Origin: Variovorax sp. OAS795
GTDB taxonomy: Bacteria > Pseudomonadota > Gammaproteobacteria > Burkholderiales > Burkholderiaceae_C
Direction of reading: 5' to 3'
Length of the DNA stretch: 64,000 bases
Assembly (NCBI RefSeq): GCF_040546685.1
Contig: NZ_JBEPOH010000001.1
Span: forward strand, 4,216,001 to 4,280,000
A program made the position numbers and the translations under genes. Shown piece after piece: positions 1-64,000 of this stretch. The notes under the pieces were generated by a model. The model did no database searches. It saw nothing but the letters and a program-made list of their open reading frames with translations, and had not been told where the DNA came from. How positions within the stretch are numbered: position 1 is the stretch's first letter; each line of letters opens with the position of its first letter.

Positions 1-45
1 TTCGAAGCCGTGGCCATGCGAGCAGCGTAGATCGAGAACCTTCAT
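1..45 (-). CDS. DUF1178 family protein, N-terminal fragment
   Basis: Only the first 15 codons are inside the window; the gene continues past the left edge. The peptide reads MKVLDLRCSHGHGFE. This fits the start of DUF1178 proteins, which begin with a beta strand and a Cys-x-His metal-knuckle-like motif (DLRCxxGHxFE). The function of the family is unknown. It lies 7 bp downstream of the NUDIX gene on the same strand, so it is probably the last visible gene of the long nuo transcript. Identification rests on the N-terminal motif alone. Confidence 0.7.
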   Translation of the reverse strand, partial: MKVLDLRCSHGHGFE

Positions 46-52
46 GCGCGGA

Positions 53-661
53 TTATCCCGCGCCGCCTTGCGAAGCGGGGGCCTTCCAGTCGAGTTCCCA
101 TGCGCCCGACAGGACGTTCTGCAGCCAGAGCGTGCAAGTGAGCGACTTGGCGTCGGTGATGGTGCCGTCGCGGCACCAGCCGGCCACTTCCTGCGGCGTG
201 GCCGTGAACACGTCGAGGAACTCGCCGTGGTCGAGCTGGCGCGTGCCGAGCGACAGGCCGCGCGCAAAGTAGATGTGGATGATCTCGGTCGAATAGGCCA
301 CCGCCAGGTGCATGGCGCCGGCATAGGCCCATTCGCGCGCGGTGTAGCCGGTTTCCTCGAGCAGCTCGCGCTGGCCGCAGAGGAACGGGTCTTCGCCGGC
401 GTCCAGCTTGCCGGCCGGAAACTCGGTCATCACGTGCGCAACGGGGTAGCGGTACTGGCGCTCCAGCACCACGCGGCCGTCGTCGAGCAGCGGAACGACC
501 ACCACCGCACCCGGATGGATCACGTATTCGCGCGTCGCGGTGTGGCCGTCGGGCAGGCGCACCGTGTCGCGGCAGACCTTGAGGAAATTGCCGTCGAGGA
601 GGACCTCGCTCGCGGTGCGTTCTTCCTTCAGGTGCGATTCGGCATTGGAGTCGGAAGTCAT
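53..661 (-). CDS. NUDIX hydrolase, ADP-ribose pyrophosphatase type
   Basis: 202 aa. The Nudix box is complete at about residues 85-107, running from GKLDAGED to RELLEETGY and carrying the REx2EE metal-binding glutamates. The length and the surrounding hydrophobic strands match ADP-ribose/NDP-sugar pyrophosphatases (NudF-like), which hydrolyse ADP-ribose to AMP and ribose-5-phosphate in the cytosol. It starts one base after the stop of the DUF2818 gene, so it is translationally linked to the tail of the nuo operon. A role near NADH dehydrogenase could be clean-up of NAD-derived ADP-ribose, but that is inference. The precise substrate cannot be read from the sequence. Confidence 0.88.
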   Translation of the reverse strand: MTSDSNAESHLKEERTASEVLLDGNFLKVCRDTVRLPDGHTATREYVIHPGAVVVVPLLDDGRVVLERQYRYPVAHVMTEFPAGKLDAGEDPFLCGQRELLEETGYTAREWAYAGAMHLAVAYSTEIIHIYFARGLSLGTRQLDHGEFLDVFTATPQEVAGWCRDGTITDAKSLTCTLWLQNVLSGAWELDWKAPASQGGAG

Positions 662-662
662 G

Positions 663-968
663 TCAGTGCCTGTGCTTCATGAGGTAGCGCCAGGTGAACC
701 CTGGAAAGGCCAGCACGATGAAGAGCGCGCCGGTCACCGCGTAGAACTCCCAGCCCTGCGGCGCGATCTGCCCTGCCCTGCGTTCGAACAGCAGGCCGAC
801 GCCGCCGGCGACGAAGTACAACGCCACGAGTTCGGCCAGGCGGATCGCCAGCGGCTTGGGCTGCGTGCGCAGCGTTACGACGCCGAACAGCCGTTCGTTG
901 AGGAACGGCAGGTTGGCCGCCAGCAGCGCCACCACGAGCACGACCCAGACCGAGGCGGTTTGCGACAC
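663..968 (-). CDS. DUF2818 family membrane protein
   Basis: 101 aa with three hydrophobic segments (about residues 7-25, 42-62 and 76-94) and a short basic C-terminus. I recognise it as a DUF2818 protein, a small family typically found just after nuoN in Burkholderiales. It is 16 bp downstream of nuoN and one base before the NUDIX gene. The conserved position suggests an accessory or assembly role for complex I, but no function is established and no catalytic motif is visible. Confidence 0.85.
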   Translation of the reverse strand: MSQTASVWVVLVVALLAANLPFLNERLFGVVTLRTQPKPLAIRLAELVALYFVAGGVGLLFERRAGQIAPQGWEFYAVTGALFIVLAFPGFTWRYLMKHRH

Positions 969-984
969 CGTGCGAAGGCCGGGA

Positions 985-2472
985 TCAGTTGGCCAGCGTC
1001 GCGACGATGGCGTTGGCGCACAGCGTCATGAGGCCGCCGGGAACGATGCCCAGCACGAGAATCAGCAAGCCGTTGATCGACAGCACGGTGCGCACGTCGC
1101 GCGGCGCCGACACGGTGCTGGCGGTGACGGGCGCGTCGAAGTACATGACCTTGACCACACGCAGGTAGTAGAAGGCGCCGATCAGCGACATGATGACCGC
1201 GAACACCGCAAGGCCGATGTAGATCGCCTGGCCCGACGCGATCAGCGCCTGCAGGACCGCGAGCTTGGCATAGAACCCGACCAGCGGCGGCAGGCCCGCG
1301 AGCGAGAACATGGCGATGGCCATCACGCCGGCATACAGCGGGCTGCGCTGGTTCAGGCCCGCCAGGTCGGTGATCTCTTCGCTCTCGAAGCCTTCGCGCG
1401 CCAGCAGCAGGATGATGCCGAAGCTGGCCAGCGTGGTCAGAACATAGGTCACGATGTAGAACATCGAGGCGCTGTACGCGAACTGCGCGTTGTAGGTGTT
1501 GCCGTTGACCACGCCCGCCACCAGGCCCAGCAGCATGAAGCCCATCTGCGCGATGGTCGAGTAGGCCAGCATGCGCTTGAGATTGGTCTGCGCAATGGCC
1601 GCCAGGTTGCCCACCAGCAGCGAGGCGATGGCCAGCAGGGCCAGCATCTGCTGCCAGTCGAAGGCCAGCGGCAGCAGCCCTTCCACCAGCAGGCGGATGA
1701 TGATCGCGAAGGCGGCCAGCTCCGGCGCCGCGCCGATCAGCAGCGTGACCGCCGTCGGGGCGCCCTGGTACACGTCGGGCACCCACATGTGGAATGGCGC
1801 CGCCCCCACCTTGAAGGCCAGGCCCGCAACGATGAACACCAGGCCGAACACCAGCACCTGGTGGTTCACCTTGCCGCTCGCGATGATCTTGAACACCTCG
1901 TTGGTGTCGAGCGAGCCGGTTGCGCCGTACAGCATCGACAGGCCGTACAGCAGGAAGCCGCTGGCCATGGCGCCGAGCACGAAGTACTTCATGGCCGCCT
2001 CGCTGGCGACCGCGTTGTCGCGGCGCAGCGCCACCAGCGCGTAGCTCGACAGCGTGAGCAGTTCGAGGCCCAGGTAGATCAACAGGAAGTTGCTGCCCGA
2101 GATCATCACGAACATGCCCAGCAGCGCGAACATGCTGATGGTGAACATCTCGCCGCCGCGCAGCATCTCGCGATCGGCCGCGTAGGGCCGGCCGTAGACC
2201 AGCGTGACCATCAGCGCCACGGTGGCGAAGCACTTGAGCCAGTTGCCCATCGGATCGCTCACGACCATGCCGCCGAAGCCGTAGATCGTCTTGCCGTCGT
2301 TGGCGGCGATGCCGGTCAGCACGGCCACAACGGCCAGCGTGAGCAGCGTCAGGACGTAGGTGCGCGTGCGGCGGGCGCTGGTGGTCGACAGGTCGACCAG
2401 CGCAATGATGCAGGCCATGACCAGCAGCACGATTTCGGGGTAGATCGCGACCCAGCTGAGTTTGTCAATCAT
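985..2472 (-). CDS. nuoN: NADH-quinone oxidoreductase subunit N
   Basis: 495 aa, the usual length. Antiporter-like membrane subunit of complex I with about 14 transmembrane helices and a Proton_antipo_M core (residues about 125-420). It contains the conserved lysine-bearing helices, for example near [15 protein letters not shown] and [14 protein letters not shown]. It takes part in proton translocation across the inner membrane. Last nuo gene of the operon, 13 bp after nuoM. The start is the ATG that begins [13 protein letters not shown]. Confidence 0.97.
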
Positions 2473-2485
2473 CTCGTTCTTTTCT

Positions 2486-3964
2486 TCAGCGTGGCAGTTT
2501 GGGGGTTGCCACGTGGCGCAGGAGCTCCGTCACAGAGGTGTCCATCGCATCGGTGAAAGGCTTCGGATAGATGCCCATCCACAGGACGGCAATGGCCAGC
2601 AGCGAGAGCATCAGGAACTCGCGGGCGTTGATGTCGGTGAGTTCCTTGACGTGGTCGTTGCCGACCGGGCCGAGGTACACGCGCTTGTACATCCAGAGGG
2701 TGTAGGCCGCGCCGAAGATCAGCGCGGTGGCGGCACCCAGGCCGATCCAGAAGTTGGCCTTGACGGCGCCCAGGATGACCATCCATTCGCCCACGAAACC
2801 GGCGGTGCCCGGCAGGCCGCAATTGGCCATGGCGAACAGCAGCGCGAACGCGGCGAACTTGGGCATGGTGTTGACCACGCCGCCGTAGTCGGCGATCTGG
2901 CGCGAATGCACGCGGTCGTAGAGTACGCCGATGCCGAGGAACATGGCGCCCGACACGAAGCCGTGCGCAATCATCTGCACGATGCCGCCGGACACGCCGA
3001 GCTCGTTGAAGATGAAGAAGCCGAGCGTCACGAAGCCCATGTGCGCGACGGACGAGTACGCCACCAGCTTCTTCATGTCTTCCTGCACCAGCGCCACCAG
3101 GCCGACGTAGATCACCGCGATCAGCGACAGCGCGATCATGAGCCAGGCCCATTCGTGCGAGGCGTCGGGCGCGATCGGCATCGAGAAGCGCAGGAAACCG
3201 TAGGCACCGAGCTTCAGCATGATCGCGGCCAGCACGGCCGAGCCGCCCGTGGGCGCTTCGACGTGCACGTCGGGCAGCCAGGTGTGGACCGGCCACATCG
3301 GCACCTTGACCGCGAAGGCGGCAAAGAACGCGAAGAAGAGGAAGGTCTGCGCGGTCGAGCCCAGCGGCAGCTTGTGCCAGCTCAGGATGTCGAAGCTGCC
3401 GCCCGACTTGTTGTACAGGAAGATCAGCGCCACCAGCATCAGCAGCGAGCCGAGCAAGGTGTAGATGAAGAACTTGAAGGCCGCGTAGATCTTGTTCGGC
3501 CCGCCCCAGATGCCGATGATGAGGTACATCGGGATCAGCGTGGCTTCGAAGAACACGTAGAACAGGATGCCGTCGAGCGCGGCGAACACGCCGATCATGA
3601 AGCCCGACAGGATCAGGAACGCGCCCATGTACTGGTTCACGCGCTCGGTGATCACTTCCCAGGCCGAGATCACGACCACCACGGTGATGAACGACGTCAG
3701 CAGCACCAGCCACATCGAGATGCCGTCGATGCCGAGGTGGTAGTTGACATTGAAGCGCGCGATCCAGCTCGCCTTCTCGACGAACTGCATCGCGGCGGTG
3801 CCGTTCTGGAAGCCCGTGAAAAGAGGCACGGTCACCAGGAAGCTCACGATCGCGCCGACCAGTGCGACCCAGCGCACGCCCCTGGCATGCTCGTCGCGGC
3901 CGAACGCCAGCAACGCGACACCGAATGCGATCGGCACCCAGATGGCAAGGCTCAACAAACCCAT
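2486..3964 (-). CDS. nuoM: NADH-quinone oxidoreductase subunit M
   Basis: 492 aa. Antiporter-like proton channel subunit of complex I. It has about 14 membrane segments, the conserved glutamate region near [13 protein letters not shown] (about residue 150) and the lysine helix in [19 protein letters not shown]. It lies between nuoL and nuoN, 25 bp after nuoL. Length and motifs are normal and nothing is missing. Confidence 0.97.
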
Positions 3965-3989
3965 TTTTATTTTTCTCCAGCGCTAAAGC

Positions 3990-6026
3990 TCAGCGTTTGA
4001 ACCAGACGAAGTACGTCATCAGGATGAAGATGCCGAGCAGCATCGCGAAGGCGTAGTGATAGATGTAGCCCGACTGGAGCCAGCGCACCGCACCCGAGAT
4101 GCGGCCGATGGCCTTCCACGAGCCGTTGACCATCGCGCCGTCGATCAACGCCTGGTCGCCGCCCTTCCACAGGCCGGTACCGAAGGCGCGTGCACCGCGG
4201 GCAACGATGTTCTCGTTGATCCAGTCGAGGTAGTACTTGTTGTCCAGCAGGCGGTAGACCGGGCCGAAGGCGCGCTTGATCGCGGCCGGCAGCGCCGGAT
4301 TGACCATGTACATGTAGAACGAGAGCGCCACGCCGGCCAGCGCCAGCCAGAACGGCGGGGTCTGCAGGCCGTGGATGGCCATGGCCACCGGGCCGTGGAA
4401 GGCTTCGCCGAGCTCCTTCATGGCATGGTGCTTCGTGCCGTCGACAACGATCGCGCCATTGAAGAACTCGCCGAACAGCATCGGCTGGATGGTCATGAAG
4501 CCGATCACCACGGACGGGATGGCCAGCAGGACGAGCGGCAGCCACACCACCATCGGCGATTCGTGCGGCTTGTGGTCGTGGTTCCCGTGCCCGTGGTCGT
4601 CGCCGTGCGCGGCATGGTCGTCATGGTGCGCGTCGGGATTCTGGTCGTAGCGCTCCTTGCCGTGGAACACCAGGAAGTACATGCGGAACGAATAGAACGC
4701 CGTCACGAACACGCCGGCCAGCACCGCGTAGTACGCGAACTGCGCACCCCACAGGTGGCTTTCGCGCACCGCTTCGATGATGCTGTCCTTCGAGTAGAAA
4801 CCGGCGAAGAACGGCGTGCCGATCAGCGCGAGCGAGCCCAGCAGCGAAGTGATCCAGGTGATGGGCATGTACTTGCGCACGCCGCCCATCCAGCGGATGT
4901 CCTGGTTGTGGTGCATGCCGATGATGACCGAGCCCGCGCCCAGGAACAGCAGCGCCTTGAAGAAGGCGTGCGTCATCAGGTGGAACACCGCCACCGAATA
5001 GGCCGAGGCGCCGAGCGCCACCGTCATGTAGCCGAGCTGCGACAGCGTCGAGTACGCGACCACGCGCTTGATGTCGTTCTGGATGATGCCCAGGAAGCCC
5101 ATGAAGAGTGCCGTGATGGCACCGATCACCAGGATGAAGCTCAGCGCGGTGTCGCTGAGCTCGAACAGCGGCGACATGCGCGCCACCATGAAGATGCCGG
5201 CCGTGACCATGGTCGCCGCGTGGATCAGCGCCGAGATGGGGGTCGGGCCTTCCATCGAGTCGGGCAGCCACACGTGCAGCGGGAACTGCGCGCTCTTGCC
5301 CATGGCGCCGATGAACAGGCAGATGCAGATCACGGTGATCAGCATCCACTCGGTGCCGGGGAAGGTGATGCCGGCCAGCGTGCCGGCCTTGGCGAAGGCT
5401 TCGCCGTAGTTCAGCGTGCCGGCGTAGGCGGCAATGAGGCCGATGCCGAGGATGAAGCCGAAGTCGCCCACGCGGTTGACCAGGAAGGCCTTCATGTTCG
5501 CGAAGATCGCCGTCGGCCTGTTGAACCAGAAGCCGATCAGCAGGTACGACACCAGGCCCACCGCTTCCCAGCCGAAGAACAGCTGGAGCATGTTGTTGCT
5601 CATGACGAGCATCAGCATCGAGAAGGTGAACAGCGAGATGTATGCGAAGAAGCGGTTGTAGCCGTCGTCTTCTTCCATGTAGCCAATGGTGTAGACGTGC
5701 ACCATCAGCGACACGAAGGTCACCACGCACATCATCATGGCCGTGAGGCCGTCGACCAGGAAGCCGACCTCCATCTTCAGGCCGCCGACCACCATCCATT
5801 CATAGAGGGTGGCGCTGAAGCGGGCGCCGTCCACGACGACCGACTTCAGCGTCATCGCCGAGATGATGAAGGCGACCAGCACGCCGAGGATGGTGAGCGA
5901 ATGCGTGACCTTGCGGCCGATGTGATTGCCGCCGAACTTGGTGCCGAACAGGCCGGCGACGACAGCGCCGACCAGGGGTGCCAGGGGCACGGCCAGCAGG
6001 GTGGATGCGGAGAGGGTTGCGCTCAT
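3990..6026 (-). CDS. nuoL: NADH-quinone oxidoreductase subunit L
   Basis: 678 aa. Largest antiporter-like subunit, with an N-terminal Proton_antipo_N domain (about residues 70-130), a Proton_antipo_M core with KSAQFPLHVWLPDSMEGPTP, and the long C-terminal region that forms the lateral helix in known structures. A loop rich in His and Asp (about residues 480-505, HHDDHAAHGDDHGHGNHDH) sits between late membrane helices. It could bind metal, but such loops vary between species. nuoL starts 7 bp after the end of nuoK. Confidence 0.97.
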   Translation of the reverse strand: MSATLSASTLLAVPLAPLVGAVVAGLFGTKFGGNHIGRKVTHSLTILGVLVAFIISAMTLKSVVVDGARFSATLYEWMVVGGLKMEVGFLVDGLTAMMMCVVTFVSLMVHVYTIGYMEEDDGYNRFFAYISLFTFSMLMLVMSNNMLQLFFGWEAVGLVSYLLIGFWFNRPTAIFANMKAFLVNRVGDFGFILGIGLIAAYAGTLNYGEAFAKAGTLAGITFPGTEWMLITVICICLFIGAMGKSAQFPLHVWLPDSMEGPTPISALIHAATMVTAGIFMVARMSPLFELSDTALSFILVIGAITALFMGFLGIIQNDIKRVVAYSTLSQLGYMTVALGASAYSVAVFHLMTHAFFKALLFLGAGSVIIGMHHNQDIRWMGGVRKYMPITWITSLLGSLALIGTPFFAGFYSKDSIIEAVRESHLWGAQFAYYAVLAGVFVTAFYSFRMYFLVFHGKERYDQNPDAHHDDHAAHGDDHGHGNHDHKPHESPMVVWLPLVLLAIPSVVIGFMTIQPMLFGEFFNGAIVVDGTKHHAMKELGEAFHGPVAMAIHGLQTPPFWLALAGVALSFYMYMVNPALPAAIKRAFGPVYRLLDNKYYLDWINENIVARGARAFGTGLWKGGDQALIDGAMVNGSWKAIGRISGAVRWLQSGYIYHYAFAMLLGIFILMTYFVWFKR

Positions 6027-6033
6027 GTTGCTT

Positions 6034-6342
6034 TCAACCCTTGAGCGAGTTGAGTTCGTCGACGTTGATGTTGGACTTGTTGCGGAACAACAAGACCAGC
6101 AGCGCGAGACCGATGGCCGATTCGGCCGCGGCCACCGTCAGGATGAAGAACACGAAGATCTGGCCGTGCATGTCGTTCAGGTAGTACGAGAACGCCACGA
6201 AGTTCATGTTCACCGCGAGCAGCATCAGCTCGATGGCCATCAGCAGCACGATGAGGTTCTTGCGGTTCAGGAAAATGCCGATCACCGAGAGCGCAAAGAG
6301 CATGGCGCCAAGTGAAAGAAAGTGTCCGAGCGTGAGCGTCAT
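6034..6342 (-). CDS. nuoK: NADH-quinone oxidoreductase subunit K
   Basis: 102 aa with three transmembrane helices, matching the ND4L/NuoK family. The two buried glutamates needed for proton transfer lie in the helices containing [10 protein letters not shown] and [12 protein letters not shown]. The start codon overlaps the nuoJ stop (ATGA at 6339-6342), indicating translational coupling. Confidence 0.97.
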
Positions 6343-7004
6343 GCCTTGTTTTCCTTTGCCGCCGCTGCCGCGCCCGCATCTGCGGGTGCTTCCACCACGG
6401 GCTCGGCGGCGCGCGTGACCGCCATCTGCACGATGCGCACGCGGTCCCGCGCCTTGACGCGCACCTGGTCGGACGGGTTCACGTACTTGCTGTCCTTGCG
6501 GGTGCGCAGCGTCAGGGCAATGGCGGCCACGATGGCCACCAGCAGGATGACGGCGGCAATCTCCAGCGGATAGAGATATTCGGAGTACAGCAGCTTGCCG
6601 AGTTCGAGCGTGTTCGAACTGCCGGCGGCAGGGGCCGGTGCGGCGCGCGGCGCCTCGAGCCGGAAGCCGCCCATCAGCACGGCCGCCATCTCGAGTGCGA
6701 TGAGCGCGCCCACGGCGGCTGCGAGCGGAAAGTGCTTCCAGAAGCCCTCCCGCAGCCCGTCGACGTTGATGTCCAGCATCATCACGACGAACAGGAACAG
6801 CACCATCACCGCGCCGACGTAGACGAGCACGAGCGAGATCGCCAGGAACTCGGCGCGCAGCAAGAGCCAGATCGCGGAAGCCTGGAAGAACGCCAGCACC
6901 AGGAACAGCGCGGCGTACACGGGATTGCGGGCGGTGATGACGCGGAAGGCTGCAAACAGCAGCACCACGGCAAAGAGATAGAACAGACCGGTCTTGACGT
7001 CCAT
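6339..7004 (-). CDS. nuoJ: NADH-quinone oxidoreductase subunit J
   Basis: 221 aa from the chosen start [12 protein letters not shown] frame extension to 7079 would overlap nuoI and is not similar to the family, so the internal ATG is preferred. Five hydrophobic helices, including the third helix with [17 protein letters not shown] that forms the pi-bulge in complex I. The C-terminal tail (about 35 residues) is Ala-rich and soluble. There is a 37-bp gap to nuoI, and the stop overlaps the nuoK start. Confidence 0.95.
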
Positions 7005-7041
7005 TGGAATTCGAATTGGTACGGGGTTCGGGCTGAGCGGA

Positions 7042-7563
7042 TCAGCGGTACTTGGCGTCGGCCGCCTTGTTCGCTGCAATTTCTTTTTCGTAGCGGTCGC
7101 CCACGGCCAGCAGCATGTCCTTGGTGAAGTACAGGTCGCCGCGCTTCTCGCCGTGGTATTCGAAGATGTGGGTCTCGACGATCGAGTCGACCGGGCAGCT
7201 CTCTTCGCAGAAGCCGCAGAAGATGCACTTGGTCAGGTCGATGTCGTAGCGCGTGGTGCGGCGCGAGCCGTCGTCGCGCACATCGGACTCGATGGTGATG
7301 GCGAGCGCCGGGCACACGGCTTCGCAGAGCTTGCAGGCAATGCAGCGCTCTTCGCCGTTTTCGTAGCGGCGCAGCGCGTGCAGGCCGCGAAAGCGCGGCG
7401 ACAGCGGCGTCTTCTCTTCGGGAAACTGCACCGTGATCTTGCGCGCGAAAGCGTACTTGCCGGTGATGGCCAGGCCCTTGAACAGTTCGAACAGCATGAA
7501 GCTGCCCAGGAAGTCCTTGAGCGAGAACGGAGCGGACGTTGTTGCGGTGTGCGCAGCAGACAT
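7042..7563 (-). CDS. nuoI: NADH-quinone oxidoreductase subunit I (2x[4Fe-4S])
   Basis: 173 aa from ATG at 7563; the frame stays open further upstream into nuoH but without family similarity. Two ferredoxin-type motifs are intact: [12 protein letters not shown] and [12 protein letters not shown], the ligands of clusters N6a and N6b on the electron path to N2. The basic amphipathic N-terminus anchors the protein to the membrane arm. It lies 17 bp after nuoH. Confidence 0.97.
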
Positions 7564-7580
7564 GATGTTGGCGCTTCCAG

Positions 7581-8657
7581 TTATTTCCAGATGTTGAACG
7601 GCGTCTGCATCCAGGCACCGACCACGACCAGCCACACGAGCGTGACCGGAATGAAGATCTTCCAGCCCAGACGCATGATCTGGTCATAGCGGAAGCGCGG
7701 GAACGTCGAGCGCACCCACAGGAACATGGTGACCACGCAGAAGGTCTTGGCACCGAGCCAGATCCAGCCCGGGATGAAGCTCAGGAACTCGAACGGCGGC
7801 AGCCATCCGCCGAGGAACAGCACCACGCACAGGATCGAGACCAGCCACATGTTGGCGTACTCGGCCAGGAAGAACATGGCAAAGCTCATGCCCGAGTATT
7901 CGATCATGTGGCCCGCGACGATCTCGGACTCGCCCTCGACCACGTCGAAGGGGTGGCGGTTGGTTTCCGCCAAGCCCGAGATGAAGTAGACGACGAAGAT
8001 CGGCAGCAGCGGCAGCCAGTTCCACGAGAGGATGTTGAGGCCCATGTCGTGGAAGATGCCCTTGCCCTGCACATTCACGATCTCGCTCATGTTCAGGCTG
8101 CCCGAGACCATCAGCACCACGACGAAGCAGAAGCCCATCGCGATCTCGTAGCTCACCATCTGCGCCGAGGCGCGCAGCGCGCCGAGGAAGGCGTACTTCG
8201 AGTTGGAAGCCCAGCCCGCGATGATCACGCCGTAGACCTCGAGCGAGGTGATGGCCATCACGAACAGCAGGCCGGCGTTGATGTTGGCCAGCGCCAGGTC
8301 GGGACCGAACGGAATCACGGCCCACGCGACCAGCGCCGGCATGATGGTCATGATGGGGCCCAGCAGGAACAGGCCCTTGTTGGCGACCGTCGGAAGAATG
8401 ATTTCCTTGGTCATCAGCTTGAGCGCATCGGCAATGGGCTGCAGCAGGCCCAGCGGCCCGATGCGGTTCGGGCCCACGCGGATCTGCGTGAAGCCGATCG
8501 CCTTGCGTTCCCACAGCGTGAGGTAGGCCACGGCCCCCATCAGCGGCAGAACGACCACGATGATCTTGATCAGCGTCCAGATCACGGGCCAGCCCGCGGC
8601 CGTCCACCAGCCCGCGTTGATCAGCCCCTGGCCGAATGCGTGCAAGGAGTCGATCAT
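7581..8657 (-). CDS. nuoH: NADH-quinone oxidoreductase subunit H
   Basis: 358 aa with eight or more membrane helices. It contains the ND1 signatures [18 protein letters not shown] and [19 protein letters not shown], which line the quinone access channel and the E-channel. The start overlaps the nuoG stop by four bases (ATGA, 8654-8657). Length is typical. Confidence 0.97.
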
Positions 8658-10816
8658 GCCAAGGCCTCCTCGGCACGGGCCGGTGCTGCCAACGCGTTGC
8701 GCGCATCGGCGGTGAGCTGCAGCGACGGTGCGCGGCGCACGATCGAGTCGAGCTGGTAGATGCTCGCGACCACGGGTGCGGGAACCGCGCCGGTGGAAGC
8801 CACGGGTTTTGCCGCGGTTGCGTTGCGAAGCGCGTCAGCCGGCATGGCACCGTTGTCGCCGATGGTGCGCAGCACGTCGGCTGCCGACTCGAAGGAGAAG
8901 CCCGGCAGGCCCAGCAGGTTGGCCAGCACACGCAGCACCTTCCAGGCCGGACGCGCTTCGCCTTGCGGCTTCACGACGGCATGGAAACCCTGCACGCGGC
9001 CTTCGGCATTGACGAAGGTGCCCGGCGTCTCGGTGAACGGGGCGATGGGCAGCAGCACGTCGCTGAATTCGAGATTGGCCTTGAACGGGCTCAGCGTGAC
9101 GACCATCTGGGCATTGCCGATAGTGTCTGCGGCCGCGGCGCCTGCGGCCGAGTCGAACACGGGTTCGGTGTTGAGCAGCAGCACGGCCTTGAGGCCGGAG
9201 CCCGCAGCCAGCATGCGGCCGGCATCGAGGCCGCCGTTCTTCGGGAACGCGCCGACGAGTTGCGCGCCCACGGTGTTGGCGGCTTCGGTCAGGTAGCCGA
9301 CGGTGGCGCCGGTCTGCGCGCCGATCCAGTTCGCGAGGGCCAGCAGGCTGCTGGCGTGCGCATGGTGGGCGGCGGCGTTGCCGAGCAGGATGGCCTTGCG
9401 CTCGCCGCTCAGCAGCGAGGCTGCGATGGCTTGCGCGGCGGCATCCGGCGCGTTCCTGGGTGCGAGCGGTGCGGCGGCGCCGCTGGACTGGCCGATGGCG
9501 GCGGCCACGGCGGCCAGCGCCTCGACCCACTGGTCGGCTTCGACGATGGTCGCTTGCGCCACGCTCATGGCCCAGGCTTCGGGGTCGGCCATCAGGCCGG
9601 CCGAGGTGATCACCGACAGCGCGGCGCCCTTGCGCACGGCCTGGCGGATGCGCTGTGCGAACAGCGGATGGTCCTTGCGCAGGTTCGAACCGACCACCAA
9701 CGCGCGCTGCAGCTGCGTGAGCGATGCGATCGAGGTGCCGAGCCAGCGCACGCCTTCGAACGCCGTGAACTCGGCGTTGCGCAGGCGATAGTCGATGTTG
9801 TCGCTGCCGAGCTCACGCGTGAGCATGGCGGCGAGCTGCAGTTCTTCGAGCGTGCTGTGCGGGCTCGCCAGCGTGCCGATGCTCTGCGCGCCGTGGTCGG
9901 CCTTGATCTGCTTGAGGCCATTGGCCACGTATTCGAGCGCGGTCTGCCAGTCGACCTGCTGCCATTGGCCGCCTTGCTTGAGCATGGGCTGCGTGAGGCG
10001 TTCGGGACCGTTCAGGCCTTCGTACGAGAAGCGGTCGCGGTCGGCGATCCAGCATTCGTTGACGTCTTCGTTCTCGAGCGGCACCACGCGCATCACGCGG
10101 TTGTTCTTGACCTGGACGATCAGGTTGGCGCCGGTGGAATCGTGCGGGCTCACCGACTTGCGGCGCGACAGCTCCCAGGTGCGGGCGCTGTAGCGGAACG
10201 GCTTGCTCGTGAGCGCGCCGACCGGGCAGATGTCGATCATGTTGCCCGACAGTTCGGAGTCGACCGAATCGCCGAGGAAGGTTTCGATTTCGGAGTGCTC
10301 GCCGCGCTGGGTCATGCCGAGCTCCATCACGCCGGCCACTTCCTGGCCGAAGCGGACGCAGCGCGTGCAATGGATGCAGCGGCTCATCTCTTCCATGCTG
10401 ATCAGCGGGCCCACGTCTTTATGGAAAACGACGCGCTTTTCTTCTTCGTAGCGCGAAGAAGAGCCGCCGTAGCCCACGGCGAGGTCTTGCAGCTGGCATT
10501 CGCCGCCCTGGTCGCAGATGGGGCAGTCCAGCGGGTGGTTGATCAGGAGGAACTCCATGACCGACTGCTGGGCCTTGATGGCCTTTTCGCTCTTGGTGCG
10601 AACGATCATGCCCTGCGTGACGGGGGTGGCGCAGGCCGGCATCGGCTTGGGCGCTTTTTCCACGTCGACCAGGCACATGCGGCAGTTGGCCGCGATGCTG
10701 AGCTTCTTGTGATAGCAGAAGTGCGGGATGTAGGTGCCCGCCTTGTCGGCCGCATGCATCACCATGCTGCCTTCGGTCACTTCGACCTTCTTGCCGTCGA
10801 GTTCGATTTCGATCAT
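8654..10816 (-). CDS. nuoG: NADH-quinone oxidoreductase subunit G
   Basis: 720 aa. N-terminal [2Fe-2S] ferredoxin fold with ligands around residues 34-66 ([15 protein letters not shown], then CATP). The His-Cys N5 motif [18 protein letters not shown] follows, then the N4 motif [11 protein letters not shown] with CPVGAL, and then a long molybdopterin-oxidoreductase-like domain that binds no cofactor in complex I. Part of the peripheral arm that carries electrons from NuoF. Its start codon overlaps the end of the mini-ORF at 10813-10896 instead of following nuoF directly. Confidence 0.97.
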
Positions 10817-10896
10817 GAGTATGTTTCTTCTCGCGCCAACGGACAGCCTCCGCCTTCGGCTGCGGTATTCACCTTGGGAACGGCCCGGCGGTTCAT
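10813..10896 (-). CDS. Mini-ORF bridging nuoF and nuoG (copy B of a repeated cassette)
   Basis: 27 codons. Its ATG overlaps the nuoF stop (ATGA, 10893-10896) and its TGA overlaps the nuoG start (ATGA, 10813-10816), so it fills the gap exactly. The first 13 residues fit M(S/N)R(T/R)AVPK(A/V)NTAA, shared with the mini-ORF at 29870-29932 between nrtB and nrtC. 33 of the first 38 bases are identical between the two copies. No known domain. It could be a real micro-peptide, a translational-coupling linker, or a repeated DNA element that happens to stay open. Only one of the five base differences is synonymous, so protein-level selection is not evident. Confidence 0.45.
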
Positions 10897-12233
10897 GCCT
10901 GGACCGGCGCCTTCGGGACGTAGCCCGGGATCAACGCCTCGAACTCGTGACGGAAGTGCTTGATCATGGCGCGCACCGGCATGGCCGCCGCGTCGCCGAG
11001 CGCGCAGATCGTGCGGCCCTGGATGTTGTCGGCCACGGAGTTGAGCAGGTCCATGTCGGACGCCCTGCCCTGCCCGTTGTGGATGCGGTCCACCACGCGG
11101 TAAAGCCAGCCCGTGCCTTCGCGGCACGGCGTGCACTGGCCGCAGGATTCGTGCATGTAGAAGTACGAGAGGCGCCTGAGCGACTCCACCATCGAGCGGC
11201 TGTCGTCCATGACGATGACTGCGCCCGAGCCCAGCATGGAGCCGGCCTTGGCGATGGAGTCGTAGTCCATCGTGCATTCCATCATGATGGAAGCCGGCAG
11301 CACCGGCGAAGACGATCCGCCCGGGATCACGGCCTTGAGCGTGCGGCCCGTGCGCACGCCGCCGCACAGCTCCAGCAGCTTGGAGAACGGCGTGCCCATG
11401 GGCACTTCGTAGTTGCCGGGCAGCTCGACGTCGCCGCTCACCGAGTAGATCTTGGTGCCGCCGTTGTTCGGCTTGCCGCACTCGAGGTACGCCGGGCCAC
11501 CGTTGTTGATGATCCACGGCACCGCCGCGAAGGTCTCGGTGTTGTTGATGGTGGTGGGCTTGCCGTACAGGCCGAAACTCGCCGGGAACGGCGGCTTGAA
11601 GCGCGGCTGGCCCTTCTTGCCTTCGAGCGATTCGAGCAGCGCGGTTTCCTCGCCGCAGATGTAGGCGCCGAAGCCGTGTGCGGCGTGCAACTGGAAGTTG
11701 TACGTGCTGCCCATGATCTTGTCGCCGAGATAGCCGGCGGCGCGCGCTTCCTCGAGCGCTTCCTCGAAGCGGTCGTAGCTTTGGAAGATCTCGCCGTGGA
11801 TGTAGTTGTAGCCGACGCTGATGCCCATTGCATACGCGGCGATGGCCATGCCTTCGATCACGATGTGCGGGTTGAACTGCAGGATGTCGCGGTCCTTGCA
11901 GGTGCCCGGCTCGCCTTCGTCGGAATTGCACACGAGGTACTTCTGCCCCGGGAACTGGCGGGGCATGAAGCTCCACTTCAGGCCCGTGGGAAAGCCCGCG
12001 CCGCCGCGGCCGCGCAGGCCCGATGCCTTGACCTCGGCAATCACCTGGTCGGGCGTGAGGCCCTCGGTGAGGATCTTGCGCAGCGCCTTGTAGCCGCCGC
12101 GCGCTTCGTAGTCGGCCAGGCGCCAGTTGGTGCCGTCGAGGCCGGCATAGATCTGCGGCTCGATGTGGCGGCCATGGAAACAGGTCTGGACACCCGTGGC
12201 CTGGAATTGCTGGAGCACTTGTTCGGGCGACAT
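10893..12233 (-). CDS. nuoF: NADH-quinone oxidoreductase subunit F
   Basis: 446 aa from the ATG at 12233 ([10 protein letters not shown]). The frame is open for 88 codons further upstream through nuoE, but that extension is out of family. It has the NADH/FMN site [16 protein letters not shown] (about residues 60-75), the SLBB domain, and the N3 cluster motif [12 protein letters not shown] with the fourth Cys in TICALGD. This is the NADH-oxidising subunit. The start overlaps the nuoE stop by one base (TGATG). Confidence 0.97.
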
Positions 12234-12790
12234 CACGCAGTCTCTCCTTTGGCGCTGCCGGCCGAGGCGCGCAGCCCTTCGATGAGCTGGTCGAGCTTGT
12301 CGTTGCTCATGAAGCTGCACATGGTGCGGTCGTTGACCAGCATCACGGGCGAATCGGCGCAGGCGCCCAGGCATTCGCTCTGCTGCAGGGTGAACAGGCC
12401 GTCGGCCGTGGTCTCGCCCATCTTGATGCCGAGCTTCTTCTCGAGGTGCACGAGCGCCGTGACACCGTCGCGCAGCTGGCACGGCAGGTTGGTGCACACG
12501 TTGAGCTTGAACTTGCCCACCGGGTGCTGGTTGTACATGTTGTAGAACGTCGTGACCTCGTGCACGGCGATGGGCGCCATGCCGAGGTATTCGGCGATCT
12601 CGCGCTCGCGCTGCATGCTGATGTAGCCCTCGTCCTGCTGGACGATGGCCAGGCAGGCCATCACCGCCGACTGCTTGCCGGCCTCGGGGTACTTGGCGAC
12701 CTCGCGCGCAAAGCGCTCGAGGATCGCGGGCTTCAGAGGAGCAGAAGGCGCCGAAGGCGCCGTGTCATGGTGGGTCGAGGAAGTCGTCAT
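12233..12790 (-). CDS. nuoE: NADH-quinone oxidoreductase subunit E
   Basis: 185 aa, thioredoxin-like [2Fe-2S] subunit (24 kDa homologue). The N1a ligands are visible as CTNLPC and CLGAC (about residues 103-148). The N-terminal 25 residues are a low-complexity Ser/Pro/Ala leader. The stop overlaps nuoF and the start is 10 bp after nuoD. Confidence 0.97.
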
Positions 12791-12800
12791 TCGCTCTTTC

Positions 12801-14054
12801 TCACCTGTCGATTTCGCCGAACACGATGTCCATCGTGCCGATCACCGCGACAGCGTCGGCAATCATGTGGCCGCGCGACATTTCGTCGAGGGCGGCAAGG
12901 TGCGGGAAGCCGGGTGCACGGATCTTCAGGCGGTACGGCTTGTTGGCTCCGTCGCTCACCAGGTAGATGCCGAACTCGCCCTTCGGGTGCTCGACGGCGG
13001 CATACGCTTCGCCTTCGGGCACATGGAAGCCTTCGGTGAAGAGCTTGAAATGGTGGATCAGCTCCTCCATGTTCGCCTTCATCGACTCGCGTGCGGGCGC
13101 AGCCACCTTGTGGTTGCTGGTGATCACCGGGCCGTCGTTGGCGCGCAGCCAGGCCGAGCACTGCTGGATGATCTTGTTGGCCTGGCGCATTTCTTCCACG
13201 CGCACGAGGTAGCGGTCGTAGCAATCGCCGGTCCGGCCGACCGGCACGTCGAACTGCATCTGGTCGTAGACGTCGTAGGGCTGCTTCTTGCGCAGGTCCC
13301 ATTCGATGCCCGAGCCGCGCAGCATGGGGCCGGTGAAGCCCAGGTTCAGCGCGCGCTCCGGCGTCACGACGCCGATGCCTACGGTGCGCTGCTTCCAGAT
13401 GCGGTTGTCTGTGAGCAGCGTCTCGTACTCGTCGACCATCTTCGGGAAGCGCTTGCAGAAGTCGTCGATGAAGTCGAGCAGCGAGCCCTGGCGGTTCTCG
13501 TTGAGCCGCTCGATGGCTTTCGCGTTCTTGATCTTGCTGACCTTGTACTGCGGCATCGCATCCGGCAGGTCGCGGTAGACGCCGCCCGGACGGAAGTACG
13601 CCGCATGCATGCGCGCGCCCGACACGGCTTCGTACATGTCGAACAGGTCTTCACGCTCGCGGAAGCAGTAGATGAGCATGTTCATCGCACCGCAATCCAG
13701 GCCGTGCGCGCCGAGCCACAAGAGATGGTTCAGCAGGCGGGTGATCTCGGCGAACATCACGCGGATGTATTGCGCGCGGATCGGCACGTCCAGGCCCATC
13801 ATCCGCTCGATGGCGAGGCAGTAGGCGTGCTCGTTGCTCATCATCGACACGTAGTCGAGACGGTCCATGTACGGCAGCGACTGGATGAAAGTGCGCGATT
13901 CGGCGAGCTTCTCGGTCGCGCGGTGCAACAGGCCGATGTGCGGATCGGCGCGCTGGATCACTTCGCCGTCGAGCTCGAGCACCAGTCGCAGCACGCCGTG
14001 CGCTGCAGGATGCTGGGGACCGAAGTTGAGTGTGTAGTTCTTGATTTCGGCCAT
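12801..14054 (-). CDS. nuoD: NADH-quinone oxidoreductase subunit D
   Basis: 417 aa, 49-kDa subunit related to the large subunit of NiFe hydrogenases. It forms the quinone pocket with NuoB. It starts with [23 protein letters not shown], which includes the conserved GPQHPAxHG motif with the quinone-site His. The nuoC stop is one base before this gene. In this species nuoC and nuoD are separate genes, not fused as in E. coli. Confidence 0.97.
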
Positions 14055-14055
14055 A

Positions 14056-14667
14056 TCAGTGCAAACCGCTGCCGTAGTTGTCTTCGCGGATCACGCGCGG
14101 CGTGATTTCGCGGGGCTCGATCGATACCGGCTGATAGACGACGCGCTTCTGTTCTTCGTCGTAGCGCATTTCCACGTGGCCGGACACCGGGAAGTCCTTG
14201 CGGAACGGATGGCCGATGAAGCCGTAGTCGGTCAGGATGCGACGCAGGTCGTCATGTCCTTCGAACACGATGCCGTAGAGGTCGAAGGCCTCGCGCTCGA
14301 ACCATGTGGCGGCGTTCCAGACAGGCTGGAGCGAATCGACCACGGGCAGGTCTTCGTTGGGCGCAAACACCTTGAGGCGCACGCGCTGGTTGAGGCTCAC
14401 CGAAAGCAGGTGCGTGACGACGCAGTAGCGCGCGCCCTCCCATGCGCCTTCGCGGTAGTCGGAATAGTCCATGCCGCAAAGGTCGATCAGCTGCTCGAAG
14501 CGGCAGCCGGGCGCGTCGCGCAGCAGGGTGGCGGCCTCGATGTACACATCGGCGCCGACCACCACGGTCACCTCGCCCAGGGCGAGCGTGACGCTCCTGG
14601 CGCGTGCGCCAAGGGTCTCAGCGATGATGGCGCGCAGCACCTCCGGCGAAATTGCAAAGTCGGTCAT
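14056..14667 (-). CDS. nuoC: NADH-quinone oxidoreductase subunit C
   Basis: 203 aa from ATG at 14667 ([11 protein letters not shown]), preceded by a GAGAG Shine-Dalgarno-like stretch. A start nine codons upstream (14694) would overlap nuoB. 30-kDa subunit with the signature ERExFDxxG visible as [15 protein letters not shown] (about residue 130). It connects the peripheral arm to the membrane arm. Confidence 0.96.
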
Positions 14668-14680
14668 CGTCGGCAATCTC

Positions 14681-15160
14681 TCAGGCGCGGGCAATGGTGT
14701 TGGTGCGGCGGATCTTCTGCTGCAGCTGGATCACGCCATAGAGCAGAGCCTCGGCGGTGGGCGGGCAACCCGGCACATAGACGTCGACCGGCACGATGCG
14801 GTCGCAGCCGCGCACCACCGAATAGCTGTAGTGGTAGTAGCCACCGCCATTGGCGCACGAGCCCATCGAGAGCACCCAGCGCGGCTCGGGCATCTGGTCG
14901 TAGACCTTGCGCAGCGCCGGCGCCATCTTGTTGCACAGCGTGCCGGCCACGATCATCAGATCGGACTGGCGCGGACTGGGCCGGAACAGCATGCCGAAGC
15001 GGTCGATGTCGTAGCGGGCTGCGCCCGCGTGCATCATTTCGACCGCGCAGCAAGCCAGGCCGAATGTCATCGGCCAGAGTGATCCGGTCTTCGCCCAGTT
15101 CACCACCGAGTCGTAGGTGGTGGTGACGAAGCCTTCCTTCATGACGCCTTCAATGGCCAT
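14681..15160 (-). CDS. nuoB: NADH-quinone oxidoreductase subunit B
   Basis: 159 aa. It coordinates the terminal cluster N2: the tandem cysteines are in [12 protein letters not shown] and the other ligands in [11 protein letters not shown] and VPGCPP. The N-terminal amphipathic region precedes the fold. The gene is 15 bp after nuoA. Normal length. Confidence 0.97.
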
Positions 15161-15175
15161 TTTGTCGATTCCTTG

Positions 15176-15535
15176 TCATTCCCAGTCGAGCGCGCCTTTT
15201 TTCCACTCGTAGGCAAAGCCCACGACGAGGATGGCGAGAAAGATCATCATGGCCCAGAAGCCGACGGCGCCGATTTCCTTGAGCGCGATGGCCCACGGAA
15301 AGAGAAAGGCAATCTCGAGATCGAACAGGATGAAGAGAATGGCAACGAGGTAATAGCGCACGTCGAATTTCATGCGCGCATCCTCGAAGGCCTCGAAGCC
15401 GCACTCGTAGGGAGCGTTCTTCGCAGCGTCGGGCCGGTTGGGGCCCAGGATGTAGCCGATGACTTGCGGTGCGACGCCTACACCGACACCGACCAGAATG
15501 AACAAAAGGACGGGGAGATAGGAATCGAGGTTCAT
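15176..15535 (-). CDS. nuoA: NADH-quinone oxidoreductase subunit A
   Basis: 119 aa from ATG 15535 ([12 protein letters not shown]). A GTG five codons upstream is possible but would give an unusual leader. Three membrane helices, with the conserved loop [23 protein letters not shown] (positions about 50-72) at the quinone cavity. First gene of the nuo operon. Upstream lie a strong hairpin and tRNA-Leu, so the operon probably shares a transcript with, or starts near, the tRNA. Confidence 0.96.
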
Positions 15536-15557
15536 CGGGAGATTTTTCACCGCTTGC

Positions 15558-15598
15558 CACTGGCAGGAAAACGCTCTGGATGAGGTTTTCTGCCAGTG
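15558..15598 (-). promoter_or_regulatory. Leader hairpin between tRNA-Leu and nuoA
   Basis: CACTGGCAG at 15558-15566 pairs with CTGCCAGTG at 15590-15598. The stem extends by GAAAAC/GTTTTC with one bulged G, giving about 14 bp with a 12-nt loop. No T-tract follows in the minus direction, so it is not a classical terminator. Possible roles are 3'-end maturation of the tRNA precursor, protection of the nuoA mRNA 5' end, or an attenuator. Seen directly; function inferred. Confidence 0.6.
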
Positions 15599-15603
15599 AG
15601 ATT

Positions 15604-15688
15604 TGGTGCGGTCGGCGAGACTCGAACTCGCACAGCTTTCGCCACTACCCCCTCAAGATAGCGTGTCTACCAATTTCACCACGACCGC
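15604..15688 (-). tRNA. tRNA-Leu (anticodon GAG)
   Basis: 85 nt including an encoded CCA end. The acceptor stem GCGGTCG pairs with CGACCGC. The D arm contains AATTGGTAGAC, the anticodon stem-loop is CTATC-TTGAGGG-GGTAG, giving GAG. A class II variable arm follows, and the T arm contains GTTCGAGTC. It sits between secG and nuoA on the same strand. Confidence 0.97.
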
Positions 15689-15805
15689 GGTTTTTTGTTC
15701 GGATGGCATGAGGTACCTGGAAAGGTGTTTGGCTTTCCGAACAGCTTTAGAGTTTACCCTGAAATGAAGTCGTTTCTTGCAGGCAACTCCATGAAAACAA
15801 CTTGA
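15689..15805 (-). other. secG-tRNA-Leu spacer
   Basis: 117 bp with no gene. It holds an inverted repeat GGAAAG/CTTTCC within a wider TGTTCGG/CCGAACA pair flanking a KpnI-type palindrome. On the minus strand an A-tract follows, not T, so this is not a clear terminator. No convincing promoter boxes were recognised. Confidence 0.4.
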
Positions 15806-16222
15806 TTATTTGTTGGGGATCTGCCCCGGGCCCGAAACAGGTGCGGCGGGCGCCGAAGCCGGTGCATTGGCAGGCGCCGCGCCACCCGAAGTGCCCGAAG
15901 GAATCTGCCCTGCGGGCGTCGAGGCGGGCGACGCCGGCGCACCCACCGCCGTACGCTCCAGCAGGCTGCCGCCGCCCGTGGGCCGCGCATGGCTGAAGTA
16001 AGCCAGCAGCAGCGTGGTGGCAAAGAAGACAGCCGCCAGGACGGCCGTGGTGCGCGAGAGGAAATTCGCGCTGCCGCTCGCACCGAACAGGCTGCCCGCG
16101 CTGCCGCTGCCGAAGGCCGCGCCCATGTCGGCACCCTTGCCGTGCTGGATCAGGATCAGCCCGATCATTGCAAGGGCCGACAGCATCTGCACGCCGACCA
16201 GAAGATTGAGGACCACATTCAT
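15806..16222 (-). CDS. secG: Protein translocase subunit SecG
   Basis: 138 aa. Two membrane helices (about residues 2-22 and 54-73) around the conserved cytoplasmic loop with GKGADMGAAFGSGSAGSLFG. They are followed by an unusually long Pro/Ala/Ser/Gly-rich C-terminal tail of about 60 residues; E. coli SecG is 110 aa. Non-essential partner of SecYE that eases preprotein export. It follows tpiA with a 38-bp gap, the usual arrangement. Confidence 0.95.
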   Translation of the reverse strand: MNVVLNLLVGVQMLSALAMIGLILIQHGKGADMGAAFGSGSAGSLFGASGSANFLSRTTAVLAAVFFATTLLLAYFSHARPTGGGSLLERTAVGAPASPASTPAGQIPSGTSGGAAPANAPASAPAAPVSGPGQIPNK

Positions 16223-16260
16223 TCGTTCTTACTCCTAATTATTGGCAGCCGCGGCCCGCG

Positions 16261-17028
16261 TCAGCGGGCGGCAGCCGAAATGATCTGCAAAAAGTCGGGG
16301 GCCTTGAGCGAGGCGCCGCCGATGAGGCCGCCATCGATGTCGGCCTGTGCGAGCAGCTGTGCGGCGTTGGCCGCATTCATGCTGCCGCCGTAGAGAATGC
16401 GGATGCCGGCCGCGTGTTCGCTGGCGGCATGGTGCAGCTGCGCGCGCAGCACGGCATGCACCGCCTGCGCTTGTTCCGGCGTGGCCGTCTTGCCGGTGCC
16501 GATGGCCCAGACCGGCTCGTAGGCGACGGCGATCTCGCTGATGCAGTGGCCGTTGACGTGGATCACCGCGGCGAGCTGCCGCTTGACGACTTCCTCGGTG
16601 TGGCCAGCCTCGCGCTCGGCCAGCGTCTCGCCCACGCAGACGATCGGCGTGATGCCGTTCGCCAGCGCCGCCGCCGTCTTGGCCGCGACCGACTCATCGG
16701 TTTCGCCGTGATACTGGCGCCGCTCCGAGTGGCCGACGATCGCATAGCGCACGCCGAACTCCTTCAGCATGGCCGCCGATTGCTCGCCCGTGAACGCACC
16801 TTGCGGGTGCGCCGAAATATCCTGCGCGCCCAGCGCCATGGCGGCGGAGCCCGCCAGCAGCGATTGCAGCTGCGCGAAATACGGCGCCGGCGCGCAAAGC
16901 GCGATGTCGCACGCGGCCGGGGCAGCGGCCAGGCCCTGCTGGAGGGCCTTCACCAGCGCCTCGTTGGCAGCCAGGCTGCCGTTCATCTTCCAGTTGCCGG
17001 CAATCAGCTTCTTGTTGGTTGTCGTCAT
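16261..17028 (-). CDS. tpiA: Triosephosphate isomerase
   Basis: 255 aa from ATG 17028 ([17 protein letters not shown]), preceded by AGGGG eight bases upstream. An ATG six codons earlier overlaps the previous gene. TIM-barrel enzyme interconverting dihydroxyacetone phosphate and glyceraldehyde-3-phosphate. Catalytic His in IVGHSERR, catalytic Glu in [11 protein letters not shown], phosphate loop in [10 protein letters not shown]. Complete. Confidence 0.97.
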
Positions 17029-17039
17029 GTCGTTGCCCC

Positions 17040-18038
17040 TCACCATGTCAGCACGATCTTGCCGATGTGCTGGTTGGATTCCATCAGCGCATGCGCCTGT
17101 GCGGCGCCGCTGGGTTCGCCGGCGGCCGCAAAGGTGCTGTGGATCACGGGCTTGATCGCGCCGCTCTCGAGCAGCGGCCAGACCTTCTCCCGCAGCGCCT
17201 TGGCAATGGCGCCCTTGAATGCCAACGGCCTCGGACGCAGCGTCGAGCCGGTGATCACCAGCCGCTTGCGCAACACCAGGCCCGCATTGAAGTCGCTCTT
17301 GACGCCGCCCTGCACCGCGATGATCACGAGCCGGCCGTCTTCGGCCATGCATTCGATCTCGCGTGCCACGTAGTCGCCAGCCACCATGTCCAGGATCACG
17401 TCCACGCCCTTGCCGCCGGTGAGCTTCTTCGCTTCTTCGGCGAAGTCGCTCGTGCGGTAGTTGATGGCGTGGTCGGCGCCGAGCTTCTTGCACGCTTCGC
17501 ACTTGTCGTCGCTGCCGGCCGTGACGATCACCGTGGCGCCCAGCGCCTTGGCGATCTGGATGGCCGTCACACCGATGCCGCTCGATCCGCCCTGGATCAG
17601 CAGGGTCTCGCCCTTCTGCAGTCGGCCGCGCTCGAACACGTTGCTCCAGACGGTGAAGAAGGTCTCGGGCAGCGATGCCGCCTCGGTGTCGCTCCAGCCC
17701 TTGGGCACCGGCAGGCATTGCGCCACAGGCGCCACGCACAGCTGCGCATAGCCGCCGCCCGCGATCAGCGCGCAGACGCGGTCGCCGATCTTGAAGCCCG
17801 CTTCGGCCAGGGCCGCGGCATCGCCCGAGACGATCTCGCCTGCGACTTCGAGGCCCGGCAGGTCCGAGGCACCCGGCGGCACCGGATAGTGCCCCTTGCG
17901 CTGCAGCACGTCCGGGCGGTTCACGCCACTGGCCGCGACGCGAATCAGCAGTTCGCCCGCACCGGCCACCGGATCGGGACGCTCCACGGCGCGCAGCACC
18001 TCAGGGGCGCCGTACGAAGTGATTTCAATGGCTTTCAT
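17040..18038 (-). CDS. NAD(P)H-quinone oxidoreductase, zinc-free MDR family (PIG3-like)
   Basis: 332 aa. Medium-chain reductase fold: N-terminal GroES-like domain (residues about 28-110, with [13 protein letters not shown]) and Rossmann domain with [15 protein letters not shown]. It lacks the cysteine/histidine zinc ligands of alcohol dehydrogenases. Likely one-electron or two-electron reduction of quinones with NADPH. It is 11 bp upstream of tpiA. Substrate unknown. Confidence 0.9.
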
Positions 18039-18057
18039 GGTCTTTGGCCTGCGACGA

Positions 18058-18076
18058 ACGCCCGCATGGCGGGCGT
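18058..18076 (-). promoter_or_regulatory. GC-rich hairpin in the 5' leader of the quinone oxidoreductase
   Basis: ACGCCCGC and GCGGGCGT form a perfect 8-bp stem around a 3-base loop, 19 bp before the start codon. No T-tract follows, so it could affect mRNA stability or translation, not termination. Seen directly; role unknown. Confidence 0.5.
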
Positions 18077-18086
18077 GGTTAGCTGT

Positions 18087-18115
18087 TCAAAAAAGAAGGC
18101 AGCGGCATGGCTGCC
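18087..18115 (-). terminator. Intrinsic terminator after pnp
   Basis: In the minus direction GGCAGC and GCTGCC form a 6-bp stem with a 6-base loop, followed by TTCTTTTTTG. It is placed 17 bases after the pnp stop codon and before the quinone oxidoreductase gene. Confidence 0.75.
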
Positions 18116-18132
18116 GCCGCACCCTTCCCTGC

Positions 18133-20457
18133 TTACTCTTGCGGCTCGCGCGGCGCGTACTGCGGCTGCTGCTCGCCCACGGGCGCCTGCGGCTGCTCGT
18201 TGCGCGGCTGCTGCTCGTTGTTGAAGCGCGGTGCGCGCTCGCCACGATCGCCACCACGGTCGCCGCGGTCCGAACGCTCGCGGCGCTCGCCGCCGCGATC
18301 ACCACGGTCACCACGGTCACCACGGTCTTCGCGCGGCGGGCGCTCCTGGTACTCCATGCCGGCCGGACGCTCGCTCAGGGCCTTCATGGACAGCTTGACG
18401 CGGCCCTTTTCGTCCGTCTCGAGAACCTTGACCTTCACGATCTGGCCTTCGCTCAGGTAGTCGGTCACCTTCTCGACGCGCTCGTGCGCGATCTGGCTGA
18501 TGTGCAGCAGGCCGTCCTTGCCGGGCAGGAGGTTGATCAGCGCGCCGAAGTCCAGGATCTTGGTGACCGGGCCTTCGTAGACCTTGCCGATTTCGACTTC
18601 GGCCGTGATCTGCTCGATGCGCTTCTTCGCCAGCTCGGCCTTTTCGGGGTCGGTCGAGGCGATGGTGATGGTGCCGTCTTCGTCGATGTTGATCGTCGTG
18701 CCGGTTTCTTCCTGCAGGCCGCGGATCACCGCGCCGCCCTTGCCGATCACGTCGCGGATCTTCTCGGGGTTGATCTTCAGCGTGGTCAGGCGCGGTGCGA
18801 ACTGCGACACCTCGGTCTTGGCCTCGCCCATCGCTTCCTGCATCTTGCCCAGGATGTGCATGCGCGCTTCCTTGGCCTGCGCCAGTGCGACCTGCATGAT
18901 TTCCTTGGTGATGCCCTGGATCTTGATGTCCATCTGCAGCGCGGTGATGCCGTTGGTCGTGCCGGCCACCTTGAAGTCCATGTCGCCCAGGTGATCTTCG
19001 TCGCCCAGGATGTCGGTCAGCACCGCAAAGCGGTTGTCTTCCTTGATGAGGCCCATGGCGATGCCGGCCACGTGGGCCTTCATCGGCACGCCGGCGTCCA
19101 TCATGGACAGGCAGCCGCCGCAGACCGAAGCCATCGACGAGGAGCCGTTCGACTCGGTGATTTCCGACACCACGCGGATGGTGTACGGGAATTCTTCCTT
19201 GGTCGGCAGCACGGCGACGAGCGCGCGCTTGGCCAGGCGGCCGTGGCCGATTTCGCGGCGCTTGGTCGAGCCCATGCGGCCCACTTCACCGGTGGCGAAG
19301 GGAGGCATGTTGTAGTGGAACAGGAAGCGGTCTTCGTACTCGCCGGCCAGCGCGTCGATGCGCTGCGCGTCACGCTCGGTGCCGAGCGTGGTGATGACCA
19401 GGCCCTGCGTCTCGCCGCGCGTGAACAGCGCCGAGCCGTGGGTGCGCGGCAGCACGGAGTTGCGGATCTCGATGGGGCGCACGGTGCGCGTGTCGCGGCC
19501 GTCGATGCGGGGTTCGCCCGAGAGGATCTGGCTGCGGACGATCTTCGATTCGATCGAGAACAGCAGGTCGTTGACCTTGCCCGCGTCGAAGGGTTCGCCG
19601 CTTTCCTTCAGCGTGATCATTACGCTGGCATTGGCTTCGCGCAGGGCTTGCGTGCGGGCCTGCTTGCTGCGGATCTGGTAGACGGCGCGGAGCTTTTCCT
19701 CGGCCAGGCTCTTGACCTTGGCAACGAAGGCTTCGTCTTCGGCCGGTGCCTGCCAGTCCCACACCGGCTTGCCGGCGTCGCGCACGAGTCCATGGATCGC
19801 GTTGATGGCGATGGCGGCCTGTTCGTGGCCGAACACCACGCCGCCCAGCATGATTTCTTCGCTGAGTTGCTGCGCTTCGGATTCGACCATCAGCACGGCC
19901 GCTTCGGTGCCGGCAACGACGAGGTCCATCTGCGAATCCTTGCGGGCGGTCTGGCCCGGATTCAGCACGTACTGGCCGTTGATGTAGCCCACGCGCGCAG
20001 CGCCGATCGGGCCGCTGAACGGAATGCCGGAGATCGACAGCGCGGCGCTCACGCCGATCATGGCGGCGATGTCGGCATCGACTTCGGGGTTGAGCGACAG
20101 CGTGTGGATGACCACGTGCACTTCGTTCAGGAAACCTTCGGGGAACAGCGGGCGGATCGGACGGTCGATCAGGCGGCTGGTGAGGGTTTCGTGTTCGCTG
20201 GGCTTGGCTTCGCGCTTGAAGAAGCTGCCGGGGATCTTGCCCGCGGCGTAGGTCTTCTCGATGTAGTCCACGGTCAGCGGGAAGAAATCCTGGCCCGGCT
20301 TGGCGGTCTTGGAGGCGACCACGGTGGCGAGGATCACGGTGCCGTCGATGTCGACCACCACGGCGCCGCTGGCCTGGCGGGCGATTTCACCGGTTTCCAT
20401 GACGACGGTCTTGTCGCCCCACTGGAAGGACTTGGTGACTTTGTTGAAGAGGCTCAT
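18133..20457 (-). CDS. pnp: Polyribonucleotide nucleotidyltransferase (PNPase)
   Basis: 774 aa from [14 protein letters not shown]; the frame stays open upstream but the leader is non-coding. Two RNase PH domains (about 1-145 and 320-470, catalytic Asp in [10 protein letters not shown]), a KH domain ([20 protein letters not shown]) and an S1 domain (about 620-690). After the S1 domain a 70-residue tail rich in Arg-Gly-Asp and Arg-Gly-Gly, then Gln/Pro, extends beyond E. coli Pnp (711 aa). 3'-to-5' phosphorolytic exoribonuclease and degradosome enzyme. It lies downstream of rpsO as in E. coli. Confidence 0.97.
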
Positions 20458-20482
20458 GTTTTGCTCCTGTTTTGATAGCGAC

Positions 20483-20574
20483 AACCCGCATTCAGCATGC
20501 GGGTTCCGCAGGGACGGAGGCTTCTCAGAACACGATGCCATTCCAGCGAAGCTCGGCGGGAACTTCATTGGAAT
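20483..20574 (-). promoter_or_regulatory. pnp 5' leader with two hairpins
   Basis: AACCCGCAT (20483-20491) and ATGCGGGTT (20497-20505) form a perfect 9-bp stem with a 5-base loop, 26 bases before the ATG. Further upstream, 20540-20551 pairs with 20563-20574 (12 bp, two mismatches, 11-base loop). In E. coli the pnp leader folds into stem-loops cut by RNase III and bound by PNPase for autocontrol. The layout here is similar, but equivalence is inferred. Confidence 0.6.
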
Positions 20575-20621
20575 GACACAGCTTCGCTCTGTTTTGGCAC
20601 TCCGAAAGTGGATCGCGAAGT

Positions 20622-20661
20622 AAAAAACGCCTGAGCTAGCGGACTAACCCAGGCGTTTTTT
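20622..20661 (-). terminator. Intrinsic terminator/attenuator between rpsO and pnp
   Basis: AAAAAACGCCTG (20622-20633) is a perfect 12-base complement of 20650-20661, with a 16-base loop and a T-run on either strand. It lies 13 bp after the rpsO stop. It probably gives partial termination so that rpsO is made in excess of pnp, as with t1 in E. coli. Confidence 0.85.
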
Positions 20662-20674
20662 CATGCGATTCGAT

Positions 20675-20941
20675 TTACTTGCGCAGACCCAGCTTGGCGA
20701 TCAGCGCGGTGTAGCGGTCGGCGTCCTTGGACTTGAGGTAGTCCAGGAGCTTGCGGCGGCGGCTCACCATGCGCAGCAGGCCGCGGCGGCCATGGTGGTC
20801 CTTGGCGTGCGTCTTGAAGTGGGGGGTGAGCTCGTTGATACGGGCGGTCAGCAGTGCAACTTGCACTTCCGGGCTGCCGGTGTCGTTGGCGGCGCGGGCG
20901 TTGTCCTTGACGACTTCGGCCTTGATGGAGGCTGCGATCAT
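20675..20941 (-). CDS. rpsO: 30S ribosomal protein S15
   Basis: 88 aa ([20 protein letters not shown]), normal for S15. It contains the conserved [21 protein letters not shown] and the basic [23 protein letters not shown] region that binds 16S rRNA helix h22. An upstream in-frame extension to 21019 lies in the leader and is not part of the family. A GGAAAT-type ribosome binding site precedes the ATG. Confidence 0.97.
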
Positions 20942-20973
20942 GTTGATTTCCTTGTTCCGGGATGTTTGACTTG

Positions 20974-21034
20974 CGGTGAGCGCTGGAACTGCCCTCACCG
21001 TGCGCCTTGCGGCATGCAAAGCCTCGGAATTATA
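20974..21034 (-). promoter_or_regulatory. rpsO promoter and leader hairpin
   Basis: On the minus strand a perfect TATAAT box lies at 21029-21034, with no good -35 box 17 bp further upstream. The predicted transcript start near 21022 leaves an 80-base leader. It contains CGGTGAG (20974-20980) pairing with CTCACCG (20994-21000). S15 represses its own mRNA in E. coli through a leader structure; whether this hairpin plays that role is inference. Confidence 0.6.
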
Positions 21035-21055
21035 GCTCGCCCCGATCTTGCGCGT

Positions 21056-22213
21056 TTACTGTCTGGATAGCCAGGTTTTCAGGCGGTCGACGCCCTGGAC
21101 CAGGCGCTGGGGGTCCTTGGAGGCGAAGCACCAGCGCAGCCAGCCCTGGGCTTCGGGGGCGAAGGCGTTGCCGGGGGCGAGGCCGAGGCCGGCTTCGACG
21201 ACCAGGCGCTTGGCGAGGTCGAGGGAATCGCCGAAGCCTTCGAGGCGGAAGAAGGCGTACATGCCGCCCTTGGCGGGGGCCACCTGCACGCCGGGGAGTT
21301 CGGCCAGCAGGGGCACGAGGGTGTCGCGGCACTGCTTCAGGTGGGCGACCACGCGAGGGGTGATCTCGGCAGTGTGCGCGATGGCGGCGATGGCGGCACG
21401 CTGGGTGAAGACGCTGGCGCAGGAAGTGTTGAACTCGATCAGCTTGCCGATGCCGTCGACCAGCGCGGGCGGCAGCACGAGCCATCCCAGGCGCCAGCCG
21501 GTCATGAGGAAGCTCTTCGAGAAGCTGTGCGTCACCACCAGCCGGTCGTCGGGCCGGGAAATATCGAGGAAGCTGGGCGCGCAGCCGTTGGGCGTCGGTT
21601 CGAAGTAGAGGCGCTCGTACACCTCGTCGGCCAGGATCCAGGTGCCGGTCTCGCGGCAGTGGTCGAGCACGGCCTGCTGCTCTTCGCGCGTCATGGTCCA
21701 GCCGGTGGGGTTGTTGGGCGCGTTGACGATCAGGAGCTTCGTCTTGGGCGTGACCGCGTCTCGCAGCGCGGCCAGGTCCAGCGTCCACTGGCCGCCGGCG
21801 GGCACCAGCGACACCGTGCGCACCCGGGCACCGAGGATGGCGGGCTGCGCCGTGAGGTTGGGCCACACCGGCGTGACCGCGACCACTTCGTCGCCCGCAT
21901 CGACCAGCGCCTGCACCGCGAGCATCAGCGCATTGACGCCGCCGGAGGTGACGGCGATGCGCGCCGCATCGACCCTCGGATGCAGCTGGCTGGTGTAGCC
22001 CGCGATCGCCTCGCGCAACTCGGGCAGCCCGAGGTTGTGGGCATAGAAGGTTTCGCCGCGCTGCAGGGAGTCGATGGCCGCCTGGCGGATCACTTCGGGC
22101 GTGACCTCGTCGCTTTCGCCGAACCAGAAGGCGAGCACGTCGTCGCGGCCGAGCCCGGCGTTGGCAACCTCGCGGATCTTGGAGGCTTCGAGGTTGTGGA
22201 TGGCTTCGCGCAT
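21056..22213 (-). CDS. PLP-dependent aminotransferase, class I/II
   Basis: 385 aa, fold type I. The PLP-binding lysine is in THSFSKSFLMTGWRLGW (about residue 235), the conserved NAPNNPTGW loop binds the cofactor, and the C-terminal substrate arginine lies in the RxxF-type region near WLRWCFAS. It probably transfers the amino group of an aspartate- or alanine-like donor. It lies 10 bp downstream of the binding-protein gene, hinting at a shared amino-acid role. Substrate not readable. Confidence 0.9.
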   Translation of the reverse strand: MREAIHNLEASKIREVANAGLGRDDVLAFWFGESDEVTPEVIRQAAIDSLQRGETFYAHNLGLPELREAIAGYTSQLHPRVDAARIAVTSGGVNALMLAVQALVDAGDEVVAVTPVWPNLTAQPAILGARVRTVSLVPAGGQWTLDLAALRDAVTPKTKLLIVNAPNNPTGWTMTREEQQAVLDHCRETGTWILADEVYERLYFEPTPNGCAPSFLDISRPDDRLVVTHSFSKSFLMTGWRLGWLVLPPALVDGIGKLIEFNTSCASVFTQRAAIAAIAHTAEITPRVVAHLKQCRDTLVPLLAELPGVQVAPAKGGMYAFFRLEGFGDSLDLAKRLVVEAGLGLAPGNAFAPEAQGWLRWCFASKDPQRLVQGVDRLKTWLSRQ

Positions 22214-22223
22214 GTCGTCGTTC

Positions 22224-23504
22224 CTAGATTCTTTTCATTTTGCAGCTGGTCGGCAGCTCGGCGCGCTCGGGGGCGATGGTCTTGATCACGCGAAAGCCGT
22301 AGCCCGAACCTTCGACATCGAACTGCACGCCGGGCTTGCCCTGCTTGTCCATCACGCCCACCACCAGCTGCTGCTGGAACTGGTGGTCGGCCGCGCGCAT
22401 GCGGCCGCGCTGCCCGTAGAGGCTCACGTCGGCCTGCTCGAGCGCGCGCGCCACGGCCACCGCGTCGGCGCTGCCGGCGCGTTCGATCGACTGCGCGAGC
22501 GACTCCACGAGCAGTTGCATGCGCATGTGCACGTAGTCGTCGGCGGGTTTGGGAAAGCGCGTTCGGAAGGCGCGGTAGAACGCCTCGGACTGCGCGGTCT
22601 GCACATTGGGCAGCCAGTCGGCCACAGCGATCACGCGGCCGATGCCGGCGTCGCCGATGGCCGCGGGCGCGCCCAGGGCGTTGCCGTAGAAGGTGTAGAA
22701 GGTGCCGTTGAAGCCGGCCTCGCGCGCCGCCTTCACCAGCAGCGTGAGGTCGTTGCCCCAGTTGCCGGTGAACACCGCCTGTGCGCCGCTCGCCAGGATC
22801 TTGCTGGCGTAGGGCGCAAAGTCCTTCACCTTGCCCATCGGGTGCAGTTCGTCGCCGACGATCTCCACATCGGGCCGCTGCACGCCCAGCTGGCGCTTCG
22901 ATTCGCGCAGCACCGCCTGGCCAAAGCTGTAGTCCTGGCCGATGAGGTAGGCCCGCTTGAGCGACGCATCGTCCTTCACCACTTCCATCAGCGCGGCCAC
23001 GCGCATGTCGGCATGCGCATCGAAGCGGAAGTGCCAGAAGCTGCAGCGCTCGTTGGTGAGCGCCGGATCGACGGCCGCGTAATTGAGGAAGATCACGCGC
23101 CGCGAGGGATCGCGCTCGTTGTTCTTCTCGATCGCATCGACCAGGGCCGCGGCGGTGGCCGACGAGTTGCCCTGCAGCACGATGCGCGCGCCGTCGTCCA
23201 TGGCCGCGCGCAGTGCCGACAGCGCCTCTTCGTTCTGTCCCTTGCTGTCGTAGCGGTCGAGCTGCAGCGGCCGTGCACCACCCGGCAGCTTGATGCCGCC
23301 GCGCGCATTCACGCGCTCCACGGCCCACAGCAGGTTGCGGAACACCGCCTCGCCGGTGTTGGCGAACGGGCCGCTCATGCTCTCGATCAATGCGAGGCGG
23401 AGGGGTGCGGGCGGCGTCTGGGCCTGCGCACCGAACGGCGCTGCGCATAGCGCCAGCGCGGCAAATTTCAAGGCCTTGCGACGCCAAATAAAGGGGGGGT
23501 TCAT
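22224..23504 (-). CDS. Branched-chain-amino-acid-type ABC transporter substrate-binding protein
   Basis: 426 aa from MNPPFIWRRKALK. A Sec-type signal peptide (basic RRK, hydrophobic LKFAALALCAAPFG, cleavage AQA-QTPP) is followed by a Peripla_BP_6 (LivK-like) fold starting LRLALIESMSGPFANTG. No transporter permease or ATPase genes are adjacent, so it is either an orphan binding protein or serves a distant transporter. It is co-directional with the aminotransferase gene, separated by 10 bp. Ligand unknown. Confidence 0.88.
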   Translation of the reverse strand: MNPPFIWRRKALKFAALALCAAPFGAQAQTPPAPLRLALIESMSGPFANTGEAVFRNLLWAVERVNARGGIKLPGGARPLQLDRYDSKGQNEEALSALRAAMDDGARIVLQGNSSATAAALVDAIEKNNERDPSRRVIFLNYAAVDPALTNERCSFWHFRFDAHADMRVAALMEVVKDDASLKRAYLIGQDYSFGQAVLRESKRQLGVQRPDVEIVGDELHPMGKVKDFAPYASKILASGAQAVFTGNWGNDLTLLVKAAREAGFNGTFYTFYGNALGAPAAIGDAGIGRVIAVADWLPNVQTAQSEAFYRAFRTRFPKPADDYVHMRMQLLVESLAQSIERAGSADAVAVARALEQADVSLYGQRGRMRAADHQFQQQLVVGVMDKQGKPGVQFDVEGSGYGFRVIKTIAPERAELPTSCKMKRI

Positions 23505-23625
23505 TGTCTTGAAACGGGTGCGGCCATGCCTAGATGAGGTGGCAAGCGGCACTCAGGATTGAATGGCCGCGCAGTGTAAGGGACACACATTCTTGTCCTC
23601 ATTGTGTTCATTCAGGAGTTCTCAC

Positions 23626-23997
23626 ATGTTTTTCGCCCCCACCCTTCGCACCGCCCGCTTCGCACCCCGTTCGTACGATCGCGCCTTCGAGCGCTTCGTC
23701 AACGAAGCCTTCACCGGCGCCATCCGTTCGCCGCTCGTCGAACAGGACGACAAGAGCTGGACGCTCTCGCTCGATGTGCCGGGCTTCTCGCGCGAAGACC
23801 TCAGCATCGGCATCGAAGGTGCCGTGGTCCGCATCGACAGCAAGGCCGACGCCAAGCGCCAGTTCAAGGCTGCCTACGAGCTGCCGCTGGACATCGACGT
23901 GGCAGCCAGCGAGGCCAAGCTCGAAAATGGCGTGCTCACGCTGAAGCTCGGCAAGCAGGTGCCGGTGAGCCAGGTTTCGGCCCTGCAGATCAACTGA
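23626..23997 (+). CDS. Small heat-shock protein (Hsp20/alpha-crystallin family)
   Basis: 123 aa. The ATG at 23626 is chosen because CAGGAG lies 8 bases upstream; the frame is open further but lacks a ribosome binding site. The alpha-crystallin domain (about residues 38-120) ends in the signature AxxxNGVLxLxL, visible as AKLENGVLTLKL. N- and C-terminal arms are short and no clear I-x-I motif is present, so oligomer assembly may differ from IbpA. ATP-independent holdase chaperone. Divergent from the binding protein gene. Confidence 0.9.
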   Translation: MFFAPTLRTARFAPRSYDRAFERFVNEAFTGAIRSPLVEQDDKSWTLSLDVPGFSREDLSIGIEGAVVRIDSKADAKRQFKAAYELPLDIDVAASEAKLENGVLTLKLGKQVPVSQVSALQIN

Positions 23998-24017
23998 GCT
24001 TGCAAAGCCCGCGGGAG

Positions 24018-24042
24018 AAAAGTGTCGTTCACTTTTGTTTTT
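24018..24042 (+). terminator. Intrinsic terminator after the hsp20 gene
   Basis: AAAAGTG and CACTTTT form a 7-bp stem with a TCGTT loop, followed by GTTTTTG. It lies 20 bp after the hsp20 stop codon. Confidence 0.7.
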
Positions 24043-24103
24043 GACTTTGAACGCACTCCCTATTCACAATAGGGCAGCGGATAACGTCACATGATGTGAC
24101 GTT
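24041..24103 (+). promoter_or_regulatory. Putative promoter with two perfect palindromes upstream of the esterase-like gene
   Basis: TTGACT at 24041-24046 and CACAAT at 24065-24070 with 18-bp spacing resemble -35/-10 boxes. CCCTATT-CAC-AATAGGG (24058-24074) overlaps the -10 box. A second palindrome, AACGTCACAT-G-ATGTGACGTT (24083-24103), lies just after the predicted start site. Both look like operators for dimeric regulators; the second could also act as a terminator stem because T-rich sequence follows. Confidence 0.5.
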
Positions 24104-24187
24104 TTCACATTTTTTCTCTTCGTGGGCGTCTCGCAAACGCACCGAATCCCCGGCGGTGCGGATTCGGGTGCCCCCTCAAGGCACACC

Positions 24188-24946
24188 ATGATCACGCACT
24201 TCAAGCCAGCCAAGGACAATGAACGGTCCGACACCCTCCTGGTCTTCCTGCCTGGCGCATACCTGAAACCCGACGAATTCGAGCGCGAAGGCTTCATCAG
24301 CGCCGTGCGGGAGCGCCACCTGGCAGCCGACTCGCTGCTGGTGGACGCGGACGTTTCCTACTACTACGACCAGACGCTCAGCGAACGCCTGCATGCCGAC
24401 GTCATCGCGCCGCAACGTGCCAAGGGCTACAAGTCGATCTGGCTCGTGGGCATTTCGATCGGCGGCTTCGGCGCGCTGGTCCACGAACTGTCGCGGCCGG
24501 GCTCGGTCGACGGCATCGTGGCGCTGGCCCCGTATTTGGGGCGCCGCGTCCTGGGCGCCGAGATCCACAAGGCCGGCGGCCTGCGCACGTGGCAGGCTCC
24601 CACCGGGCCCCAGCCCGACGAGGAAGTCGACCGCAAGCTGTGGCCCTGGTTCCAGCAATACCTGCAACCCCAGCAAGCCCAGAAGCTGCCGCAGCTCTAT
24701 CTCGGCTTTGGCCTGGACGACCGCTTTGCCAGCAACCACAAGCTGCTGGCCGATGCCTTGCCCGAAGGACGCGTCTTCACGACCGAAGGCGGCCACGACT
24801 GGCCGCAATGGCGCCAGCTGTGGCGCAACATGCTCGACGTGCTGCCCGTGCCTTCGCTCGCCCGCTCGCCCCGCCCCGCTGCTAGGCGCTCGCCTGCAAG
24901 GCTGTCCCGGATGCCATCAGCGAAGCCATGGGCCATCGCGGCTTGA
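24188..24946 (+). CDS. Alpha/beta-hydrolase fold protein, esterase-like
   Basis: 252 aa from [15 protein letters not shown]. Nucleophile elbow GISIGG (about residue 95), a likely acid residue in FGLDDRF (about 178) and a catalytic His in GGHDW (about 200) give a credible Ser-Asp-His triad. No signal peptide, so cytosolic. The last 65 bp overlap the 3' end of tsaD on the other strand, making the Arg/Pro-rich C-terminal 20 residues suspicious as conserved sequence. Substrate unknown. Confidence 0.8.
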
Positions 24947-25943
24947 CGTCGAAGGCATAGCGTTCGCTGGCCTCGGCCAGCCCTGATTGCAGCCGCATCG
25001 CGGCCGCCATGGCGATCATGGCGCCGTTGTCCGTGCACAGGTGCAGTTCCGGATAGTGCACGCGCACGCCGCGCCTGGCGCAGGCGGCGTTCAGCTGCTC
25101 GCGCAGGCTGCGGTTCGCCCCAACCCCGCCGGCCACCACCAGCCGCTGGAGGCCGGTTTGCTCGAGTGCCGCCATCGACTTCTTCAGCAGCACCTCGACG
25201 ATCGCCGCCTGCGTCGATGCCGCAAGGTCGGCCTTGTTCGCCTCGAGTCCGGCGCCGAGCTTCTTGGCTTGCGTCAGCACCGCGGTCTTGAGCCCTGCGA
25301 ACGAAAAGTCCAGGTCGCCGCTGTGCAGCAGCGGGCGCGGCAGCTTGAAGGCGGTGGCATTGCCCTCTTCGGCCAGCTTGGCGAGCCAGGGGCCGCCGGG
25401 ATACGGCAGGCCCATGAGCTTGGCGCTCTTGTCGAAGGCCTCGCCGGCCGCATCGTCGATGGTTTCGCCCAGCAGCGCATAGCGCCCGACGCCGTCAACC
25501 CGCATCAGCTGCGTATGTCCACCCGACACCAGCAGCGCCACGAACGGGAACTCCGGCGGGTCTGCGCTCAGGAACGGCGACAGCAGGTGGCCTTCGAGGT
25601 GATGCACCCCCAGCACCGGCTTGCCGAGCGCCGCGCCCAATGCGCACGCCACCCCCGCGCCCACCAGCAAGGCGCCGGCGAGCCCGGGCCCGCGCGTATA
25701 GGCGACCACGTCGATCTCGGCCAGCGAGCGTCCCGCCTCGGCCATCACCGCTTCGGTCAGCGGCAGCACGCGGCGGATGTGGTCGCGGCTGGCCAGCTCC
25801 GGCACCACGCCCCCGTAGGCCTGGTGCATGGCGATCTGGCTGTGCAGCGCGTGCGCGCGCAGCAGCGGCAGCGCGCTGCCGCGCGACTCCACCAGCGCCA
25901 CGCCGGTCTCGTCGCAGGAGGATTCGATTCCCAACAAGAGCAT
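24882..25943 (-). CDS. tsaD: tRNA N6-adenosine threonylcarbamoyltransferase
   Basis: 353 aa. ASKHA fold with the metal-binding HLEGH motif (about residue 115) and the starting motif [16 protein letters not shown]. It transfers threonylcarbamoyl to A37 of ANN-decoding tRNAs together with TsaB and TsaE. Not in an operon here. Its start is 115 bp from the divergent nasR-like gene. Confidence 0.97.
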
Positions 25944-26028
25944 GGGGCGAGTTTAGGCGGGCCGTGCGACCGGCGCCGGCCTGGGGGTACGGCGGCGCGA
26001 CCGATGGCTCGCCCCGATTCGCTGCCCA

Positions 26029-26044
26029 CGGCACGAATGTTGCA
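26029..26044 (+). promoter_or_regulatory. Sigma-54 promoter of the NIT-ANTAR regulator gene
   Basis: CGGCACGAATGTTGCA matches the consensus TGGCACG-N4-TTGCW in all but the first base. GG (26030-26031) and GC (26042-26043) have the required 10-base spacing. Transcription would start near 26055, only about four bases before the ATG at 26059. The mRNA would then be nearly leaderless. Confidence 0.8.
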
Positions 26045-26058
26045 CCTGCACTCCGACA

Positions 26059-27339
26059 ATGAAATCCGGACTGAGTTATCTGATCGCCGCCCGAAAGTGC
26101 GAAATCGACGAGCTGGACCAGCTCGCGCGCACCAGCGACCTGGTGGTCCTGATCGCACGCCTGGTGCATGCGCTCCAGCGGGAACGCGGCATGTCCAACG
26201 TGTTCCTGGCCTCGCGCGGCGTCCGCTTCGCCGGCCAGCGCGATCCGCAGATCGCCGAATGCCAGGCGCTCGAACAGGCGGTGCGCGCGGGGTTCGACCA
26301 GCTCGAGACCGAGGCGCGCCCGGGCACCACCGCGGGCAACAGCGCCCGCCTCTTCAGCCGCATCGCCTGGGTGCTGCCGGGGCTCGATGGGCTGCCGGCC
26401 TTGCGCGGCCGCGTCGGCGCGCTCGAACTGACGCCCGCGCAGGCCACGGCCGCTTTCGCGAAGCTCGTCGCAGGCTTGCTGGCCGTGGTGTTCGAGGCGG
26501 CCGATGGCGCCACCGATCCCGAGATCTCGCGCCTCCTGGTCGCGATGTTCAATTTCATGCAGGGCAAGGAGTTCGCGGGCCAGGAGCGCGCGTTCGGCGC
26601 CGCCTCGCTGGCCGTGGGCCGGCGCGACGAGGCGCAGCGCCAGCAATGGCTGCATCTCATCGAGCTGCAGGAGCGCTGCTTCCAGGTCTTCATCGATTTT
26701 TCGAGCAGCGGCGTGCTGGCGCTCTGGCACCAGGGCCAGTCAGACGTTGCGACGGCGGAGATCGAACGCATGCGCCGCATCAGCGTGAGCTCGGCGCAAG
26801 CGGCTTCCGCGGCCGTGCCCGACCCGCGGTTGAGCCAGGACTGGTTCGACAGCTGTACGCGCCGCATCGACGCCATGAAGTCCGTCGAGGACCGCCTGGC
26901 CGCCGACCTGCGCGCGCTCTGCGCGCGCAAGACCACCGAGGCGCGCAGCGAGTTGCAACAGTACGAGGAAGTGCTGGGCACGCTGGCGCCGCAAGCCGAA
27001 GGCGCGGCCTTCTTCGACGACACCGGCACCCAGGCGACGGAGCCCGCGCCCTACGGCCGGCACCTGGAGCGCTCGGTGCTCGACATGGTCCAGGAGCAAT
27101 CGCACCGACTGCAGGCCATGAGCGACGAACTCGAAACCGTGCGCGCCTCGCTCAACGAGCGCAAGCTGGTCGAGCGCGCCAAGGGCCTCCTGATGGCGCA
27201 CCGGCGCATGACCGAGGCAGAGGCCCACAAGATGCTGCTGCAGACGGCCATGAACCAGAAGCGCCGGCTCGTCGACGTGGCCGAGTCGATGCTCGCCATG
27301 GCCGACTACCTGCCCCTGGCCGAGACGCCGCAGCGCTGA
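26059..27339 (+). CDS. nasR: NIT-domain ANTAR transcription antiterminator (NasR-like)
   Basis: 426 aa. N-terminal helical NIT domain (about 15-300), the nitrate/nitrite sensor fold of Klebsiella NasR, with the characteristic LVHALQRERGMSNVFLAS. The C-terminal ANTAR RNA-binding domain (about 365-420) contains LNERKLVERAKGLLMAHRRMTEAEAHKMLLQTAM. In Klebsiella, nitrate binding lets ANTAR dimers bind a leader hairpin and block termination upstream of nasF. The terminator-containing nrtA leader begins directly after this gene. No membrane segment; cytosolic. Likely under NtrC/sigma-54 control. Confidence 0.92.
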   Translation: MKSGLSYLIAARKCEIDELDQLARTSDLVVLIARLVHALQRERGMSNVFLASRGVRFAGQRDPQIAECQALEQAVRAGFDQLETEARPGTTAGNSARLFSRIAWVLPGLDGLPALRGRVGALELTPAQATAAFAKLVAGLLAVVFEAADGATDPEISRLLVAMFNFMQGKEFAGQERAFGAASLAVGRRDEAQRQQWLHLIELQERCFQVFIDFSSSGVLALWHQGQSDVATAEIERMRRISVSSAQAASAAVPDPRLSQDWFDSCTRRIDAMKSVEDRLAADLRALCARKTTEARSELQQYEEVLGTLAPQAEGAAFFDDTGTQATEPAPYGRHLERSVLDMVQEQSHRLQAMSDELETVRASLNERKLVERAKGLLMAHRRMTEAEAHKMLLQTAMNQKRRLVDVAESMLAMADYLPLAETPQR

Positions 27340-27355
27340 AGAAGCGGGCACGGGC

Positions 27356-27388
27356 GCACGAATTGGTGCGGCGCACAACAATCGTGCA
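27356..27388 (+). promoter_or_regulatory. Candidate NtrC enhancer dyads upstream of nrtA
   Basis: GCAC-N7-GTGC occurs at 27373-27387 with the spacing of NtrC sites (GCACC-N5-GGTGC). A second pair, GCAC-N6-GTGC, lies at 27356-27369, one base short of ideal. They lie about 127 and 145 bp before the predicted sigma-54 start, a typical enhancer distance. Confidence 0.55.
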
Positions 27389-27480
27389 CGCAAGCAGCTT
27401 TCCGCCCCAACCAACCGGACGACAAACCCCAGGCCGGGCTCCTGCTGCCCCTTTGATAGCGAATGAGGGGTCCGAAAAGC

Positions 27481-27496
27481 TGGCACACAGTTTGCT
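27481..27496 (+). promoter_or_regulatory. Sigma-54 promoter of the nrt operon
   Basis: TGGCACACAGTTTGCT fits TGGCAC-N5-TTGCW completely, with GG at 27482-27483 and GC at 27494-27495. The transcript would start near 27507, directly in front of the leader hairpins. Confidence 0.87.
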
Positions 27497-27508
27497 GAAG
27501 TAGTCCAT

Positions 27509-27556
27509 GGACCCCTGGGTCCCAGGCAGGCAAACATCCAACGGCGGGTGTTTGCC
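27509..27556 (+). promoter_or_regulatory. ANTAR-type leader hairpins of nrtA
   Basis: 27529-27539 pairs with 27546-27556 (11 bp with one G-U pair) around the hexaloop AACGGC. Its first base is A and fourth base G, the rule for ANTAR target loops. Just upstream GGACCC/GGGTCC (27509-27522) can form a second small stem without the canonical hexaloop. Position right after the sigma-54 start and before a terminator matches antitermination leaders such as Klebsiella nasF. Confidence 0.75.
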
Positions 27557-27570
27557 GACCGACATCGGAC

Positions 27571-27640
27571 AAAGGCGTCCCCATCCCGCAAGGGCTCGTT
27601 TTCGAGCGGCCCTTGCGCGGTGCGGACGCCTTTTTTGTTT
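27571..27640 (+). terminator. Leader terminator (attenuator) before nrtA
   Basis: AAAGGCGTCC (27571-27580) pairs perfectly with GGACGCCTTT (27624-27633). Inside, CGCAAGGG/CCCTTGCG and CTCG/CGAG continue the stem to a TTTT loop. A T-rich tail follows, beginning TTTTTTGTTTTT. It stands between the ANTAR hairpin and the nrtA start at 27683, so it would stop transcription unless NasR acts. Confidence 0.88.
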
Positions 27641-27682
27641 TTCGCTTTTCCTTTTTTGTTGTTCTTCAACCGGAGCCCGTCC

Positions 27683-28927
27683 ATGACCGATCTGCTGAAA
27701 ACCCGCCTCAGCCGCCGCCGCGTACTGCAAGCCGCCGCCATCGGCGCCGTGGGGATCGATCCCGCCCTGCGCGCCGCCGTCTGGGCCCAGGGCTCCGACA
27801 AGCCGGAGAAGGAGGAAGTGAAGATCGGCTTCATCCCGCTGACCGACTGCGCCAGCGTGGTGATGGCCTCGGTGCTCGGCATCGACAAGAAATACGGCGT
27901 GAAGATCGTGCCCAGCAAGGAGGCCAGCTGGGCCGGCGTGCGCGACAAGCTCTCCAACGGCGACCTGGACATGGCGCACGTGCTCTATGGCCTGGTCTAC
28001 GGCATGCACCTGGGCCTGAGCGGTCCCAAGAAGGACATGGCCGTGCTCATGACCCTCAACAACAACGGCCAGGCCATCACGCTGTCGAAGAAGCTCGCCG
28101 ACAAGGGCGCGGTGGACGCCGCCTCGCTCGCCAAGCTCATCGCCACCGAGAAGCGCGAATACACCTTTGCCCAGACCTTCCCCACCGGCACGCACGCCAT
28201 GTGGCTCTACTACTGGCTCGCCTCGGCCGGCATCGACCCGTTCAAGGACGTCAAGAACATCACGGTGCCGCCTCCGCAGATGGTGGCGAACATGCGCGTG
28301 GGCAACATGGACGGCTACTGCGTCGGCGAGCCTTGGGGCCAGCGCGCGATCATGGACGGCATCGGCGTGACGGCCATCACCACGCAGGACATCTGGAAGG
28401 ACCATCCCGAGAAGGTGCTCGGCACCACGGGCGACTTCGTCAAGAAGTACCCCAACACCGCGCGCGCCGTCACCGCGGCCATCATCGAGGCCGGCAAGTG
28501 GATCGACACGGGGCTGCAGAACAAGAACAAGATGGCCGAGACCATCGCCGACAAGAGCTACGTCAACACCAGCGTGGACGCCATCAACCAGCGCATCCTG
28601 GGCCGCTACGTCAACGGCATGGGCAAGAGCTGGGACGACCCCAACCACATGAAGTTCTACAACGGCGGCGCGGTGAGCTTCCCGTACCTGTCGGACGGCA
28701 TGTGGTTCCTCACGCAGCACAAGCGCTGGGGCCTGCTCAAGGAACATCCGGACTACCTCAAGGTGGCCACCGAGATCAACCGCATCGACATCTACAAGCA
28801 GGCCGCCGCCGCCACCCAGACCCCCGTGCCCAAGGACCCGATGCGCAGCAGCAAGCTGTTCGACGGCACCGTGTGGGACGGCAAGGACCCGAAGAAGTAC
28901 GCCGATTCGTTCAAGCTGCACGTCTGA
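27683..28927 (+). CDS. nrtA: Nitrate ABC transporter substrate-binding protein, CmpA/NrtA family
   Basis: 414 aa from the ATG at 27683 (CCGGAGC ten bases upstream). Twin-arginine signal peptide SRRRVLQAAAIGAVG with cleavage near AVWAQ. The NrtA/CmpA-type periplasmic domain starts KIGFIPLTDCASVV. It contains NMRVGNMDGYCVGEPWGQRA, typical of nitrate/bicarbonate binders. Delivers nitrate to NrtBC. First gene of the attenuated operon. Confidence 0.93.
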   Translation: MTDLLKTRLSRRRVLQAAAIGAVGIDPALRAAVWAQGSDKPEKEEVKIGFIPLTDCASVVMASVLGIDKKYGVKIVPSKEASWAGVRDKLSNGDLDMAHVLYGLVYGMHLGLSGPKKDMAVLMTLNNNGQAITLSKKLADKGAVDAASLAKLIATEKREYTFAQTFPTGTHAMWLYYWLASAGIDPFKDVKNITVPPPQMVANMRVGNMDGYCVGEPWGQRAIMDGIGVTAITTQDIWKDHPEKVLGTTGDFVKKYPNTARAVTAAIIEAGKWIDTGLQNKNKMAETIADKSYVNTSVDAINQRILGRYVNGMGKSWDDPNHMKFYNGGAVSFPYLSDGMWFLTQHKRWGLLKEHPDYLKVATEINRIDIYKQAAAATQTPVPKDPMRSSKLFDGTVWDGKDPKKYADSFKLHV

Positions 28928-28940
28928 GGAGAAACACACC

Positions 28941-29873
28941 ATGGTCAGCGCCGTTTTTCATTCGCCGATGGACGCCTCTCTTCCTCTCCCGCGTGCGGCA
29001 GAGGGCCGCAGCGAGAGTGCAGCCCGCACAGAGGCAACTCCCCTGCCCACCCCCCGAAAGGAACGTGTGCAGAAGCCACGCTCTCCCATCGACCTGCGCG
29101 CCTTCTGGATGCGCGTGCTGCCGCCGCTCGCGGGCTTCGGCCTGCTGGTGCTGATCTGGGAGCTGGTCGCCATGAAAAGCACCACCGGCTTCCCGTCGCC
29201 GCTGGCCACCTGGCAGCAGGCGCTCACTGTGTTCAGCGATCCGTTCTACAGCAAGGGACCCAACGACCAGGGCGTGGGCTGGAACGTGCTCTCGTCGCTG
29301 CAGCGCGTGGCGCTGGGCTTCGGGCTCGCGGCGGCCGTCGGCATTCCGGCCGGCTTTGCGATCGGGCGCTTCGAGTTCCTCTCGCGCATGTTCAATCCGC
29401 TGATCAGCCTGATGCGCCCGGTGTCGCCGCTCGCATGGCTGCCCATCGGCCTCTTGGTGTTCAAGGGTGCGAACCCGGCGGCCATCTGGACCATCTTCAT
29501 CTGCTCGATCTGGCCGATGGTGATCAACACCGCAGTGGGCGTGCAGCGCGTTCCGAGCGACTACATGAACGTGGCCAAGGTGCTGAACCTCAGCGAGTGG
29601 AAGATCTTCACCAAGATCCTCTTCCCCGCCGTGCTGCCCTACATGCTCACGGGCGTGCGCCTGGCCGTGGGCACCGCGTGGCTCGTGATCGTCGCGGCCG
29701 AAATGCTCACCGGCGGCGTCGGCATCGGCTTCTGGGTCTGGGACGAGTGGAACAACCTCAACGTCGCCAACATCATCATCGCGATCTTCGTCATCGGCAT
29801 CGTCGGCCTGGTGCTCGAGTTCGCCCTCATCAAGCTCGCAACCGCGTTCACGTTCGAAGAGGTGAAATCATGA
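28941..29873 (+). CDS. nrtB: Nitrate ABC transporter permease
   Basis: 310 aa. A long hydrophilic N-terminal extension (about 50 residues, low complexity) is followed by six membrane helices. The BPD_transp_1 EAA loop is visible around NVAKVLNLSEWKIFTKILFPAVLP. Inner-membrane pore for nitrate uptake. GAGGAGA precedes the ATG. Its stop overlaps the start of a 20-codon mini-ORF instead of leading straight to nrtC. Confidence 0.93.
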   Translation: MVSAVFHSPMDASLPLPRAAEGRSESAARTEATPLPTPRKERVQKPRSPIDLRAFWMRVLPPLAGFGLLVLIWELVAMKSTTGFPSPLATWQQALTVFSDPFYSKGPNDQGVGWNVLSSLQRVALGFGLAAAVGIPAGFAIGRFEFLSRMFNPLISLMRPVSPLAWLPIGLLVFKGANPAAIWTIFICSIWPMVINTAVGVQRVPSDYMNVAKVLNLSEWKIFTKILFPAVLPYMLTGVRLAVGTAWLVIVAAEMLTGGVGIGFWVWDEWNNLNVANIIIAIFVIGIVGLVLEFALIKLATAFTFEEVKS

Positions 29874-29932
29874 GCCGCACGGCCGTTCCGAAGGCGAATA
29901 CCGCAGCGCTGCTGCGCGGAGGTTTCCAATGA
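29870..29932 (+). CDS. Mini-ORF bridging nrtB and nrtC (copy A of a repeated cassette)
   Basis: 20 codons. ATGA at 29870-29873 joins the nrtB stop to its start, and ATGA at 29929-29932 joins its stop to the nrtC start. The N-terminal pattern M(S/N)R(T/R)AVPK(A/V)NTAA and the first 38 bases (33 identical) match the nuoF-nuoG mini-ORF. The GGAGG within it serves as the ribosome binding site of nrtC. No known domain. Either a micro-protein or a repeated operon-linker sequence. Confidence 0.45.
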   Translation: MSRTAVPKANTAALLRGGFQ

Positions 29933-30738
29933 ATGACGATTCCAAGTACATCGAGATCCATGACGTCGAGCAGCGCTTCAAGACCGCCAAGGGCAGCTTC
30001 GTTGCGCTGCAGGGCGTCAACCTGAAGGTCGCCAAGGGCGAGTTCGTCACGCTCATCGGCCATTCGGGCTGCGGCAAGTCGACGCTGTTGAACCTCATCG
30101 CCGGCCTGACCACGCCGACCGAAGGCGTGCTGCTGTGCGCCAACAAGGAAATCAAGGGCCCCGGTCCGGAGCGCGCAGTAGTGTTCCAGAACCACTCGCT
30201 GCTGCCCTGGCTCACCTGCTTCGAGAACGTGTACCTCGCGGTGGAGCGCGTCTTTGCCGCGACCGAGAACAAGGCACAGCTGCGCGCACGCACCGATGCG
30301 GCGCTCGCGTTGGTGGGCCTCACGCCGGCCGCGCAGAAGCGCCCCGGCGAGATCTCGGGCGGCATGAAGCAGCGCGTGGGCATTGCGCGTGCACTGTCGA
30401 TGGAACCCAAGGTGCTGCTGATGGACGAACCCTTCGGCGCCCTCGATGCGCTCACGCGCGCCAAGCTGCAGGACGAGCTGCTCGCCATCGTGCAGAAGAC
30501 GCACAGCACGGTCGTGATGGTCACGCACGACGTGGACGAAGCGGTGCTCCTGAGCGACCGCATCGTGATGCTCACCAACGGTCCCGCCGCCACCATCGGC
30601 GAAGTGCTCAAGGTCGACATCGCCCGTCCGCGCAACCGCGTCGAACTGGCCGAGGATCCCGTCTACGTGCACGCCCGCAAGGCCGTGATCGATTTTCTCT
30701 ACACGCGCCAGGCGCACGTGGAGAAGGTTGCGGCCTGA
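29929..30738 (+). CDS. nrtC: Nitrate ABC transporter ATP-binding protein
   Basis: 269 aa. Walker A GHSGCGKST (about residue 42), Q-loop in VVFQNHSLLPW, signature SGGMKQRVGIARAL, Walker B VLLMDEPFGALD and switch His in MVTHDVDEA. This is the single-domain NrtD/SsuB type without the extra C-terminal sensor domain of cyanobacterial NrtC. Energises NrtAB. Confidence 0.94.
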   Translation: MNDDSKYIEIHDVEQRFKTAKGSFVALQGVNLKVAKGEFVTLIGHSGCGKSTLLNLIAGLTTPTEGVLLCANKEIKGPGPERAVVFQNHSLLPWLTCFENVYLAVERVFAATENKAQLRARTDAALALVGLTPAAQKRPGEISGGMKQRVGIARALSMEPKVLLMDEPFGALDALTRAKLQDELLAIVQKTHSTVVMVTHDVDEAVLLSDRIVMLTNGPAATIGEVLKVDIARPRNRVELAEDPVYVHARKAVIDFLYTRQAHVEKVAA

Positions 30739-30772
30739 CCGGGCGCGCAAGGCGGAAGACGCGATGTCTCCC

Positions 30773-30852
30773 CTTCGTGAAACACCGCGGAACCGGCTTC
30801 GCCGGGCCGCTGGTGTTGCCCCCGGTGAGGGGGTTGGCGAAGCGACACGAAG
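30773..30852. repeat. Palindromic intergenic element between convergent nrtC and the ANTAR-PilJ gene
   Basis: Outer repeat CTTCGTG/CACGAAG (30773-30779 / 30846-30852) encloses two hairpins: CCGGC-TTC-GCCGG (30793-30805) and CCCCC-GGTGA-GGGGG (30819-30833). No T-tract, so at best a weak bidirectional terminator. From memory it resembles repetitive intergenic sequences of Comamonadaceae; copy number cannot be judged here. Confidence 0.6.
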
Positions 30853-30879
30853 TGCGCGCAGACTGGGGGTGAGCCAAGT

Positions 30880-32169
30880 TCAGGACATGATGACCTGCAA
30901 GCTGTGCTCGTACCAGGCGGTGAGGCGCTCGAAGCTGTCCACCAGCGCCTCGCTGGAGCGCACCAGCGTCGCGCGGCCTTCGGGGCTGTCGAGGGCCTGC
31001 ACGCCGCCCACCAGGCGCAGCCATTCGTCGCGCGCGGCTGCCAGCGCGGCGCGGATCTCGGGTGAGCTGAGGGGCGCGCGCTCCAGCTCGCCCAGTGCGG
31101 CCTCGAACTCGTTCATGGTCGGCAGCAGCCGGCAGCGCGAAGCCTCGGCCGAAATGGTCGATGCAAGCAAAGCGTCTTTCGCGAGGCGCTGCGCACGCAT
31201 GCGCTGCCGTCCGCAGATGTTCACGATGCGCAGTGCGCGCCGCGCGCCCGAAGCTTCCAGCGCGTCCGTCATGGCCTCGGCCGCCATCAGCAAGGCCTCG
31301 CCACGCGCATCGATGTCGGCGAGCCCTTGCGGCGCGGGGCGCGCAGCGAGCAAGGGGGCCAGTTCCTCCCAGGCCACCCGCACCTCGCCCAGCGCCTTCG
31401 TGCCGGCCGCGTCCAGGTCGAGGGCGGCCAGGTGATCCAGGTTCTGCTGCACACGCTCGGTCGATTGCGTGCGCAGGACGCGCGCGCGCTGCACGTCGAT
31501 GCCGGCCAGCAGTTGCGCCGCCACGCGCACCAGCCGCTGCGAGAGCATGCGCAACTGGCCGGCGCGGTTGATCGCATCGGCCCATTGCGCGGCCTCGATG
31601 ACCGAGCGAGAGACCTCGCCGAGACGCAGGTTGGCATGCATGGCGGCGCCGCGCAGCAGGCCGAAGGCTTCGTCCTCGCCGATGCCGCGCGACGACATCA
31701 ACAGGCCCTTGGCGCGATCGACCCACTTGCGCTCGTCCATGCGCGTGCGCAGGCCCTCGAGTTCGGTGCGCAGCGCCGCTTCGCGCTGCCAGCGGGCCTC
31801 GGCCCTGGCCGTCAGGGCCGCCAGCGCGGCGGCGTCGAATGTGTCGAGCGGCGCCCACGCGTGCACACCGAGCGCCACAAGAGATTCGTGCTGCCCACCG
31901 TCGAGCGGCGCGCTCACGAGACCCAGCGCACACGGCGGGGCGCCGTTCCATGCCTTCAGCGCATCGAGCAGCGGCTGCAGCTGGTGCGCCGGCATGGGCA
32001 CGAAGGCCAGCACCGGTTGCGGTGCAAGCGCACCCGTGCGCTGCACCAGCGTGTGGCAGGTGGCCCGTTCGCAGGCGGAGGCATCGGCACCCGGCAGCGC
32101 GCGCTGCAACGGCTCCGGCAGCGGCGCGGCTTCGGCGAATTCATTGGGCAGGACGACGAGAAGGGACAT
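30880..32169 (-). CDS. Pseudo-receiver / ANTAR / PilJ-domain fusion regulator
   Basis: 429 aa from MSLLVVLPNEFAEA. Residues about 1-130 look like a NasT-type receiver without the usual acidic pocket. Residues about 130-190 are an ANTAR domain (MDERKWVDRAKGLLMSSRGIGEDEAFGLL). The rest carries two PilJ-type motifs (RAGQLRMLSQRLVR and CGRQRMRAQRLAK), the helical fold seen in nitrate-sensor and chemoreceptor ligand domains. NasT normally works with a separate NasS sensor. Here the sensor-like part is fused. No membrane segment, so cytosolic. It is divergent from narK and convergent with nrtC. Confidence 0.85.
   Translation of the reverse strand: MSLLVVLPNEFAEAAPLPEPLQRALPGADASACERATCHTLVQRTGALAPQPVLAFVPMPAHQLQPLLDALKAWNGAPPCALGLVSAPLDGGQHESLVALGVHAWAPLDTFDAAALAALTARAEARWQREAALRTELEGLRTRMDERKWVDRAKGLLMSSRGIGEDEAFGLLRGAAMHANLRLGEVSRSVIEAAQWADAINRAGQLRMLSQRLVRVAAQLLAGIDVQRARVLRTQSTERVQQNLDHLAALDLDAAGTKALGEVRVAWEELAPLLAARPAPQGLADIDARGEALLMAAEAMTDALEASGARRALRIVNICGRQRMRAQRLAKDALLASTISAEASRCRLLPTMNEFEAALGELERAPLSSPEIRAALAAARDEWLRLVGGVQALDSPEGRATLVRSSEALVDSFERLTAWYEHSLQVIMS
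32042..32058 (+). promoter_or_regulatory. Weak candidate NtrC site upstream of narK
   Basis: TGCACC-AGCGT-GTGGCA matches the NtrC dyad TGCACC-N5-GGTGCA in the left half and in four of six bases of the right half. It lies inside the 5' part of the ANTAR-PilJ gene, about 200 bp before the predicted narK start. Confidence 0.3.
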
Positions 32170-32224
32170 CTTGGCAAAGCGGTTGAAGGCACGGCAAGCA
32201 TAGGCCACACGCGCCCGCTTTCGC

Positions 32225-32240
32225 AGGCACGCCTCTTGCA
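32225..32240 (+). promoter_or_regulatory. Sigma-54 promoter of narK
   Basis: AGGCACGCCTCTTGCA matches TGGCACG-N4-TTGCW except for the first base, with GG at 32226-32227 and GC at 32238-32239. The predicted transcript start is 32251, one base before the ANTAR-type hairpin. Confidence 0.82.
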
Positions 32241-32251
32241 TCGATCAGGGT

Positions 32252-32271
32252 GCGGTGTAACGAAGCACCGC
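32252..32271 (+). promoter_or_regulatory. ANTAR-type hairpin at the 5' end of the narK leader
   Basis: GCGGTGT pairs with GCACCGC (7 bp, the closing pair being U-G) around the hexaloop AACGAA. First base A and fourth base G fit the ANTAR loop rule, and the first four bases are the same as in the nrtA loop AACGGC. Confidence 0.65.
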
Positions 32272-32282
32272 TTTGGTGAAGC

Positions 32283-32415
32283 TGCAGGTTCCTGCATTCC
32301 TACCGGCATTGCCCCTGCCGGAAAGCACCCCCACGCCGACAGCGTCCGCTGCCGGCACTCCGCCCCAACCCCGTCCGTCGACACGGCCCTCGAAAAGCCG
32401 CGCCGCGGCATTTCG
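32283..32415 (+). promoter_or_regulatory. Remaining narK leader with further hairpins
   Basis: Three more stems: TGCAGGTTCCTGCA (32283-32296), CCGGCA/TGCCGG with a 7-base loop (32303-32321), and an 11-bp stem with one A-A mismatch at 32391-32415 whose loop is GCC. The last one ends 14 bases before the narK ATG and could hide the translation start or serve as an attenuator, though no real T-tract follows. Functions are inferred. Confidence 0.5.
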
Positions 32416-32429
32416 CACGATTGAACGCC

Positions 32430-33698
32430 ATGTCCAGTTTCAGGACCTTCTTGCAATCAGGCCACGGCCCGACGCTGTTCTCGGCCTTCCTGTACTTCTC
32501 GTTCTCCTGCTGCATCTGGGTGCTGAACGGCGCCATGGCGCCCTTCATCGGCGAGACCTTCGACCTCTCGCCCGCGCAGAAGGGCCTGATGCTGTCGGTG
32601 CCGATCATCGCGGGCGCGCTGATGCGCTTTCCGCTCGGTATCCTGTCGCAGTACATCGGCCGCAAGAACGCCACGCTGGTCGAGATGGCCCTGATCGCGG
32701 TCGCCATGCTGTTCGGCTTCTTCTTCGTGAAGAGCTTCAACGACCTGCTGGCCATGGGCGTGCTGCTGGGCATCGCGGGTGCGAGCTTCGGCGTGGCGCT
32801 GTCGCTGGGCTCGGGCTGGTTTCCGCCGCAGCACAAGGGCCTGGCCATGGGCCTGGTGGGCGCCGGCAACGTGGGCACCGCGGTGTCGGTGCTGGTGGCG
32901 CCGCCGCTCGCGCAGTGGCTCGGCTGGCAGGCGGTGTACGGCGTGGCCGCGGCCGCCATCCTGGTGCCGATGGCCGTGATGATCGTCTTCGCCAAGGAGC
33001 CGCCGGACGTGGACAGCCACGCGAGCTTCCGCGAGCACATCGCCTGCCTGTTCGAAAAAGACGGCTGGGTGTTCAGCCTGATCTACGGCGTGACCTTCGG
33101 CGGCTTCATCGGCCTCATCACCTTCCTGCCCTCCTACTACTACGACCAGTTCGGCGTGAGCAAGGTGCAGGCCGGACAGCTCACGATGCTGGCCGCCTTC
33201 ATGGGCGCGGCGGTGCGCATCGTGGGCGGCTGGATCTCCGACCGCTGGGGCGGCGTCAACACCCTCACGGTGGTGCTGCTGGCGGTGGCTGTCGGGCTGG
33301 TGCTGGTGGGCATCTCGTCGTCCTCGCTGGCACTTACCACGCTGCTCCTGATCCTGTGCTTTGCCGCGCTGGGCGCAGGCAACGGCGCGCTGTTCCAGCT
33401 GGTGCCGCTGCGCTGGCCCACGAGCACCGCGGTGGCCGGCTCGATGATCGGCGAGATCGGCGCGCTGGGCGGCGGCCTGGTGCCCAATGCCATGGGTCTG
33501 TCGAAGCAGTACCTGGGAAGCTATGTCTGGGGCTTCGTGTTCTTCGGTGCGCTCTCGCTCGTGATGCTGGGCGTGATGCGCGTCATGCAGATCCGCTGGA
33601 CCCGCACCTGGGCCGAAAAAGGCGGCCGTGCGCGCAGCTCGCCCCAGCCCGCCGCAGCGAAGAAGTACGTTGCGCCACGGAAAGCGGCACGCCCATGA
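32430..33698 (+). CDS. narK: Nitrate/nitrite MFS transporter (NarK/NasA type)
   Basis: 422 aa from ATG 32430 (MSSFRTFLQSGHGP); a TTG three codons earlier is an alternative. Twelve predicted helices. It carries the NNP family signature GASFGVALSLGSGWFPPQHKG in helix 5 and a second Gly-rich segment near AALGAGNGALFQLVP in the C-half, which contact nitrate. Inner-membrane nitrate uptake or nitrite exchange. 17 bp separate its stop from the convergent phosphatase/kinase gene. Confidence 0.93.
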   Translation: MSSFRTFLQSGHGPTLFSAFLYFSFSCCIWVLNGAMAPFIGETFDLSPAQKGLMLSVPIIAGALMRFPLGILSQYIGRKNATLVEMALIAVAMLFGFFFVKSFNDLLAMGVLLGIAGASFGVALSLGSGWFPPQHKGLAMGLVGAGNVGTAVSVLVAPPLAQWLGWQAVYGVAAAAILVPMAVMIVFAKEPPDVDSHASFREHIACLFEKDGWVFSLIYGVTFGGFIGLITFLPSYYYDQFGVSKVQAGQLTMLAAFMGAAVRIVGGWISDRWGGVNTLTVVLLAVAVGLVLVGISSSSLALTTLLLILCFAALGAGNGALFQLVPLRWPTSTAVAGSMIGEIGALGGGLVPNAMGLSKQYLGSYVWGFVFFGALSLVMLGVMRVMQIRWTRTWAEKGGRARSSPQPAAAKKYVAPRKAARP

Positions 33699-33715
33699 CC
33701 TTCTCCCGCCCGTCG

Positions 33716-35416
33716 TCAGCGTGGCAGGAACAGGAGCCACACCACGAGCAGTGCGTTGAACAGCAGCGACACGGCCAGCGCGATCTTGTAGAGCGCGGCC
33801 GGGTCGCGGCGGATCAGCGGCGTGGCGGCGGGCGCGCTCACGGGGCGGGAAGCGCCGCGCTCCAGCGCGAGCAGCATCTCCTCGGCGGTTTCGAAGCGCT
33901 CCTTCGGATCCCGCGCCACCGCCTTGCGCACCAGGTGGTCGAGCCACACGGGCACGTCGGGCCGCAGGCGCGAGAGCGCGACGGGATCGCGCCGGTAGCG
34001 CGCCACCTGGTAGGGCTCGATCTCGCCGTAGGGCAGGTGCCCGCAGAGCCACTGGTACAGCGTGGCGCCGAGCGCGAACAGGTCGCTGCCGGGGTCGGCA
34101 TGGGCGCCCTCCCATTGCTCCGGATTGATGTAGCTGGGCGTGCCGGCATGCAGCTCGCGCTGGGCCGCGCCCTCGCGTCCGGAGAGCGCCACGCCAAGGT
34201 CGAGGATGCGCCAGCGCCCATCCTCGCCCAGGTGCAGGTTGCCGGGCTTGATGTCCCGATGCACCACGCCGTGGCGGTGCAGCCTGCCCAGCGCCTTGGT
34301 CACCTCGATGGCCGCCCCGACCACCTCGGCCACGGTGCCGCGCGCGCCGGACTTGCGCATCTGCTCCAGCGTGCGTCCGCCGTGCCAGTCGAACACGATG
34401 TAGAGCGCGCTGGCGTTTTCGGCCCGCTCGTGCACGCGCACGAACCCGCCGCTGCCCACGCGCTGGCCGAGCCAGGCCTCGTGAGCAAGCATGGCGCGCT
34501 CCTGCGGGTCGCTGGCGCGCGAAGGGTGCAGGGTCTTGAGCGCCACCAGCTCGCGCGTGGCCGCATTGCGCGCCTGGTACAGCAGGTGCACGCCGGTGTC
34601 GGCCACCAGCCCGGTGACGACGTAGCCGTCGAGCGCATCGCCCACTTTCAGCAGCGGTGGTGGTGCCAGGCGGCGTCCGTCGCCGAGCTCGTCGTCGAGC
34701 TGCCGCGCATCCAGGCCGACCACGCGAATGACCAGCGCAGTGGCGTTGTCGCGCGTGCCGGCCTCGAGCGCCGCCCGCACCAGCGCCTCGCTCGCATCCT
34801 CGGCGCCGCCCTGCAAGGCGAGCTCGGCCAGGCGCTGCGGCTTGAGCACGCCGTGCACGCCATCGGACGTGAGCACGAAGCAGTCGCCCACGCGCACGTC
34901 GCCCTGGGCGTAGTCGACGCGCACCTGGTCGTCCAGGCCGATGGCGCGCGTCAAACGGCTGCGCATGTCGGGATGCTCGAAGGCATGGTCCTGCGTCAGC
35001 AGCATGGCGGGCTCGCCGTCGGTGCGAACGCGCCATGCGCGCGTGTCGCCCACATGCGCCAGCGTGTAGCTCTGGCCATGCAGCACCAGCGCCGTCAAGG
35101 TGGTGAGCGCCGTGCCCCCGCCCTGCCGGCGCCGGTTGTGGTCGGCGAGCCAGGCGTTCTGCGCGGCGACCAGGCGGTCGAGCGCGGCGGTCGGCTCCCA
35201 GGTGTCGGGCGTGGCGAAGTAGTCGGCCAGGAGACCCATCACCGTGGTCTGCGAGGCCTCCAGCCCGCGGCCGCCGGTGGACACGCCGTCGGCAATGGCC
35301 GCGATGAGCCCGCGCGACTCGTCGCCGGGCGGCGCGTTCACGGCGCCCGCGAAGTCTTCGTTCACGTCGCGCGGTCCGCGCTGGCTGCTGTAGCCGATGT
35401 CCACTTCAAAGCTCAT
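33716..35416 (-). CDS. Bifunctional PP2C phosphatase / Ser-Thr protein kinase
   Basis: 566 aa from MSFEVDIGYSSQRG. Residues about 1-235 are a PP2C domain with the metal ligands in DVNEDFAG, AIADGVSTGG, LTSDGVHG and GTRDNAT. Residues about 255-515 are a Hanks kinase: VALKTLHP lysine, HRDIKPGN catalytic loop, DLG in place of DFG. One C-terminal membrane helix (about 545-562) anchors it. Similar proteins occur next to nitrate assimilation genes in proteobacteria. It could phosphorylate and dephosphorylate the same target. Antisense between narK and nirB. Confidence 0.92.
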   Translation of the reverse strand: MSFEVDIGYSSQRGPRDVNEDFAGAVNAPPGDESRGLIAAIADGVSTGGRGLEASQTTVMGLLADYFATPDTWEPTAALDRLVAAQNAWLADHNRRRQGGGTALTTLTALVLHGQSYTLAHVGDTRAWRVRTDGEPAMLLTQDHAFEHPDMRSRLTRAIGLDDQVRVDYAQGDVRVGDCFVLTSDGVHGVLKPQRLAELALQGGAEDASEALVRAALEAGTRDNATALVIRVVGLDARQLDDELGDGRRLAPPPLLKVGDALDGYVVTGLVADTGVHLLYQARNAATRELVALKTLHPSRASDPQERAMLAHEAWLGQRVGSGGFVRVHERAENASALYIVFDWHGGRTLEQMRKSGARGTVAEVVGAAIEVTKALGRLHRHGVVHRDIKPGNLHLGEDGRWRILDLGVALSGREGAAQRELHAGTPSYINPEQWEGAHADPGSDLFALGATLYQWLCGHLPYGEIEPYQVARYRRDPVALSRLRPDVPVWLDHLVRKAVARDPKERFETAEEMLLALERGASRPVSAPAATPLIRRDPAALYKIALAVSLLFNALLVVWLLFLPR

Positions 35417-35491
35417 GGCGCGATTCTCCACGCGCCGCGTGCTTCCCATTGCCCGATTCGAACCCGCTGATTCCCCGAAAGGCCCCACCCC
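35417..35491. other. Short divergent spacer before nirB
   Basis: 75 bp between the divergent kinase and nirB starts. A sequence ending CATTGCC was examined for a sigma-54 site but the GG element is absent. No clear -35/-10 pair or hairpin was found. nirB may be read from a promoter inside the kinase gene or from narK. Confidence 0.4.
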
Positions 35492-37936
35492 ATGCACAAA
35501 CTCAAGCTCGTGATGGTCGGCAACGGCATGGCCGGCGTGCGCACGCTGGAGGAGCTGTTGAAGCTCGCCCCGGACATGTACGACATCACCGTCTTCGGTG
35601 CCGAGCCGCACCCCAACTACAACCGCATCCTCCTGTCGCCCGTGCTCGCCGGCGAGCAGACCGTGGACGAGATCGTGCTCAACAGCTGGGAGTGGTACGC
35701 CGAGAACCACATCACCCTGCACGCCGGCAAGAAGGTGGTCGAGGTCGACCGCGTCAAGCGCATCGTGCGCGCCGTGGATGCCCAGGGCGGCGTCACCGAG
35801 GCCGCCTACGACCGCCTCCTCATGTGCACCGGCTCCAACCCCTTCATGCTCCCCGTGCCCGGCAAGGACCTGAAGGGCGTCATCGCCTACCGCGACATCG
35901 CCGACACCGACTACATGATCGAGACCGCGCGCACCCACAAGAACGCGGTCGTCATCGGCGGGGGTCTCCTGGGTCTGGAGGCGGCCAACGGCCTGATGCT
36001 GCGCGGCATGAACGTCACCGTGGTGCACGTCATGCCCTGGCTCATGGAACGCCAGCTCGACGACGTGGCCGGCAAGCTGCTGCAGAAGTCGCTCGAAGAC
36101 CGCGGCCTGAAGTTCCTTATCGGCGCCCAGACCCAGGAGCTGGTGGGCAACGACCAGGGCCGCGTGTCCGCCATCCGCTTCAAGGACGGCACCGAAGTGG
36201 CCGCCGACCTGGTCGTCATGGCCGTGGGCATCCGGCCCAACACCGAGCTGGCCGAGAAGATGCGCCTGCACTGCCACCGCGGCATCGTGGTCACCGACAC
36301 CCTGCAGACCGTGACCGATGCGCGCATCTACTCGGTGGGCGAATGCGCGGCCCACCGCGGCATCGCCTACGGGCTGGTGGCCCCTCTCTTCGAGCAGGCC
36401 AAGGTCGCGGCCAACCACCTGGCCCAGTTCGGCATCGGGCGCTACCTGGGCTCGCTCACCTCCACCAAGCTCAAGGTCACGGGCATCGACCTCTTCTCGG
36501 CCGGCGAGTTCATGGGCGGCGAAGGCACCGAGGAGATCGTCATGAGCGACCCCTTCGGCGGGGTCTACAAGAAACTCGTGATCAAGGACGACAAGCTGGT
36601 GGGCGCGTGCCTGTACGGCGACACGGTGGACGGCAGCTGGTACTTCAAGCTCCTGCGCGACGGGCGCAGCGTGCACGACATCCGCGACAAGCTGATGTTC
36701 GGCGAATCCAACATCGGCGACACCGGCCACGAGGGCCACAGCAAGGCCGCCAGCATGCCCGACGAGGCCGAGGTGTGCGGCTGCAACGGCGTGACCAAGG
36801 GCACCATCTGCAAGGCGATCAAGGAAAAGGGCCTGTTCACGCTGGACGAGGTCAAGAAGCACACCAAGGCCAGCGCCAGCTGCGGCTCCTGCACGGGTCT
36901 CGTGGAGCAGATCCTGATGTTCACCGCCGGCGGCGACTACTCGGCCACGCCCAAGAAGAAGGCCGTGTGCGGCTGCACCGACGCGAACCACCAGGAGGTG
37001 CGCGAGGCCATCCGGAAGGAACACTACCTCACCCATGACGAGGTCTACCGCAACCTGGGCTGGCGCACGCCCGACGGCTGCGCGACCTGCCGCCCGGCGG
37101 TCAACTACTACCTGATCAGCACCTGGCCCAAGGAGGCCCGGGACGATCCGCAGAGCCGCTTCATCAACGAGCGCAGCCACGCCAACATCCAGAAGGACGG
37201 CACCTACTCGGTGATCCCGCGCATGTGGGGCGGCCACACCACGCCCGACGAGCTGCGGCGCATCGCGGATGCGGCCGACAAGTACCAGATCCCGACGGTG
37301 AAGGTCACGGGCGGCCAGCGCATCGACCTGCTGGGGGTGAAGAAGGAAGACCTGGAGGGCGTGTGGAAGGACATCGGCATGCCCTCGGGCTTTGCGTATG
37401 CCAAGAGCCTGCGCACGGTGAAGACCTGCGTGGGCAGCGAGTGGTGCCGCTTCGGCACCCAGGACTCCACCCAGATGGGCAAGGACCTGGAGCGGGCGCT
37501 GTGGGCGATGTATTCGCCGCACAAGGTCAAGCTGGCGGTATCGGGCTGCCCGCGCAACTGCGCCGAGGCGGGAATCAAGGACGTGGGCGTGATCGGGGTG
37601 GATTCGGGCTGGGAGCTGTATGTGGGGGGCAACGGCGGCATCAAGACGGAGGTGGCGCAGTTCCTGGTGAAGGTGAAGACGGCCCAGGAAGTGATGGAGT
37701 ACTCGGGCGCGTTCCTGCAGCTGTACCGCGAGGAAGGCTGGTACCTGGAGCGCACGGTGCACTACATCGGGCGGGTCGGGCTGGACTACGTGAAGAAGAA
37801 GATCCTCGAAGACACGGAAGGCCGCAAGCAACTGTGGGAGCGGCTGCAGTTCGCGCTGGACGGGGAGCCCGATCCGTGGTTCGCCTCGAGCCAGGCATCG
37901 GTGGATGTGCGGCAGTTCACGCCGCTCGCGGTTTAA
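35492..37936 (+). CDS. nirB: NADH-dependent assimilatory nitrite reductase, large subunit
   Basis: 814 aa. N-terminal FAD/NADH domains with VGNGMAG and VVIGGGLLGLEAA. Two BFD-like [2Fe-2S] domains follow: CGCNGVTKGTICKAI with CGSC, and CGCTDANHQEV with CATC. The siroheme/[4Fe-4S] domain carries CVGSEWC and CPRNC. It reduces nitrite to ammonium with six electrons from NADH in the cytosol. Needs siroheme, for which cobA at 42940 makes the precursor. Confidence 0.97.
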   Translation: MHKLKLVMVGNGMAGVRTLEELLKLAPDMYDITVFGAEPHPNYNRILLSPVLAGEQTVDEIVLNSWEWYAENHITLHAGKKVVEVDRVKRIVRAVDAQGGVTEAAYDRLLMCTGSNPFMLPVPGKDLKGVIAYRDIADTDYMIETARTHKNAVVIGGGLLGLEAANGLMLRGMNVTVVHVMPWLMERQLDDVAGKLLQKSLEDRGLKFLIGAQTQELVGNDQGRVSAIRFKDGTEVAADLVVMAVGIRPNTELAEKMRLHCHRGIVVTDTLQTVTDARIYSVGECAAHRGIAYGLVAPLFEQAKVAANHLAQFGIGRYLGSLTSTKLKVTGIDLFSAGEFMGGEGTEEIVMSDPFGGVYKKLVIKDDKLVGACLYGDTVDGSWYFKLLRDGRSVHDIRDKLMFGESNIGDTGHEGHSKAASMPDEAEVCGCNGVTKGTICKAIKEKGLFTLDEVKKHTKASASCGSCTGLVEQILMFTAGGDYSATPKKKAVCGCTDANHQEVREAIRKEHYLTHDEVYRNLGWRTPDGCATCRPAVNYYLISTWPKEARDDPQSRFINERSHANIQKDGTYSVIPRMWGGHTTPDELRRIADAADKYQIPTVKVTGGQRIDLLGVKKEDLEGVWKDIGMPSGFAYAKSLRTVKTCVGSEWCRFGTQDSTQMGKDLERALWAMYSPHKVKLAVSGCPRNCAEAGIKDVGVIGVDSGWELYVGGNGGIKTEVAQFLVKVKTAQEVMEYSGAFLQLYREEGWYLERTVHYIGRVGLDYVKKKILEDTEGRKQLWERLQFALDGEPDPWFASSQASVDVRQFTPLAV

Positions 37937-37957
37937 GCGCAAAGCGCAGGAAATCAA

Positions 37958-38737
37958 TTGAAAAGAAGACTCTTCATTGCTTCGTCCGCGCTGGCCGCGA
38001 TGGGCGCACGCGCGCAGGTGGCCGACCTCAACGACGCCATCAACAAGGCGGGCCGCCAGCGCATGCTGTCGCAGCGCGCGAGCAAGGCCTATCTCGCGCT
38101 GGCTCAGCAGGTGGAAACGCGCAATGCGCAGCAGGTGCTGGACAAGTCGATTGCGCTGTTCGACAAGCAGCTGGCCGAGCTCAAGGCCTTTGCGCCGAGC
38201 CCCGCGATCCGCACGACCTACGACGCACTCGACGGCGCCTGGCTCGGCTTCAAGCGCGAGCTCACCGGGCCCGCGCCGGGCAAGCAAGAGGCCGCGCGGA
38301 TCGTCAAGCTCGATGCCGCCGTGCTCGCGCTCGCGAACCAGGGCACCCTGCAGTACGAAGCCGCCTCGGGCAAGCCGGTGGGCAAGCTGGTCAACATCGC
38401 GGGCCGACAGCGCATGCTGTCGCAGCGGATGGCCAAGTTCTACCTGGCCGGCGCGATGCAGATCGACGCGGCCGGCAGCACGGCCGAGATCGCCAAGTCA
38501 CGCGCCGAATTTCTGACCGCCCTGGACACCCTGCGCAATGCGCCCGAAGCCACCACGCAGATCCGCCAGGAGCTGGTGCTGGCCGATGCGCAATGGATGT
38601 TCTTCAACCGCGGGCTGCAGCGCCTCGAAGGCGCCGGCACCTCGCCCGCCCTCATGTCGGACGTGTTCGTGACCAGCGAGAACCTGCTGGCCATCATGGA
38701 TCGCGTGACCGGCCTGTATTCCGACCTCAAAAGCTAG
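37958..38737 (+). CDS. Exported tandem PilJ-domain protein
   Basis: 259 aa. TTG start with AGGAAA seven bases upstream; no ATG precedes the signal peptide MKRRLFIASSALAAMGARA-Q. The mature protein has two PilJ-type repeats with matching motifs INKAGRQRMLSQRASKAYLAL (about 26-46) and VNIAGRQRMLSQRMAKFYLAG (about 147-167). There is no transmembrane or signalling domain, so it is a soluble periplasmic sensor or binding module. It sits inside the nirB-nirD operon, between the two subunit genes. Ligand (nitrate or nitrite) is inferred from relatives. Confidence 0.85.
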   Translation: MKRRLFIASSALAAMGARAQVADLNDAINKAGRQRMLSQRASKAYLALAQQVETRNAQQVLDKSIALFDKQLAELKAFAPSPAIRTTYDALDGAWLGFKRELTGPAPGKQEAARIVKLDAAVLALANQGTLQYEAASGKPVGKLVNIAGRQRMLSQRMAKFYLAGAMQIDAAGSTAEIAKSRAEFLTALDTLRNAPEATTQIRQELVLADAQWMFFNRGLQRLEGAGTSPALMSDVFVTSENLLAIMDRVTGLYSDLKS

Positions 38738-38746
38738 AGACCCATC

Positions 38747-39172
38747 ATGAGTGAATGGAAAACCATCTGTCGCATCGACGACATTCCCGTGCTGGGCGCC
38801 CGCCGCGTGGCGCGCCCGGTGGGCGTGGACGTGGCGGTGTTCCGCAATTCCGAGAACCAGGTGTTCGCGCTGCTCGACCGCTGCCCGCACAAGGGCGGTC
38901 CACTCTCGCAGGGCATCGTGTTCGGCACCAGCGTGGCGTGCCCGCTGCACAACTGGGCCATCGGGCTGGACGACGGCTGCGCCAAGTCGCCGGACGAAGG
39001 ATGCACGCCCAGGTTCGCGGTGAAGGTCGAAGACGGGCAGGTCATGATGAACGTGCTCGAACTGAAGACGCACGCCATCGACCTGGCGCCGCCGCGCGCC
39101 GGCCCTGGTGCCGCCACGGCGGGCAAGCTCGGCGACGAGAGCTTCGACGTGCAGGCGCCGCACGGCAGCTAG
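38747..39172 (+). CDS. nirD: Nitrite reductase small subunit (Rieske-type)
   Basis: 141 aa. Rieske-like fold with CPHKGG and CPLHNW providing C-x-H and C-x2-H ligands. Some NirD proteins lack these, so this one probably binds a [2Fe-2S] cluster. The C-terminal 35 residues form an Ala/Gly/Pro-rich tail beyond the domain. Nine bp after the PilJ protein gene. Confidence 0.93.
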   Translation: MSEWKTICRIDDIPVLGARRVARPVGVDVAVFRNSENQVFALLDRCPHKGGPLSQGIVFGTSVACPLHNWAIGLDDGCAKSPDEGCTPRFAVKVEDGQVMMNVLELKTHAIDLAPPRAGPGAATAGKLGDESFDVQAPHGS

Positions 39173-39194
39173 GCGCACAACCAAGGCACGACCC

Positions 39195-41990
39195 ATGGAA
39201 GAAACTCGCTCCACCTGCCCCTACTGCGGCGTGGGCTGCGGTGTGATTATCGAATCCGACGGCGCACAGATCACCGGCGTGCGCGGCGACCCCGACCACC
39301 CGGCCAACTTCGGGCGCCTCTGCACCAAGGGCTCGACGCTGCACCTCACGGCCACGGCCACGGTCACGCGCCAGACGCGGCTGCTGCAGCCCATGCAGCG
39401 CGCATCGCGCGGCGCCGAGCCGACGCCCATCGGCTGGGACGCCGCGCTCGGCGGCGCCGTCGACAAGTTCGAACAGGTCATCCGCGACCACGGCCCCGAC
39501 GCCGTGGGCTTCTACGTCTCGGGCCAGCTGCTCACCGAGGACTACTACGTCTTCAACAAGCTGGCCAAGGGACTGATCGGCACCAACAACATCGACACCA
39601 ACTCACGGCTGTGCATGAGCAGCGCCGTGGCCGGCTACAAGCAGACGCTGGGCGCCGACGCGCCGCCGGCCTGCTACGACGACCTGAAGCACGCCGAGTG
39701 CCTTTTCATCGTGGGCAGCAACGCCGCCTGGGCGCACCCGATCCTGTTCCGCCGCATCGAGGATGCGAAGGCCGCGAATCCCGGCATGAAGATCATCGTG
39801 GCCGATCCGCGCCGCACCGACACGGTCGAGATCGCCGACCTGTTCCTGCCGATCCAGCCCGGCACCGACGTCATGCTGTTCAACGGCATGCTGCACCTGA
39901 TGCTGTGGGAAGGCTGGACCGACAACGGCTACATCGCGGCCCACACCAGCGGCTTCGATGCGCTGAAGGCCACGGTGCGTGAATGCACGCCTGACAAGGT
40001 GGCGCAGATCTGCGGCATCTCGAAGGACGACCTGCTTGCCGCAGCGCGCATGTTCGCCACTTCGCCGGCCACGCTGAGCCTCTACTGCCAGGGCCTCAAC
40101 CAGTCGTCCAGTGGCACCGCCAAGAACGCGGCGCTGATCAACCTGCACCTGGCGACCGGCCAGATCGGCAAGCCCGGTGCGGGCCCGTTCTCGCTCACCG
40201 GCCAACCCAATGCCATGGGCGGGCGCGAAGTGGGTGGCCTGGCCAACCTGCTGAGCGCGCACCGCGACCTGGCCAACCCCGCGCACCGCGCCGAAGTGGC
40301 GGCGCTGTGGAACCTGCCCTCCGTGCCCGAGAAGCCCGGCAAGACCGCGGTGGAAATGTTCCAGGCCGCTGCCGACGGCGAGATCCGCGCCCTTTGGATC
40401 GCCTGCACCAACCCGGCCCAGTCGATGCCCGACCAGGCGACGGTGCGCCGCGCCCTGGAGCGCGCCGAGTTCGTCGTGGTGCAGGAAGCTTTCTCGACCA
40501 CCTCGACCTGCGCCTTTGCCGACCTCTTGCTGCCCGCCACCACCTGGGGCGAAAAGGAAGGCACCGTGACCAACAGCGAGCGCCGCATCTCGCGCGTGCG
40601 CCCCGCGGTGCCGGCGCCCGGCGAGGCGCGCCACGACTGGTCGATTGCCGTGGATTTTGCGCGCCGGCTCGAGCAGCGGCTCGGCCGCACGGCCACGCTG
40701 TTTCCCTATGACAGCGCCGAGCGCGTGTGGAACGAACACCGCGAATCCACGCGTGGGCGCGACCTCGACATCACCGGCATGAGCTACGCGATGCTCGACA
40801 CCGCGGGCCCGCAGCAATGGCCGTTGAAGGAAGGCGAAGCCACGGGCCGTGCGCGCCTCTACGAAGACGGCATCTTCCCGACGCCGGACGGCCGCGCGCG
40901 TTTCGCCGACACGGTCTACAAGCCGGTGGCCGAGGCGCGCGAGGCACGCTATCCGTTCTCGCTCAACACCGGCCGCCTGCGCGACCAGTGGCACGGCATG
41001 AGCCGCACGGGCACGGTCGGCCGCCTGTTCGGCCACGTCGCCGAGCCCGTGGTGCAGATGAACGCGCAGGACATGGCGCGGCGCCAGCTGGCCGAGGGCG
41101 ACCTGGTGCATCTCACCTCCAAGCGCGGCTCGATCCTGCTGCCCGCGCGCGCGAGCGCCGAGATCGGGCTGAGCCAGGCTTTCGTCGCCATGCACTGGGG
41201 CGAGGAATACCTGAGCGGCTGCTCGTCCACCGGCACGCCGCTGGCGGGCATCAACGCCCTGACCTCCCCGGCCTACTGCCCCACCTCGAAGCAACCCGAG
41301 CTCAAGCACACGCCCGTCAAGATCCTTAAGGCCGAACTGCCGTGGTCGCTGCTCGCCATGGCCTGGCTGCCGCCCGAGACCGCGCTGGCCGCGCACCAGG
41401 CGCTCAAGCCCCTGATGGCGACCTTCCCGTTTGCGACCTGCGTCCCGTTCTCGGGCAATACGCCGGGCGAGGAGCGCAGCGGCATCCTGTTTCGCGCTGC
41501 GGCGCACGACGCACCGGCGGACGCGCTCATCGACCGCATCGAAGGCTTGCTGGGCCTGGTCGGCAGCGATGCCCTGCGCTATGCCGACCGCCGGCGCGGC
41601 CAGCGCCGCGTCGCGCGGCTGGTGCGGCGCACCGACGGCAACGCCGGCCTGGAAGCCTTCCTCCTGGGGGGCGACACCAGCGCCGAAGCCTGGATCGGTA
41701 CCCTGCTGCGGGAGGAAATCCCGGCGCAGACCTACGGCCGGCTGCTGCTCTCGCCCGGCGCCCGCGCGCCCGTGGCGGTGCAATCGCGCGGCCAGCCGGT
41801 GTGCACCTGCTTCAACGTGACCGACCTGGCGATCCGGGCCGAGCTGGGCCGCTGCACCGGCTCGCCCGAGGAACGGCTGGCTTCCCTGCAGGGCGCGCTC
41901 AAATGCGGCACGAACTGCGGCTCCTGCCTGCCGGAGCTCAAGCGCATGGTGCGGGCGACCCCGGCCGAAACCGTGGTGGAGGGTGCATAA
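39195..41990 (+). CDS. nasA: Assimilatory nitrate reductase, catalytic subunit with BFD domain
   Basis: 931 aa from MEETRSTCPYCGVGCGV; an upstream in-frame extension overlaps nirD. Order: [4Fe-4S] motif CPYCGVGC with LCTKG, Mo-bisMGD oxidoreductase domains (about 60-560), MGD-binding domain (about 600-710), and a C-terminal BFD [2Fe-2S] domain (CTCFNVTD with CGTNCGSC, about 870-925). Reduces nitrate to nitrite in the cytosol. No separate reductase subunit gene is visible, so the BFD domain may accept electrons from NirB or another flavoprotein (inference). Confidence 0.95.
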   Translation: MEETRSTCPYCGVGCGVIIESDGAQITGVRGDPDHPANFGRLCTKGSTLHLTATATVTRQTRLLQPMQRASRGAEPTPIGWDAALGGAVDKFEQVIRDHGPDAVGFYVSGQLLTEDYYVFNKLAKGLIGTNNIDTNSRLCMSSAVAGYKQTLGADAPPACYDDLKHAECLFIVGSNAAWAHPILFRRIEDAKAANPGMKIIVADPRRTDTVEIADLFLPIQPGTDVMLFNGMLHLMLWEGWTDNGYIAAHTSGFDALKATVRECTPDKVAQICGISKDDLLAAARMFATSPATLSLYCQGLNQSSSGTAKNAALINLHLATGQIGKPGAGPFSLTGQPNAMGGREVGGLANLLSAHRDLANPAHRAEVAALWNLPSVPEKPGKTAVEMFQAAADGEIRALWIACTNPAQSMPDQATVRRALERAEFVVVQEAFSTTSTCAFADLLLPATTWGEKEGTVTNSERRISRVRPAVPAPGEARHDWSIAVDFARRLEQRLGRTATLFPYDSAERVWNEHRESTRGRDLDITGMSYAMLDTAGPQQWPLKEGEATGRARLYEDGIFPTPDGRARFADTVYKPVAEAREARYPFSLNTGRLRDQWHGMSRTGTVGRLFGHVAEPVVQMNAQDMARRQLAEGDLVHLTSKRGSILLPARASAEIGLSQAFVAMHWGEEYLSGCSSTGTPLAGINALTSPAYCPTSKQPELKHTPVKILKAELPWSLLAMAWLPPETALAAHQALKPLMATFPFATCVPFSGNTPGEERSGILFRAAAHDAPADALIDRIEGLLGLVGSDALRYADRRRGQRRVARLVRRTDGNAGLEAFLLGGDTSAEAWIGTLLREEIPAQTYGRLLLSPGARAPVAVQSRGQPVCTCFNVTDLAIRAELGRCTGSPEERLASLQGALKCGTNCGSCLPELKRMVRATPAETVVEGA

Positions 41991-42037
41991 GCCGCCTTGC
42001 TTTCGGGCATAAGCATTGCGGGACAATCCGTGCACCC

Positions 42038-42943
42038 ATGGGAATCAGCCAATACATCAAGGAAATCGGCCGCGGCGCGCGAGGCGCCAAGCCGCTGACG
42101 CGCGAACAGGCCGCCGACCTGTTCGGCCAGGTGCTGGACGGCACCGTCACCGACCTGGAGATCGGGGGCTTCTGCCTCGCGATGCGCGTCAAGGGCGAAA
42201 CGCCGGAAGAGATGGCCGGCTTCCTCGACGCCACGCACGCGCGCCTGGACCGCCTGCCCGCCGCCGACCGCCCGCTGGTCGTGCTGCCGAGCTACAACGG
42301 CGCGCGCAAGCTGCCGGTGCTCACGCCGCTGCTGGCGCTGCTGCTCGCGCGCGAAGGGCTGCCGGTGCTGGTGCACGGCAGCGCCACCGAGACTTCGCGC
42401 GTGCTCGCCTCGAACGTGCTGGAGGCGCTGGACGTCCCCATGCTCACGGCGATTCGGCAGATTCCGTCCGGCCAGGTGGGTTTTGCACCGACCGAACTGC
42501 TCAACCCCGCGCTCAAGCGGCTGCTGGACGTGCGCCGCGTGGTGGGCCTGCGCAACCCCGGCCACAGCGTGGTCAAGCTGATGCAGCCGAGCGCCGGACC
42601 CAGCGTCGTCGTGGCAAGCTACACGCATCCGGAGTACGCGCGCACCATGGGCGAGACCTTCGAACTCATGGGCATGACTGCCCTGCTCTCGCGCGGCCTC
42701 GAGGGCGAGGTGGTGTCCGACCCGCGCCGCACCGCGCAGATCGACGGCTTCGTGCGTGGCGTTCGAAGCGAACTGCAGGCCCAGGCCGCCGGCACGTCGA
42801 GCGAAGTGCCGGGCCTGCCCAAAGAGATCGACATAGCGACCACGGCCGCGTACACACGGCGCGTATTGAACGGCGAGCTTCCCGTGCCCGAAGCCATCGC
42901 CACCCAGGTCAGGCACATCACGCAACTGGCATCCCACGCATGA
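42038..42943 (+). CDS. ybiB: YbiB, TrpD-like nucleic-acid-binding protein
   Basis: 301 aa from MGISQYIKEIGRGARG. Glycosyltransferase family 3 fold like anthranilate phosphoribosyltransferase, but with the active-site GSG-type loop changed (VLVHGSATETSR), as in YbiB/TrpD2. E. coli YbiB binds nucleic acids and has no known transferase activity. It lies between the nitrate reductase gene and cobA, with an ATGA overlap to cobA, so it belongs to the nitrate operon. Its role there is unknown. Confidence 0.9.
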   Translation: MGISQYIKEIGRGARGAKPLTREQAADLFGQVLDGTVTDLEIGGFCLAMRVKGETPEEMAGFLDATHARLDRLPAADRPLVVLPSYNGARKLPVLTPLLALLLAREGLPVLVHGSATETSRVLASNVLEALDVPMLTAIRQIPSGQVGFAPTELLNPALKRLLDVRRVVGLRNPGHSVVKLMQPSAGPSVVVASYTHPEYARTMGETFELMGMTALLSRGLEGEVVSDPRRTAQIDGFVRGVRSELQAQAAGTSSEVPGLPKEIDIATTAAYTRRVLNGELPVPEAIATQVRHITQLASHA

Positions 42944-43752
42944 ACAGACCGACCGCTTCATTGGCCACCGGAAGCTGCACATTGGTGGGCGCCGGCCCCG
43001 GCGACCCCGAACTGCTGACCATCAAGGCCGTCAAGGCGATCCAGGCCGCCACCGTGCTGCTGGTGGACGACCTCGTGAGCGACAGCATCCTGGCCGCCTA
43101 TGCGCGGCCCGGCGCGCGCATCGTCCACGTGGGCAAGCGCGGCGGCTGCAAGAGCACGCCGCAGGCCTTCATCGAGCGGCTCATGATCACCGCGGCGCGC
43201 GAAGGCGAAACCGTGGTCCGCCTCAAGGGCGGCGACCCGTTCATCTTCGGCCGCGGCGGCGAAGAGGTCGAGCACCTGCGCGAAGCGGGCATCGAATGCA
43301 CCGTGGTCAACGGCATCACGGCCGGCCTTGCGGCCGTGACCTCGCTCGGCGTGCCGCTCACGCATCGCGACCATGCCCAGGGCGTGGTGTTCGTCACCGG
43401 CCACGCCAGGACCGGCGCCGGCGCGCACGAAGACGCCACCGACTGGCGCGCCCTGGCCGCGACGGCGCACAACGCGCGGCTCACGCTCGTCATCTACATG
43501 GGCGTGGCGGGCGCGAGCCACATCGAACGCGAACTGCTGCAAGGCTTGCCGGGCGACACGCCGGTGGCCGTGGTGCAGCATGCGAGCCTGCCGCAGCAGC
43601 GGCACATCGCGACCACGCTCGACCGGCTCCAGGCCGGCATCGCCGAGGCAGGGCTCGCGAGCCCCGCGGTGATCGTGGTGGGCGACGTGCTGCGCGGGCT
43701 GGCCGCGGCGGCGCTGCCGGCGGGCACGGACGCCGGCCGCTTCGGCACCTGA
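42940..43752 (+). CDS. cobA: Uroporphyrinogen-III C-methyltransferase (SUMT)
   Basis: 270 aa. SAM-dependent tetrapyrrole methylase with VGAGPGDPELLTIKA near the N-terminus, GGDPFIFGRGGEE and VNGITAGLAA. It makes precorrin-2 from uroporphyrinogen III, the first step to siroheme for NirB. It lacks the N-terminal CysG oxidase/ferrochelatase part, so those steps come from elsewhere. ATGA overlap with ybiB. Confidence 0.95.
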   Translation: MNRPTASLATGSCTLVGAGPGDPELLTIKAVKAIQAATVLLVDDLVSDSILAAYARPGARIVHVGKRGGCKSTPQAFIERLMITAAREGETVVRLKGGDPFIFGRGGEEVEHLREAGIECTVVNGITAGLAAVTSLGVPLTHRDHAQGVVFVTGHARTGAGAHEDATDWRALAATAHNARLTLVIYMGVAGASHIERELLQGLPGDTPVAVVQHASLPQQRHIATTLDRLQAGIAEAGLASPAVIVVGDVLRGLAAAALPAGTDAGRFGT

Positions 43753-43787
43753 GCCGCCCGGGGAAAGCGAACGCCGCGGCATTGCCG

Positions 43788-43803
43788 TGGCATGGAGCGT
43801 GCT
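43788..43803 (+). promoter_or_regulatory. Possible sigma-54 promoter of the polyamine-type ABC operon
   Basis: TGGCATGGAGCGTGCT keeps the GG-N10-GC spacing (43789-43790, 43801-43802). It departs from TGGCACG-N4-TTGCW at C6 (T) and T12 (G). The transcript would start near 43814, 41 bases before the ATPase gene. Confidence 0.5.
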
Positions 43804-43854
43804 TAACGCCAGCATGCCCGTTTTCCGATCGTTTCCCGCGCCCGGCGCCCCTTC

Positions 43855-44958
43855 ATGAACGCCGTCGCCGCGCTTCCGCCCGCCGCCGTCGAGATCGTCG
43901 CCCTGAGCAAGCGCTATGCCGCCGGCACGCCGGCCGCCGTCGACCGCATCGACCTGCGCATTGCGAGCGGCAGCTACTGCTGCCTGCTCGGCCCCTCGGG
44001 CTGCGGCAAGAGCACCACGCTGCGCATGATCGCGGGCCACGAGTCGGTCACCAGCGGCGACATCCTGCTGGACAACCGCAACATCACCGACCTGCCCGCG
44101 GCCCAACGCGGCACGGCGATGATGTTCCAGAGCTTCGCGCTGTTCCCGCACCTCTCGGCCACCGACAACGTCGCCTTCAGCCTCAAGATGAAAGGCGTCG
44201 GCAAGGCCGAGCGCCAGAAGCGTGCGCGCGACCTGCTGGAGCGCGTGGCCATGGGCCACCTGGCCGAGCGCAAGCCCGGTGAACTCTCCGGCGGCCAGCA
44301 GCAGCGCGTGGCGCTGGCGCGCGCACTCATCACCGAGCCGCGCGTGCTGCTGCTCGACGAGCCGCTGTCGGCACTCGACCCCTTCTTGCGCATCCAGATG
44401 CGTGCCGAGCTGCGCCGCTGGCAGAAGGAGCTCGGGCTGACCTTCGTGCACGTCACGCACTCGCAGGAAGAAGCGATGGCGCTGGCCGACACCATGGTGG
44501 TGATGAACCACGGTGTGATCGAGCAGGTCGGTTCGCCGCACCAGATCTACAACCATCCAGCCAACGAGTTCGTGGCGCGCTTCATGGGCGGGCACAACGT
44601 GTTCGACACCGCTGCGGGCCCGATCGCCGTGCGCAACGACCACATGCGGATCGCGCCGGCGTCCGAAGGCGCAGCTTCCCACGGGCTGGCCGCGGCGGTG
44701 ACCGACGTCGAGTACCAGGGCACCTACGTGCTGCTCGGGCTGGCGCTGGAAGCGGCGCCGCCCGGCCGCCGGAACGTCTCGGTCCTGATGGGCGAAGCCG
44801 CCTTCCTCGCGAGCCCCTATGCACAGGGCGAGACGGTCCGCCTGGCATGGGCCGAAGCCGATGCGCGCGCGCTCGCCGCGCCTCCGCAGGCGCCGCCGCC
44901 TCACCCAATCCCCGCTCCCTCACCCGCCACTTTCCATACGGAGGCTCTTTCACCATGA
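43855..44958 (+). CDS. ABC transporter ATP-binding protein, spermidine/putrescine (PotA) type
   Basis: 367 aa. Walker A GPSGCGKST, signature LSGGQQQRVALARAL, Walker B LLLDEPLSALD, His switch VHVTHSQEE. A C-terminal TOBE/OB domain (about 275-340) follows, as in PotA/FbpC/CysA. The last 25 residues are Pro/Ala-rich. The stop overlaps the start of the binding-protein gene (ATGA). Ligand class inferred from the whole operon. Confidence 0.92.
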   Translation: MNAVAALPPAAVEIVALSKRYAAGTPAAVDRIDLRIASGSYCCLLGPSGCGKSTTLRMIAGHESVTSGDILLDNRNITDLPAAQRGTAMMFQSFALFPHLSATDNVAFSLKMKGVGKAERQKRARDLLERVAMGHLAERKPGELSGGQQQRVALARALITEPRVLLLDEPLSALDPFLRIQMRAELRRWQKELGLTFVHVTHSQEEAMALADTMVVMNHGVIEQVGSPHQIYNHPANEFVARFMGGHNVFDTAAGPIAVRNDHMRIAPASEGAASHGLAAAVTDVEYQGTYVLLGLALEAAPPGRRNVSVLMGEAAFLASPYAQGETVRLAWAEADARALAAPPQAPPPHPIPAPSPATFHTEALSP

Positions 44959-46223
44959 CCGACCCCATCGACTCGTCCACCGGCATCCAGCGCCGCACCC
45001 TGCTGCAAGGCACGGCCGGCATCCTGGCCACCGGCATCGCACCCTTCGTGCATGCGCAGGAAAAAATCGTGCTGCGCTACCTCGGCACGGCGGTGAACCA
45101 GGACAAGGCGATTGCCGAGAAGTTCAAGGCCGACACCGGCATCGAGATCCAGTACGTGGCCGTGACCACCGACGACGTGACCAAGCGCGCCGTGACCGCG
45201 CCCAACAGCTTCGACCTGATCGACACCGAGTTCTTCTCGCTCAAGAAGATCGTGCCCACCGGCAACCTCAAGGGCATCGACACCAAGAAGATCAAGAACG
45301 CCGACAAGATCACCACCCTCTTCACCAAGGGCGAAGTCGGCGGCAATGCCGTGGGCGACCAGGGCACCGCGCCCAAGAAGGTGATCTACCTCGAGGGCGA
45401 GAAGAGCAAGAAGTTCGCGACGGCGCCGACGCAGTTCATGTCGCTCATTCCCACGGTCTACAACGCCGACACGCTGGGCATCCGGCCCGACCTGATCAAG
45501 CGGCCCATCGAATCGTGGGCGGAACTGCTCAATCCCGAGTTCAAGGGCAAGACCGCGATCCTGAACATTCCCTCGATCGGCATCATGGACGCCGCGATGG
45601 TGGTGGAGGCCAAGGGCATCCACAAGTACAAGGACAAGGGCAACATGACCAAGGCCGAGATCGACCTGACGATCAAGACCCTGATCGAAGCCAAGAAGGC
45701 CGGGCAGTTCCGCGCGCTGTGGAAGGACTTCAACGAGTCGGTCAACCTGATGGCCTCGGGCGAGGTGGTGATCCAGTCGATGTGGTCGCCCGCCGTGACG
45801 GCCGTGCGCACCAAGGGCATTGCCTGCAACTTCCAGCCCCTGAAGGAAGGCTATCGCGCCTGGGCCGCGGGCTTCGGCCTGCCGGCCACGCTGTCGGGCA
45901 GGAAGCTCGACGGCGCCTATGCATTCATCAACTGGTTCCTCGACGGCTGGGCCGGCGCCTACCTGAACCGCCAGGGCTACTACAGCGCGGTGCTCGACAC
46001 GGCCAAGGCCAAGATGGAAGCCTACGAGTGGGCCTACTGGATGGAAGGCAAGGCCGCGTCGCAGGACATCAAGAGCCCGAACGGCGACCTGCTGGCCAAG
46101 GCGGGTGCGGTGCGCGACGGCGGCAGCTACGAGCAGCGCATGGGCGGCATCGCGTGCTGGAACGCGGTGATGGACGAGAACGAGTACATGGTGAAAAAAT
46201 GGAACGAGTTCGTCGCGGCCTGA
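44955..46223 (+). CDS. ABC transporter substrate-binding protein, PotD-like
   Basis: 422 aa from ATG 44955 with GGAGG ten bases upstream. Tat-like signal QRRTLLQGTAGILATGIAPFVHA, then a type II periplasmic binding fold starting KIVLRYLGTAVNQDKAIAEKF. Residues such as NSFDLIDTEFFSL and SGEVVIQSMWSPAVTAV recall spermidine/putrescine or other organic-cation binders. Ligand unknown. Confidence 0.9.
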   Translation: MTDPIDSSTGIQRRTLLQGTAGILATGIAPFVHAQEKIVLRYLGTAVNQDKAIAEKFKADTGIEIQYVAVTTDDVTKRAVTAPNSFDLIDTEFFSLKKIVPTGNLKGIDTKKIKNADKITTLFTKGEVGGNAVGDQGTAPKKVIYLEGEKSKKFATAPTQFMSLIPTVYNADTLGIRPDLIKRPIESWAELLNPEFKGKTAILNIPSIGIMDAAMVVEAKGIHKYKDKGNMTKAEIDLTIKTLIEAKKAGQFRALWKDFNESVNLMASGEVVIQSMWSPAVTAVRTKGIACNFQPLKEGYRAWAAGFGLPATLSGRKLDGAYAFINWFLDGWAGAYLNRQGYYSAVLDTAKAKMEAYEWAYWMEGKAASQDIKSPNGDLLAKAGAVRDGGSYEQRMGGIACWNAVMDENEYMVKKWNEFVAA

Positions 46224-46227
46224 CCCT

Positions 46228-47145
46228 GTGAGCGCTCCCACCGCCAGCGCGCACGCGCCCAGCCCTTCCGTCCACGCCGTGAAGGCTTGGTGGCAGGCGG
46301 CGCCGTTCGCGCTGGTCTTCTTGCTGTTCTTTTTGATTCCACTGGCGCTGATCGCGATGGTCAGCCTGTGGAATTTCAACGAGTACGAGCTGATCCCGGC
46401 GGTGACGCTGCGCAACTATGCAAGCCTGTTCGAGGGCTGCTCGCAGCTCACCGACAACGGCGACCTGTGCGTGACGCTCAACACGTATCTCAGCACTTTC
46501 AAGTTCTGCCTGCTGGTGTGGGGCATCACGCTGCTGATCGGTTTTTCGGTGGCGTACTTCCTGGCTTTCCACGTGCGCTCGTCGACCATGCAGACGGTGC
46601 TCTTCGTGCTGTGCACGGTGCCGTTCTGGACCTCCAACGTGATCCGCATGATCTCGTGGGTGCCGCTGCTCGGGCGCAATGGGCTGGTCAACCAGATGCT
46701 GGGCGGAATGGGCCTGGTCGACCATCCGGTGGAGTGGCTGCTGTTCTCCAATTTTTCGGTGGTGCTCGCCTTCGTGCACCTCTACACGATGTTCATGATC
46801 GTGCCGATCTTCAACAGCATGATGCGCATCGACCGTTCGCTGCTCGAAGCCGCGAGCGATGCGGGTGCCTCGGCCTGGCAGACGCTGTGGAACGTGGTGG
46901 TGCCGCTGTCGCGCACGGGCATCCTGATCGGCTCGATCTTCGTCATCACCATCGTGATGGGCGACTTCGTGACCATCGGCGTGATGGGCGGGCAGCAGAT
47001 CGCATCGATCGGCAAGATCATCCAGGTGCAGACCTCGTACCTGCAGTTTCCGCTGGCCGCCGCCAACGCGATGATCTTGCTGGCGGTGGTGCTGATGATC
47101 ATCTGGGGGCTGACACGGCTTGTGGATATTCGCAAGGAGCTCTGA
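46228..47145 (+). CDS. ABC transporter permease 1, PotB-like
   Basis: 305 aa, GTG start at 46228, five bases after the previous stop. Six membrane helices; EAA motif LLEAASDAGASAWQTLWNVVVPLS (about 212-235). A long periplasmic loop after helix 1 is Cys-containing (EGCSQLTDNGDLC), possibly disulphide-bonded. Inner-membrane part of the importer. Confidence 0.92.
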   Translation: MSAPTASAHAPSPSVHAVKAWWQAAPFALVFLLFFLIPLALIAMVSLWNFNEYELIPAVTLRNYASLFEGCSQLTDNGDLCVTLNTYLSTFKFCLLVWGITLLIGFSVAYFLAFHVRSSTMQTVLFVLCTVPFWTSNVIRMISWVPLLGRNGLVNQMLGGMGLVDHPVEWLLFSNFSVVLAFVHLYTMFMIVPIFNSMMRIDRSLLEAASDAGASAWQTLWNVVVPLSRTGILIGSIFVITIVMGDFVTIGVMGGQQIASIGKIIQVQTSYLQFPLAAANAMILLAVVLMIIWGLTRLVDIRKEL

Positions 47146-47195
47146 GATGAAGCCTTGCTCGTCTGTTCGTTTCGTTGTGCATGAGGAGCCTTGTT

Positions 47196-47449
47196 CAGGG
47201 CGCGCTCCCGCCGACGGGGTACCTTTCTCCGCGAATGTCCTCCGGCCTGCGGCCTCCCCCTTTATTTCGCTGCGCAAGGCACCCCGCCAGCGGGATCGTC
47301 GGGCAGTGCGGCGGTTGATCGAGCGGAACAAGCGCAGCGCCCGGTGTGCACAGGGCGCCGGGTGCTCCCCGCAGCGAAATAAAGGAGGAGGCCGCAGGCC
47401 GGGGGACATTCGCGGAGGGGAGTACCCGGTGGCCTGCGCACGCGCCCTG
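47196..47449. repeat. Long inverted-repeat element inserted between the two permease genes
   Basis: Arms of about 80 bp: 47196-47274 and 47370-47449. The inner 47 bases of each arm (47228-47274 and 47370-47416) differ at only two positions. The centre (about 95 bp) is GC-rich and has its own partial symmetries. The element splits the operon, leaving a 318-bp gap with no gene. It looks like a non-autonomous repeat (MITE- or REP-like); no transposase and no clear target duplication were found. Confidence 0.75.
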
Positions 47450-47463
47450 AAGGAACAACAATC

Positions 47464-48354
47464 ATGAGCCAACGCATCGGAGAACAACGCGCCCCAGGCT
47501 TCTGGCCCCTTGCCATCGTCTTCGCCCTCTTCGTGCTGTTCCTCTACGGCCCGATGATCACGATCTTCATCCTGAGCTTCCAGGGCCCTGAAGGCGGCCT
47601 GACCTTTCCATTGCGCGGCGTCTCGCTGCACTGGTTCTACAAGCTGGCCGAAGGCCTGGGCACCGTCGACATCGGCGCGGCCTTCAGGCGCTCGCTCGCG
47701 CTGGGCGCCGTGGTCATGGGGTTCACCGTGGTGCTCTCGGTGCTGGCCGGCCTCGCATTCCGCAAGAAGTTCGCCGGCAGCAACGCGCTGTTCTTCGTTA
47801 CCGTGGCCAGCCTCATCATGCCGTCGATCATCATTTCGCTCGGCATCGGCCTGCAGTTCCGGCTCATCGATACCGGCATCAAGAGCCTGCTCACGGCCAT
47901 GGACGCCACCACCCTGCTCGAAGGCTACGGCACCGCGCTCGGCCTCTTCAGCTCCGCGCTCGGCGCCCACCTTACCTGGACCCTTCCCTTCGGGCTGCTC
48001 ATCATGTTTGCCGTGTTCAACCGCTTCAACCCGGCCTACGAGGAAGCCGCCCGCGACCTCGGCGCCACGCCCTGGCAGGCCTTCCGGCACGTGGTGCTGC
48101 CGCTGATCGGCCCGTCCATTGTCGGCATCGGCATGTTCGGCTTCACGCTGTCGTGGGACGAAATCGCCCGCACCTCCCAGGCCATCGGCGACGTCAACAC
48201 CCTGCCGCTCGAGTTGCAGGGCCTGACCTCGACCGTCACCACCCCGTCGATCTATGCGCTCGGCACCGTGACCACCGTCGTGTCCCTGCTCGTGATGGCC
48301 GCGGCGCTGGGAGCGGCGGCACTGCTGCGCCGGCGCGCTGTCCGGCCGCGCTGA
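47464..48354 (+). CDS. ABC transporter permease 2, PotC-like
   Basis: 296 aa. Six helices, EAA motif EEAARDLGATPWQAFRHVVLPL (about 197-218). Partner of the permease at 46228. GAAGGAACAACAATC upstream of the ATG gives an AAGGA ribosome binding site at the edge of the repeat element. It ends the transporter operon. Confidence 0.92.
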   Translation: MSQRIGEQRAPGFWPLAIVFALFVLFLYGPMITIFILSFQGPEGGLTFPLRGVSLHWFYKLAEGLGTVDIGAAFRRSLALGAVVMGFTVVLSVLAGLAFRKKFAGSNALFFVTVASLIMPSIIISLGIGLQFRLIDTGIKSLLTAMDATTLLEGYGTALGLFSSALGAHLTWTLPFGLLIMFAVFNRFNPAYEEAARDLGATPWQAFRHVVLPLIGPSIVGIGMFGFTLSWDEIARTSQAIGDVNTLPLELQGLTSTVTTPSIYALGTVTTVVSLLVMAAALGAAALLRRRAVRPR

Positions 48355-48486
48355 GCTTCGCTTGCCGCAAGAGCGGGAAAGCCACAGACCTCGCCTAGCC
48401 CGTTTGGTCGACGTGAGAGTTTTCCTACAGCCGCCTAAAATCGCGCCCGACAAGACACATCACAAGCGACAGAGAGAGAGGCGGGC

Positions 48487-49617
48487 ATGCTGGACATCGA
48501 CAAACTCAACGAATTCACCCAGACCCATGGCGAACTGCGCCGTGGCCGGGGCCTCGTCACGGGAACCATCGCCCTGAGCCTGGGCATCCTTTGCTTCCTG
48601 GGCGTGCTGGCGTTCCACTTTCCGCAGTACCTCACCACGCCCGAGTTGCGCAAGAGCTACAACGTCGACGTGATGCGCTTCATCCTGCTGGCGGCCATGG
48701 TCGTCTCGGGCGGCATGGCGCTGGTGAACATCATCTTCAACCGCTCGCGCTGGCTGTCGTCGGCCGCGTTCCTGCTGGTGGTCGCGGCGGCGCTGCTGGG
48801 CGGGCACAAGGTGCCGGTGAACGACTTCGCCGACAACACGCCCTACATCGGCCTCGACTGGTTCATCCTCGACCTGCTGGGGTCGTCGCTCATCTTCATC
48901 TTCATCGAGAAGCTGTTCGCGCTGCGCAAGGACCAGCCGGTGTTCCGCGAGGAATGGCAGACCGACTTCCACCATTTCGTGGTGAACCACATGATCGTGG
49001 GCTTCGTGCTGCTGGCCACCAACCTGATGGTGCACAAATTCTTCGGCTGGGCGGCCAACGACGGCATCCGCGGCTGGGTGGGCAACCTGCCGTTCTGGGC
49101 CGGGCTGCTGCTGATCGTGCTGGTGGCCGACCTGGTGCAGTACTGGACCCACCGCGCCTACCACGAGGTGCCGGTGCTCTGGCGCCTGCATGCCGTGCAC
49201 CACAGCGTGAAGAGCATGGACTGGATGGCCGGCTCGCGCCAGCACATCCTCGAACTGCTGATCACCCGCACGCTGGTGCTCGCCCCCATCTACGTGCTGG
49301 GCTTCTCCAAGGAAGTGATCGACGCGTACATCGTGGTGGTGGGCTTCCAGGCGGTGTTCAACCACTGCAACGTAAGCGTGCGGCTCGGGCCGCTGCGCTA
49401 CATCATCGTGACGCCCAACTTCCACCACTGGCACCACAGCCAGGACGTGGAGGCGCTCGACAAGAACTATTCGGCGCACTACGCCTTTCTCGACTACCTC
49501 TTCGGCACCGCCGTGAAGAGCACCAAGCTCTGGCCCGAGAAGTACGGCGTGCTCGGCGACTACGTGCCCAACGGCTTCTTCAAGCAGCTGAAGTTCCCTT
49601 TCGTCTGGAAGGGATGA
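48487..49617 (+). CDS. Fatty acid hydroxylase / sterol desaturase superfamily membrane protein
   Basis: 376 aa. Several membrane helices (about 20-45, 60-80, 90-110, 160-185, 205-225). The di-iron histidine boxes are complete: HRAYHE, HAVHHS and NFHHWHHS (about 223-318). They probably bind two iron atoms for O2-dependent lipid hydroxylation or desaturation. A TAAAAT box at 48436-48441 may be its -10. The substrate is unknown. ATGA overlap with the next gene. Confidence 0.88.
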   Translation: MLDIDKLNEFTQTHGELRRGRGLVTGTIALSLGILCFLGVLAFHFPQYLTTPELRKSYNVDVMRFILLAAMVVSGGMALVNIIFNRSRWLSSAAFLLVVAAALLGGHKVPVNDFADNTPYIGLDWFILDLLGSSLIFIFIEKLFALRKDQPVFREEWQTDFHHFVVNHMIVGFVLLATNLMVHKFFGWAANDGIRGWVGNLPFWAGLLLIVLVADLVQYWTHRAYHEVPVLWRLHAVHHSVKSMDWMAGSRQHILELLITRTLVLAPIYVLGFSKEVIDAYIVVVGFQAVFNHCNVSVRLGPLRYIIVTPNFHHWHHSQDVEALDKNYSAHYAFLDYLFGTAVKSTKLWPEKYGVLGDYVPNGFFKQLKFPFVWKG

Positions 49618-50399
49618 TGCGGCGCCATGTCTGCGCGGCGGTGCTCGGCGCCGCTGCACTGCTGCTGCTCTCGGCTTGCGCCACGCGCGTGGACCTGCCG
49701 TCGAAGGACGCGGGCCTGCGGTTGCGCGTGCAAAGTTCGGTCATTGCGCCGGGCAACGGCGGCGAGCTCATTGCCGCCGATGCGCTGCAGCCCGGGGACA
49801 TCCTGCTGACCTCCATCGCCACGGTCAATTCCTTCGGCATCCGGCTGGGCACCTTCTCGCCCGTGAGCCACGCGGTGCTGTACCTGGGCGACGGGCTGAT
49901 CGCCGAGGCGGTAGGCACGGGCGTGCGCGCACGTCCGCTGGCCGACGTGGTGGACGAAGAGCAGATGGTCGTGGCCTTTCGCGTGCCAGGGCTCGAGCCG
50001 GCGGGTGCCGCCAAGCTGCGCGCCTGGGCCAACTCGCAGGTGGGCATCCGCTACAACACCACTGGCGTGCTGCTGAATGCGCCCTTCGTGCTGAACCGGC
50101 GCCTGTGCGAACTGCCGCTCATTCCCTCGGCCGTCAGCCACTACTGCATCAGCGGCATGGCGATGGTGCAGCTGGGTGCGAGCCGCGACGACCAGTTCTT
50201 CTGCTCGCAGTTCGTGCTCGAGGCTTACCGCCGCGCCGGCCTGCCGATCACCGACGCCGATCCGCGCTGGGTGAGCCCGGCCGACCTGCTGCACATGCGC
50301 GAGGGCGACGTGCCTTCGATTGCCGCCACGCAGCCGCTGCGCTACGTGGGCCACCTCAAGTACAACCCGCCGCCCCTGCTGGCGGCCGATGGACCCTGA
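49614..50399 (+). CDS. YiiX/YaeF-like lipoprotein, permuted NlpC/P60 cysteine hydrolase
   Basis: 261 aa from the first of two ATGs. Lipoprotein signal with lipobox LLSAC (Cys about 22). The domain has a conserved His in FSPVSHAVLYLGDGLIAEA and a Cys in DQFFCSQFVLEAYRRAG, the order expected of the permuted papain-like YiiX/YaeF family. Possibly acts on lipids or peptidoglycan at the outer membrane. Translationally coupled to the hydroxylase gene. Confidence 0.85.
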   Translation: MMRRHVCAAVLGAAALLLLSACATRVDLPSKDAGLRLRVQSSVIAPGNGGELIAADALQPGDILLTSIATVNSFGIRLGTFSPVSHAVLYLGDGLIAEAVGTGVRARPLADVVDEEQMVVAFRVPGLEPAGAAKLRAWANSQVGIRYNTTGVLLNAPFVLNRRLCELPLIPSAVSHYCISGMAMVQLGASRDDQFFCSQFVLEAYRRAGLPITDADPRWVSPADLLHMREGDVPSIAATQPLRYVGHLKYNPPPLLAADGP

Positions 50400-50404
50400 A
50401 CGGT

Positions 50405-51637
50405 TTGAGCGCTACTTTTCGATTCGATGCCGTCGTGGTCGGCGCCGGCGCCGCCGGGCTGTTCTGCGCCGCGCTGGCGGGCCAGCGCGGGCTCAAGGTG
50501 CTTTTGGTCGACCACAGCGAGAAGGTGGCCGAGAAAATCCGCATCTCGGGCGGCGGCCGCGCCAATTTCACCAACCGCGACCTCGACGTGCGCGCGCCGC
50601 AGCGCCACTTCATCGGCGAGAACCCGAATTTCTGCCGCTCGGCGCTGTCGCGCTATGCGCCGCAGCAGTTCATCGAGCTGGTGCAGAAGCACGGCATCGC
50701 CTTTCACGAGAAGCACAAGGGCCAGCTGTTCTGCGACGGCTCCTCGCAGCAGATCGTCGACATGCTGCTGGCGGAATGCGACGCCGGCAACGTCACGCGC
50801 TGGCAGCCGTGCAGGATCGGGAAGATTGTGTTTTCGGCTTCCGGCATCGACGGCACCGGCGCGGGCAGCTACCAGATCGATAGCAGCAAGGGCGCCATCG
50901 AAACGCCCAGGCTGGTGATCGCGACCGGCGGCCTGTCGATCCCGCAGATCGGCGCCAGCGACTTCGGCTACCGCCTGGCCGAGCAGTTCGGCCTGCGCGT
51001 CGTCACGCCCCGCCCGGCGCTGGTGCCGCTGACTTTCGGCGGCGAAGCCTGGGCGCCGTATGCCGAACTGGCCGGGCTGGCGCTGCCGGTGCGCATCGAG
51101 ACCGGCGCCAGGAAGGAAAAGATGGCCTTCCTCGAAGACCTGCTGTTCACCCACCGCGGCTTGTCGGGCCCGGCTGTGCTGCAGATTTCGAGCTACTGGA
51201 AGCCTGGAACGCCGTTGACGCTCGACTTTGCGCCCGGCGTGGACGTGGCCGAGGCCCTGGGCGAAGCCAAGCTGCGCTCCAAGAAGCGCATTGCCAACGA
51301 GCTGGCCATGCTGGTGCCCTCGCGGCTGGCCGACGCCTGGGTCGGGCAGGATCCGGCCCTGCAGCGACCCGTCAACGAGGCTGCCGACAAGGCGCTGGCC
51401 GCGCTGGCCGAGCGCATCGCGCGCTGGCAGATCACGCCCAGCGGCACCGAGGGCTACAAGAAGGCCGAGGTCACGGCCGGCGGCGTCGACACCCGCGACC
51501 TGTCTTCCCAGACCATGGAATCGAAGCAGCCGGGCCTGTATTTCATCGGCGAAGTGGTCGACGTGACGGGCTGGTTGGGCGGATACAACTTCCAATGGGC
51601 CTGGGCGAGCGCACACGCGTGCGCAACCGCGCTATAA
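50405..51637 (+). CDS. NAD(P)/FAD-dependent oxidoreductase, BaiN/HI0933 family
   Basis: 410 aa with a TTG start (no ATG is available near the beginning of the fold). Dinucleotide motif VVVGAGAAGLFCAA at the N-terminus, RISGGGRANFTNRD after it, ATGGLSIPQIGASDFGY in the middle and FIGEVVDVTGWLGGYNFQWAW at the C-terminus, all family hallmarks. Flavoprotein of uncertain reaction. The stop codon overlaps the rpsU -10 box. Confidence 0.9.
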   Translation: MSATFRFDAVVVGAGAAGLFCAALAGQRGLKVLLVDHSEKVAEKIRISGGGRANFTNRDLDVRAPQRHFIGENPNFCRSALSRYAPQQFIELVQKHGIAFHEKHKGQLFCDGSSQQIVDMLLAECDAGNVTRWQPCRIGKIVFSASGIDGTGAGSYQIDSSKGAIETPRLVIATGGLSIPQIGASDFGYRLAEQFGLRVVTPRPALVPLTFGGEAWAPYAELAGLALPVRIETGARKEKMAFLEDLLFTHRGLSGPAVLQISSYWKPGTPLTLDFAPGVDVAEALGEAKLRSKKRIANELAMLVPSRLADAWVGQDPALQRPVNEAADKALAALAERIARWQITPSGTEGYKKAEVTAGGVDTRDLSSQTMESKQPGLYFIGEVVDVTGWLGGYNFQWAWASAHACATAL

Positions 51638-51724
51638 TCGCGGGCTAACTTTGGCCTTCCCTCAACGGCCGCAAAAATTTTTCAGTTGAGGAACCCCGGC
51701 TTGGGGCCTCGATCTCCCCGAGCC
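51633..51724 (+). promoter_or_regulatory. rpsU promoter and structured leader
   Basis: TATAAT at 51633-51638 overlaps the stop codon of the preceding gene; the -35 region is weak. The leader holds CTCAAC/GTTGAG (51661-51666 / 51685-51690) and a 9-bp stem GGCTTGGGG/CCCCGAGCC (51698-51706 / 51716-51724, one G-U pair). The hairpins could bind S21 or set mRNA stability; that is inference. Confidence 0.65.
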
Positions 51725-51747
51725 AAATCCAGTTCAACGATTCATCA

Positions 51748-51960
51748 ATGACCACCATCCGCGTTAAAGAAAACGAGCCTTTCGACGTCGCCCTGCGCCG
51801 CTTCAAGCGCACCATCGAAAAGCTCGGCCTGCTGACCGACCTGCGCGCCCGCGAGTTCTACGAGAAGCCGACCGCCGAGCGCAAGCGCAAGAAGGCAGCC
51901 GCCGTCAAGCGCCACTACAAGCGCGTGCGCAGCATGCAGCTCCCCAAGAAGCTGTACTGA
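51748..51960 (+). CDS. rpsU: 30S ribosomal protein S21
   Basis: 70 aa, exact family size: begins [21 protein letters not shown] and has a very basic C-terminal half. Takes part in translation initiation near the 3' end of 16S rRNA. It is followed by its own terminator, and yqeY lies beyond, as in many proteobacteria. Confidence 0.97.
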
Positions 51961-52026
51961 TGCCCGTTGGCAACGGGATCGCCGGCCCCTGACGCAAGTC
52001 GGCCCAGCGATCCGACTGCTGCCTCA

Positions 52027-52064
52027 GCCGCGCCAGGGAAACCTGCCGCGGCTTTTGTTTTTTT
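52027..52064 (+). terminator. Intrinsic terminator after rpsU
   Basis: 52027-52037 pairs with 52042-52052 (11 bp, one C-C mismatch, GAAA tetraloop), followed by TTTTGTTTTTTT. The T-run ends 20 bases before the yqeY start, so it may attenuate yqeY transcription. Confidence 0.85.
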
Positions 52065-52083
52065 CGAACCAGGAGCCCCGAGC

Positions 52084-52533
52084 ATGAGCCTCAAGGAACA
52101 GATCACCGAAGACATGAAGACCGCGATGCGCGCCAAGGACTCGGAGCGCCTCGGCACCATCCGCCTGCTCCTGGCGGCCCTGAAGCAGAAGGAAGTCGAC
52201 GAGCGCGTGGAGCTCGACGACGCCATGGTCGTCGCCATCGTCGACAAGATGGTCAAGCAGCGCAAGGACTCGATCGCGGCGTTCACGACCGGCGGGCGCA
52301 CCGACCTGGCCGACAAGGAAGCCGCCGAGATCAAGGTGCTCGAGGTCTACCTGCCGCAGCGCATGGGCGCCGACGAAGTGGCCGCCGAGGTGAAGGCCAT
52401 CGTGGCCGAGCTGGGCGCCAAGGGCCCGGGCGACATGGGCAAGGTCATGGGTGCGGTCAAGACCCGCCTGGCGGGCAAGGCCGACATGGGCCAGGTGAGC
52501 GCGGCAGTCAAGGCGGCCCTCGCGAGCGCCTGA
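52084..52533 (+). CDS. yqeY: GatB/YqeY domain protein
   Basis: 149 aa from MSLKEQITEDMKTAMRAKDSERL, with AGGAG upstream. The helical YqeY domain resembles the tail of GatB in the tRNA amidotransferase, with the conserved C-terminal GPGDMGKVMGAVKTRLAGKAD. Probably tRNA-binding; the exact role is unknown. TGATG overlap with the next gene. Confidence 0.92.
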   Translation: MSLKEQITEDMKTAMRAKDSERLGTIRLLLAALKQKEVDERVELDDAMVVAIVDKMVKQRKDSIAAFTTGGRTDLADKEAAEIKVLEVYLPQRMGADEVAAEVKAIVAELGAKGPGDMGKVMGAVKTRLAGKADMGQVSAAVKAALASA

Positions 52534-53003
52534 TGACGGGCGACGGCGGCTGCGCCACCACGATCCCGAAGGCCTGCGCCTGCCTGGTCGATGCCAGGGG
52601 CCGGCTGCTGGTGTTCCGCCATCCCGGCGACGGGAACATGCAATTGCCCAAGGGCACCGTCGAGCCCGGCGAATCGCCCGAGGCGGCGGTCCGGCGTGAG
52701 CTGCTCGAGGAGTCGGGCATCGACCACGTCGGCGAGCTGCAACCGCTCGGCACCCTGCACCGCGACTGCGAGGCCGGTGTCGAGGGCAACACCTTGCGCC
52801 ATCCGCAGCTGTGGCACCTCTTCCTGATGCGCGCAGATGGCCCGCTGCCCGAAACCTTCGAGCACGTGGCCATGGGCAGCCCCGAGGAAGACGGTCTGGT
52901 GTTTTCGTTCAGCTGGCTCGCGCCCCAGGACGGCGTCGAGAACTTCGCGCTGCCTTATCGCCAGGCGATCGAGCGCGTCCGCGCGGCGCTTCCCGCCACC
53001 TGA
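52533..53003 (+). CDS. NUDIX hydrolase
   Basis: 156 aa. Nudix box from GTVEPGES to RRELLEESGI (about residues 41-63) with the catalytic glutamates. Overlaps yqeY by one base. The N-terminal Cys-containing strand and overall size suggest a small nucleotide or coenzyme pyrophosphatase. Substrate unknown. Confidence 0.85.
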   Translation: MTGDGGCATTIPKACACLVDARGRLLVFRHPGDGNMQLPKGTVEPGESPEAAVRRELLEESGIDHVGELQPLGTLHRDCEAGVEGNTLRHPQLWHLFLMRADGPLPETFEHVAMGSPEEDGLVFSFSWLAPQDGVENFALPYRQAIERVRAALPAT

Positions 53004-53024
53004 GCTTGCTGGCCGCGCTCCGGC

Positions 53025-53783
53025 TCAGGCCAGCGCGCGCGCCACCATGTAGAACCCCAGGAGCGCGAGCCCGGCAAGAAAGCAGCGCCGGAACACCGCC
53101 ACCGGCAGCCGCTTGCGCAGCCAGGTTCCCAGCACCATGCCGGCGAGCGCCGGCGTCAGCATCGCCAGCGAGCCACCGATCGCCGCGACCGGATAGCCGT
53201 CGTTGCCCGCCAGCCCGATGGCCAGCACCACGGTCGAGGTGGTGAACGAGATCCCCATGGCCTGGATCAACGCATCGCGCTGGAAACCCAGGCCCTGCAG
53301 ATAGGGCACCGCCGGCACCACGAACACGCCGGTCACGGCCGTCACCAAGCCGGTCGCGGCGCCCACCAGCGGCCCCAGCCAGCGCTCGTGCGCCGCCCGC
53401 ACGTGGAACTGCCGCCCCGTGAGCCCCCAGAGCGCGTAGGCGACCAGCGCCACGCCGAGTGCCACCGAAGCCCAGGTGCCCGCCGGCACCCCCAGCCAGA
53501 GTGCGCCGCCCAGCGTGCCCGCCACGATGCCCGCCTGCATGCCGCCGATGCGCCGCAGCACCGGCCGGAAGGTCGCGCGCGGTCCGGTCTGCCACAGGTT
53601 GGTGACCAGCGAAGGCGCGATCAGCAACGCGGCCGCGCGCACCGGCGGCATCCACAGCGCGAGCAGCCCCATCGACGCGGTCGGCAGGCCGAGGCCGACC
53701 ACGCCCTTGATCACGCCAGCCAGCAGGAACACGGCAGCGGCAGCGGCCCAGTGGGCGGTTGCCAGTTCATTCGGGATCGTCAT
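53025..53783 (-). CDS. Sulfite exporter TauE/SafE (TSUP) family permease
   Basis: 252 aa from ATG 53783. Eight hydrophobic segments; N-terminal GVIKGVVGLGLPTASMGLLAL and repeated middle GLVTAVTGVFVVPAVPYLQ are typical of TSUP proteins. Likely exports sulfite, sulfonates or organic anions. Divergent from the LysR gene with about 100 bp between them, so probably its target. Confidence 0.88.
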   Translation of the reverse strand: MTIPNELATAHWAAAAAVFLLAGVIKGVVGLGLPTASMGLLALWMPPVRAAALLIAPSLVTNLWQTGPRATFRPVLRRIGGMQAGIVAGTLGGALWLGVPAGTWASVALGVALVAYALWGLTGRQFHVRAAHERWLGPLVGAATGLVTAVTGVFVVPAVPYLQGLGFQRDALIQAMGISFTTSTVVLAIGLAGNDGYPVAAIGGSLAMLTPALAGMVLGTWLRKRLPVAVFRRCFLAGLALLGFYMVARALA

Positions 53784-53885
53784 GGCGGCGCAGTCTGCCG
53801 GCCCCTGCCGCGGCTGGAAATGCGGCATTGGCGCAGCCGGCCTCAGGCACAGGCTGAGGCTCCCGTGCTACCTTGCGGGCTCATC

Positions 53886-54791
53886 ATGCGATTCGACCTC
53901 ACAGACCTGCGGCTCTTCCTCCACGTGGTGGAGGCCGGCAGCCTCACCGCCGGCGCACAGCGCTCGCACATGACGCTGGCCTCGGCGAGCCAGCGCGTGC
54001 GCGGCATGGAAGACGCCCTGGGCAGCCCGCTGCTCACGCGGCACGCGCAGGGCGTGCGCCCCACCGAGGCCGGCCGCACGCTGCTGCACCACGCGCGCGT
54101 CGTGCTGCAGCAGATGGAACGCATGCGGGGCGAGCTCGGCGAGTACGGCCAGGGCCTCAAGGGCCATGTGCGCTTCATGTGCGGCACCTCGGCGCTGAAC
54201 GAGCACCTGCCCGAGGTGCTGAGCCGCTTTCTCGCGCAGCATCCGCGCATCTCGGTCGACCTGGAGGAACGGCCCAGCCCGCAATCGGTCGATGCGCTGC
54301 GCGCCGGGCTGTGCGACATCGGCATCGTCTCCGACGCGGTCGGCACCGAGGGCCTGGAGTGCCACCCGTTTCGCCGTGACGACCTCGTGCTGGTGATGCC
54401 GCGCGGCCATGCGCTGGCGGGGCGACGGCGCGTGCGGCTCGCGGACGTGGCCGACAGCGAGTTCGTCGGCCTGACGGAAGACAGCGCGCTGCAGCAGCTG
54501 GTGACGCAGCATGCGCGCGCCATGGGCAAGCAGCTGGCCTACCGCGTGCGCGTGCGCAACTTCGAGGCGGTGTGCGGCATGGTCGCGCACGGCATCGGCG
54601 TGGGCATCGTGCCGCAGACCGCGGCCGTGCGCTGCGCCCGCTCGATGAAGATCGCGCGCGCCGGCCTCAGCGATGCCTGGGCCGAACGCACGCTGATGGC
54701 CTGCGTGCGTTCATCGGAGGAGCTGCCGCTCAACGCGCGCCGGATGCTCGAGCATTTGCTCGCGCCGACCGGGACGCCTGCAGCCCGATGA
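53886..54791 (+). CDS. LysR-family transcriptional regulator
   Basis: 301 aa from MRFDLTDLRLFLHVVEAGSL. N-terminal winged helix (about 1-60, ASASQRVRGMEDALGSPLLTR) and a C-terminal effector domain. Probably controls the divergent TSUP permease gene, as LysR regulators usually act on the neighbour. Effector unknown. Confidence 0.92.
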   Translation: MRFDLTDLRLFLHVVEAGSLTAGAQRSHMTLASASQRVRGMEDALGSPLLTRHAQGVRPTEAGRTLLHHARVVLQQMERMRGELGEYGQGLKGHVRFMCGTSALNEHLPEVLSRFLAQHPRISVDLEERPSPQSVDALRAGLCDIGIVSDAVGTEGLECHPFRRDDLVLVMPRGHALAGRRRVRLADVADSEFVGLTEDSALQQLVTQHARAMGKQLAYRVRVRNFEAVCGMVAHGIGVGIVPQTAAVRCARSMKIARAGLSDAWAERTLMACVRSSEELPLNARRMLEHLLAPTGTPAAR

Positions 54792-54805
54792 CCTGAAAAA
54801 ACGGC

Positions 54806-55348
54806 TCAGCGCGGCCGGAGCGCGAGCAGCTGCACCATCTTTCGCAGCGCGGCCTCGGGCGTCGGCTCGATGTGGATCGAACAGGCCAGCATCAGGTTCA
54901 GCGGCTGGCCGAAATCTTCCACCGCAATGCCGCTGCCGGCCTCGCGCAGCACGCCGGCCGCATCGGGCGCGCACTGCAGAAAAGACCGCGCGCGGTCCGC
55001 ATAGCTGCCCGCGGGCACGCCGTAGGCCACGACCGGAATCCGCAGCGCCACCGCCGCGCCCACTTCGAACACCGTGCCCGAATCGGGCTCCAGGCCGCGA
55101 AAGCTCGCGAGGTTGGCCACCACGCCGTCCGCGCCGCGCAGCCGCTGCATGTTGGCCTCGTAGATCTGCGCCTCCGGCGCGGCGGTACCCGGTTGGTCGT
55201 TGCCATCGGCCGGCAGCAGGGCCGCAAGCCCCAGCGCATCGCACGCCGCCGCCAGCCGCACGAAATGGTCCCGGGCATCGGGGCGGAACACATCGGGCCC
55301 CGCGAGGTAGATCTGGGGGCGCGCCGGGGTTTCAGGGTTCGGAATCAT
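54806..55348 (-). CDS. Nucleoside 2-deoxyribosyltransferase family protein
   Basis: 180 aa from ATG 55348; a GTG three codons upstream is possible. The IYLAGPDVF motif near the N-terminus and GLEPDSGTVFEVGAA (about 90-105, nucleophilic Glu) are those of the Nuc_deoxyrib_tr family. It transfers or hydrolyses N-glycosidic bonds of deoxynucleosides. It converges with the LysR gene. Confidence 0.88.
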   Translation of the reverse strand: MIPNPETPARPQIYLAGPDVFRPDARDHFVRLAAACDALGLAALLPADGNDQPGTAAPEAQIYEANMQRLRGADGVVANLASFRGLEPDSGTVFEVGAAVALRIPVVAYGVPAGSYADRARSFLQCAPDAAGVLREAGSGIAVEDFGQPLNLMLACSIHIEPTPEAALRKMVQLLALRPR

Positions 55349-55360
55349 GTGGGGCACATC

Positions 55361-56296
55361 TTAGGTTTGCCGGGGCTGCGCCGCCGTGGCCAGCCCCGCA
55401 TCGGCCTCATGCCGGAACTGCCGCGGCGTGACCCCGTTGCGCAGCCTGAACCGGCGGCTGAAGTACACGGCGTCGCCGAAGCCGCACTGCCGCGCGATGT
55501 CGGCAATGCGCGCGTTCGAGGTGACCAGCAGTTCCTTCGCGCGCTCCAGGCGGCGCTCGGTCACGAGTTCGGTGAAGGTGCGCTGGGTCTGCTTCTTGAG
55601 CAGGTGCGCGAGGTAGTTGGGCGACAGCATCGCGGCCGCCGCGGCGTCGTTGAGCGACATGTCCTCGCCCAGGTGCTCGCGCACGTAGCGCATGACGCGC
55701 TGCAAAGCATCGTGCCCCGAACTGCGCCCGCCCTGCAGCGCGGCCTGCGCGAGCAGCTGCGGCTCGTGCCGGTCGCAGGCGAGCGCGATGAGCTGCATCA
55801 GGATGCCGCGGATCGCGCTTGCGGCCCCGAAGCGCCGCTCGCGGTTCAGCTCGGCGAGCTCTTCGAGCCAGCGCAGGATGCGTGCGAAATCGGCCTCGCC
55901 GAAGTGGAAATCCATCGACTCCTGGAACAGGAACGGCGCGAGCTCGGGATGGCGCAGGGCCGGCACCTCTTCCAGGTCGAGCGCCTCCACGGCCAGTTCG
56001 GGCCAGAGAAAGCCCTGGTCGAAGTTCACGATGGCATAGCGTGCGCCGGGCGGGTGCGGCACCACGTGCACGCGGTACGGCAGCACGAAGCTCAGGTGCC
56101 CCGCGGTGAACGGGCGCACCGCGCCGCCGATCACCTGTTGCGAGCCGCCGTGGATGCTGGCCTGGATCTGGAAATACTCGTGCCGGTGCGGCCGCGCCAG
56201 CACGTCCCGCGCGCCTTCGAAGCGAACGTCGAAGTCCAGGTGGTTCGCGCGCTCCTGCATGCCGTAGAGGCGCAGGCTGGATCGAAGGGCCGTCAT
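55361..56296 (-). CDS. AraC-family transcriptional regulator
   Basis: 311 aa from ATG 56296 (MTALRSSLRLYGMQ). An N-terminal cupin-like domain (about 25-110, with PHRHEYFQIQASIHGG) is followed by a C-terminal double helix-turn-helix (about 205-300, with AAAAMLSPNYLAHLLKKQ and GFGDAVYFSRRFR). Divergent from the FAH-family gene, its probable target, with a 150-bp spacer. Inducer unknown. Confidence 0.92.
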   Translation of the reverse strand: MTALRSSLRLYGMQERANHLDFDVRFEGARDVLARPHRHEYFQIQASIHGGSQQVIGGAVRPFTAGHLSFVLPYRVHVVPHPPGARYAIVNFDQGFLWPELAVEALDLEEVPALRHPELAPFLFQESMDFHFGEADFARILRWLEELAELNRERRFGAASAIRGILMQLIALACDRHEPQLLAQAALQGGRSSGHDALQRVMRYVREHLGEDMSLNDAAAAAMLSPNYLAHLLKKQTQRTFTELVTERRLERAKELLVTSNARIADIARQCGFGDAVYFSRRFRLRNGVTPRQFRHEADAGLATAAQPRQT

Positions 56297-56446
56297 GGCG
56301 CGATGGTAAGGCCCGCGCGCCGGGGTGTTGCCTGCGTCCTGCTTTTGCGTAGATGCGTACCGGAGCACCGCCCCGCCGCGCTCCAGAATGGCCCGGCTGG
56401 CCCCGCCAGTCTTCATGCCTACCCAGCCCTCCAGGAGACAAGAATC

Positions 56447-57238
56447 ATGTCCAGTTCACGACGCGGCCTGCTGGCCGGTTCCGCCGCCATGGCCGCCGGC
56501 GCGATGACCGGTTGCGCCCTGCCGGCCGGCGCATCGCGCGCCGCGCCAACGCCCTTCACGGTGGCCCAGGCCACGGTCCCGATCGTCGGCAGCGAGCAGG
56601 CGTTTCCGGTGCGCCGCATCTACTGCATCGGCCGAAACTATGCAGCCCACGCGCGCGAGATGGGCTCGGACCCCACCCGCGAGCCGCCCTTCTTCTTCCA
56701 GAAGCCGACGGACGCGATCCAGGTCGTCACGCCCGGCACGGTGGCCGACCATCCGTATCCGCCGCTCACGAAGAACTACCACTACGAGGTGGAGCTGGTC
56801 GTGGCGCTCGGCAAGGGCGGCCGCGACGTCGCACAGGCCGATGCGCTGGGCCTGGTGTACGGCTACTCCCTGGGCCTGGACATGACCCGCCGCGACCTGC
56901 AGCGCGAGATGGGCGACCAGAAAAAGCCCTGGGAAATCGGCAAGAGCTTCGACAAGTCGGCGCCGATCGGGCCGATCCATCCGGTCGCCAGGGTCGGCCA
57001 CTACACCGATGGTGCCATCTGGCTCAAGGTGAACGGCCAGACGAAGCAGAACGCGACGCTCAAGCACATGATCTGGTCGGTGGCCGAGCAGATCAGCCGG
57101 CTGTCACAGGCTTTCGAGCTCATGCCCGGCGACATCATCTATTCGGGCACGCCCGAGAACGTGGGCCCGGTGGTGCGCGGCGACCTGATCGAGATCCACA
57201 TCGACGGCCTGCCGAACCTGTCGGTGCGGGTCGTCTGA
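56447..57238 (+). CDS. Fumarylacetoacetate hydrolase family protein with Tat-like signal
   Basis: 263 aa from ATG 56447 with CAGGAGA upstream. Unusual N-terminus [21 protein letters not shown] looks like a twin-arginine signal with a possible lipobox (MTGC). The FAH fold follows: IYCIGRNYAAHAREMG, metal ligands in the HYEVELVVALGKGG and LGLDMTRRD segments. Relatives hydrolyse or decarboxylate beta-diketo acids in the cytosol, so export is odd. Likely controlled by the divergent AraC regulator. Confidence 0.87.
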   Translation: MSSSRRGLLAGSAAMAAGAMTGCALPAGASRAAPTPFTVAQATVPIVGSEQAFPVRRIYCIGRNYAAHAREMGSDPTREPPFFFQKPTDAIQVVTPGTVADHPYPPLTKNYHYEVELVVALGKGGRDVAQADALGLVYGYSLGLDMTRRDLQREMGDQKKPWEIGKSFDKSAPIGPIHPVARVGHYTDGAIWLKVNGQTKQNATLKHMIWSVAEQISRLSQAFELMPGDIIYSGTPENVGPVVRGDLIEIHIDGLPNLSVRVV

Positions 57239-57263
57239 GCGTGGCGGCCGGCGGCCCGGAACC

Positions 57264-58634
57264 TCAGCTGCCGGCCACCTTCATGCGGTTGACCAGCACC
57301 GACCCCGTGGTCTTGGCACCGAAGGTATAGGCGTCGGCGCCGATGGCGTCGATGCCCATCAGCATGTTTTTCAGGTTGCCGGCAATGGTGATCTCGTGCA
57401 CCGGGAACGCGATGCGCCCCTTCTCGACCCAGAAGCCGCTGGCACCGCGCGAGTAGTCGCCGGTCACGTAGTTCACGCCCTGCCCCATCAGCTCGATCAC
57501 GAACAGGCCGGTGCCGAGCTTGGCCAGCATGGCGTCCAGGTCGTCGCCTGCCTTGGTGAGGCGCGAGCTCAGCGTCAGGTTGTGCGAGCCGCCGGCATTG
57601 CCGGTGGTCTTCATGCCCAGCTTGCGCGCGGAATAGGTCGAGAGAAAGTAGCCCTCGAGCCGCCCGGCATCGACCACCTTGCGTGCGCGGGTGACCACGC
57701 CTTCGTCGTCGAAGGGCGAGCTGCCCTTGCCGCGCATCACATGCGGGTCTTCGGCCACGTCCACGTGCTTGGGCAGCACCGGCTTGCCGAGCGAATCGAG
57801 CAGGAAGGTGCTCTTGCGGTACAGCGCCCCGCCGCTCACCGCCTGCACCAGCCCGCCCAGCAGGCCCACGGCCAGCGGCGATTCGAACAGCACCGGGCAT
57901 TCGGTGGTCTTGATCTTGCGCGACTTGAGCCGGCTCAGCGCGCGCTCGGCGGCATACCGGCCCACGGCCTGCGGGCTGGCCAGTTCCCCGGCCGAGCGCA
58001 TGGAGCTGTACCAGGAGTCGCGCTGCATGTCGTCGCCCTTGCCGGCGATGGGCGCCACCGAGATCGAATGCCGCGAACTGGCATAGCCGCCGCGGAAACC
58101 GTGCGTGTGCGCGCTGAAGAAGTGGCTCTGCTGGGCCGAAACCCCCGCGCCTTCGCTGTTGGTGATGCGCTTGTCGGTCGAGAGCGCTGCCTCCTCGCAT
58201 GCGAGCGCCAGCGTGGCGGCCTGCTCGCTCGTCACGTCCCAGGGGTGGAACAGGTCGAGTTCGGGGTGGTCCTTGGCAATGTCTTCCTCGTCGGGAAGAC
58301 CGCTGACCGGGTCTTCGGCCGTGAAGCGGGCGATGTCGTAGGCGGCCTGCACGGTCTGGGCGATGGCGCCCTCGGAGAAGTCGGAGGTGCTGGCGTTGCC
58401 GCGGCGGTGGCCCACGTAGACCGTGATGCCCAGCGACTTGTCGCGGTTGCGCTCGACGTTCTCGAGTTCGCCCTTGCGGACCGAGACGCTGAGGCCGCAG
58501 CCCTCGGAGGCCTCGGCGCCGGCATCGGTGGCACCGAGCTTTTTGGCGTGGGCCAGGGCCGAGTCGACCAGGTTTTCGAAGAAGGAGCGGCTGTAGGCGA
58601 AGCCGGAATCGGCGCGCGAGGAAGATGTCGTCAT
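57264..58634 (-). CDS. pmbA: Metalloprotease PmbA/TldE
   Basis: 456 aa from MTTSSSRADSGF. TldD/PmbA family, forming a heterodimer with TldD that degrades unfolded or modified peptides. Contains SRGASGFWVEKGRIAFPVHEITIAGNL (about 398-424), typical of the C-terminal half. The metal-binding HExxxH is in TldD, not PmbA. Divergent from darP, a common Burkholderiales arrangement. Confidence 0.93.
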   Translation of the reverse strand: MTTSSSRADSGFAYSRSFFENLVDSALAHAKKLGATDAGAEASEGCGLSVSVRKGELENVERNRDKSLGITVYVGHRRGNASTSDFSEGAIAQTVQAAYDIARFTAEDPVSGLPDEEDIAKDHPELDLFHPWDVTSEQAATLALACEEAALSTDKRITNSEGAGVSAQQSHFFSAHTHGFRGGYASSRHSISVAPIAGKGDDMQRDSWYSSMRSAGELASPQAVGRYAAERALSRLKSRKIKTTECPVLFESPLAVGLLGGLVQAVSGGALYRKSTFLLDSLGKPVLPKHVDVAEDPHVMRGKGSSPFDDEGVVTRARKVVDAGRLEGYFLSTYSARKLGMKTTGNAGGSHNLTLSSRLTKAGDDLDAMLAKLGTGLFVIELMGQGVNYVTGDYSRGASGFWVEKGRIAFPVHEITIAGNLKNMLMGIDAIGADAYTFGAKTTGSVLVNRMKVAGS

Positions 58635-58740
58635 GTGGTGGCTATGATACTTGCGCCCCCCGCATTCCGTTTTCCCTTCGGCTTGCCGGTGCGCATTGCA
58701 CGCGTTGCAGTGCCGCACGGCACGGCCCAGAATCCATCCC

Positions 58741-59397
58741 ATGTCCCGCAAACCCAAAAAAGGCTATTTCGTCCGTGGCCAGTTCGTCGCCGAAGGCAGC
58801 GAACTCGACCTGGAGCTCAAGCGCGAGCTCAAGGGCACCGACGAAGCCAGCCGCACCGAACTCAAGCGCGAAAGCGACGAACTGCAAAAGCTCGGCACCG
58901 AACTGCTCGGCCTGCGTGCCGGCCTGTTCGATGCGCTCGCGCTGGACGAAAAGCTGGTCGACGCGGTGGCCGAGGCCAAGCGCATCACCAATTTCGAAGG
59001 CAAGCGCCGCCAGATGCAGTTCATCGGCAAGCTGATGCGCAAGCTGGAGCCCGAGGCGCTGGAGGCCGTGAAGCAGGCGCTGGCCGAGCAGGGCAGCGTG
59101 CCCGCGGCCGAGACCGCCGCGCTGCACGAGGCCGAACGCTGGCGCGACCGGCTGATTGCCGACGACGACGCGCTGGGCGGCTGGATCGAAACCCATCCCG
59201 CCACCGATTCGCAGCAGCTGCGCGCCCTGGTGCGCCAGGCCCGCAAGGACATGAAGTCCGGCCCCGCCGGCGAAGCGCCGCGCCAGGGCAAGGCATACCG
59301 CGAGATCTTCCAGCTGGTGCGCGCGCAGCTGGCCGTGCACGGCGGTGCCGACCACGCCTCGGCGGCGGCCGAGCAGGACCGGGAAGACGACGCATGA
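58741..59397 (+). CDS. darP: Ribosome-associated protein DarP (YjgA, DUF615)
   Basis: 218 aa from MSRKPKKGYFVRGQFVAEGSE. Charged, mostly helical DUF615 protein with the conserved KRITNFEGKRRQMQFIGKLMR (about 80-100). It associates with 50S precursors and helps assembly. Long acidic/basic N-terminal helix and an Asp/Glu-rich end. Followed by mogA after a repeat-containing spacer. Confidence 0.93.
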   Translation: MSRKPKKGYFVRGQFVAEGSELDLELKRELKGTDEASRTELKRESDELQKLGTELLGLRAGLFDALALDEKLVDAVAEAKRITNFEGKRRQMQFIGKLMRKLEPEALEAVKQALAEQGSVPAAETAALHEAERWRDRLIADDDALGGWIETHPATDSQQLRALVRQARKDMKSGPAGEAPRQGKAYREIFQLVRAQLAVHGGADHASAAAEQDREDDA

Positions 59398-59410
59398 AAG
59401 ACCTGTCTTT

Positions 59411-59511
59411 CTCCCTCCCTTCCCGGGGGAGGGTCGGGGTGGGGGCAAGCGGCGCATGCATTGGGCGCTCTGGCTGCCCCCATCCCAACCTTCCCCCAAA
59501 GGGGGAAGGAG
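59411..59511. repeat. Inverted repeat between darP and mogA
   Basis: 59411-59447 and 59475-59511 are imperfect inverted copies (about 37 bp each), pairing GGGGTGGGGGCA with TGCCCCCATCCC. Each arm also holds its own CCCTTCCC/GGGGGAGGG hairpin. The right arm supplies the GGAAGGAG ribosome binding site of mogA. Probably a small mobile palindromic repeat; copy number unknown. Confidence 0.65.
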
Positions 59512-59518
59512 CAACACC

Positions 59519-60109
<591 letters not shown>

Positions 60110-60127
60110 CCGGCGGCGCCGCGGCCG

Positions 60128-61399
60128 CTACGGCTTGGCGCGCACCTGCACTTCGGATTCGGGCTGCGCCGCAGGCGAGGCCTTTGCACGCCCCATCACC
60201 AGGTTGATGAGGGGCCCCGTCATCGCGGTGGTGACGAGCGCCATCACCAGCAGCATGGTGAAGAGCTCCGGTCCGATCAGCCCGGCGTCCAGTCCGATCT
60301 TCATCACGATGAGCTCCATCAGCCCGCGCGCGTTCATCAGCGAACCGGTGGCCAGGCTGTCGCGCCAGCCGTAGCCCGCCATGCGCGCGCCGATGGCGCC
60401 GCCGGCCAGCTTGCCGATGGCGGCCACCGCGACGATCAGCAGCATGGCGCCGATGCTCGCGCCCGAGAAGGCGCTGCTGGTGGTACCGAGCCCCGCGAGC
60501 GCAAAGAACAGCGGCATCAGCACGACGATGGAGATCGGCTCGATGCGCTGCGTGAGCGAGCTCAGCAGGCGGTCGTCGCGCGGCAGGCAGGCACCGAACA
60601 GGAAGGCGCCGAACACCGCATGCAGATGCAGCCATTCGGTCGCCATGGCGCAGGCCAGCAGGCCGATCATGAGCGAGGCCATCACGGTGGTCGAGGGTTC
60701 GCCGTCGGGCGCGCGGGTGCGCAGCAGCCATGCAAACGCGGGCTTCAGGCCGAAGAACAGCACGGCCAGCAGCACGGCCACGCCGGCCGTGGTCTTGAGA
60801 AAGCCCACGTAGCCCTCGCCGGCACCCACCATCGCCACCACCAGCGCCAGCAGGATCCAGGCGAACACGTCGACCACCGCGGCGGCCCCGAGCGACAGCT
60901 GGCCGAAGGGCGTGCGGGTGAGCCCGCGGTCCTTGAGGATGCGCGCCATGACCGGAAATGCCGTGATCGACAGCGCCGCGGCCATGAACAGCGCAAAGGG
61001 CCAGAAGCCCACGCCCGCGGGTGCCAGGGCCGGATGCAACGCCGGCGAGATCGCGATGCCCAGTGCCATCGGCACGATGACGCTGAGCGCGCCGACGTAG
61101 CCCGCGGCCTTCAGTTGCGCGCGCACGCCCTGCGTGGAGCGCAGTTCCAGCCCCACCACGAACATGAAAAGCACCAGGCCCACGGTCGAGAGGGAAGACA
61201 GCCCTTCCAGGTGGCTCCTGGAGAACAGCTGCGCGTGCAGGGACGGGAACAGCGCGCCCATCACCACCGGCCCGAGCATCAGGCCAGCGGCCATTTCGCC
61301 CACCACGCCGGGCTGGCCGACGTGGCGCAGCACCCAGCCGCAGACGCGCGCGGTGCTCAGGATGACGATGAGTTGCAGCAGCAGGGAAGTGGCGGACAT
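60128..61399 (-). CDS. Cation:proton antiporter, CPA2 family
   Basis: 423 aa with about 12 helices and a Na_H_Exchanger domain throughout. Conserved residues are visible in helix with LSITAFPVMARILKDRGL and GAAAVVDVFAWILLALV (the Asp pocket). It lacks the RCK/TrkA-N tail of KefB/KefC, so it is not glutathione-gated. Exchanges Na+ or K+ for H+. The ion is not readable. It converges with mogA. Confidence 0.9.
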   Translation of the reverse strand: MSATSLLLQLIVILSTARVCGWVLRHVGQPGVVGEMAAGLMLGPVVMGALFPSLHAQLFSRSHLEGLSSLSTVGLVLFMFVVGLELRSTQGVRAQLKAAGYVGALSVIVPMALGIAISPALHPALAPAGVGFWPFALFMAAALSITAFPVMARILKDRGLTRTPFGQLSLGAAAVVDVFAWILLALVVAMVGAGEGYVGFLKTTAGVAVLLAVLFFGLKPAFAWLLRTRAPDGEPSTTVMASLMIGLLACAMATEWLHLHAVFGAFLFGACLPRDDRLLSSLTQRIEPISIVVLMPLFFALAGLGTTSSAFSGASIGAMLLIVAVAAIGKLAGGAIGARMAGYGWRDSLATGSLMNARGLMELIVMKIGLDAGLIGPELFTMLLVMALVTTAMTGPLINLVMGRAKASPAAQPESEVQVRAKP

Positions 61400-61460
61400 G
61401 AAGAAAAGCCCCGGAGGCGGCGTGGAAGGCGAAGCCTCCGATGTTAGTCCGCGTGCCGCG

Positions 61461-63734
61461 TCAGTCGCTTTCGCCGCGACCAGGCACGCGCATCAACCGC
61501 AGCCCATTGGCCACCACCAGCAGGCTCGCGCCCATGTCGGCGAACACGGCCATCCACATGGTGGCGCTGCCGAAGACGGCCAGCACGAAGAACACCGCCT
61601 TGATGCCGAGCGCCAGCATGATGTTCTGCCACAGCACCGCGTGTGCGCGGCGCGAGAGGCGAATGGTCTCGGCAATGCGCCGCAGGTCGTCGTTCATGAT
61701 GACCACGTCGGCCGCTTCCATGGCGGTGTCGGTGCCGGCGCCGCCCATGGCAAATCCGATGTCGGCCTGCGCCAGCGCGGGTGCGTCGTTGATGCCGTCG
61801 CCGGTCATGCCCGCCATGCCGTAGCGCTGCTGCAGCGCCTTGATCGCACCGAGCTTCTGCTCGGGCAGCAGGTTGCCGCGCACGTCGTCGATGCCCGCGA
61901 GACTGCCGATCGCCCTGGCGGTGGCGGTGTTGTCGCCCGTGAGCATCACGGGTGTGACGCCCAGTGCGCGCAGTTCGGCCATCGCGGCGCGCGAAGAAGG
62001 CTTGATGGTGTCGGCCACTGCGAACAGCGCCAGCACCGCATGGCCGGAGGCCAGCAAGGTGACGGTGCGCCCTGCTTCCTCATGCCGCTTCAGCTCGGCT
62101 TCGAGCGCCGGGCTGCAGAGCTGGCGCTCTTCGATCAACCGATGATTGCCCAGCACGTAGCTGCGGCCTTCGTGCGTGGCCTGCACGCCGCGCCCCGGCA
62201 GCGCCGTGAAGTCGCCGACCGGCCGCGGCTCGCGCTTCAGGCCCAGGGCAATGGCTTTCGACACCGGGTGGTCGGAACGGCCCGCGATGCTCGCGGCAAT
62301 GGCGAAGATTTCGCCCTCGCCCGCCGCGGTGTCGAGCAGCCTAGCTTCGACCAGCTTCGGCTTGCCCTCGGTGAGGGTGCCGGTCTTGTCGAGCGCCAGC
62401 GCCTTGAGCTTGCGCGCCTCCTCGAGGTAGGTGCCGCCCTTGATCAGGATGCCGCGTCGCGCAGCCGAGGCCAATGCGCTCACCACGGTCACGGGCGTCG
62501 AGATCACGAGCGCGCAGGGGCAGGCGATGACCAGCAGCACCAGCGCCTTGTAGGCCGCGTCGATCCAGGTCCAGCCCATGAGCCATGGCGCGAGCACCGC
62601 CACCGCCACCGCCAGCACGAAGACCGCGGGCGTGTAGACGGCCGCGAAGCGGTCCACGAAGCGCTGCGTGGGCGCGCGCGAGCCCTGTGCTTCCTCGACC
62701 GCATGGATGATGCGCGCGAGCGTGGTGTTCGCCGCCACGGCCGTGACGCGGAATTCGAGCGCGGCGGTCTGGTTGATGGTGCCCGCGAACACCGCGTCGC
62801 CCACCGACTTGTCGACCGGAATGCTCTCCCCGGTGACGGGGGCCTGGTCGATGGCGCTTGCGCCCTCCGTCACGATGCCATCGAGCGGCACGCGCTCGCC
62901 GGGCCGGATGCGCACGAGAGCATCGAGTGCCACCGCGTCGGCCTTCACCGTGCGCCAGCGGCCGTCGGGCTGCCGGACTTCGGCCTGCTCGGGGGCCAGC
63001 GCCAGCAGGCCCTGGATGGCATTGCGGGCGCGATCGACGGCGCGCGCCTCGATCATTTCCGCTATCGCATAGAGCGCCATCACCATCGCGGCCTCGGGCC
63101 ATTGGCCGATGACGAAGGCGCCGGTCACGGCCACGGCCATCAGGGCGTTGATGTTCAGGCGGCCGCGGACCAATGCGCCGAAGCCCTTCTTGTAGGTGTC
63201 GAGCCCGGCGAGCGCGATGGCCGCGAGCGCCAGGCCCATCTCCACCGCCGTGAACGCCATGCCCTCCGGCGCGAGAAAGGAAATTGTCTCGGCCGCGATC
63301 GCCAGCAGCAGTGCGCCGGCCAGCCGCGCCAGTTCGGGTGTCACGAAGCCCACGGTGCGGGCGCTGCCGGGCGACGCAGCGGCCACGGCATCCAGCGGCT
63401 CGGGCTTGAAGCCGGCCTTGCGGATGGCTTCGAGCGCATCGGGCAATGCCGCGCCGTCGGCCGTGATCGCCATCGTGCGTTCGCCGAGCCGGAAGCGCAG
63501 CCCGCTGATGCCGCGCACCGGCTCCAGCGCGCGGCGGATCTCGGATTCTTCGACCGCGCAGTCCATGGTGGGAATGCGGAACAGCAGGGCCCCCTTCGGA
63601 ATGTCAGCCGTATCGACGGGCGCGAGCGCCGCGCCGCCGCACACGGAGTTGTTGCAGCAGGCGGTTTCCGCGGGCGCGTGCGGGTGGCCATGTGCGTGCG
63701 GCAGCCCGGGTTCCAGAGCGTTCTCGTTGTTCAT
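61461..63734 (-). CDS. cadA: Heavy-metal P1B-type ATPase, Zn/Cd/Pb exporter
   Basis: 757 aa. N-terminus rich in His (AHGHPHAP) and Cys (ACCNNSVCGG). It precedes a heavy-metal-associated domain whose metal site is MDCAVEESE, with one Cys and two Glu instead of CxxC, a type seen in Zn/Cd/Pb ATPases. Then: CPC in membrane helix 6, DKTGTLT phosphorylation site, HP motif SDHPVSKA, MTGDGINDAPAL hinge. Exports Zn2+, Cd2+ or Pb2+ with ATP. The divergent MerR gene is its likely regulator. Confidence 0.94.
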   Translation of the reverse strand: MNNENALEPGLPHAHGHPHAPAETACCNNSVCGGAALAPVDTADIPKGALLFRIPTMDCAVEESEIRRALEPVRGISGLRFRLGERTMAITADGAALPDALEAIRKAGFKPEPLDAVAAASPGSARTVGFVTPELARLAGALLLAIAAETISFLAPEGMAFTAVEMGLALAAIALAGLDTYKKGFGALVRGRLNINALMAVAVTGAFVIGQWPEAAMVMALYAIAEMIEARAVDRARNAIQGLLALAPEQAEVRQPDGRWRTVKADAVALDALVRIRPGERVPLDGIVTEGASAIDQAPVTGESIPVDKSVGDAVFAGTINQTAALEFRVTAVAANTTLARIIHAVEEAQGSRAPTQRFVDRFAAVYTPAVFVLAVAVAVLAPWLMGWTWIDAAYKALVLLVIACPCALVISTPVTVVSALASAARRGILIKGGTYLEEARKLKALALDKTGTLTEGKPKLVEARLLDTAAGEGEIFAIAASIAGRSDHPVSKAIALGLKREPRPVGDFTALPGRGVQATHEGRSYVLGNHRLIEERQLCSPALEAELKRHEEAGRTVTLLASGHAVLALFAVADTIKPSSRAAMAELRALGVTPVMLTGDNTATARAIGSLAGIDDVRGNLLPEQKLGAIKALQQRYGMAGMTGDGINDAPALAQADIGFAMGGAGTDTAMEAADVVIMNDDLRRIAETIRLSRRAHAVLWQNIMLALGIKAVFFVLAVFGSATMWMAVFADMGASLLVVANGLRLMRVPGRGESD

Positions 63735-63740
63735 GCAGCC

Positions 63741-63771
63741 ATTGGAAACCCTGAAGCAGGTGTAGAGTCAA
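63741..63771 (-). promoter_or_regulatory. MerR-type promoter/operator of the metal ATPase gene
   Basis: On the minus strand TTGACT (63766-63771) and TCCAAT (63741-63746) are separated by 19 bp, the stretched spacing typical of MerR-family promoters. The spacer has an imperfect palindrome (ACTCTAC ... CAGGGT), similar to ZntR/CadR sites. The predicted transcript start is near the ATG at 63734, so the mRNA may be leaderless. Confidence 0.75.
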
Positions 63772-63803
63772 ACGCCATATCCCTCCCCGCTTCTTGCCGC
63801 ATC

Positions 63804-64000
63804 ATGAAAATCGGAGAACTGGCCAAGGCCGCGAACACCCCGGTGGAAACCATCCGTTACTACGAGCGCGAGCAACTCCTGCCCGAACCGGCGCGCACCG
63901 ACGGCAACTACCGCATCTACGACGACGAGCATGCGCAGCGGCTGGGCTTCATCCGCCGCTGCCGTTCGCTGGACATGACGCTCGACGAGATCCGCAGCCT
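63804..64000 (+). CDS. cadR: MerR-family metal-responsive regulator (CadR/PbrR/ZntR group), partial
   Basis: First 65 codons only; the gene runs out of the window. N-terminal winged helix MKIGELAKAANTPVETIRYYEREQLLPEPAR with the wing GNYRIYDDEHAQRL, followed by SLDMTLDEIRSL, as in CadR/PbrR. The metal-binding C-terminus is missing from the window. Divergent from cadA, whose promoter it probably twists open when metal is bound. Confidence 0.88.
   Translation, partial: MKIGELAKAANTPVETIRYYEREQLLPEPARTDGNYRIYDDEHAQRLGFIRRCRSLDMTLDEIRS

Follow-up and report, generated by a model that had tools for sequence, protein, structure and literature searches.

Why should one junction in each of two unrelated operons, lying on opposite strands of the same stretch of DNA, be filled exactly by short reading frames that resemble one another? 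The window considered here is the whole stretch that was analysed, 64,000 nt of Variovorax sp. OAS795 (GCF_040546685.1, contig NZ_JBEPOH010000001.1, 4,216,001-4,280,000), and all positions are those of this window. We hold it likely, with good confidence, that a mobile, non-autonomous repeat acts as a translation relay at operon junctions and that each mini-ORF is one of its copies. The features concerned are as follows.

10893..12233, minus strand: nuoF; its stop TGA forms positions 2-4 of the ATGA of element copy 1
10813..10896, minus strand: mini-ORF 1, putative relay linking the stop of nuoF with the start of nuoG; 84 nt, 27 codons plus stop
10839..10896, minus strand: element copy 1, short-hairpin sub-type, at the nuoF stop (match to model R1)
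10871..10892, minus strand: stem-loop 1 of copy 1 (from covariation; coordinates counted along the sequence)
10852..10860, minus strand: stem-loop 2 of copy 1, GCC GAA GGC (from sequence)
10847..10851, minus strand: GGAGG of copy 1, Shine-Dalgarno-like (from sequence)
8654..10816, minus strand: nuoG; its start ATG overlaps the stop of mini-ORF 1
28941..29873, plus strand: nrtB; its stop TGA forms positions 2-4 of the ATGA of element copy 2
29870..29932, plus strand: mini-ORF 2, putative relay linking the stop of nrtB with the start of nrtC; 63 nt, 20 codons plus stop, MSRTAVPKANTAALLRGGFQ*
29870..29928, plus strand: element copy 2, 4-nt-loop sub-type; 59-bp unit, counted from its ATGA up to the following ATGA
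29874..29895, plus strand: stem-loop 1 of copy 2 (from covariation; coordinates counted along the sequence)
29906..29917, plus strand: stem-loop 2 of copy 2, GCGC TGCT GCGC (from sequence)
29918..29922, plus strand: GGAGG of copy 2, Shine-Dalgarno-like, with 6 nt between it and the ATG of nrtC
29929..30738, plus strand: nrtC, nitrate-type ABC ATPase; its start ATG overlaps the stop of mini-ORF 2

The coordinates and strands of the mini-ORFs and their ATGA overlaps at both ends, first reported in a first-pass annotation, were re-derived from the sequence, and a recount returned the same 33 identical bases among the first 38. That annotation had also placed four of the five base differences at a changed amino acid or a neighbouring codon position; the count of four stands, with all four altering amino acids, three in number (N/S, R/T through two bases, and V/A), and the fifth is synonymous (CCC/CCG). 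Mini-ORF 1 is bounded by AGGC-ATGA at the nuoF stop and ACTC-ATGA at the nuoG start, and mini-ORF 2 by AATC-ATGA at the nrtB stop and TCCA-ATGA at the nrtC start. All four flanking proteins score above the cut-off of NCBIfam models (NuoG, NuoF, NtrB and nitrate-type ABC ATPase).

Architecture and fold of the element

The 26-bp core common to the two copies is found at two places in the window and in none of 100 shuffles, whereas the 3' parts of the copies belong to different sub-types, with a GCC-GAA-GGC hairpin in copy 1 and a GCGC-TGCT-GCGC hairpin in copy 2. The element is usually a unit of 59 bp, or 54-72 bp where a gene comes next, and typically runs from the xTGA of the upstream gene through two covarying stem-loops and a GGAGG-like motif to the start of the next gene. 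Double changes are found at 9 of the 12 pairs of the stem-loops, with 98 double-change cells against 25.9 when shuffled (0/500). The case for structure rests on this covariation, since folding of the two window copies as single sequences is uninformative (z-scores of 0.35 and 0.62). Stem-loop 1 is also found in a longer dispersed repeat class (77-86 bp), whose copies are often antisense to their neighbours.

Such a fold raises the question of whether the element is a structured RNA regulator, either riboswitch-like or a protein-binding leader, in which the mini-ORF is incidental. The strong covariation of the two stem-loops, with a GGAGG at the base of stem-loop 2, is consistent with this reading, as is the result that no Rfam family matches the covarying motif, or any other part of the 64-kb window, at gathering score. 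A regulator that masks the Shine-Dalgarno sequence is not borne out: opening the GGAGG costs 5.03 kcal/mol, as against 5.37 in shuffled sequence (p=0.67, for 111 copies among the first 120 of 133), such that its accessibility is not measurably reduced by the hairpins. Sequestration by the hairpins is therefore not put forward, and release of the motif through unwinding by the ribosome is likewise not supported.

Spread, junctions and empty sites

The window's own genome contains 4 copies at <=3 mismatches and 16 model matches at E<=0.05. The core pattern is present in 19 of 41 genomes, all of them among the 25 of the same genus (own genome counted), and the element in 62 of 150 family genomes and 57 of 141 genera; since the listing for the family was cut short and its filters lose weak matches, copy numbers per genome are to be read as at least the figure given. 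Variovorax, Polaromonas, Ramlibacter and their relatives are hosts of the dispersed repeat; one further set included three additional genomes of the window's family, none of which gave a match at E<=1e-9. Two Variovorax plasmid records carry one copy each, at phnJ/phnK. A third, partial match, from Streptomyces (E=0.5), was taken as chance, and one exact core pattern found no match among viral contigs. These surveys draw on several sets: a model search that found 119 stretches, of which the best 80 were listed; model hits reduced from 202 to 176 by removal of identical neighbourhoods; a wider set of 431 hits, 370 of them unique, 363 at >=22 bits and 347 with a start codon; 140 regions, taken from the place lists of the 41-genome and family surveys; and a chosen set of 100 loci.

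The element inserts sense-wise on operon stop codons, above all at ATGA stop-start overlaps. Where a same-strand upstream gene could be read, its stop is the TGA of the element in 231 of 262 copies; among the remaining 31, 23 have the stop upstream of the element and 8 read in or past it or gave no stop. For all copies, the search for a stop covered the sequence from some 60 nt ahead of the element onwards. The start codon is missing in 16 of the 363 copies, 7 of which read CTGA, and these 16 are left out of the context counts. Neighbours are in sense on both sides in 202 of the 347 copies and an antisense neighbour is found in 10, the rest being tandem, weak or short. Given these three sets of exceptions (31/262, 16/363 and 10/347), the relay is not obligatory. 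The frames of the genes were assigned by a codon model for which a small number of genes from the window served as training set, and are less sure in other genera. The genes themselves are functionally diverse, with 130 distinct gene pairs across 167 junctions, and in the window and the chosen sample of junctions run against Pfam they include nuo, nrt, CTP synthase/DAHP-synthase family, fumarase/racemase, MurD-like/FtsW and an RND pump, among others.

Presence is patchy among close relatives, and empty sites reveal how the element enters. At nrtB/nrtC, copy 2 is precisely absent from the close relatives G018 and G020, and other sub-types are present in G003 and G008 (the comparison leaves out the G010 locus, L242). 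At pyrG/kdsA the site is filled in 1 and empty in 15 of 19 loci. Insertion at both junctions is precise and leaves ATGA at both ends. Of 23 nuoF/nuoG loci within the genus, 19 lack the element, and entry there was at the plain stop of nuoF; the empty sites nevertheless have the last 24 nt of mini-ORF 1, a 20-nt leader plus the nuoG ATGA, which are therefore older than the insertion. Beyond what the first-pass annotation proposed, the element is mobile, occurs in a wide range of genera, frequently as tandem copies, and belongs to a kind known in mycobacteria (MIRU).

Mobility of this sort invites a purely selfish explanation, in which the hairpins serve movement only, insertions elsewhere have been purged and the host gains nothing. 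We regard this as possible, and as the most serious of the alternatives, while giving it less than even credence. The patchiness among close relatives is in keeping with it, as is the sharing of stem-loop 1 with the longer, often antisense class. So too is a target preference beyond the needs of translation: the base at -1 is C in 206 of 231 copies, compared with 119 of 182 control junctions, and the downstream start is followed by AGC in 100 of 196 single copies, compared with 45 of 182 control junctions. Against it, the repeat has no known mover. Y1/RAYT transposases are missing from 4 of 10 copy-rich genomes (G226, G263, G271 and G314, with at least 16-31 copies) and present in all 9 comparison genomes in which no copy was found, and no significant copies lie near any of 18 Y1 loci; neither their distribution nor the surroundings of their loci supports mobility of the REP/RAYT type. 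A selfish repeat is in any case compatible with the relay, which would make its spread harmless, and differs only in denying a benefit.

Reading frame and proposed relay

A usable downstream start is found for 281 of the 347 copies. The distance to it, d, has d mod 3 of 2 in 202 copies, which places the stop on the next start, of 0 in 77, which are in frame with the next gene, and of 1 in only 2. The first-pass annotation had named random, out-of-frame copies as what would speak against a cassette that keeps translation going between genes; the position on the upstream stop and this near absence of out-of-frame copies instead lend support to such a cassette. Parsing into segments succeeded for 273 of the 281 copies (8 failed) and gives 36 segment-length combinations, of which 18, 16 and 2 have mod 2, 0 and 1, respectively; shuffled segments are out of frame in a mean of 29%, and none of 2000 shuffles was as low as observed. 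The copies share ancestry, so that the frame counts are not fully independent, for which the 36-combination test corrects in part. Of the 178 relay copies with a following gene, 157 end in an overlap of the ATGA/GTGA type, and in 20 others the overlap with the start is a single base (TAATG, TGATG and similar). Fusion copies remain open in 45 of 46 cases and have no downstream overlap. Premature stops are absent from all 281 mini-ORFs, whereas the other two frames contain a stop in 44 and 51 copies.

The peptide is another matter. Compensating -1/+1 indels alter it while the total frame is unchanged, and diversity at the three codon positions (0.135/0.161/0.159) reveals nothing protein-like. 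What is kept is the open frame and the fold; the peptide is poorly conserved. A conserved small protein, whose gene was duplicated into operons, was accordingly rejected and is to us highly improbable. The recurrent peptide of the main sub-type, MSRRA[AV]PKANTAARSAEV, and an N/S ratio of 0.69 relative to possible changes could be read in its favour, but the 124 distinct 59-bp elements encode 108 distinct peptides, the codon positions are equally diverse, the indels cause the middle to be read in another frame, and compensatory changes in the hairpins alter amino acids. The earlier suggestion of a repeat at the DNA level rather than a peptide is borne out by the same peptide count and by the covarying hairpins.

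The frame rule also bears on the RNA regulator, for which both it and the missing premature stops would be needless. With unrelated flanking genes, patchiness between close relatives and Shine-Dalgarno masking no greater than in shuffled sequence, we consider that reading improbable. On the sequence evidence, a frame that is kept when the peptide is not makes it very probable that ribosomes translate the mini-ORF as a relay. In such a relay, ribosomes that have finished the upstream gene would restart on the mini-ORF ATG, translate some 20 codons and terminate at the downstream ATG or beside it, with GGAGG possibly helping them to restart there; in the fusion variants they would read on into the downstream gene. 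Insertion would then be translationally transparent, with coupling kept, and the element could for that reason spread in operons at little cost. It may also tune the downstream gene, and its peptide is probably without a function of its own.

Relation to known repeats

REP sequences are short hairpin repeats with GC-rich stems that are moved by RAYT (Y1) transposases. The element is likewise a hairpin repeat, but is bound to junctions, sense-oriented, frame-keeping and not tied to Y1. Rickettsia palindromic elements are mobile, palindromic and translatable, and sit inside genes, where they lengthen proteins; the element shares their translatability but lies between genes, its fusion variants excepted. 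Tentatively, and with the balance of opinion nearly even but tipped slightly against, we can picture a portable relay that evolved in a betaproteobacterial lineage of mobile elements from a REP-like hairpin repeat, with selection on the two-hairpin fold and on an open frame of permitted length and none on the peptide, and that is placed at xTGA junctions by dedicated sequence-specific machinery preferring C-ATGA-GC.

A further repeat is the beta-proteobacterial repeat element, BRE, which the passages on it in PMC3110155 (Hot et al. 2011) present as dispersed, prone to tandem arrangement and with mobile features, in hosts including Polaromonas, Rhodoferax and Delftia; it measures 75-91 bp in Bordetella (full about 90 bp, partial about 40-60 bp) and is found between convergent genes as well. 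Compared by description only, BRE differs in that those passages contain no reading frame or stop-start rule; it may correspond to the longer class of 77-86 bp or to part of the short class. A literature search, with most subscription papers outside its reach and judged on titles, opening lines of abstracts and passages, gave no description of the present family, the nearest described repeats being BRE and MIRU.

Mycobacterial interspersed repetitive units, MIRU, have an ORF whose ends overlap both neighbours; their targets are DTGA, and they occur in tandem copies and in sense within operons of unrelated genes. They were reportedly described by Supply et al. in 1997. The passages on MIRU in PMC12548453 describe short dispersed mycobacterial repeats at operon junctions that carry a small ORF and insert at start codons. 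Both MIRU and the element lie in operon junctions with a small ORF, a stop-start target, sense orientation and unrelated genes. In the element, the upstream overlap holds in 231 of 262 copies; of the 178 relay copies followed by a gene, 177 have a stop that overlaps the downstream start, the overlap being four bases long in 157 and a single base in 20. The element is nevertheless betaproteobacterial, from another phylum, and mostly 59 bp. The likeness is one of kind, not of family, and the entry of the element at the plain stop of nuoF departs from a MIRU-type stop-start target. Described here for the element are the two covarying stem-loops, a quantified frame rule, in-frame fusions, empty sites and a target preference.

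If a portable relay did evolve from a REP-like repeat in this lineage, MIRU-like elements have independent origins in distant phyla, and a mobile element has written part of the operon wiring in these bacteria. The many natural insertions in these soil bacteria, with empty sister sites at three junctions, offer material for gauging the value of translational coupling. The element would also explain why gene finders may predict ORFs of about 20 codons and N-terminal extensions in the group, phnK on a Variovorax plasmid being annotated with one. The findings suggest that living as MIRU do, as a mobile repeat in stop-start overlaps with its own relay ORF, is not confined to mycobacteria. MIRU is the closest kind known, and the element looks like a betaproteobacterial counterpart that is separate and structured.

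A repeated element and its fold

The two mini-ORFs of the window are found at the following positions:

10813-10896, minus strand: mini-ORF 1, between nuoF and nuoG
29870-29932, plus strand: mini-ORF 2, between the nitrate-type genes nrtB and nrtC

These positions are exactly those of the first-pass annotation, the likeness it described holds (33 of 38 bases are the same), and both mini-ORFs do start on the upstream stop and end on the downstream start. The 26-bp core matches twice in the window and not once in 100 shuffles.

Both belong to a dispersed repeat with a usual unit of 59 bp. In the consensus, an ATGA is followed by stem-loop 1, formed round a near-invariant GGCCG, and a GCGAATACCG linker; the 3' part comprises stem-loop 2, GGAGG, about 7 nt and then the next ATGA, which adjoining units have in common in head-to-tail arrays. 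The two-stem-loop structure is real. Among 121 matches from 100 chosen loci, in an alignment that was fitted to the structure and is biased toward it, 98.2% of pair cells are paired, two-sided changes occur at nine of 12 pairs, and cells with such changes number 98, compared with 25.9 in shuffles (0/500 as high) and 1-31 in slid versions. A sequence-only alignment made earlier (A2) has two-sided changes in five of 11 predicted pairs. The SD is no better hidden by this structure than by shuffled sequence. The fold may have a part in mobility, given that a longer dispersed class of repeats also carries stem-loop 1.

The window's genome (6.09 Mb) holds four copies at no more than three mismatches and 16 model matches (E<=0.05), including two copies of a longer sub-type in tandem. 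The core pattern is present in 19 of 41 genomes, that is, 19 of 25 from the same genus (own included) and none of 16 others of the order. Among the matches listed (80 of 119 stretches), the records are named Variovorax, Polaromonas, Ramlibacter, Rhodoferax, Rubrivivax, Caenimonas, Hylemonella, Methylibium and Rhizobacter, and several are metagenome assemblies. Searching with R1, a covariance model of the element, gave matches at E<=1e-6 in 62 of 150 family genomes and 57 of 141 genera, with at least 31-40 copies in each of four genomes. In an order-wide draw of 150 genomes, just three others of which come from the window's family, the E<=1e-9 threshold was reached by two: the genome that contains the window and G162, from another family. 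One copy lies on plasmid 4 of Variovorax sp. SRS16 between phnJ and phnK (L035); the annotated phnK start is the element's first ATG, placing the element inside the annotated phnK. No phage copies were found in a search with one exact pattern.

Placement and gain of copies at gene junctions

From 420 loci came 370 unique matches, of which 363 reach at least 22 bits and 347 have a start codon. Among these 347, 202 are in the sense orientation on both sides and ten antisense on a side, the rest being tandem, weak or short. The proposal that the mini-ORFs represent a cassette repeated in frame at gene junctions is borne out by copies sought genome-wide and in the family: of 262 copies with a same-sense upstream gene, 231 have that gene's stop codon coincide with the TGA in the element's ATGA, and 2 of 281 copies are out of frame. 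Other same-sense upstream genes stop before the element (23) or further in, or have no stop found (8 together). The 167 usable junctions represent 130 distinct gene pairs; Pfam examples include CTP synthase/DAHP-synthase family (which we take to be pyrG/kdsA), fumarase/racemase, acyltransferase/SDR, MurD-like/FtsW, two ABC ATPases, and HlyD/RND pump. At three loci (L151, L104, L095) the upstream gene runs into the element and stops at its far end (60-63 nt), leaving a C-terminal tail on the upstream protein.

Close relatives differ in which junctions are filled, and therefore copies have been gained, and perhaps lost too. At nrtB/nrtC, five of 23 same-genus loci read carry the short element, the window's genome, G004 and G011 sharing one sub-type and G003 and G008 having two others. 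Fifteen are empty, close relatives G018 and G020 among them, with sequence running through a single ATGA; the other three comprise a different repeat, a longer unrelated spacer and an unreadable locus. This junction looks like an insertion hot spot. In G013 (L231), the same ATGA junction is occupied by another kind of short repeat, whose core is CTTCGACAAGCTCAGG. The nuoF/nuoG junction is filled in two of 23 (the window's genome and G020), empty in 19, occupied by another repeat in one and unreadable in one. Entry was at nuoF's CTGA stop, which reads ATGA when filled, and the old 20-nt leader is retained; at 80 nt (2 mod 3), the mini-ORF still keeps frame with nuoG's ATGA. In G003, a longer-class copy lies antisense between nuoF and nuoG (L197). 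At pyrG/kdsA, the 19 loci divide into one that holds the element (59 bp), 15 that are empty (13 with an ATGA overlap) and three with a longer element.

For comparison, 182 ATGA/GTGA junctions without an element were taken from these loci. C precedes the ATGA in 206/231 copies versus 119/182 controls (p=6e-9), and AGC follows the downstream start in 100/196 versus 45/182 (p=2e-7). Selection on translation does not readily account for the bias at codon 2, which suggests sequence-specific insertion. A Y1/RAYT transposase, of the type that moves REP hairpin repeats, is not supported as the mover. The window's genome has a single Y1_Tnp (PF01797) match, L036 (G000:C1:4804582-4804917), with no significant element copy beside it.

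The frame rule and a proposed relay

Spacing was measured as d, the distance between the mini-ORF's ATG and the start codon that follows, which was located by the downstream coding frame or by the next tandem copy. Over 281 copies, d mod 3 is 2 in 202, 0 in 77 and 1 in two; of these two, one depends on a doubtful TTG and the other includes additional sequence within an array. In all 281 the mini-ORF stays open as far as the following start; stops occur in 44 and 51 copies when the two alternative frames are read. The 273 parsed copies fall into 36 segment-length combinations (d mod 3 of 2 in 18, 0 in 16, 1 in two). Segment shuffles leave a mean of 29% of combinations out of frame, with 0/2000 as low as observed; by copies, 0.7% are out of frame versus 18% when shuffled. 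Several combinations involve cancelling -1/+1 indels that alter the peptide and keep the total frame. The peptide is weakly conserved (108 peptides in 124 elements), with diversity equal over codon positions and N/S at 0.69 of that possible.

Where a gene comes next (225 copies, 196 of them single), 178 are relays, of a length that lets the mini-ORF stop on that gene's start, 46 are fusions, the mini-ORF being in frame with it, and one is out of frame. The overlap of stop and start is four bases in 157 relays and a single base in 20. Among the 46 fusions, 45 are open for at least 60 nt. From the frame rule we infer that the mini-ORF would be translated as a relay. Translation of the upstream gene would terminate at the ATGA, and the ribosome would restart on the mini-ORF, read some 20 codons, terminate on the next start beside GGAGG and restart on the downstream gene. 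In the arrays at L092, L077 and L108, successive units (57-60 bp) share a single reading frame, and would add a repeat-peptide N-terminal extension to the downstream gene.

Longer repeats and known relatives

Across 100 genomes of the order, the longer class, with stem-loop 1 in common, is represented by 27 copies in G073, three in the window's genome and a single copy in each of three genomes from other families. Of 31 copies read (mostly from G073), 17 are antisense to both neighbours and five sense to both. Where the upstream gene is sense (seven copies), that gene never stops at the equivalent position. Longer repeats also lie at the pyrG/kdsA ATGA junction:

L443 (genome G023): 86 bp
L451 (genome G005): 77 bp
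L452 (genome G003): 83 bp

Each has a length of 2 mod 3, its mini-ORF terminating at the ATGA of kdsA, and contains a CCCCC-GGGGG-type hairpin; L443 clearly has stem-loop 1 in common with the short class. These three copies show that the long class is able to play the short class's part at a junction, and the short class appears to be a branch of the longer-class group that has adapted to junctions.

The repeat at these three loci is possibly the published BRE (beta-proteobacterial repeat element) class. BRE, a betaproteobacterial repeat, is longer than the short element and may correspond to the longer class here; section 14 of its description mentions neither frames nor stop-start junctions (PMC3110155). 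By description, the closest kind is the mycobacterial interspersed repetitive units (MIRUs), which a 2025 review outlines as apparently mobile and inserted at start codons, with an ORF coupled at -4 spacing that likely minimises harm (PMC12548453). Since MIRUs are the closest kind and the literature searched yielded no description of the family, the element appears, on that literature, to be a separate version of a kind already known.
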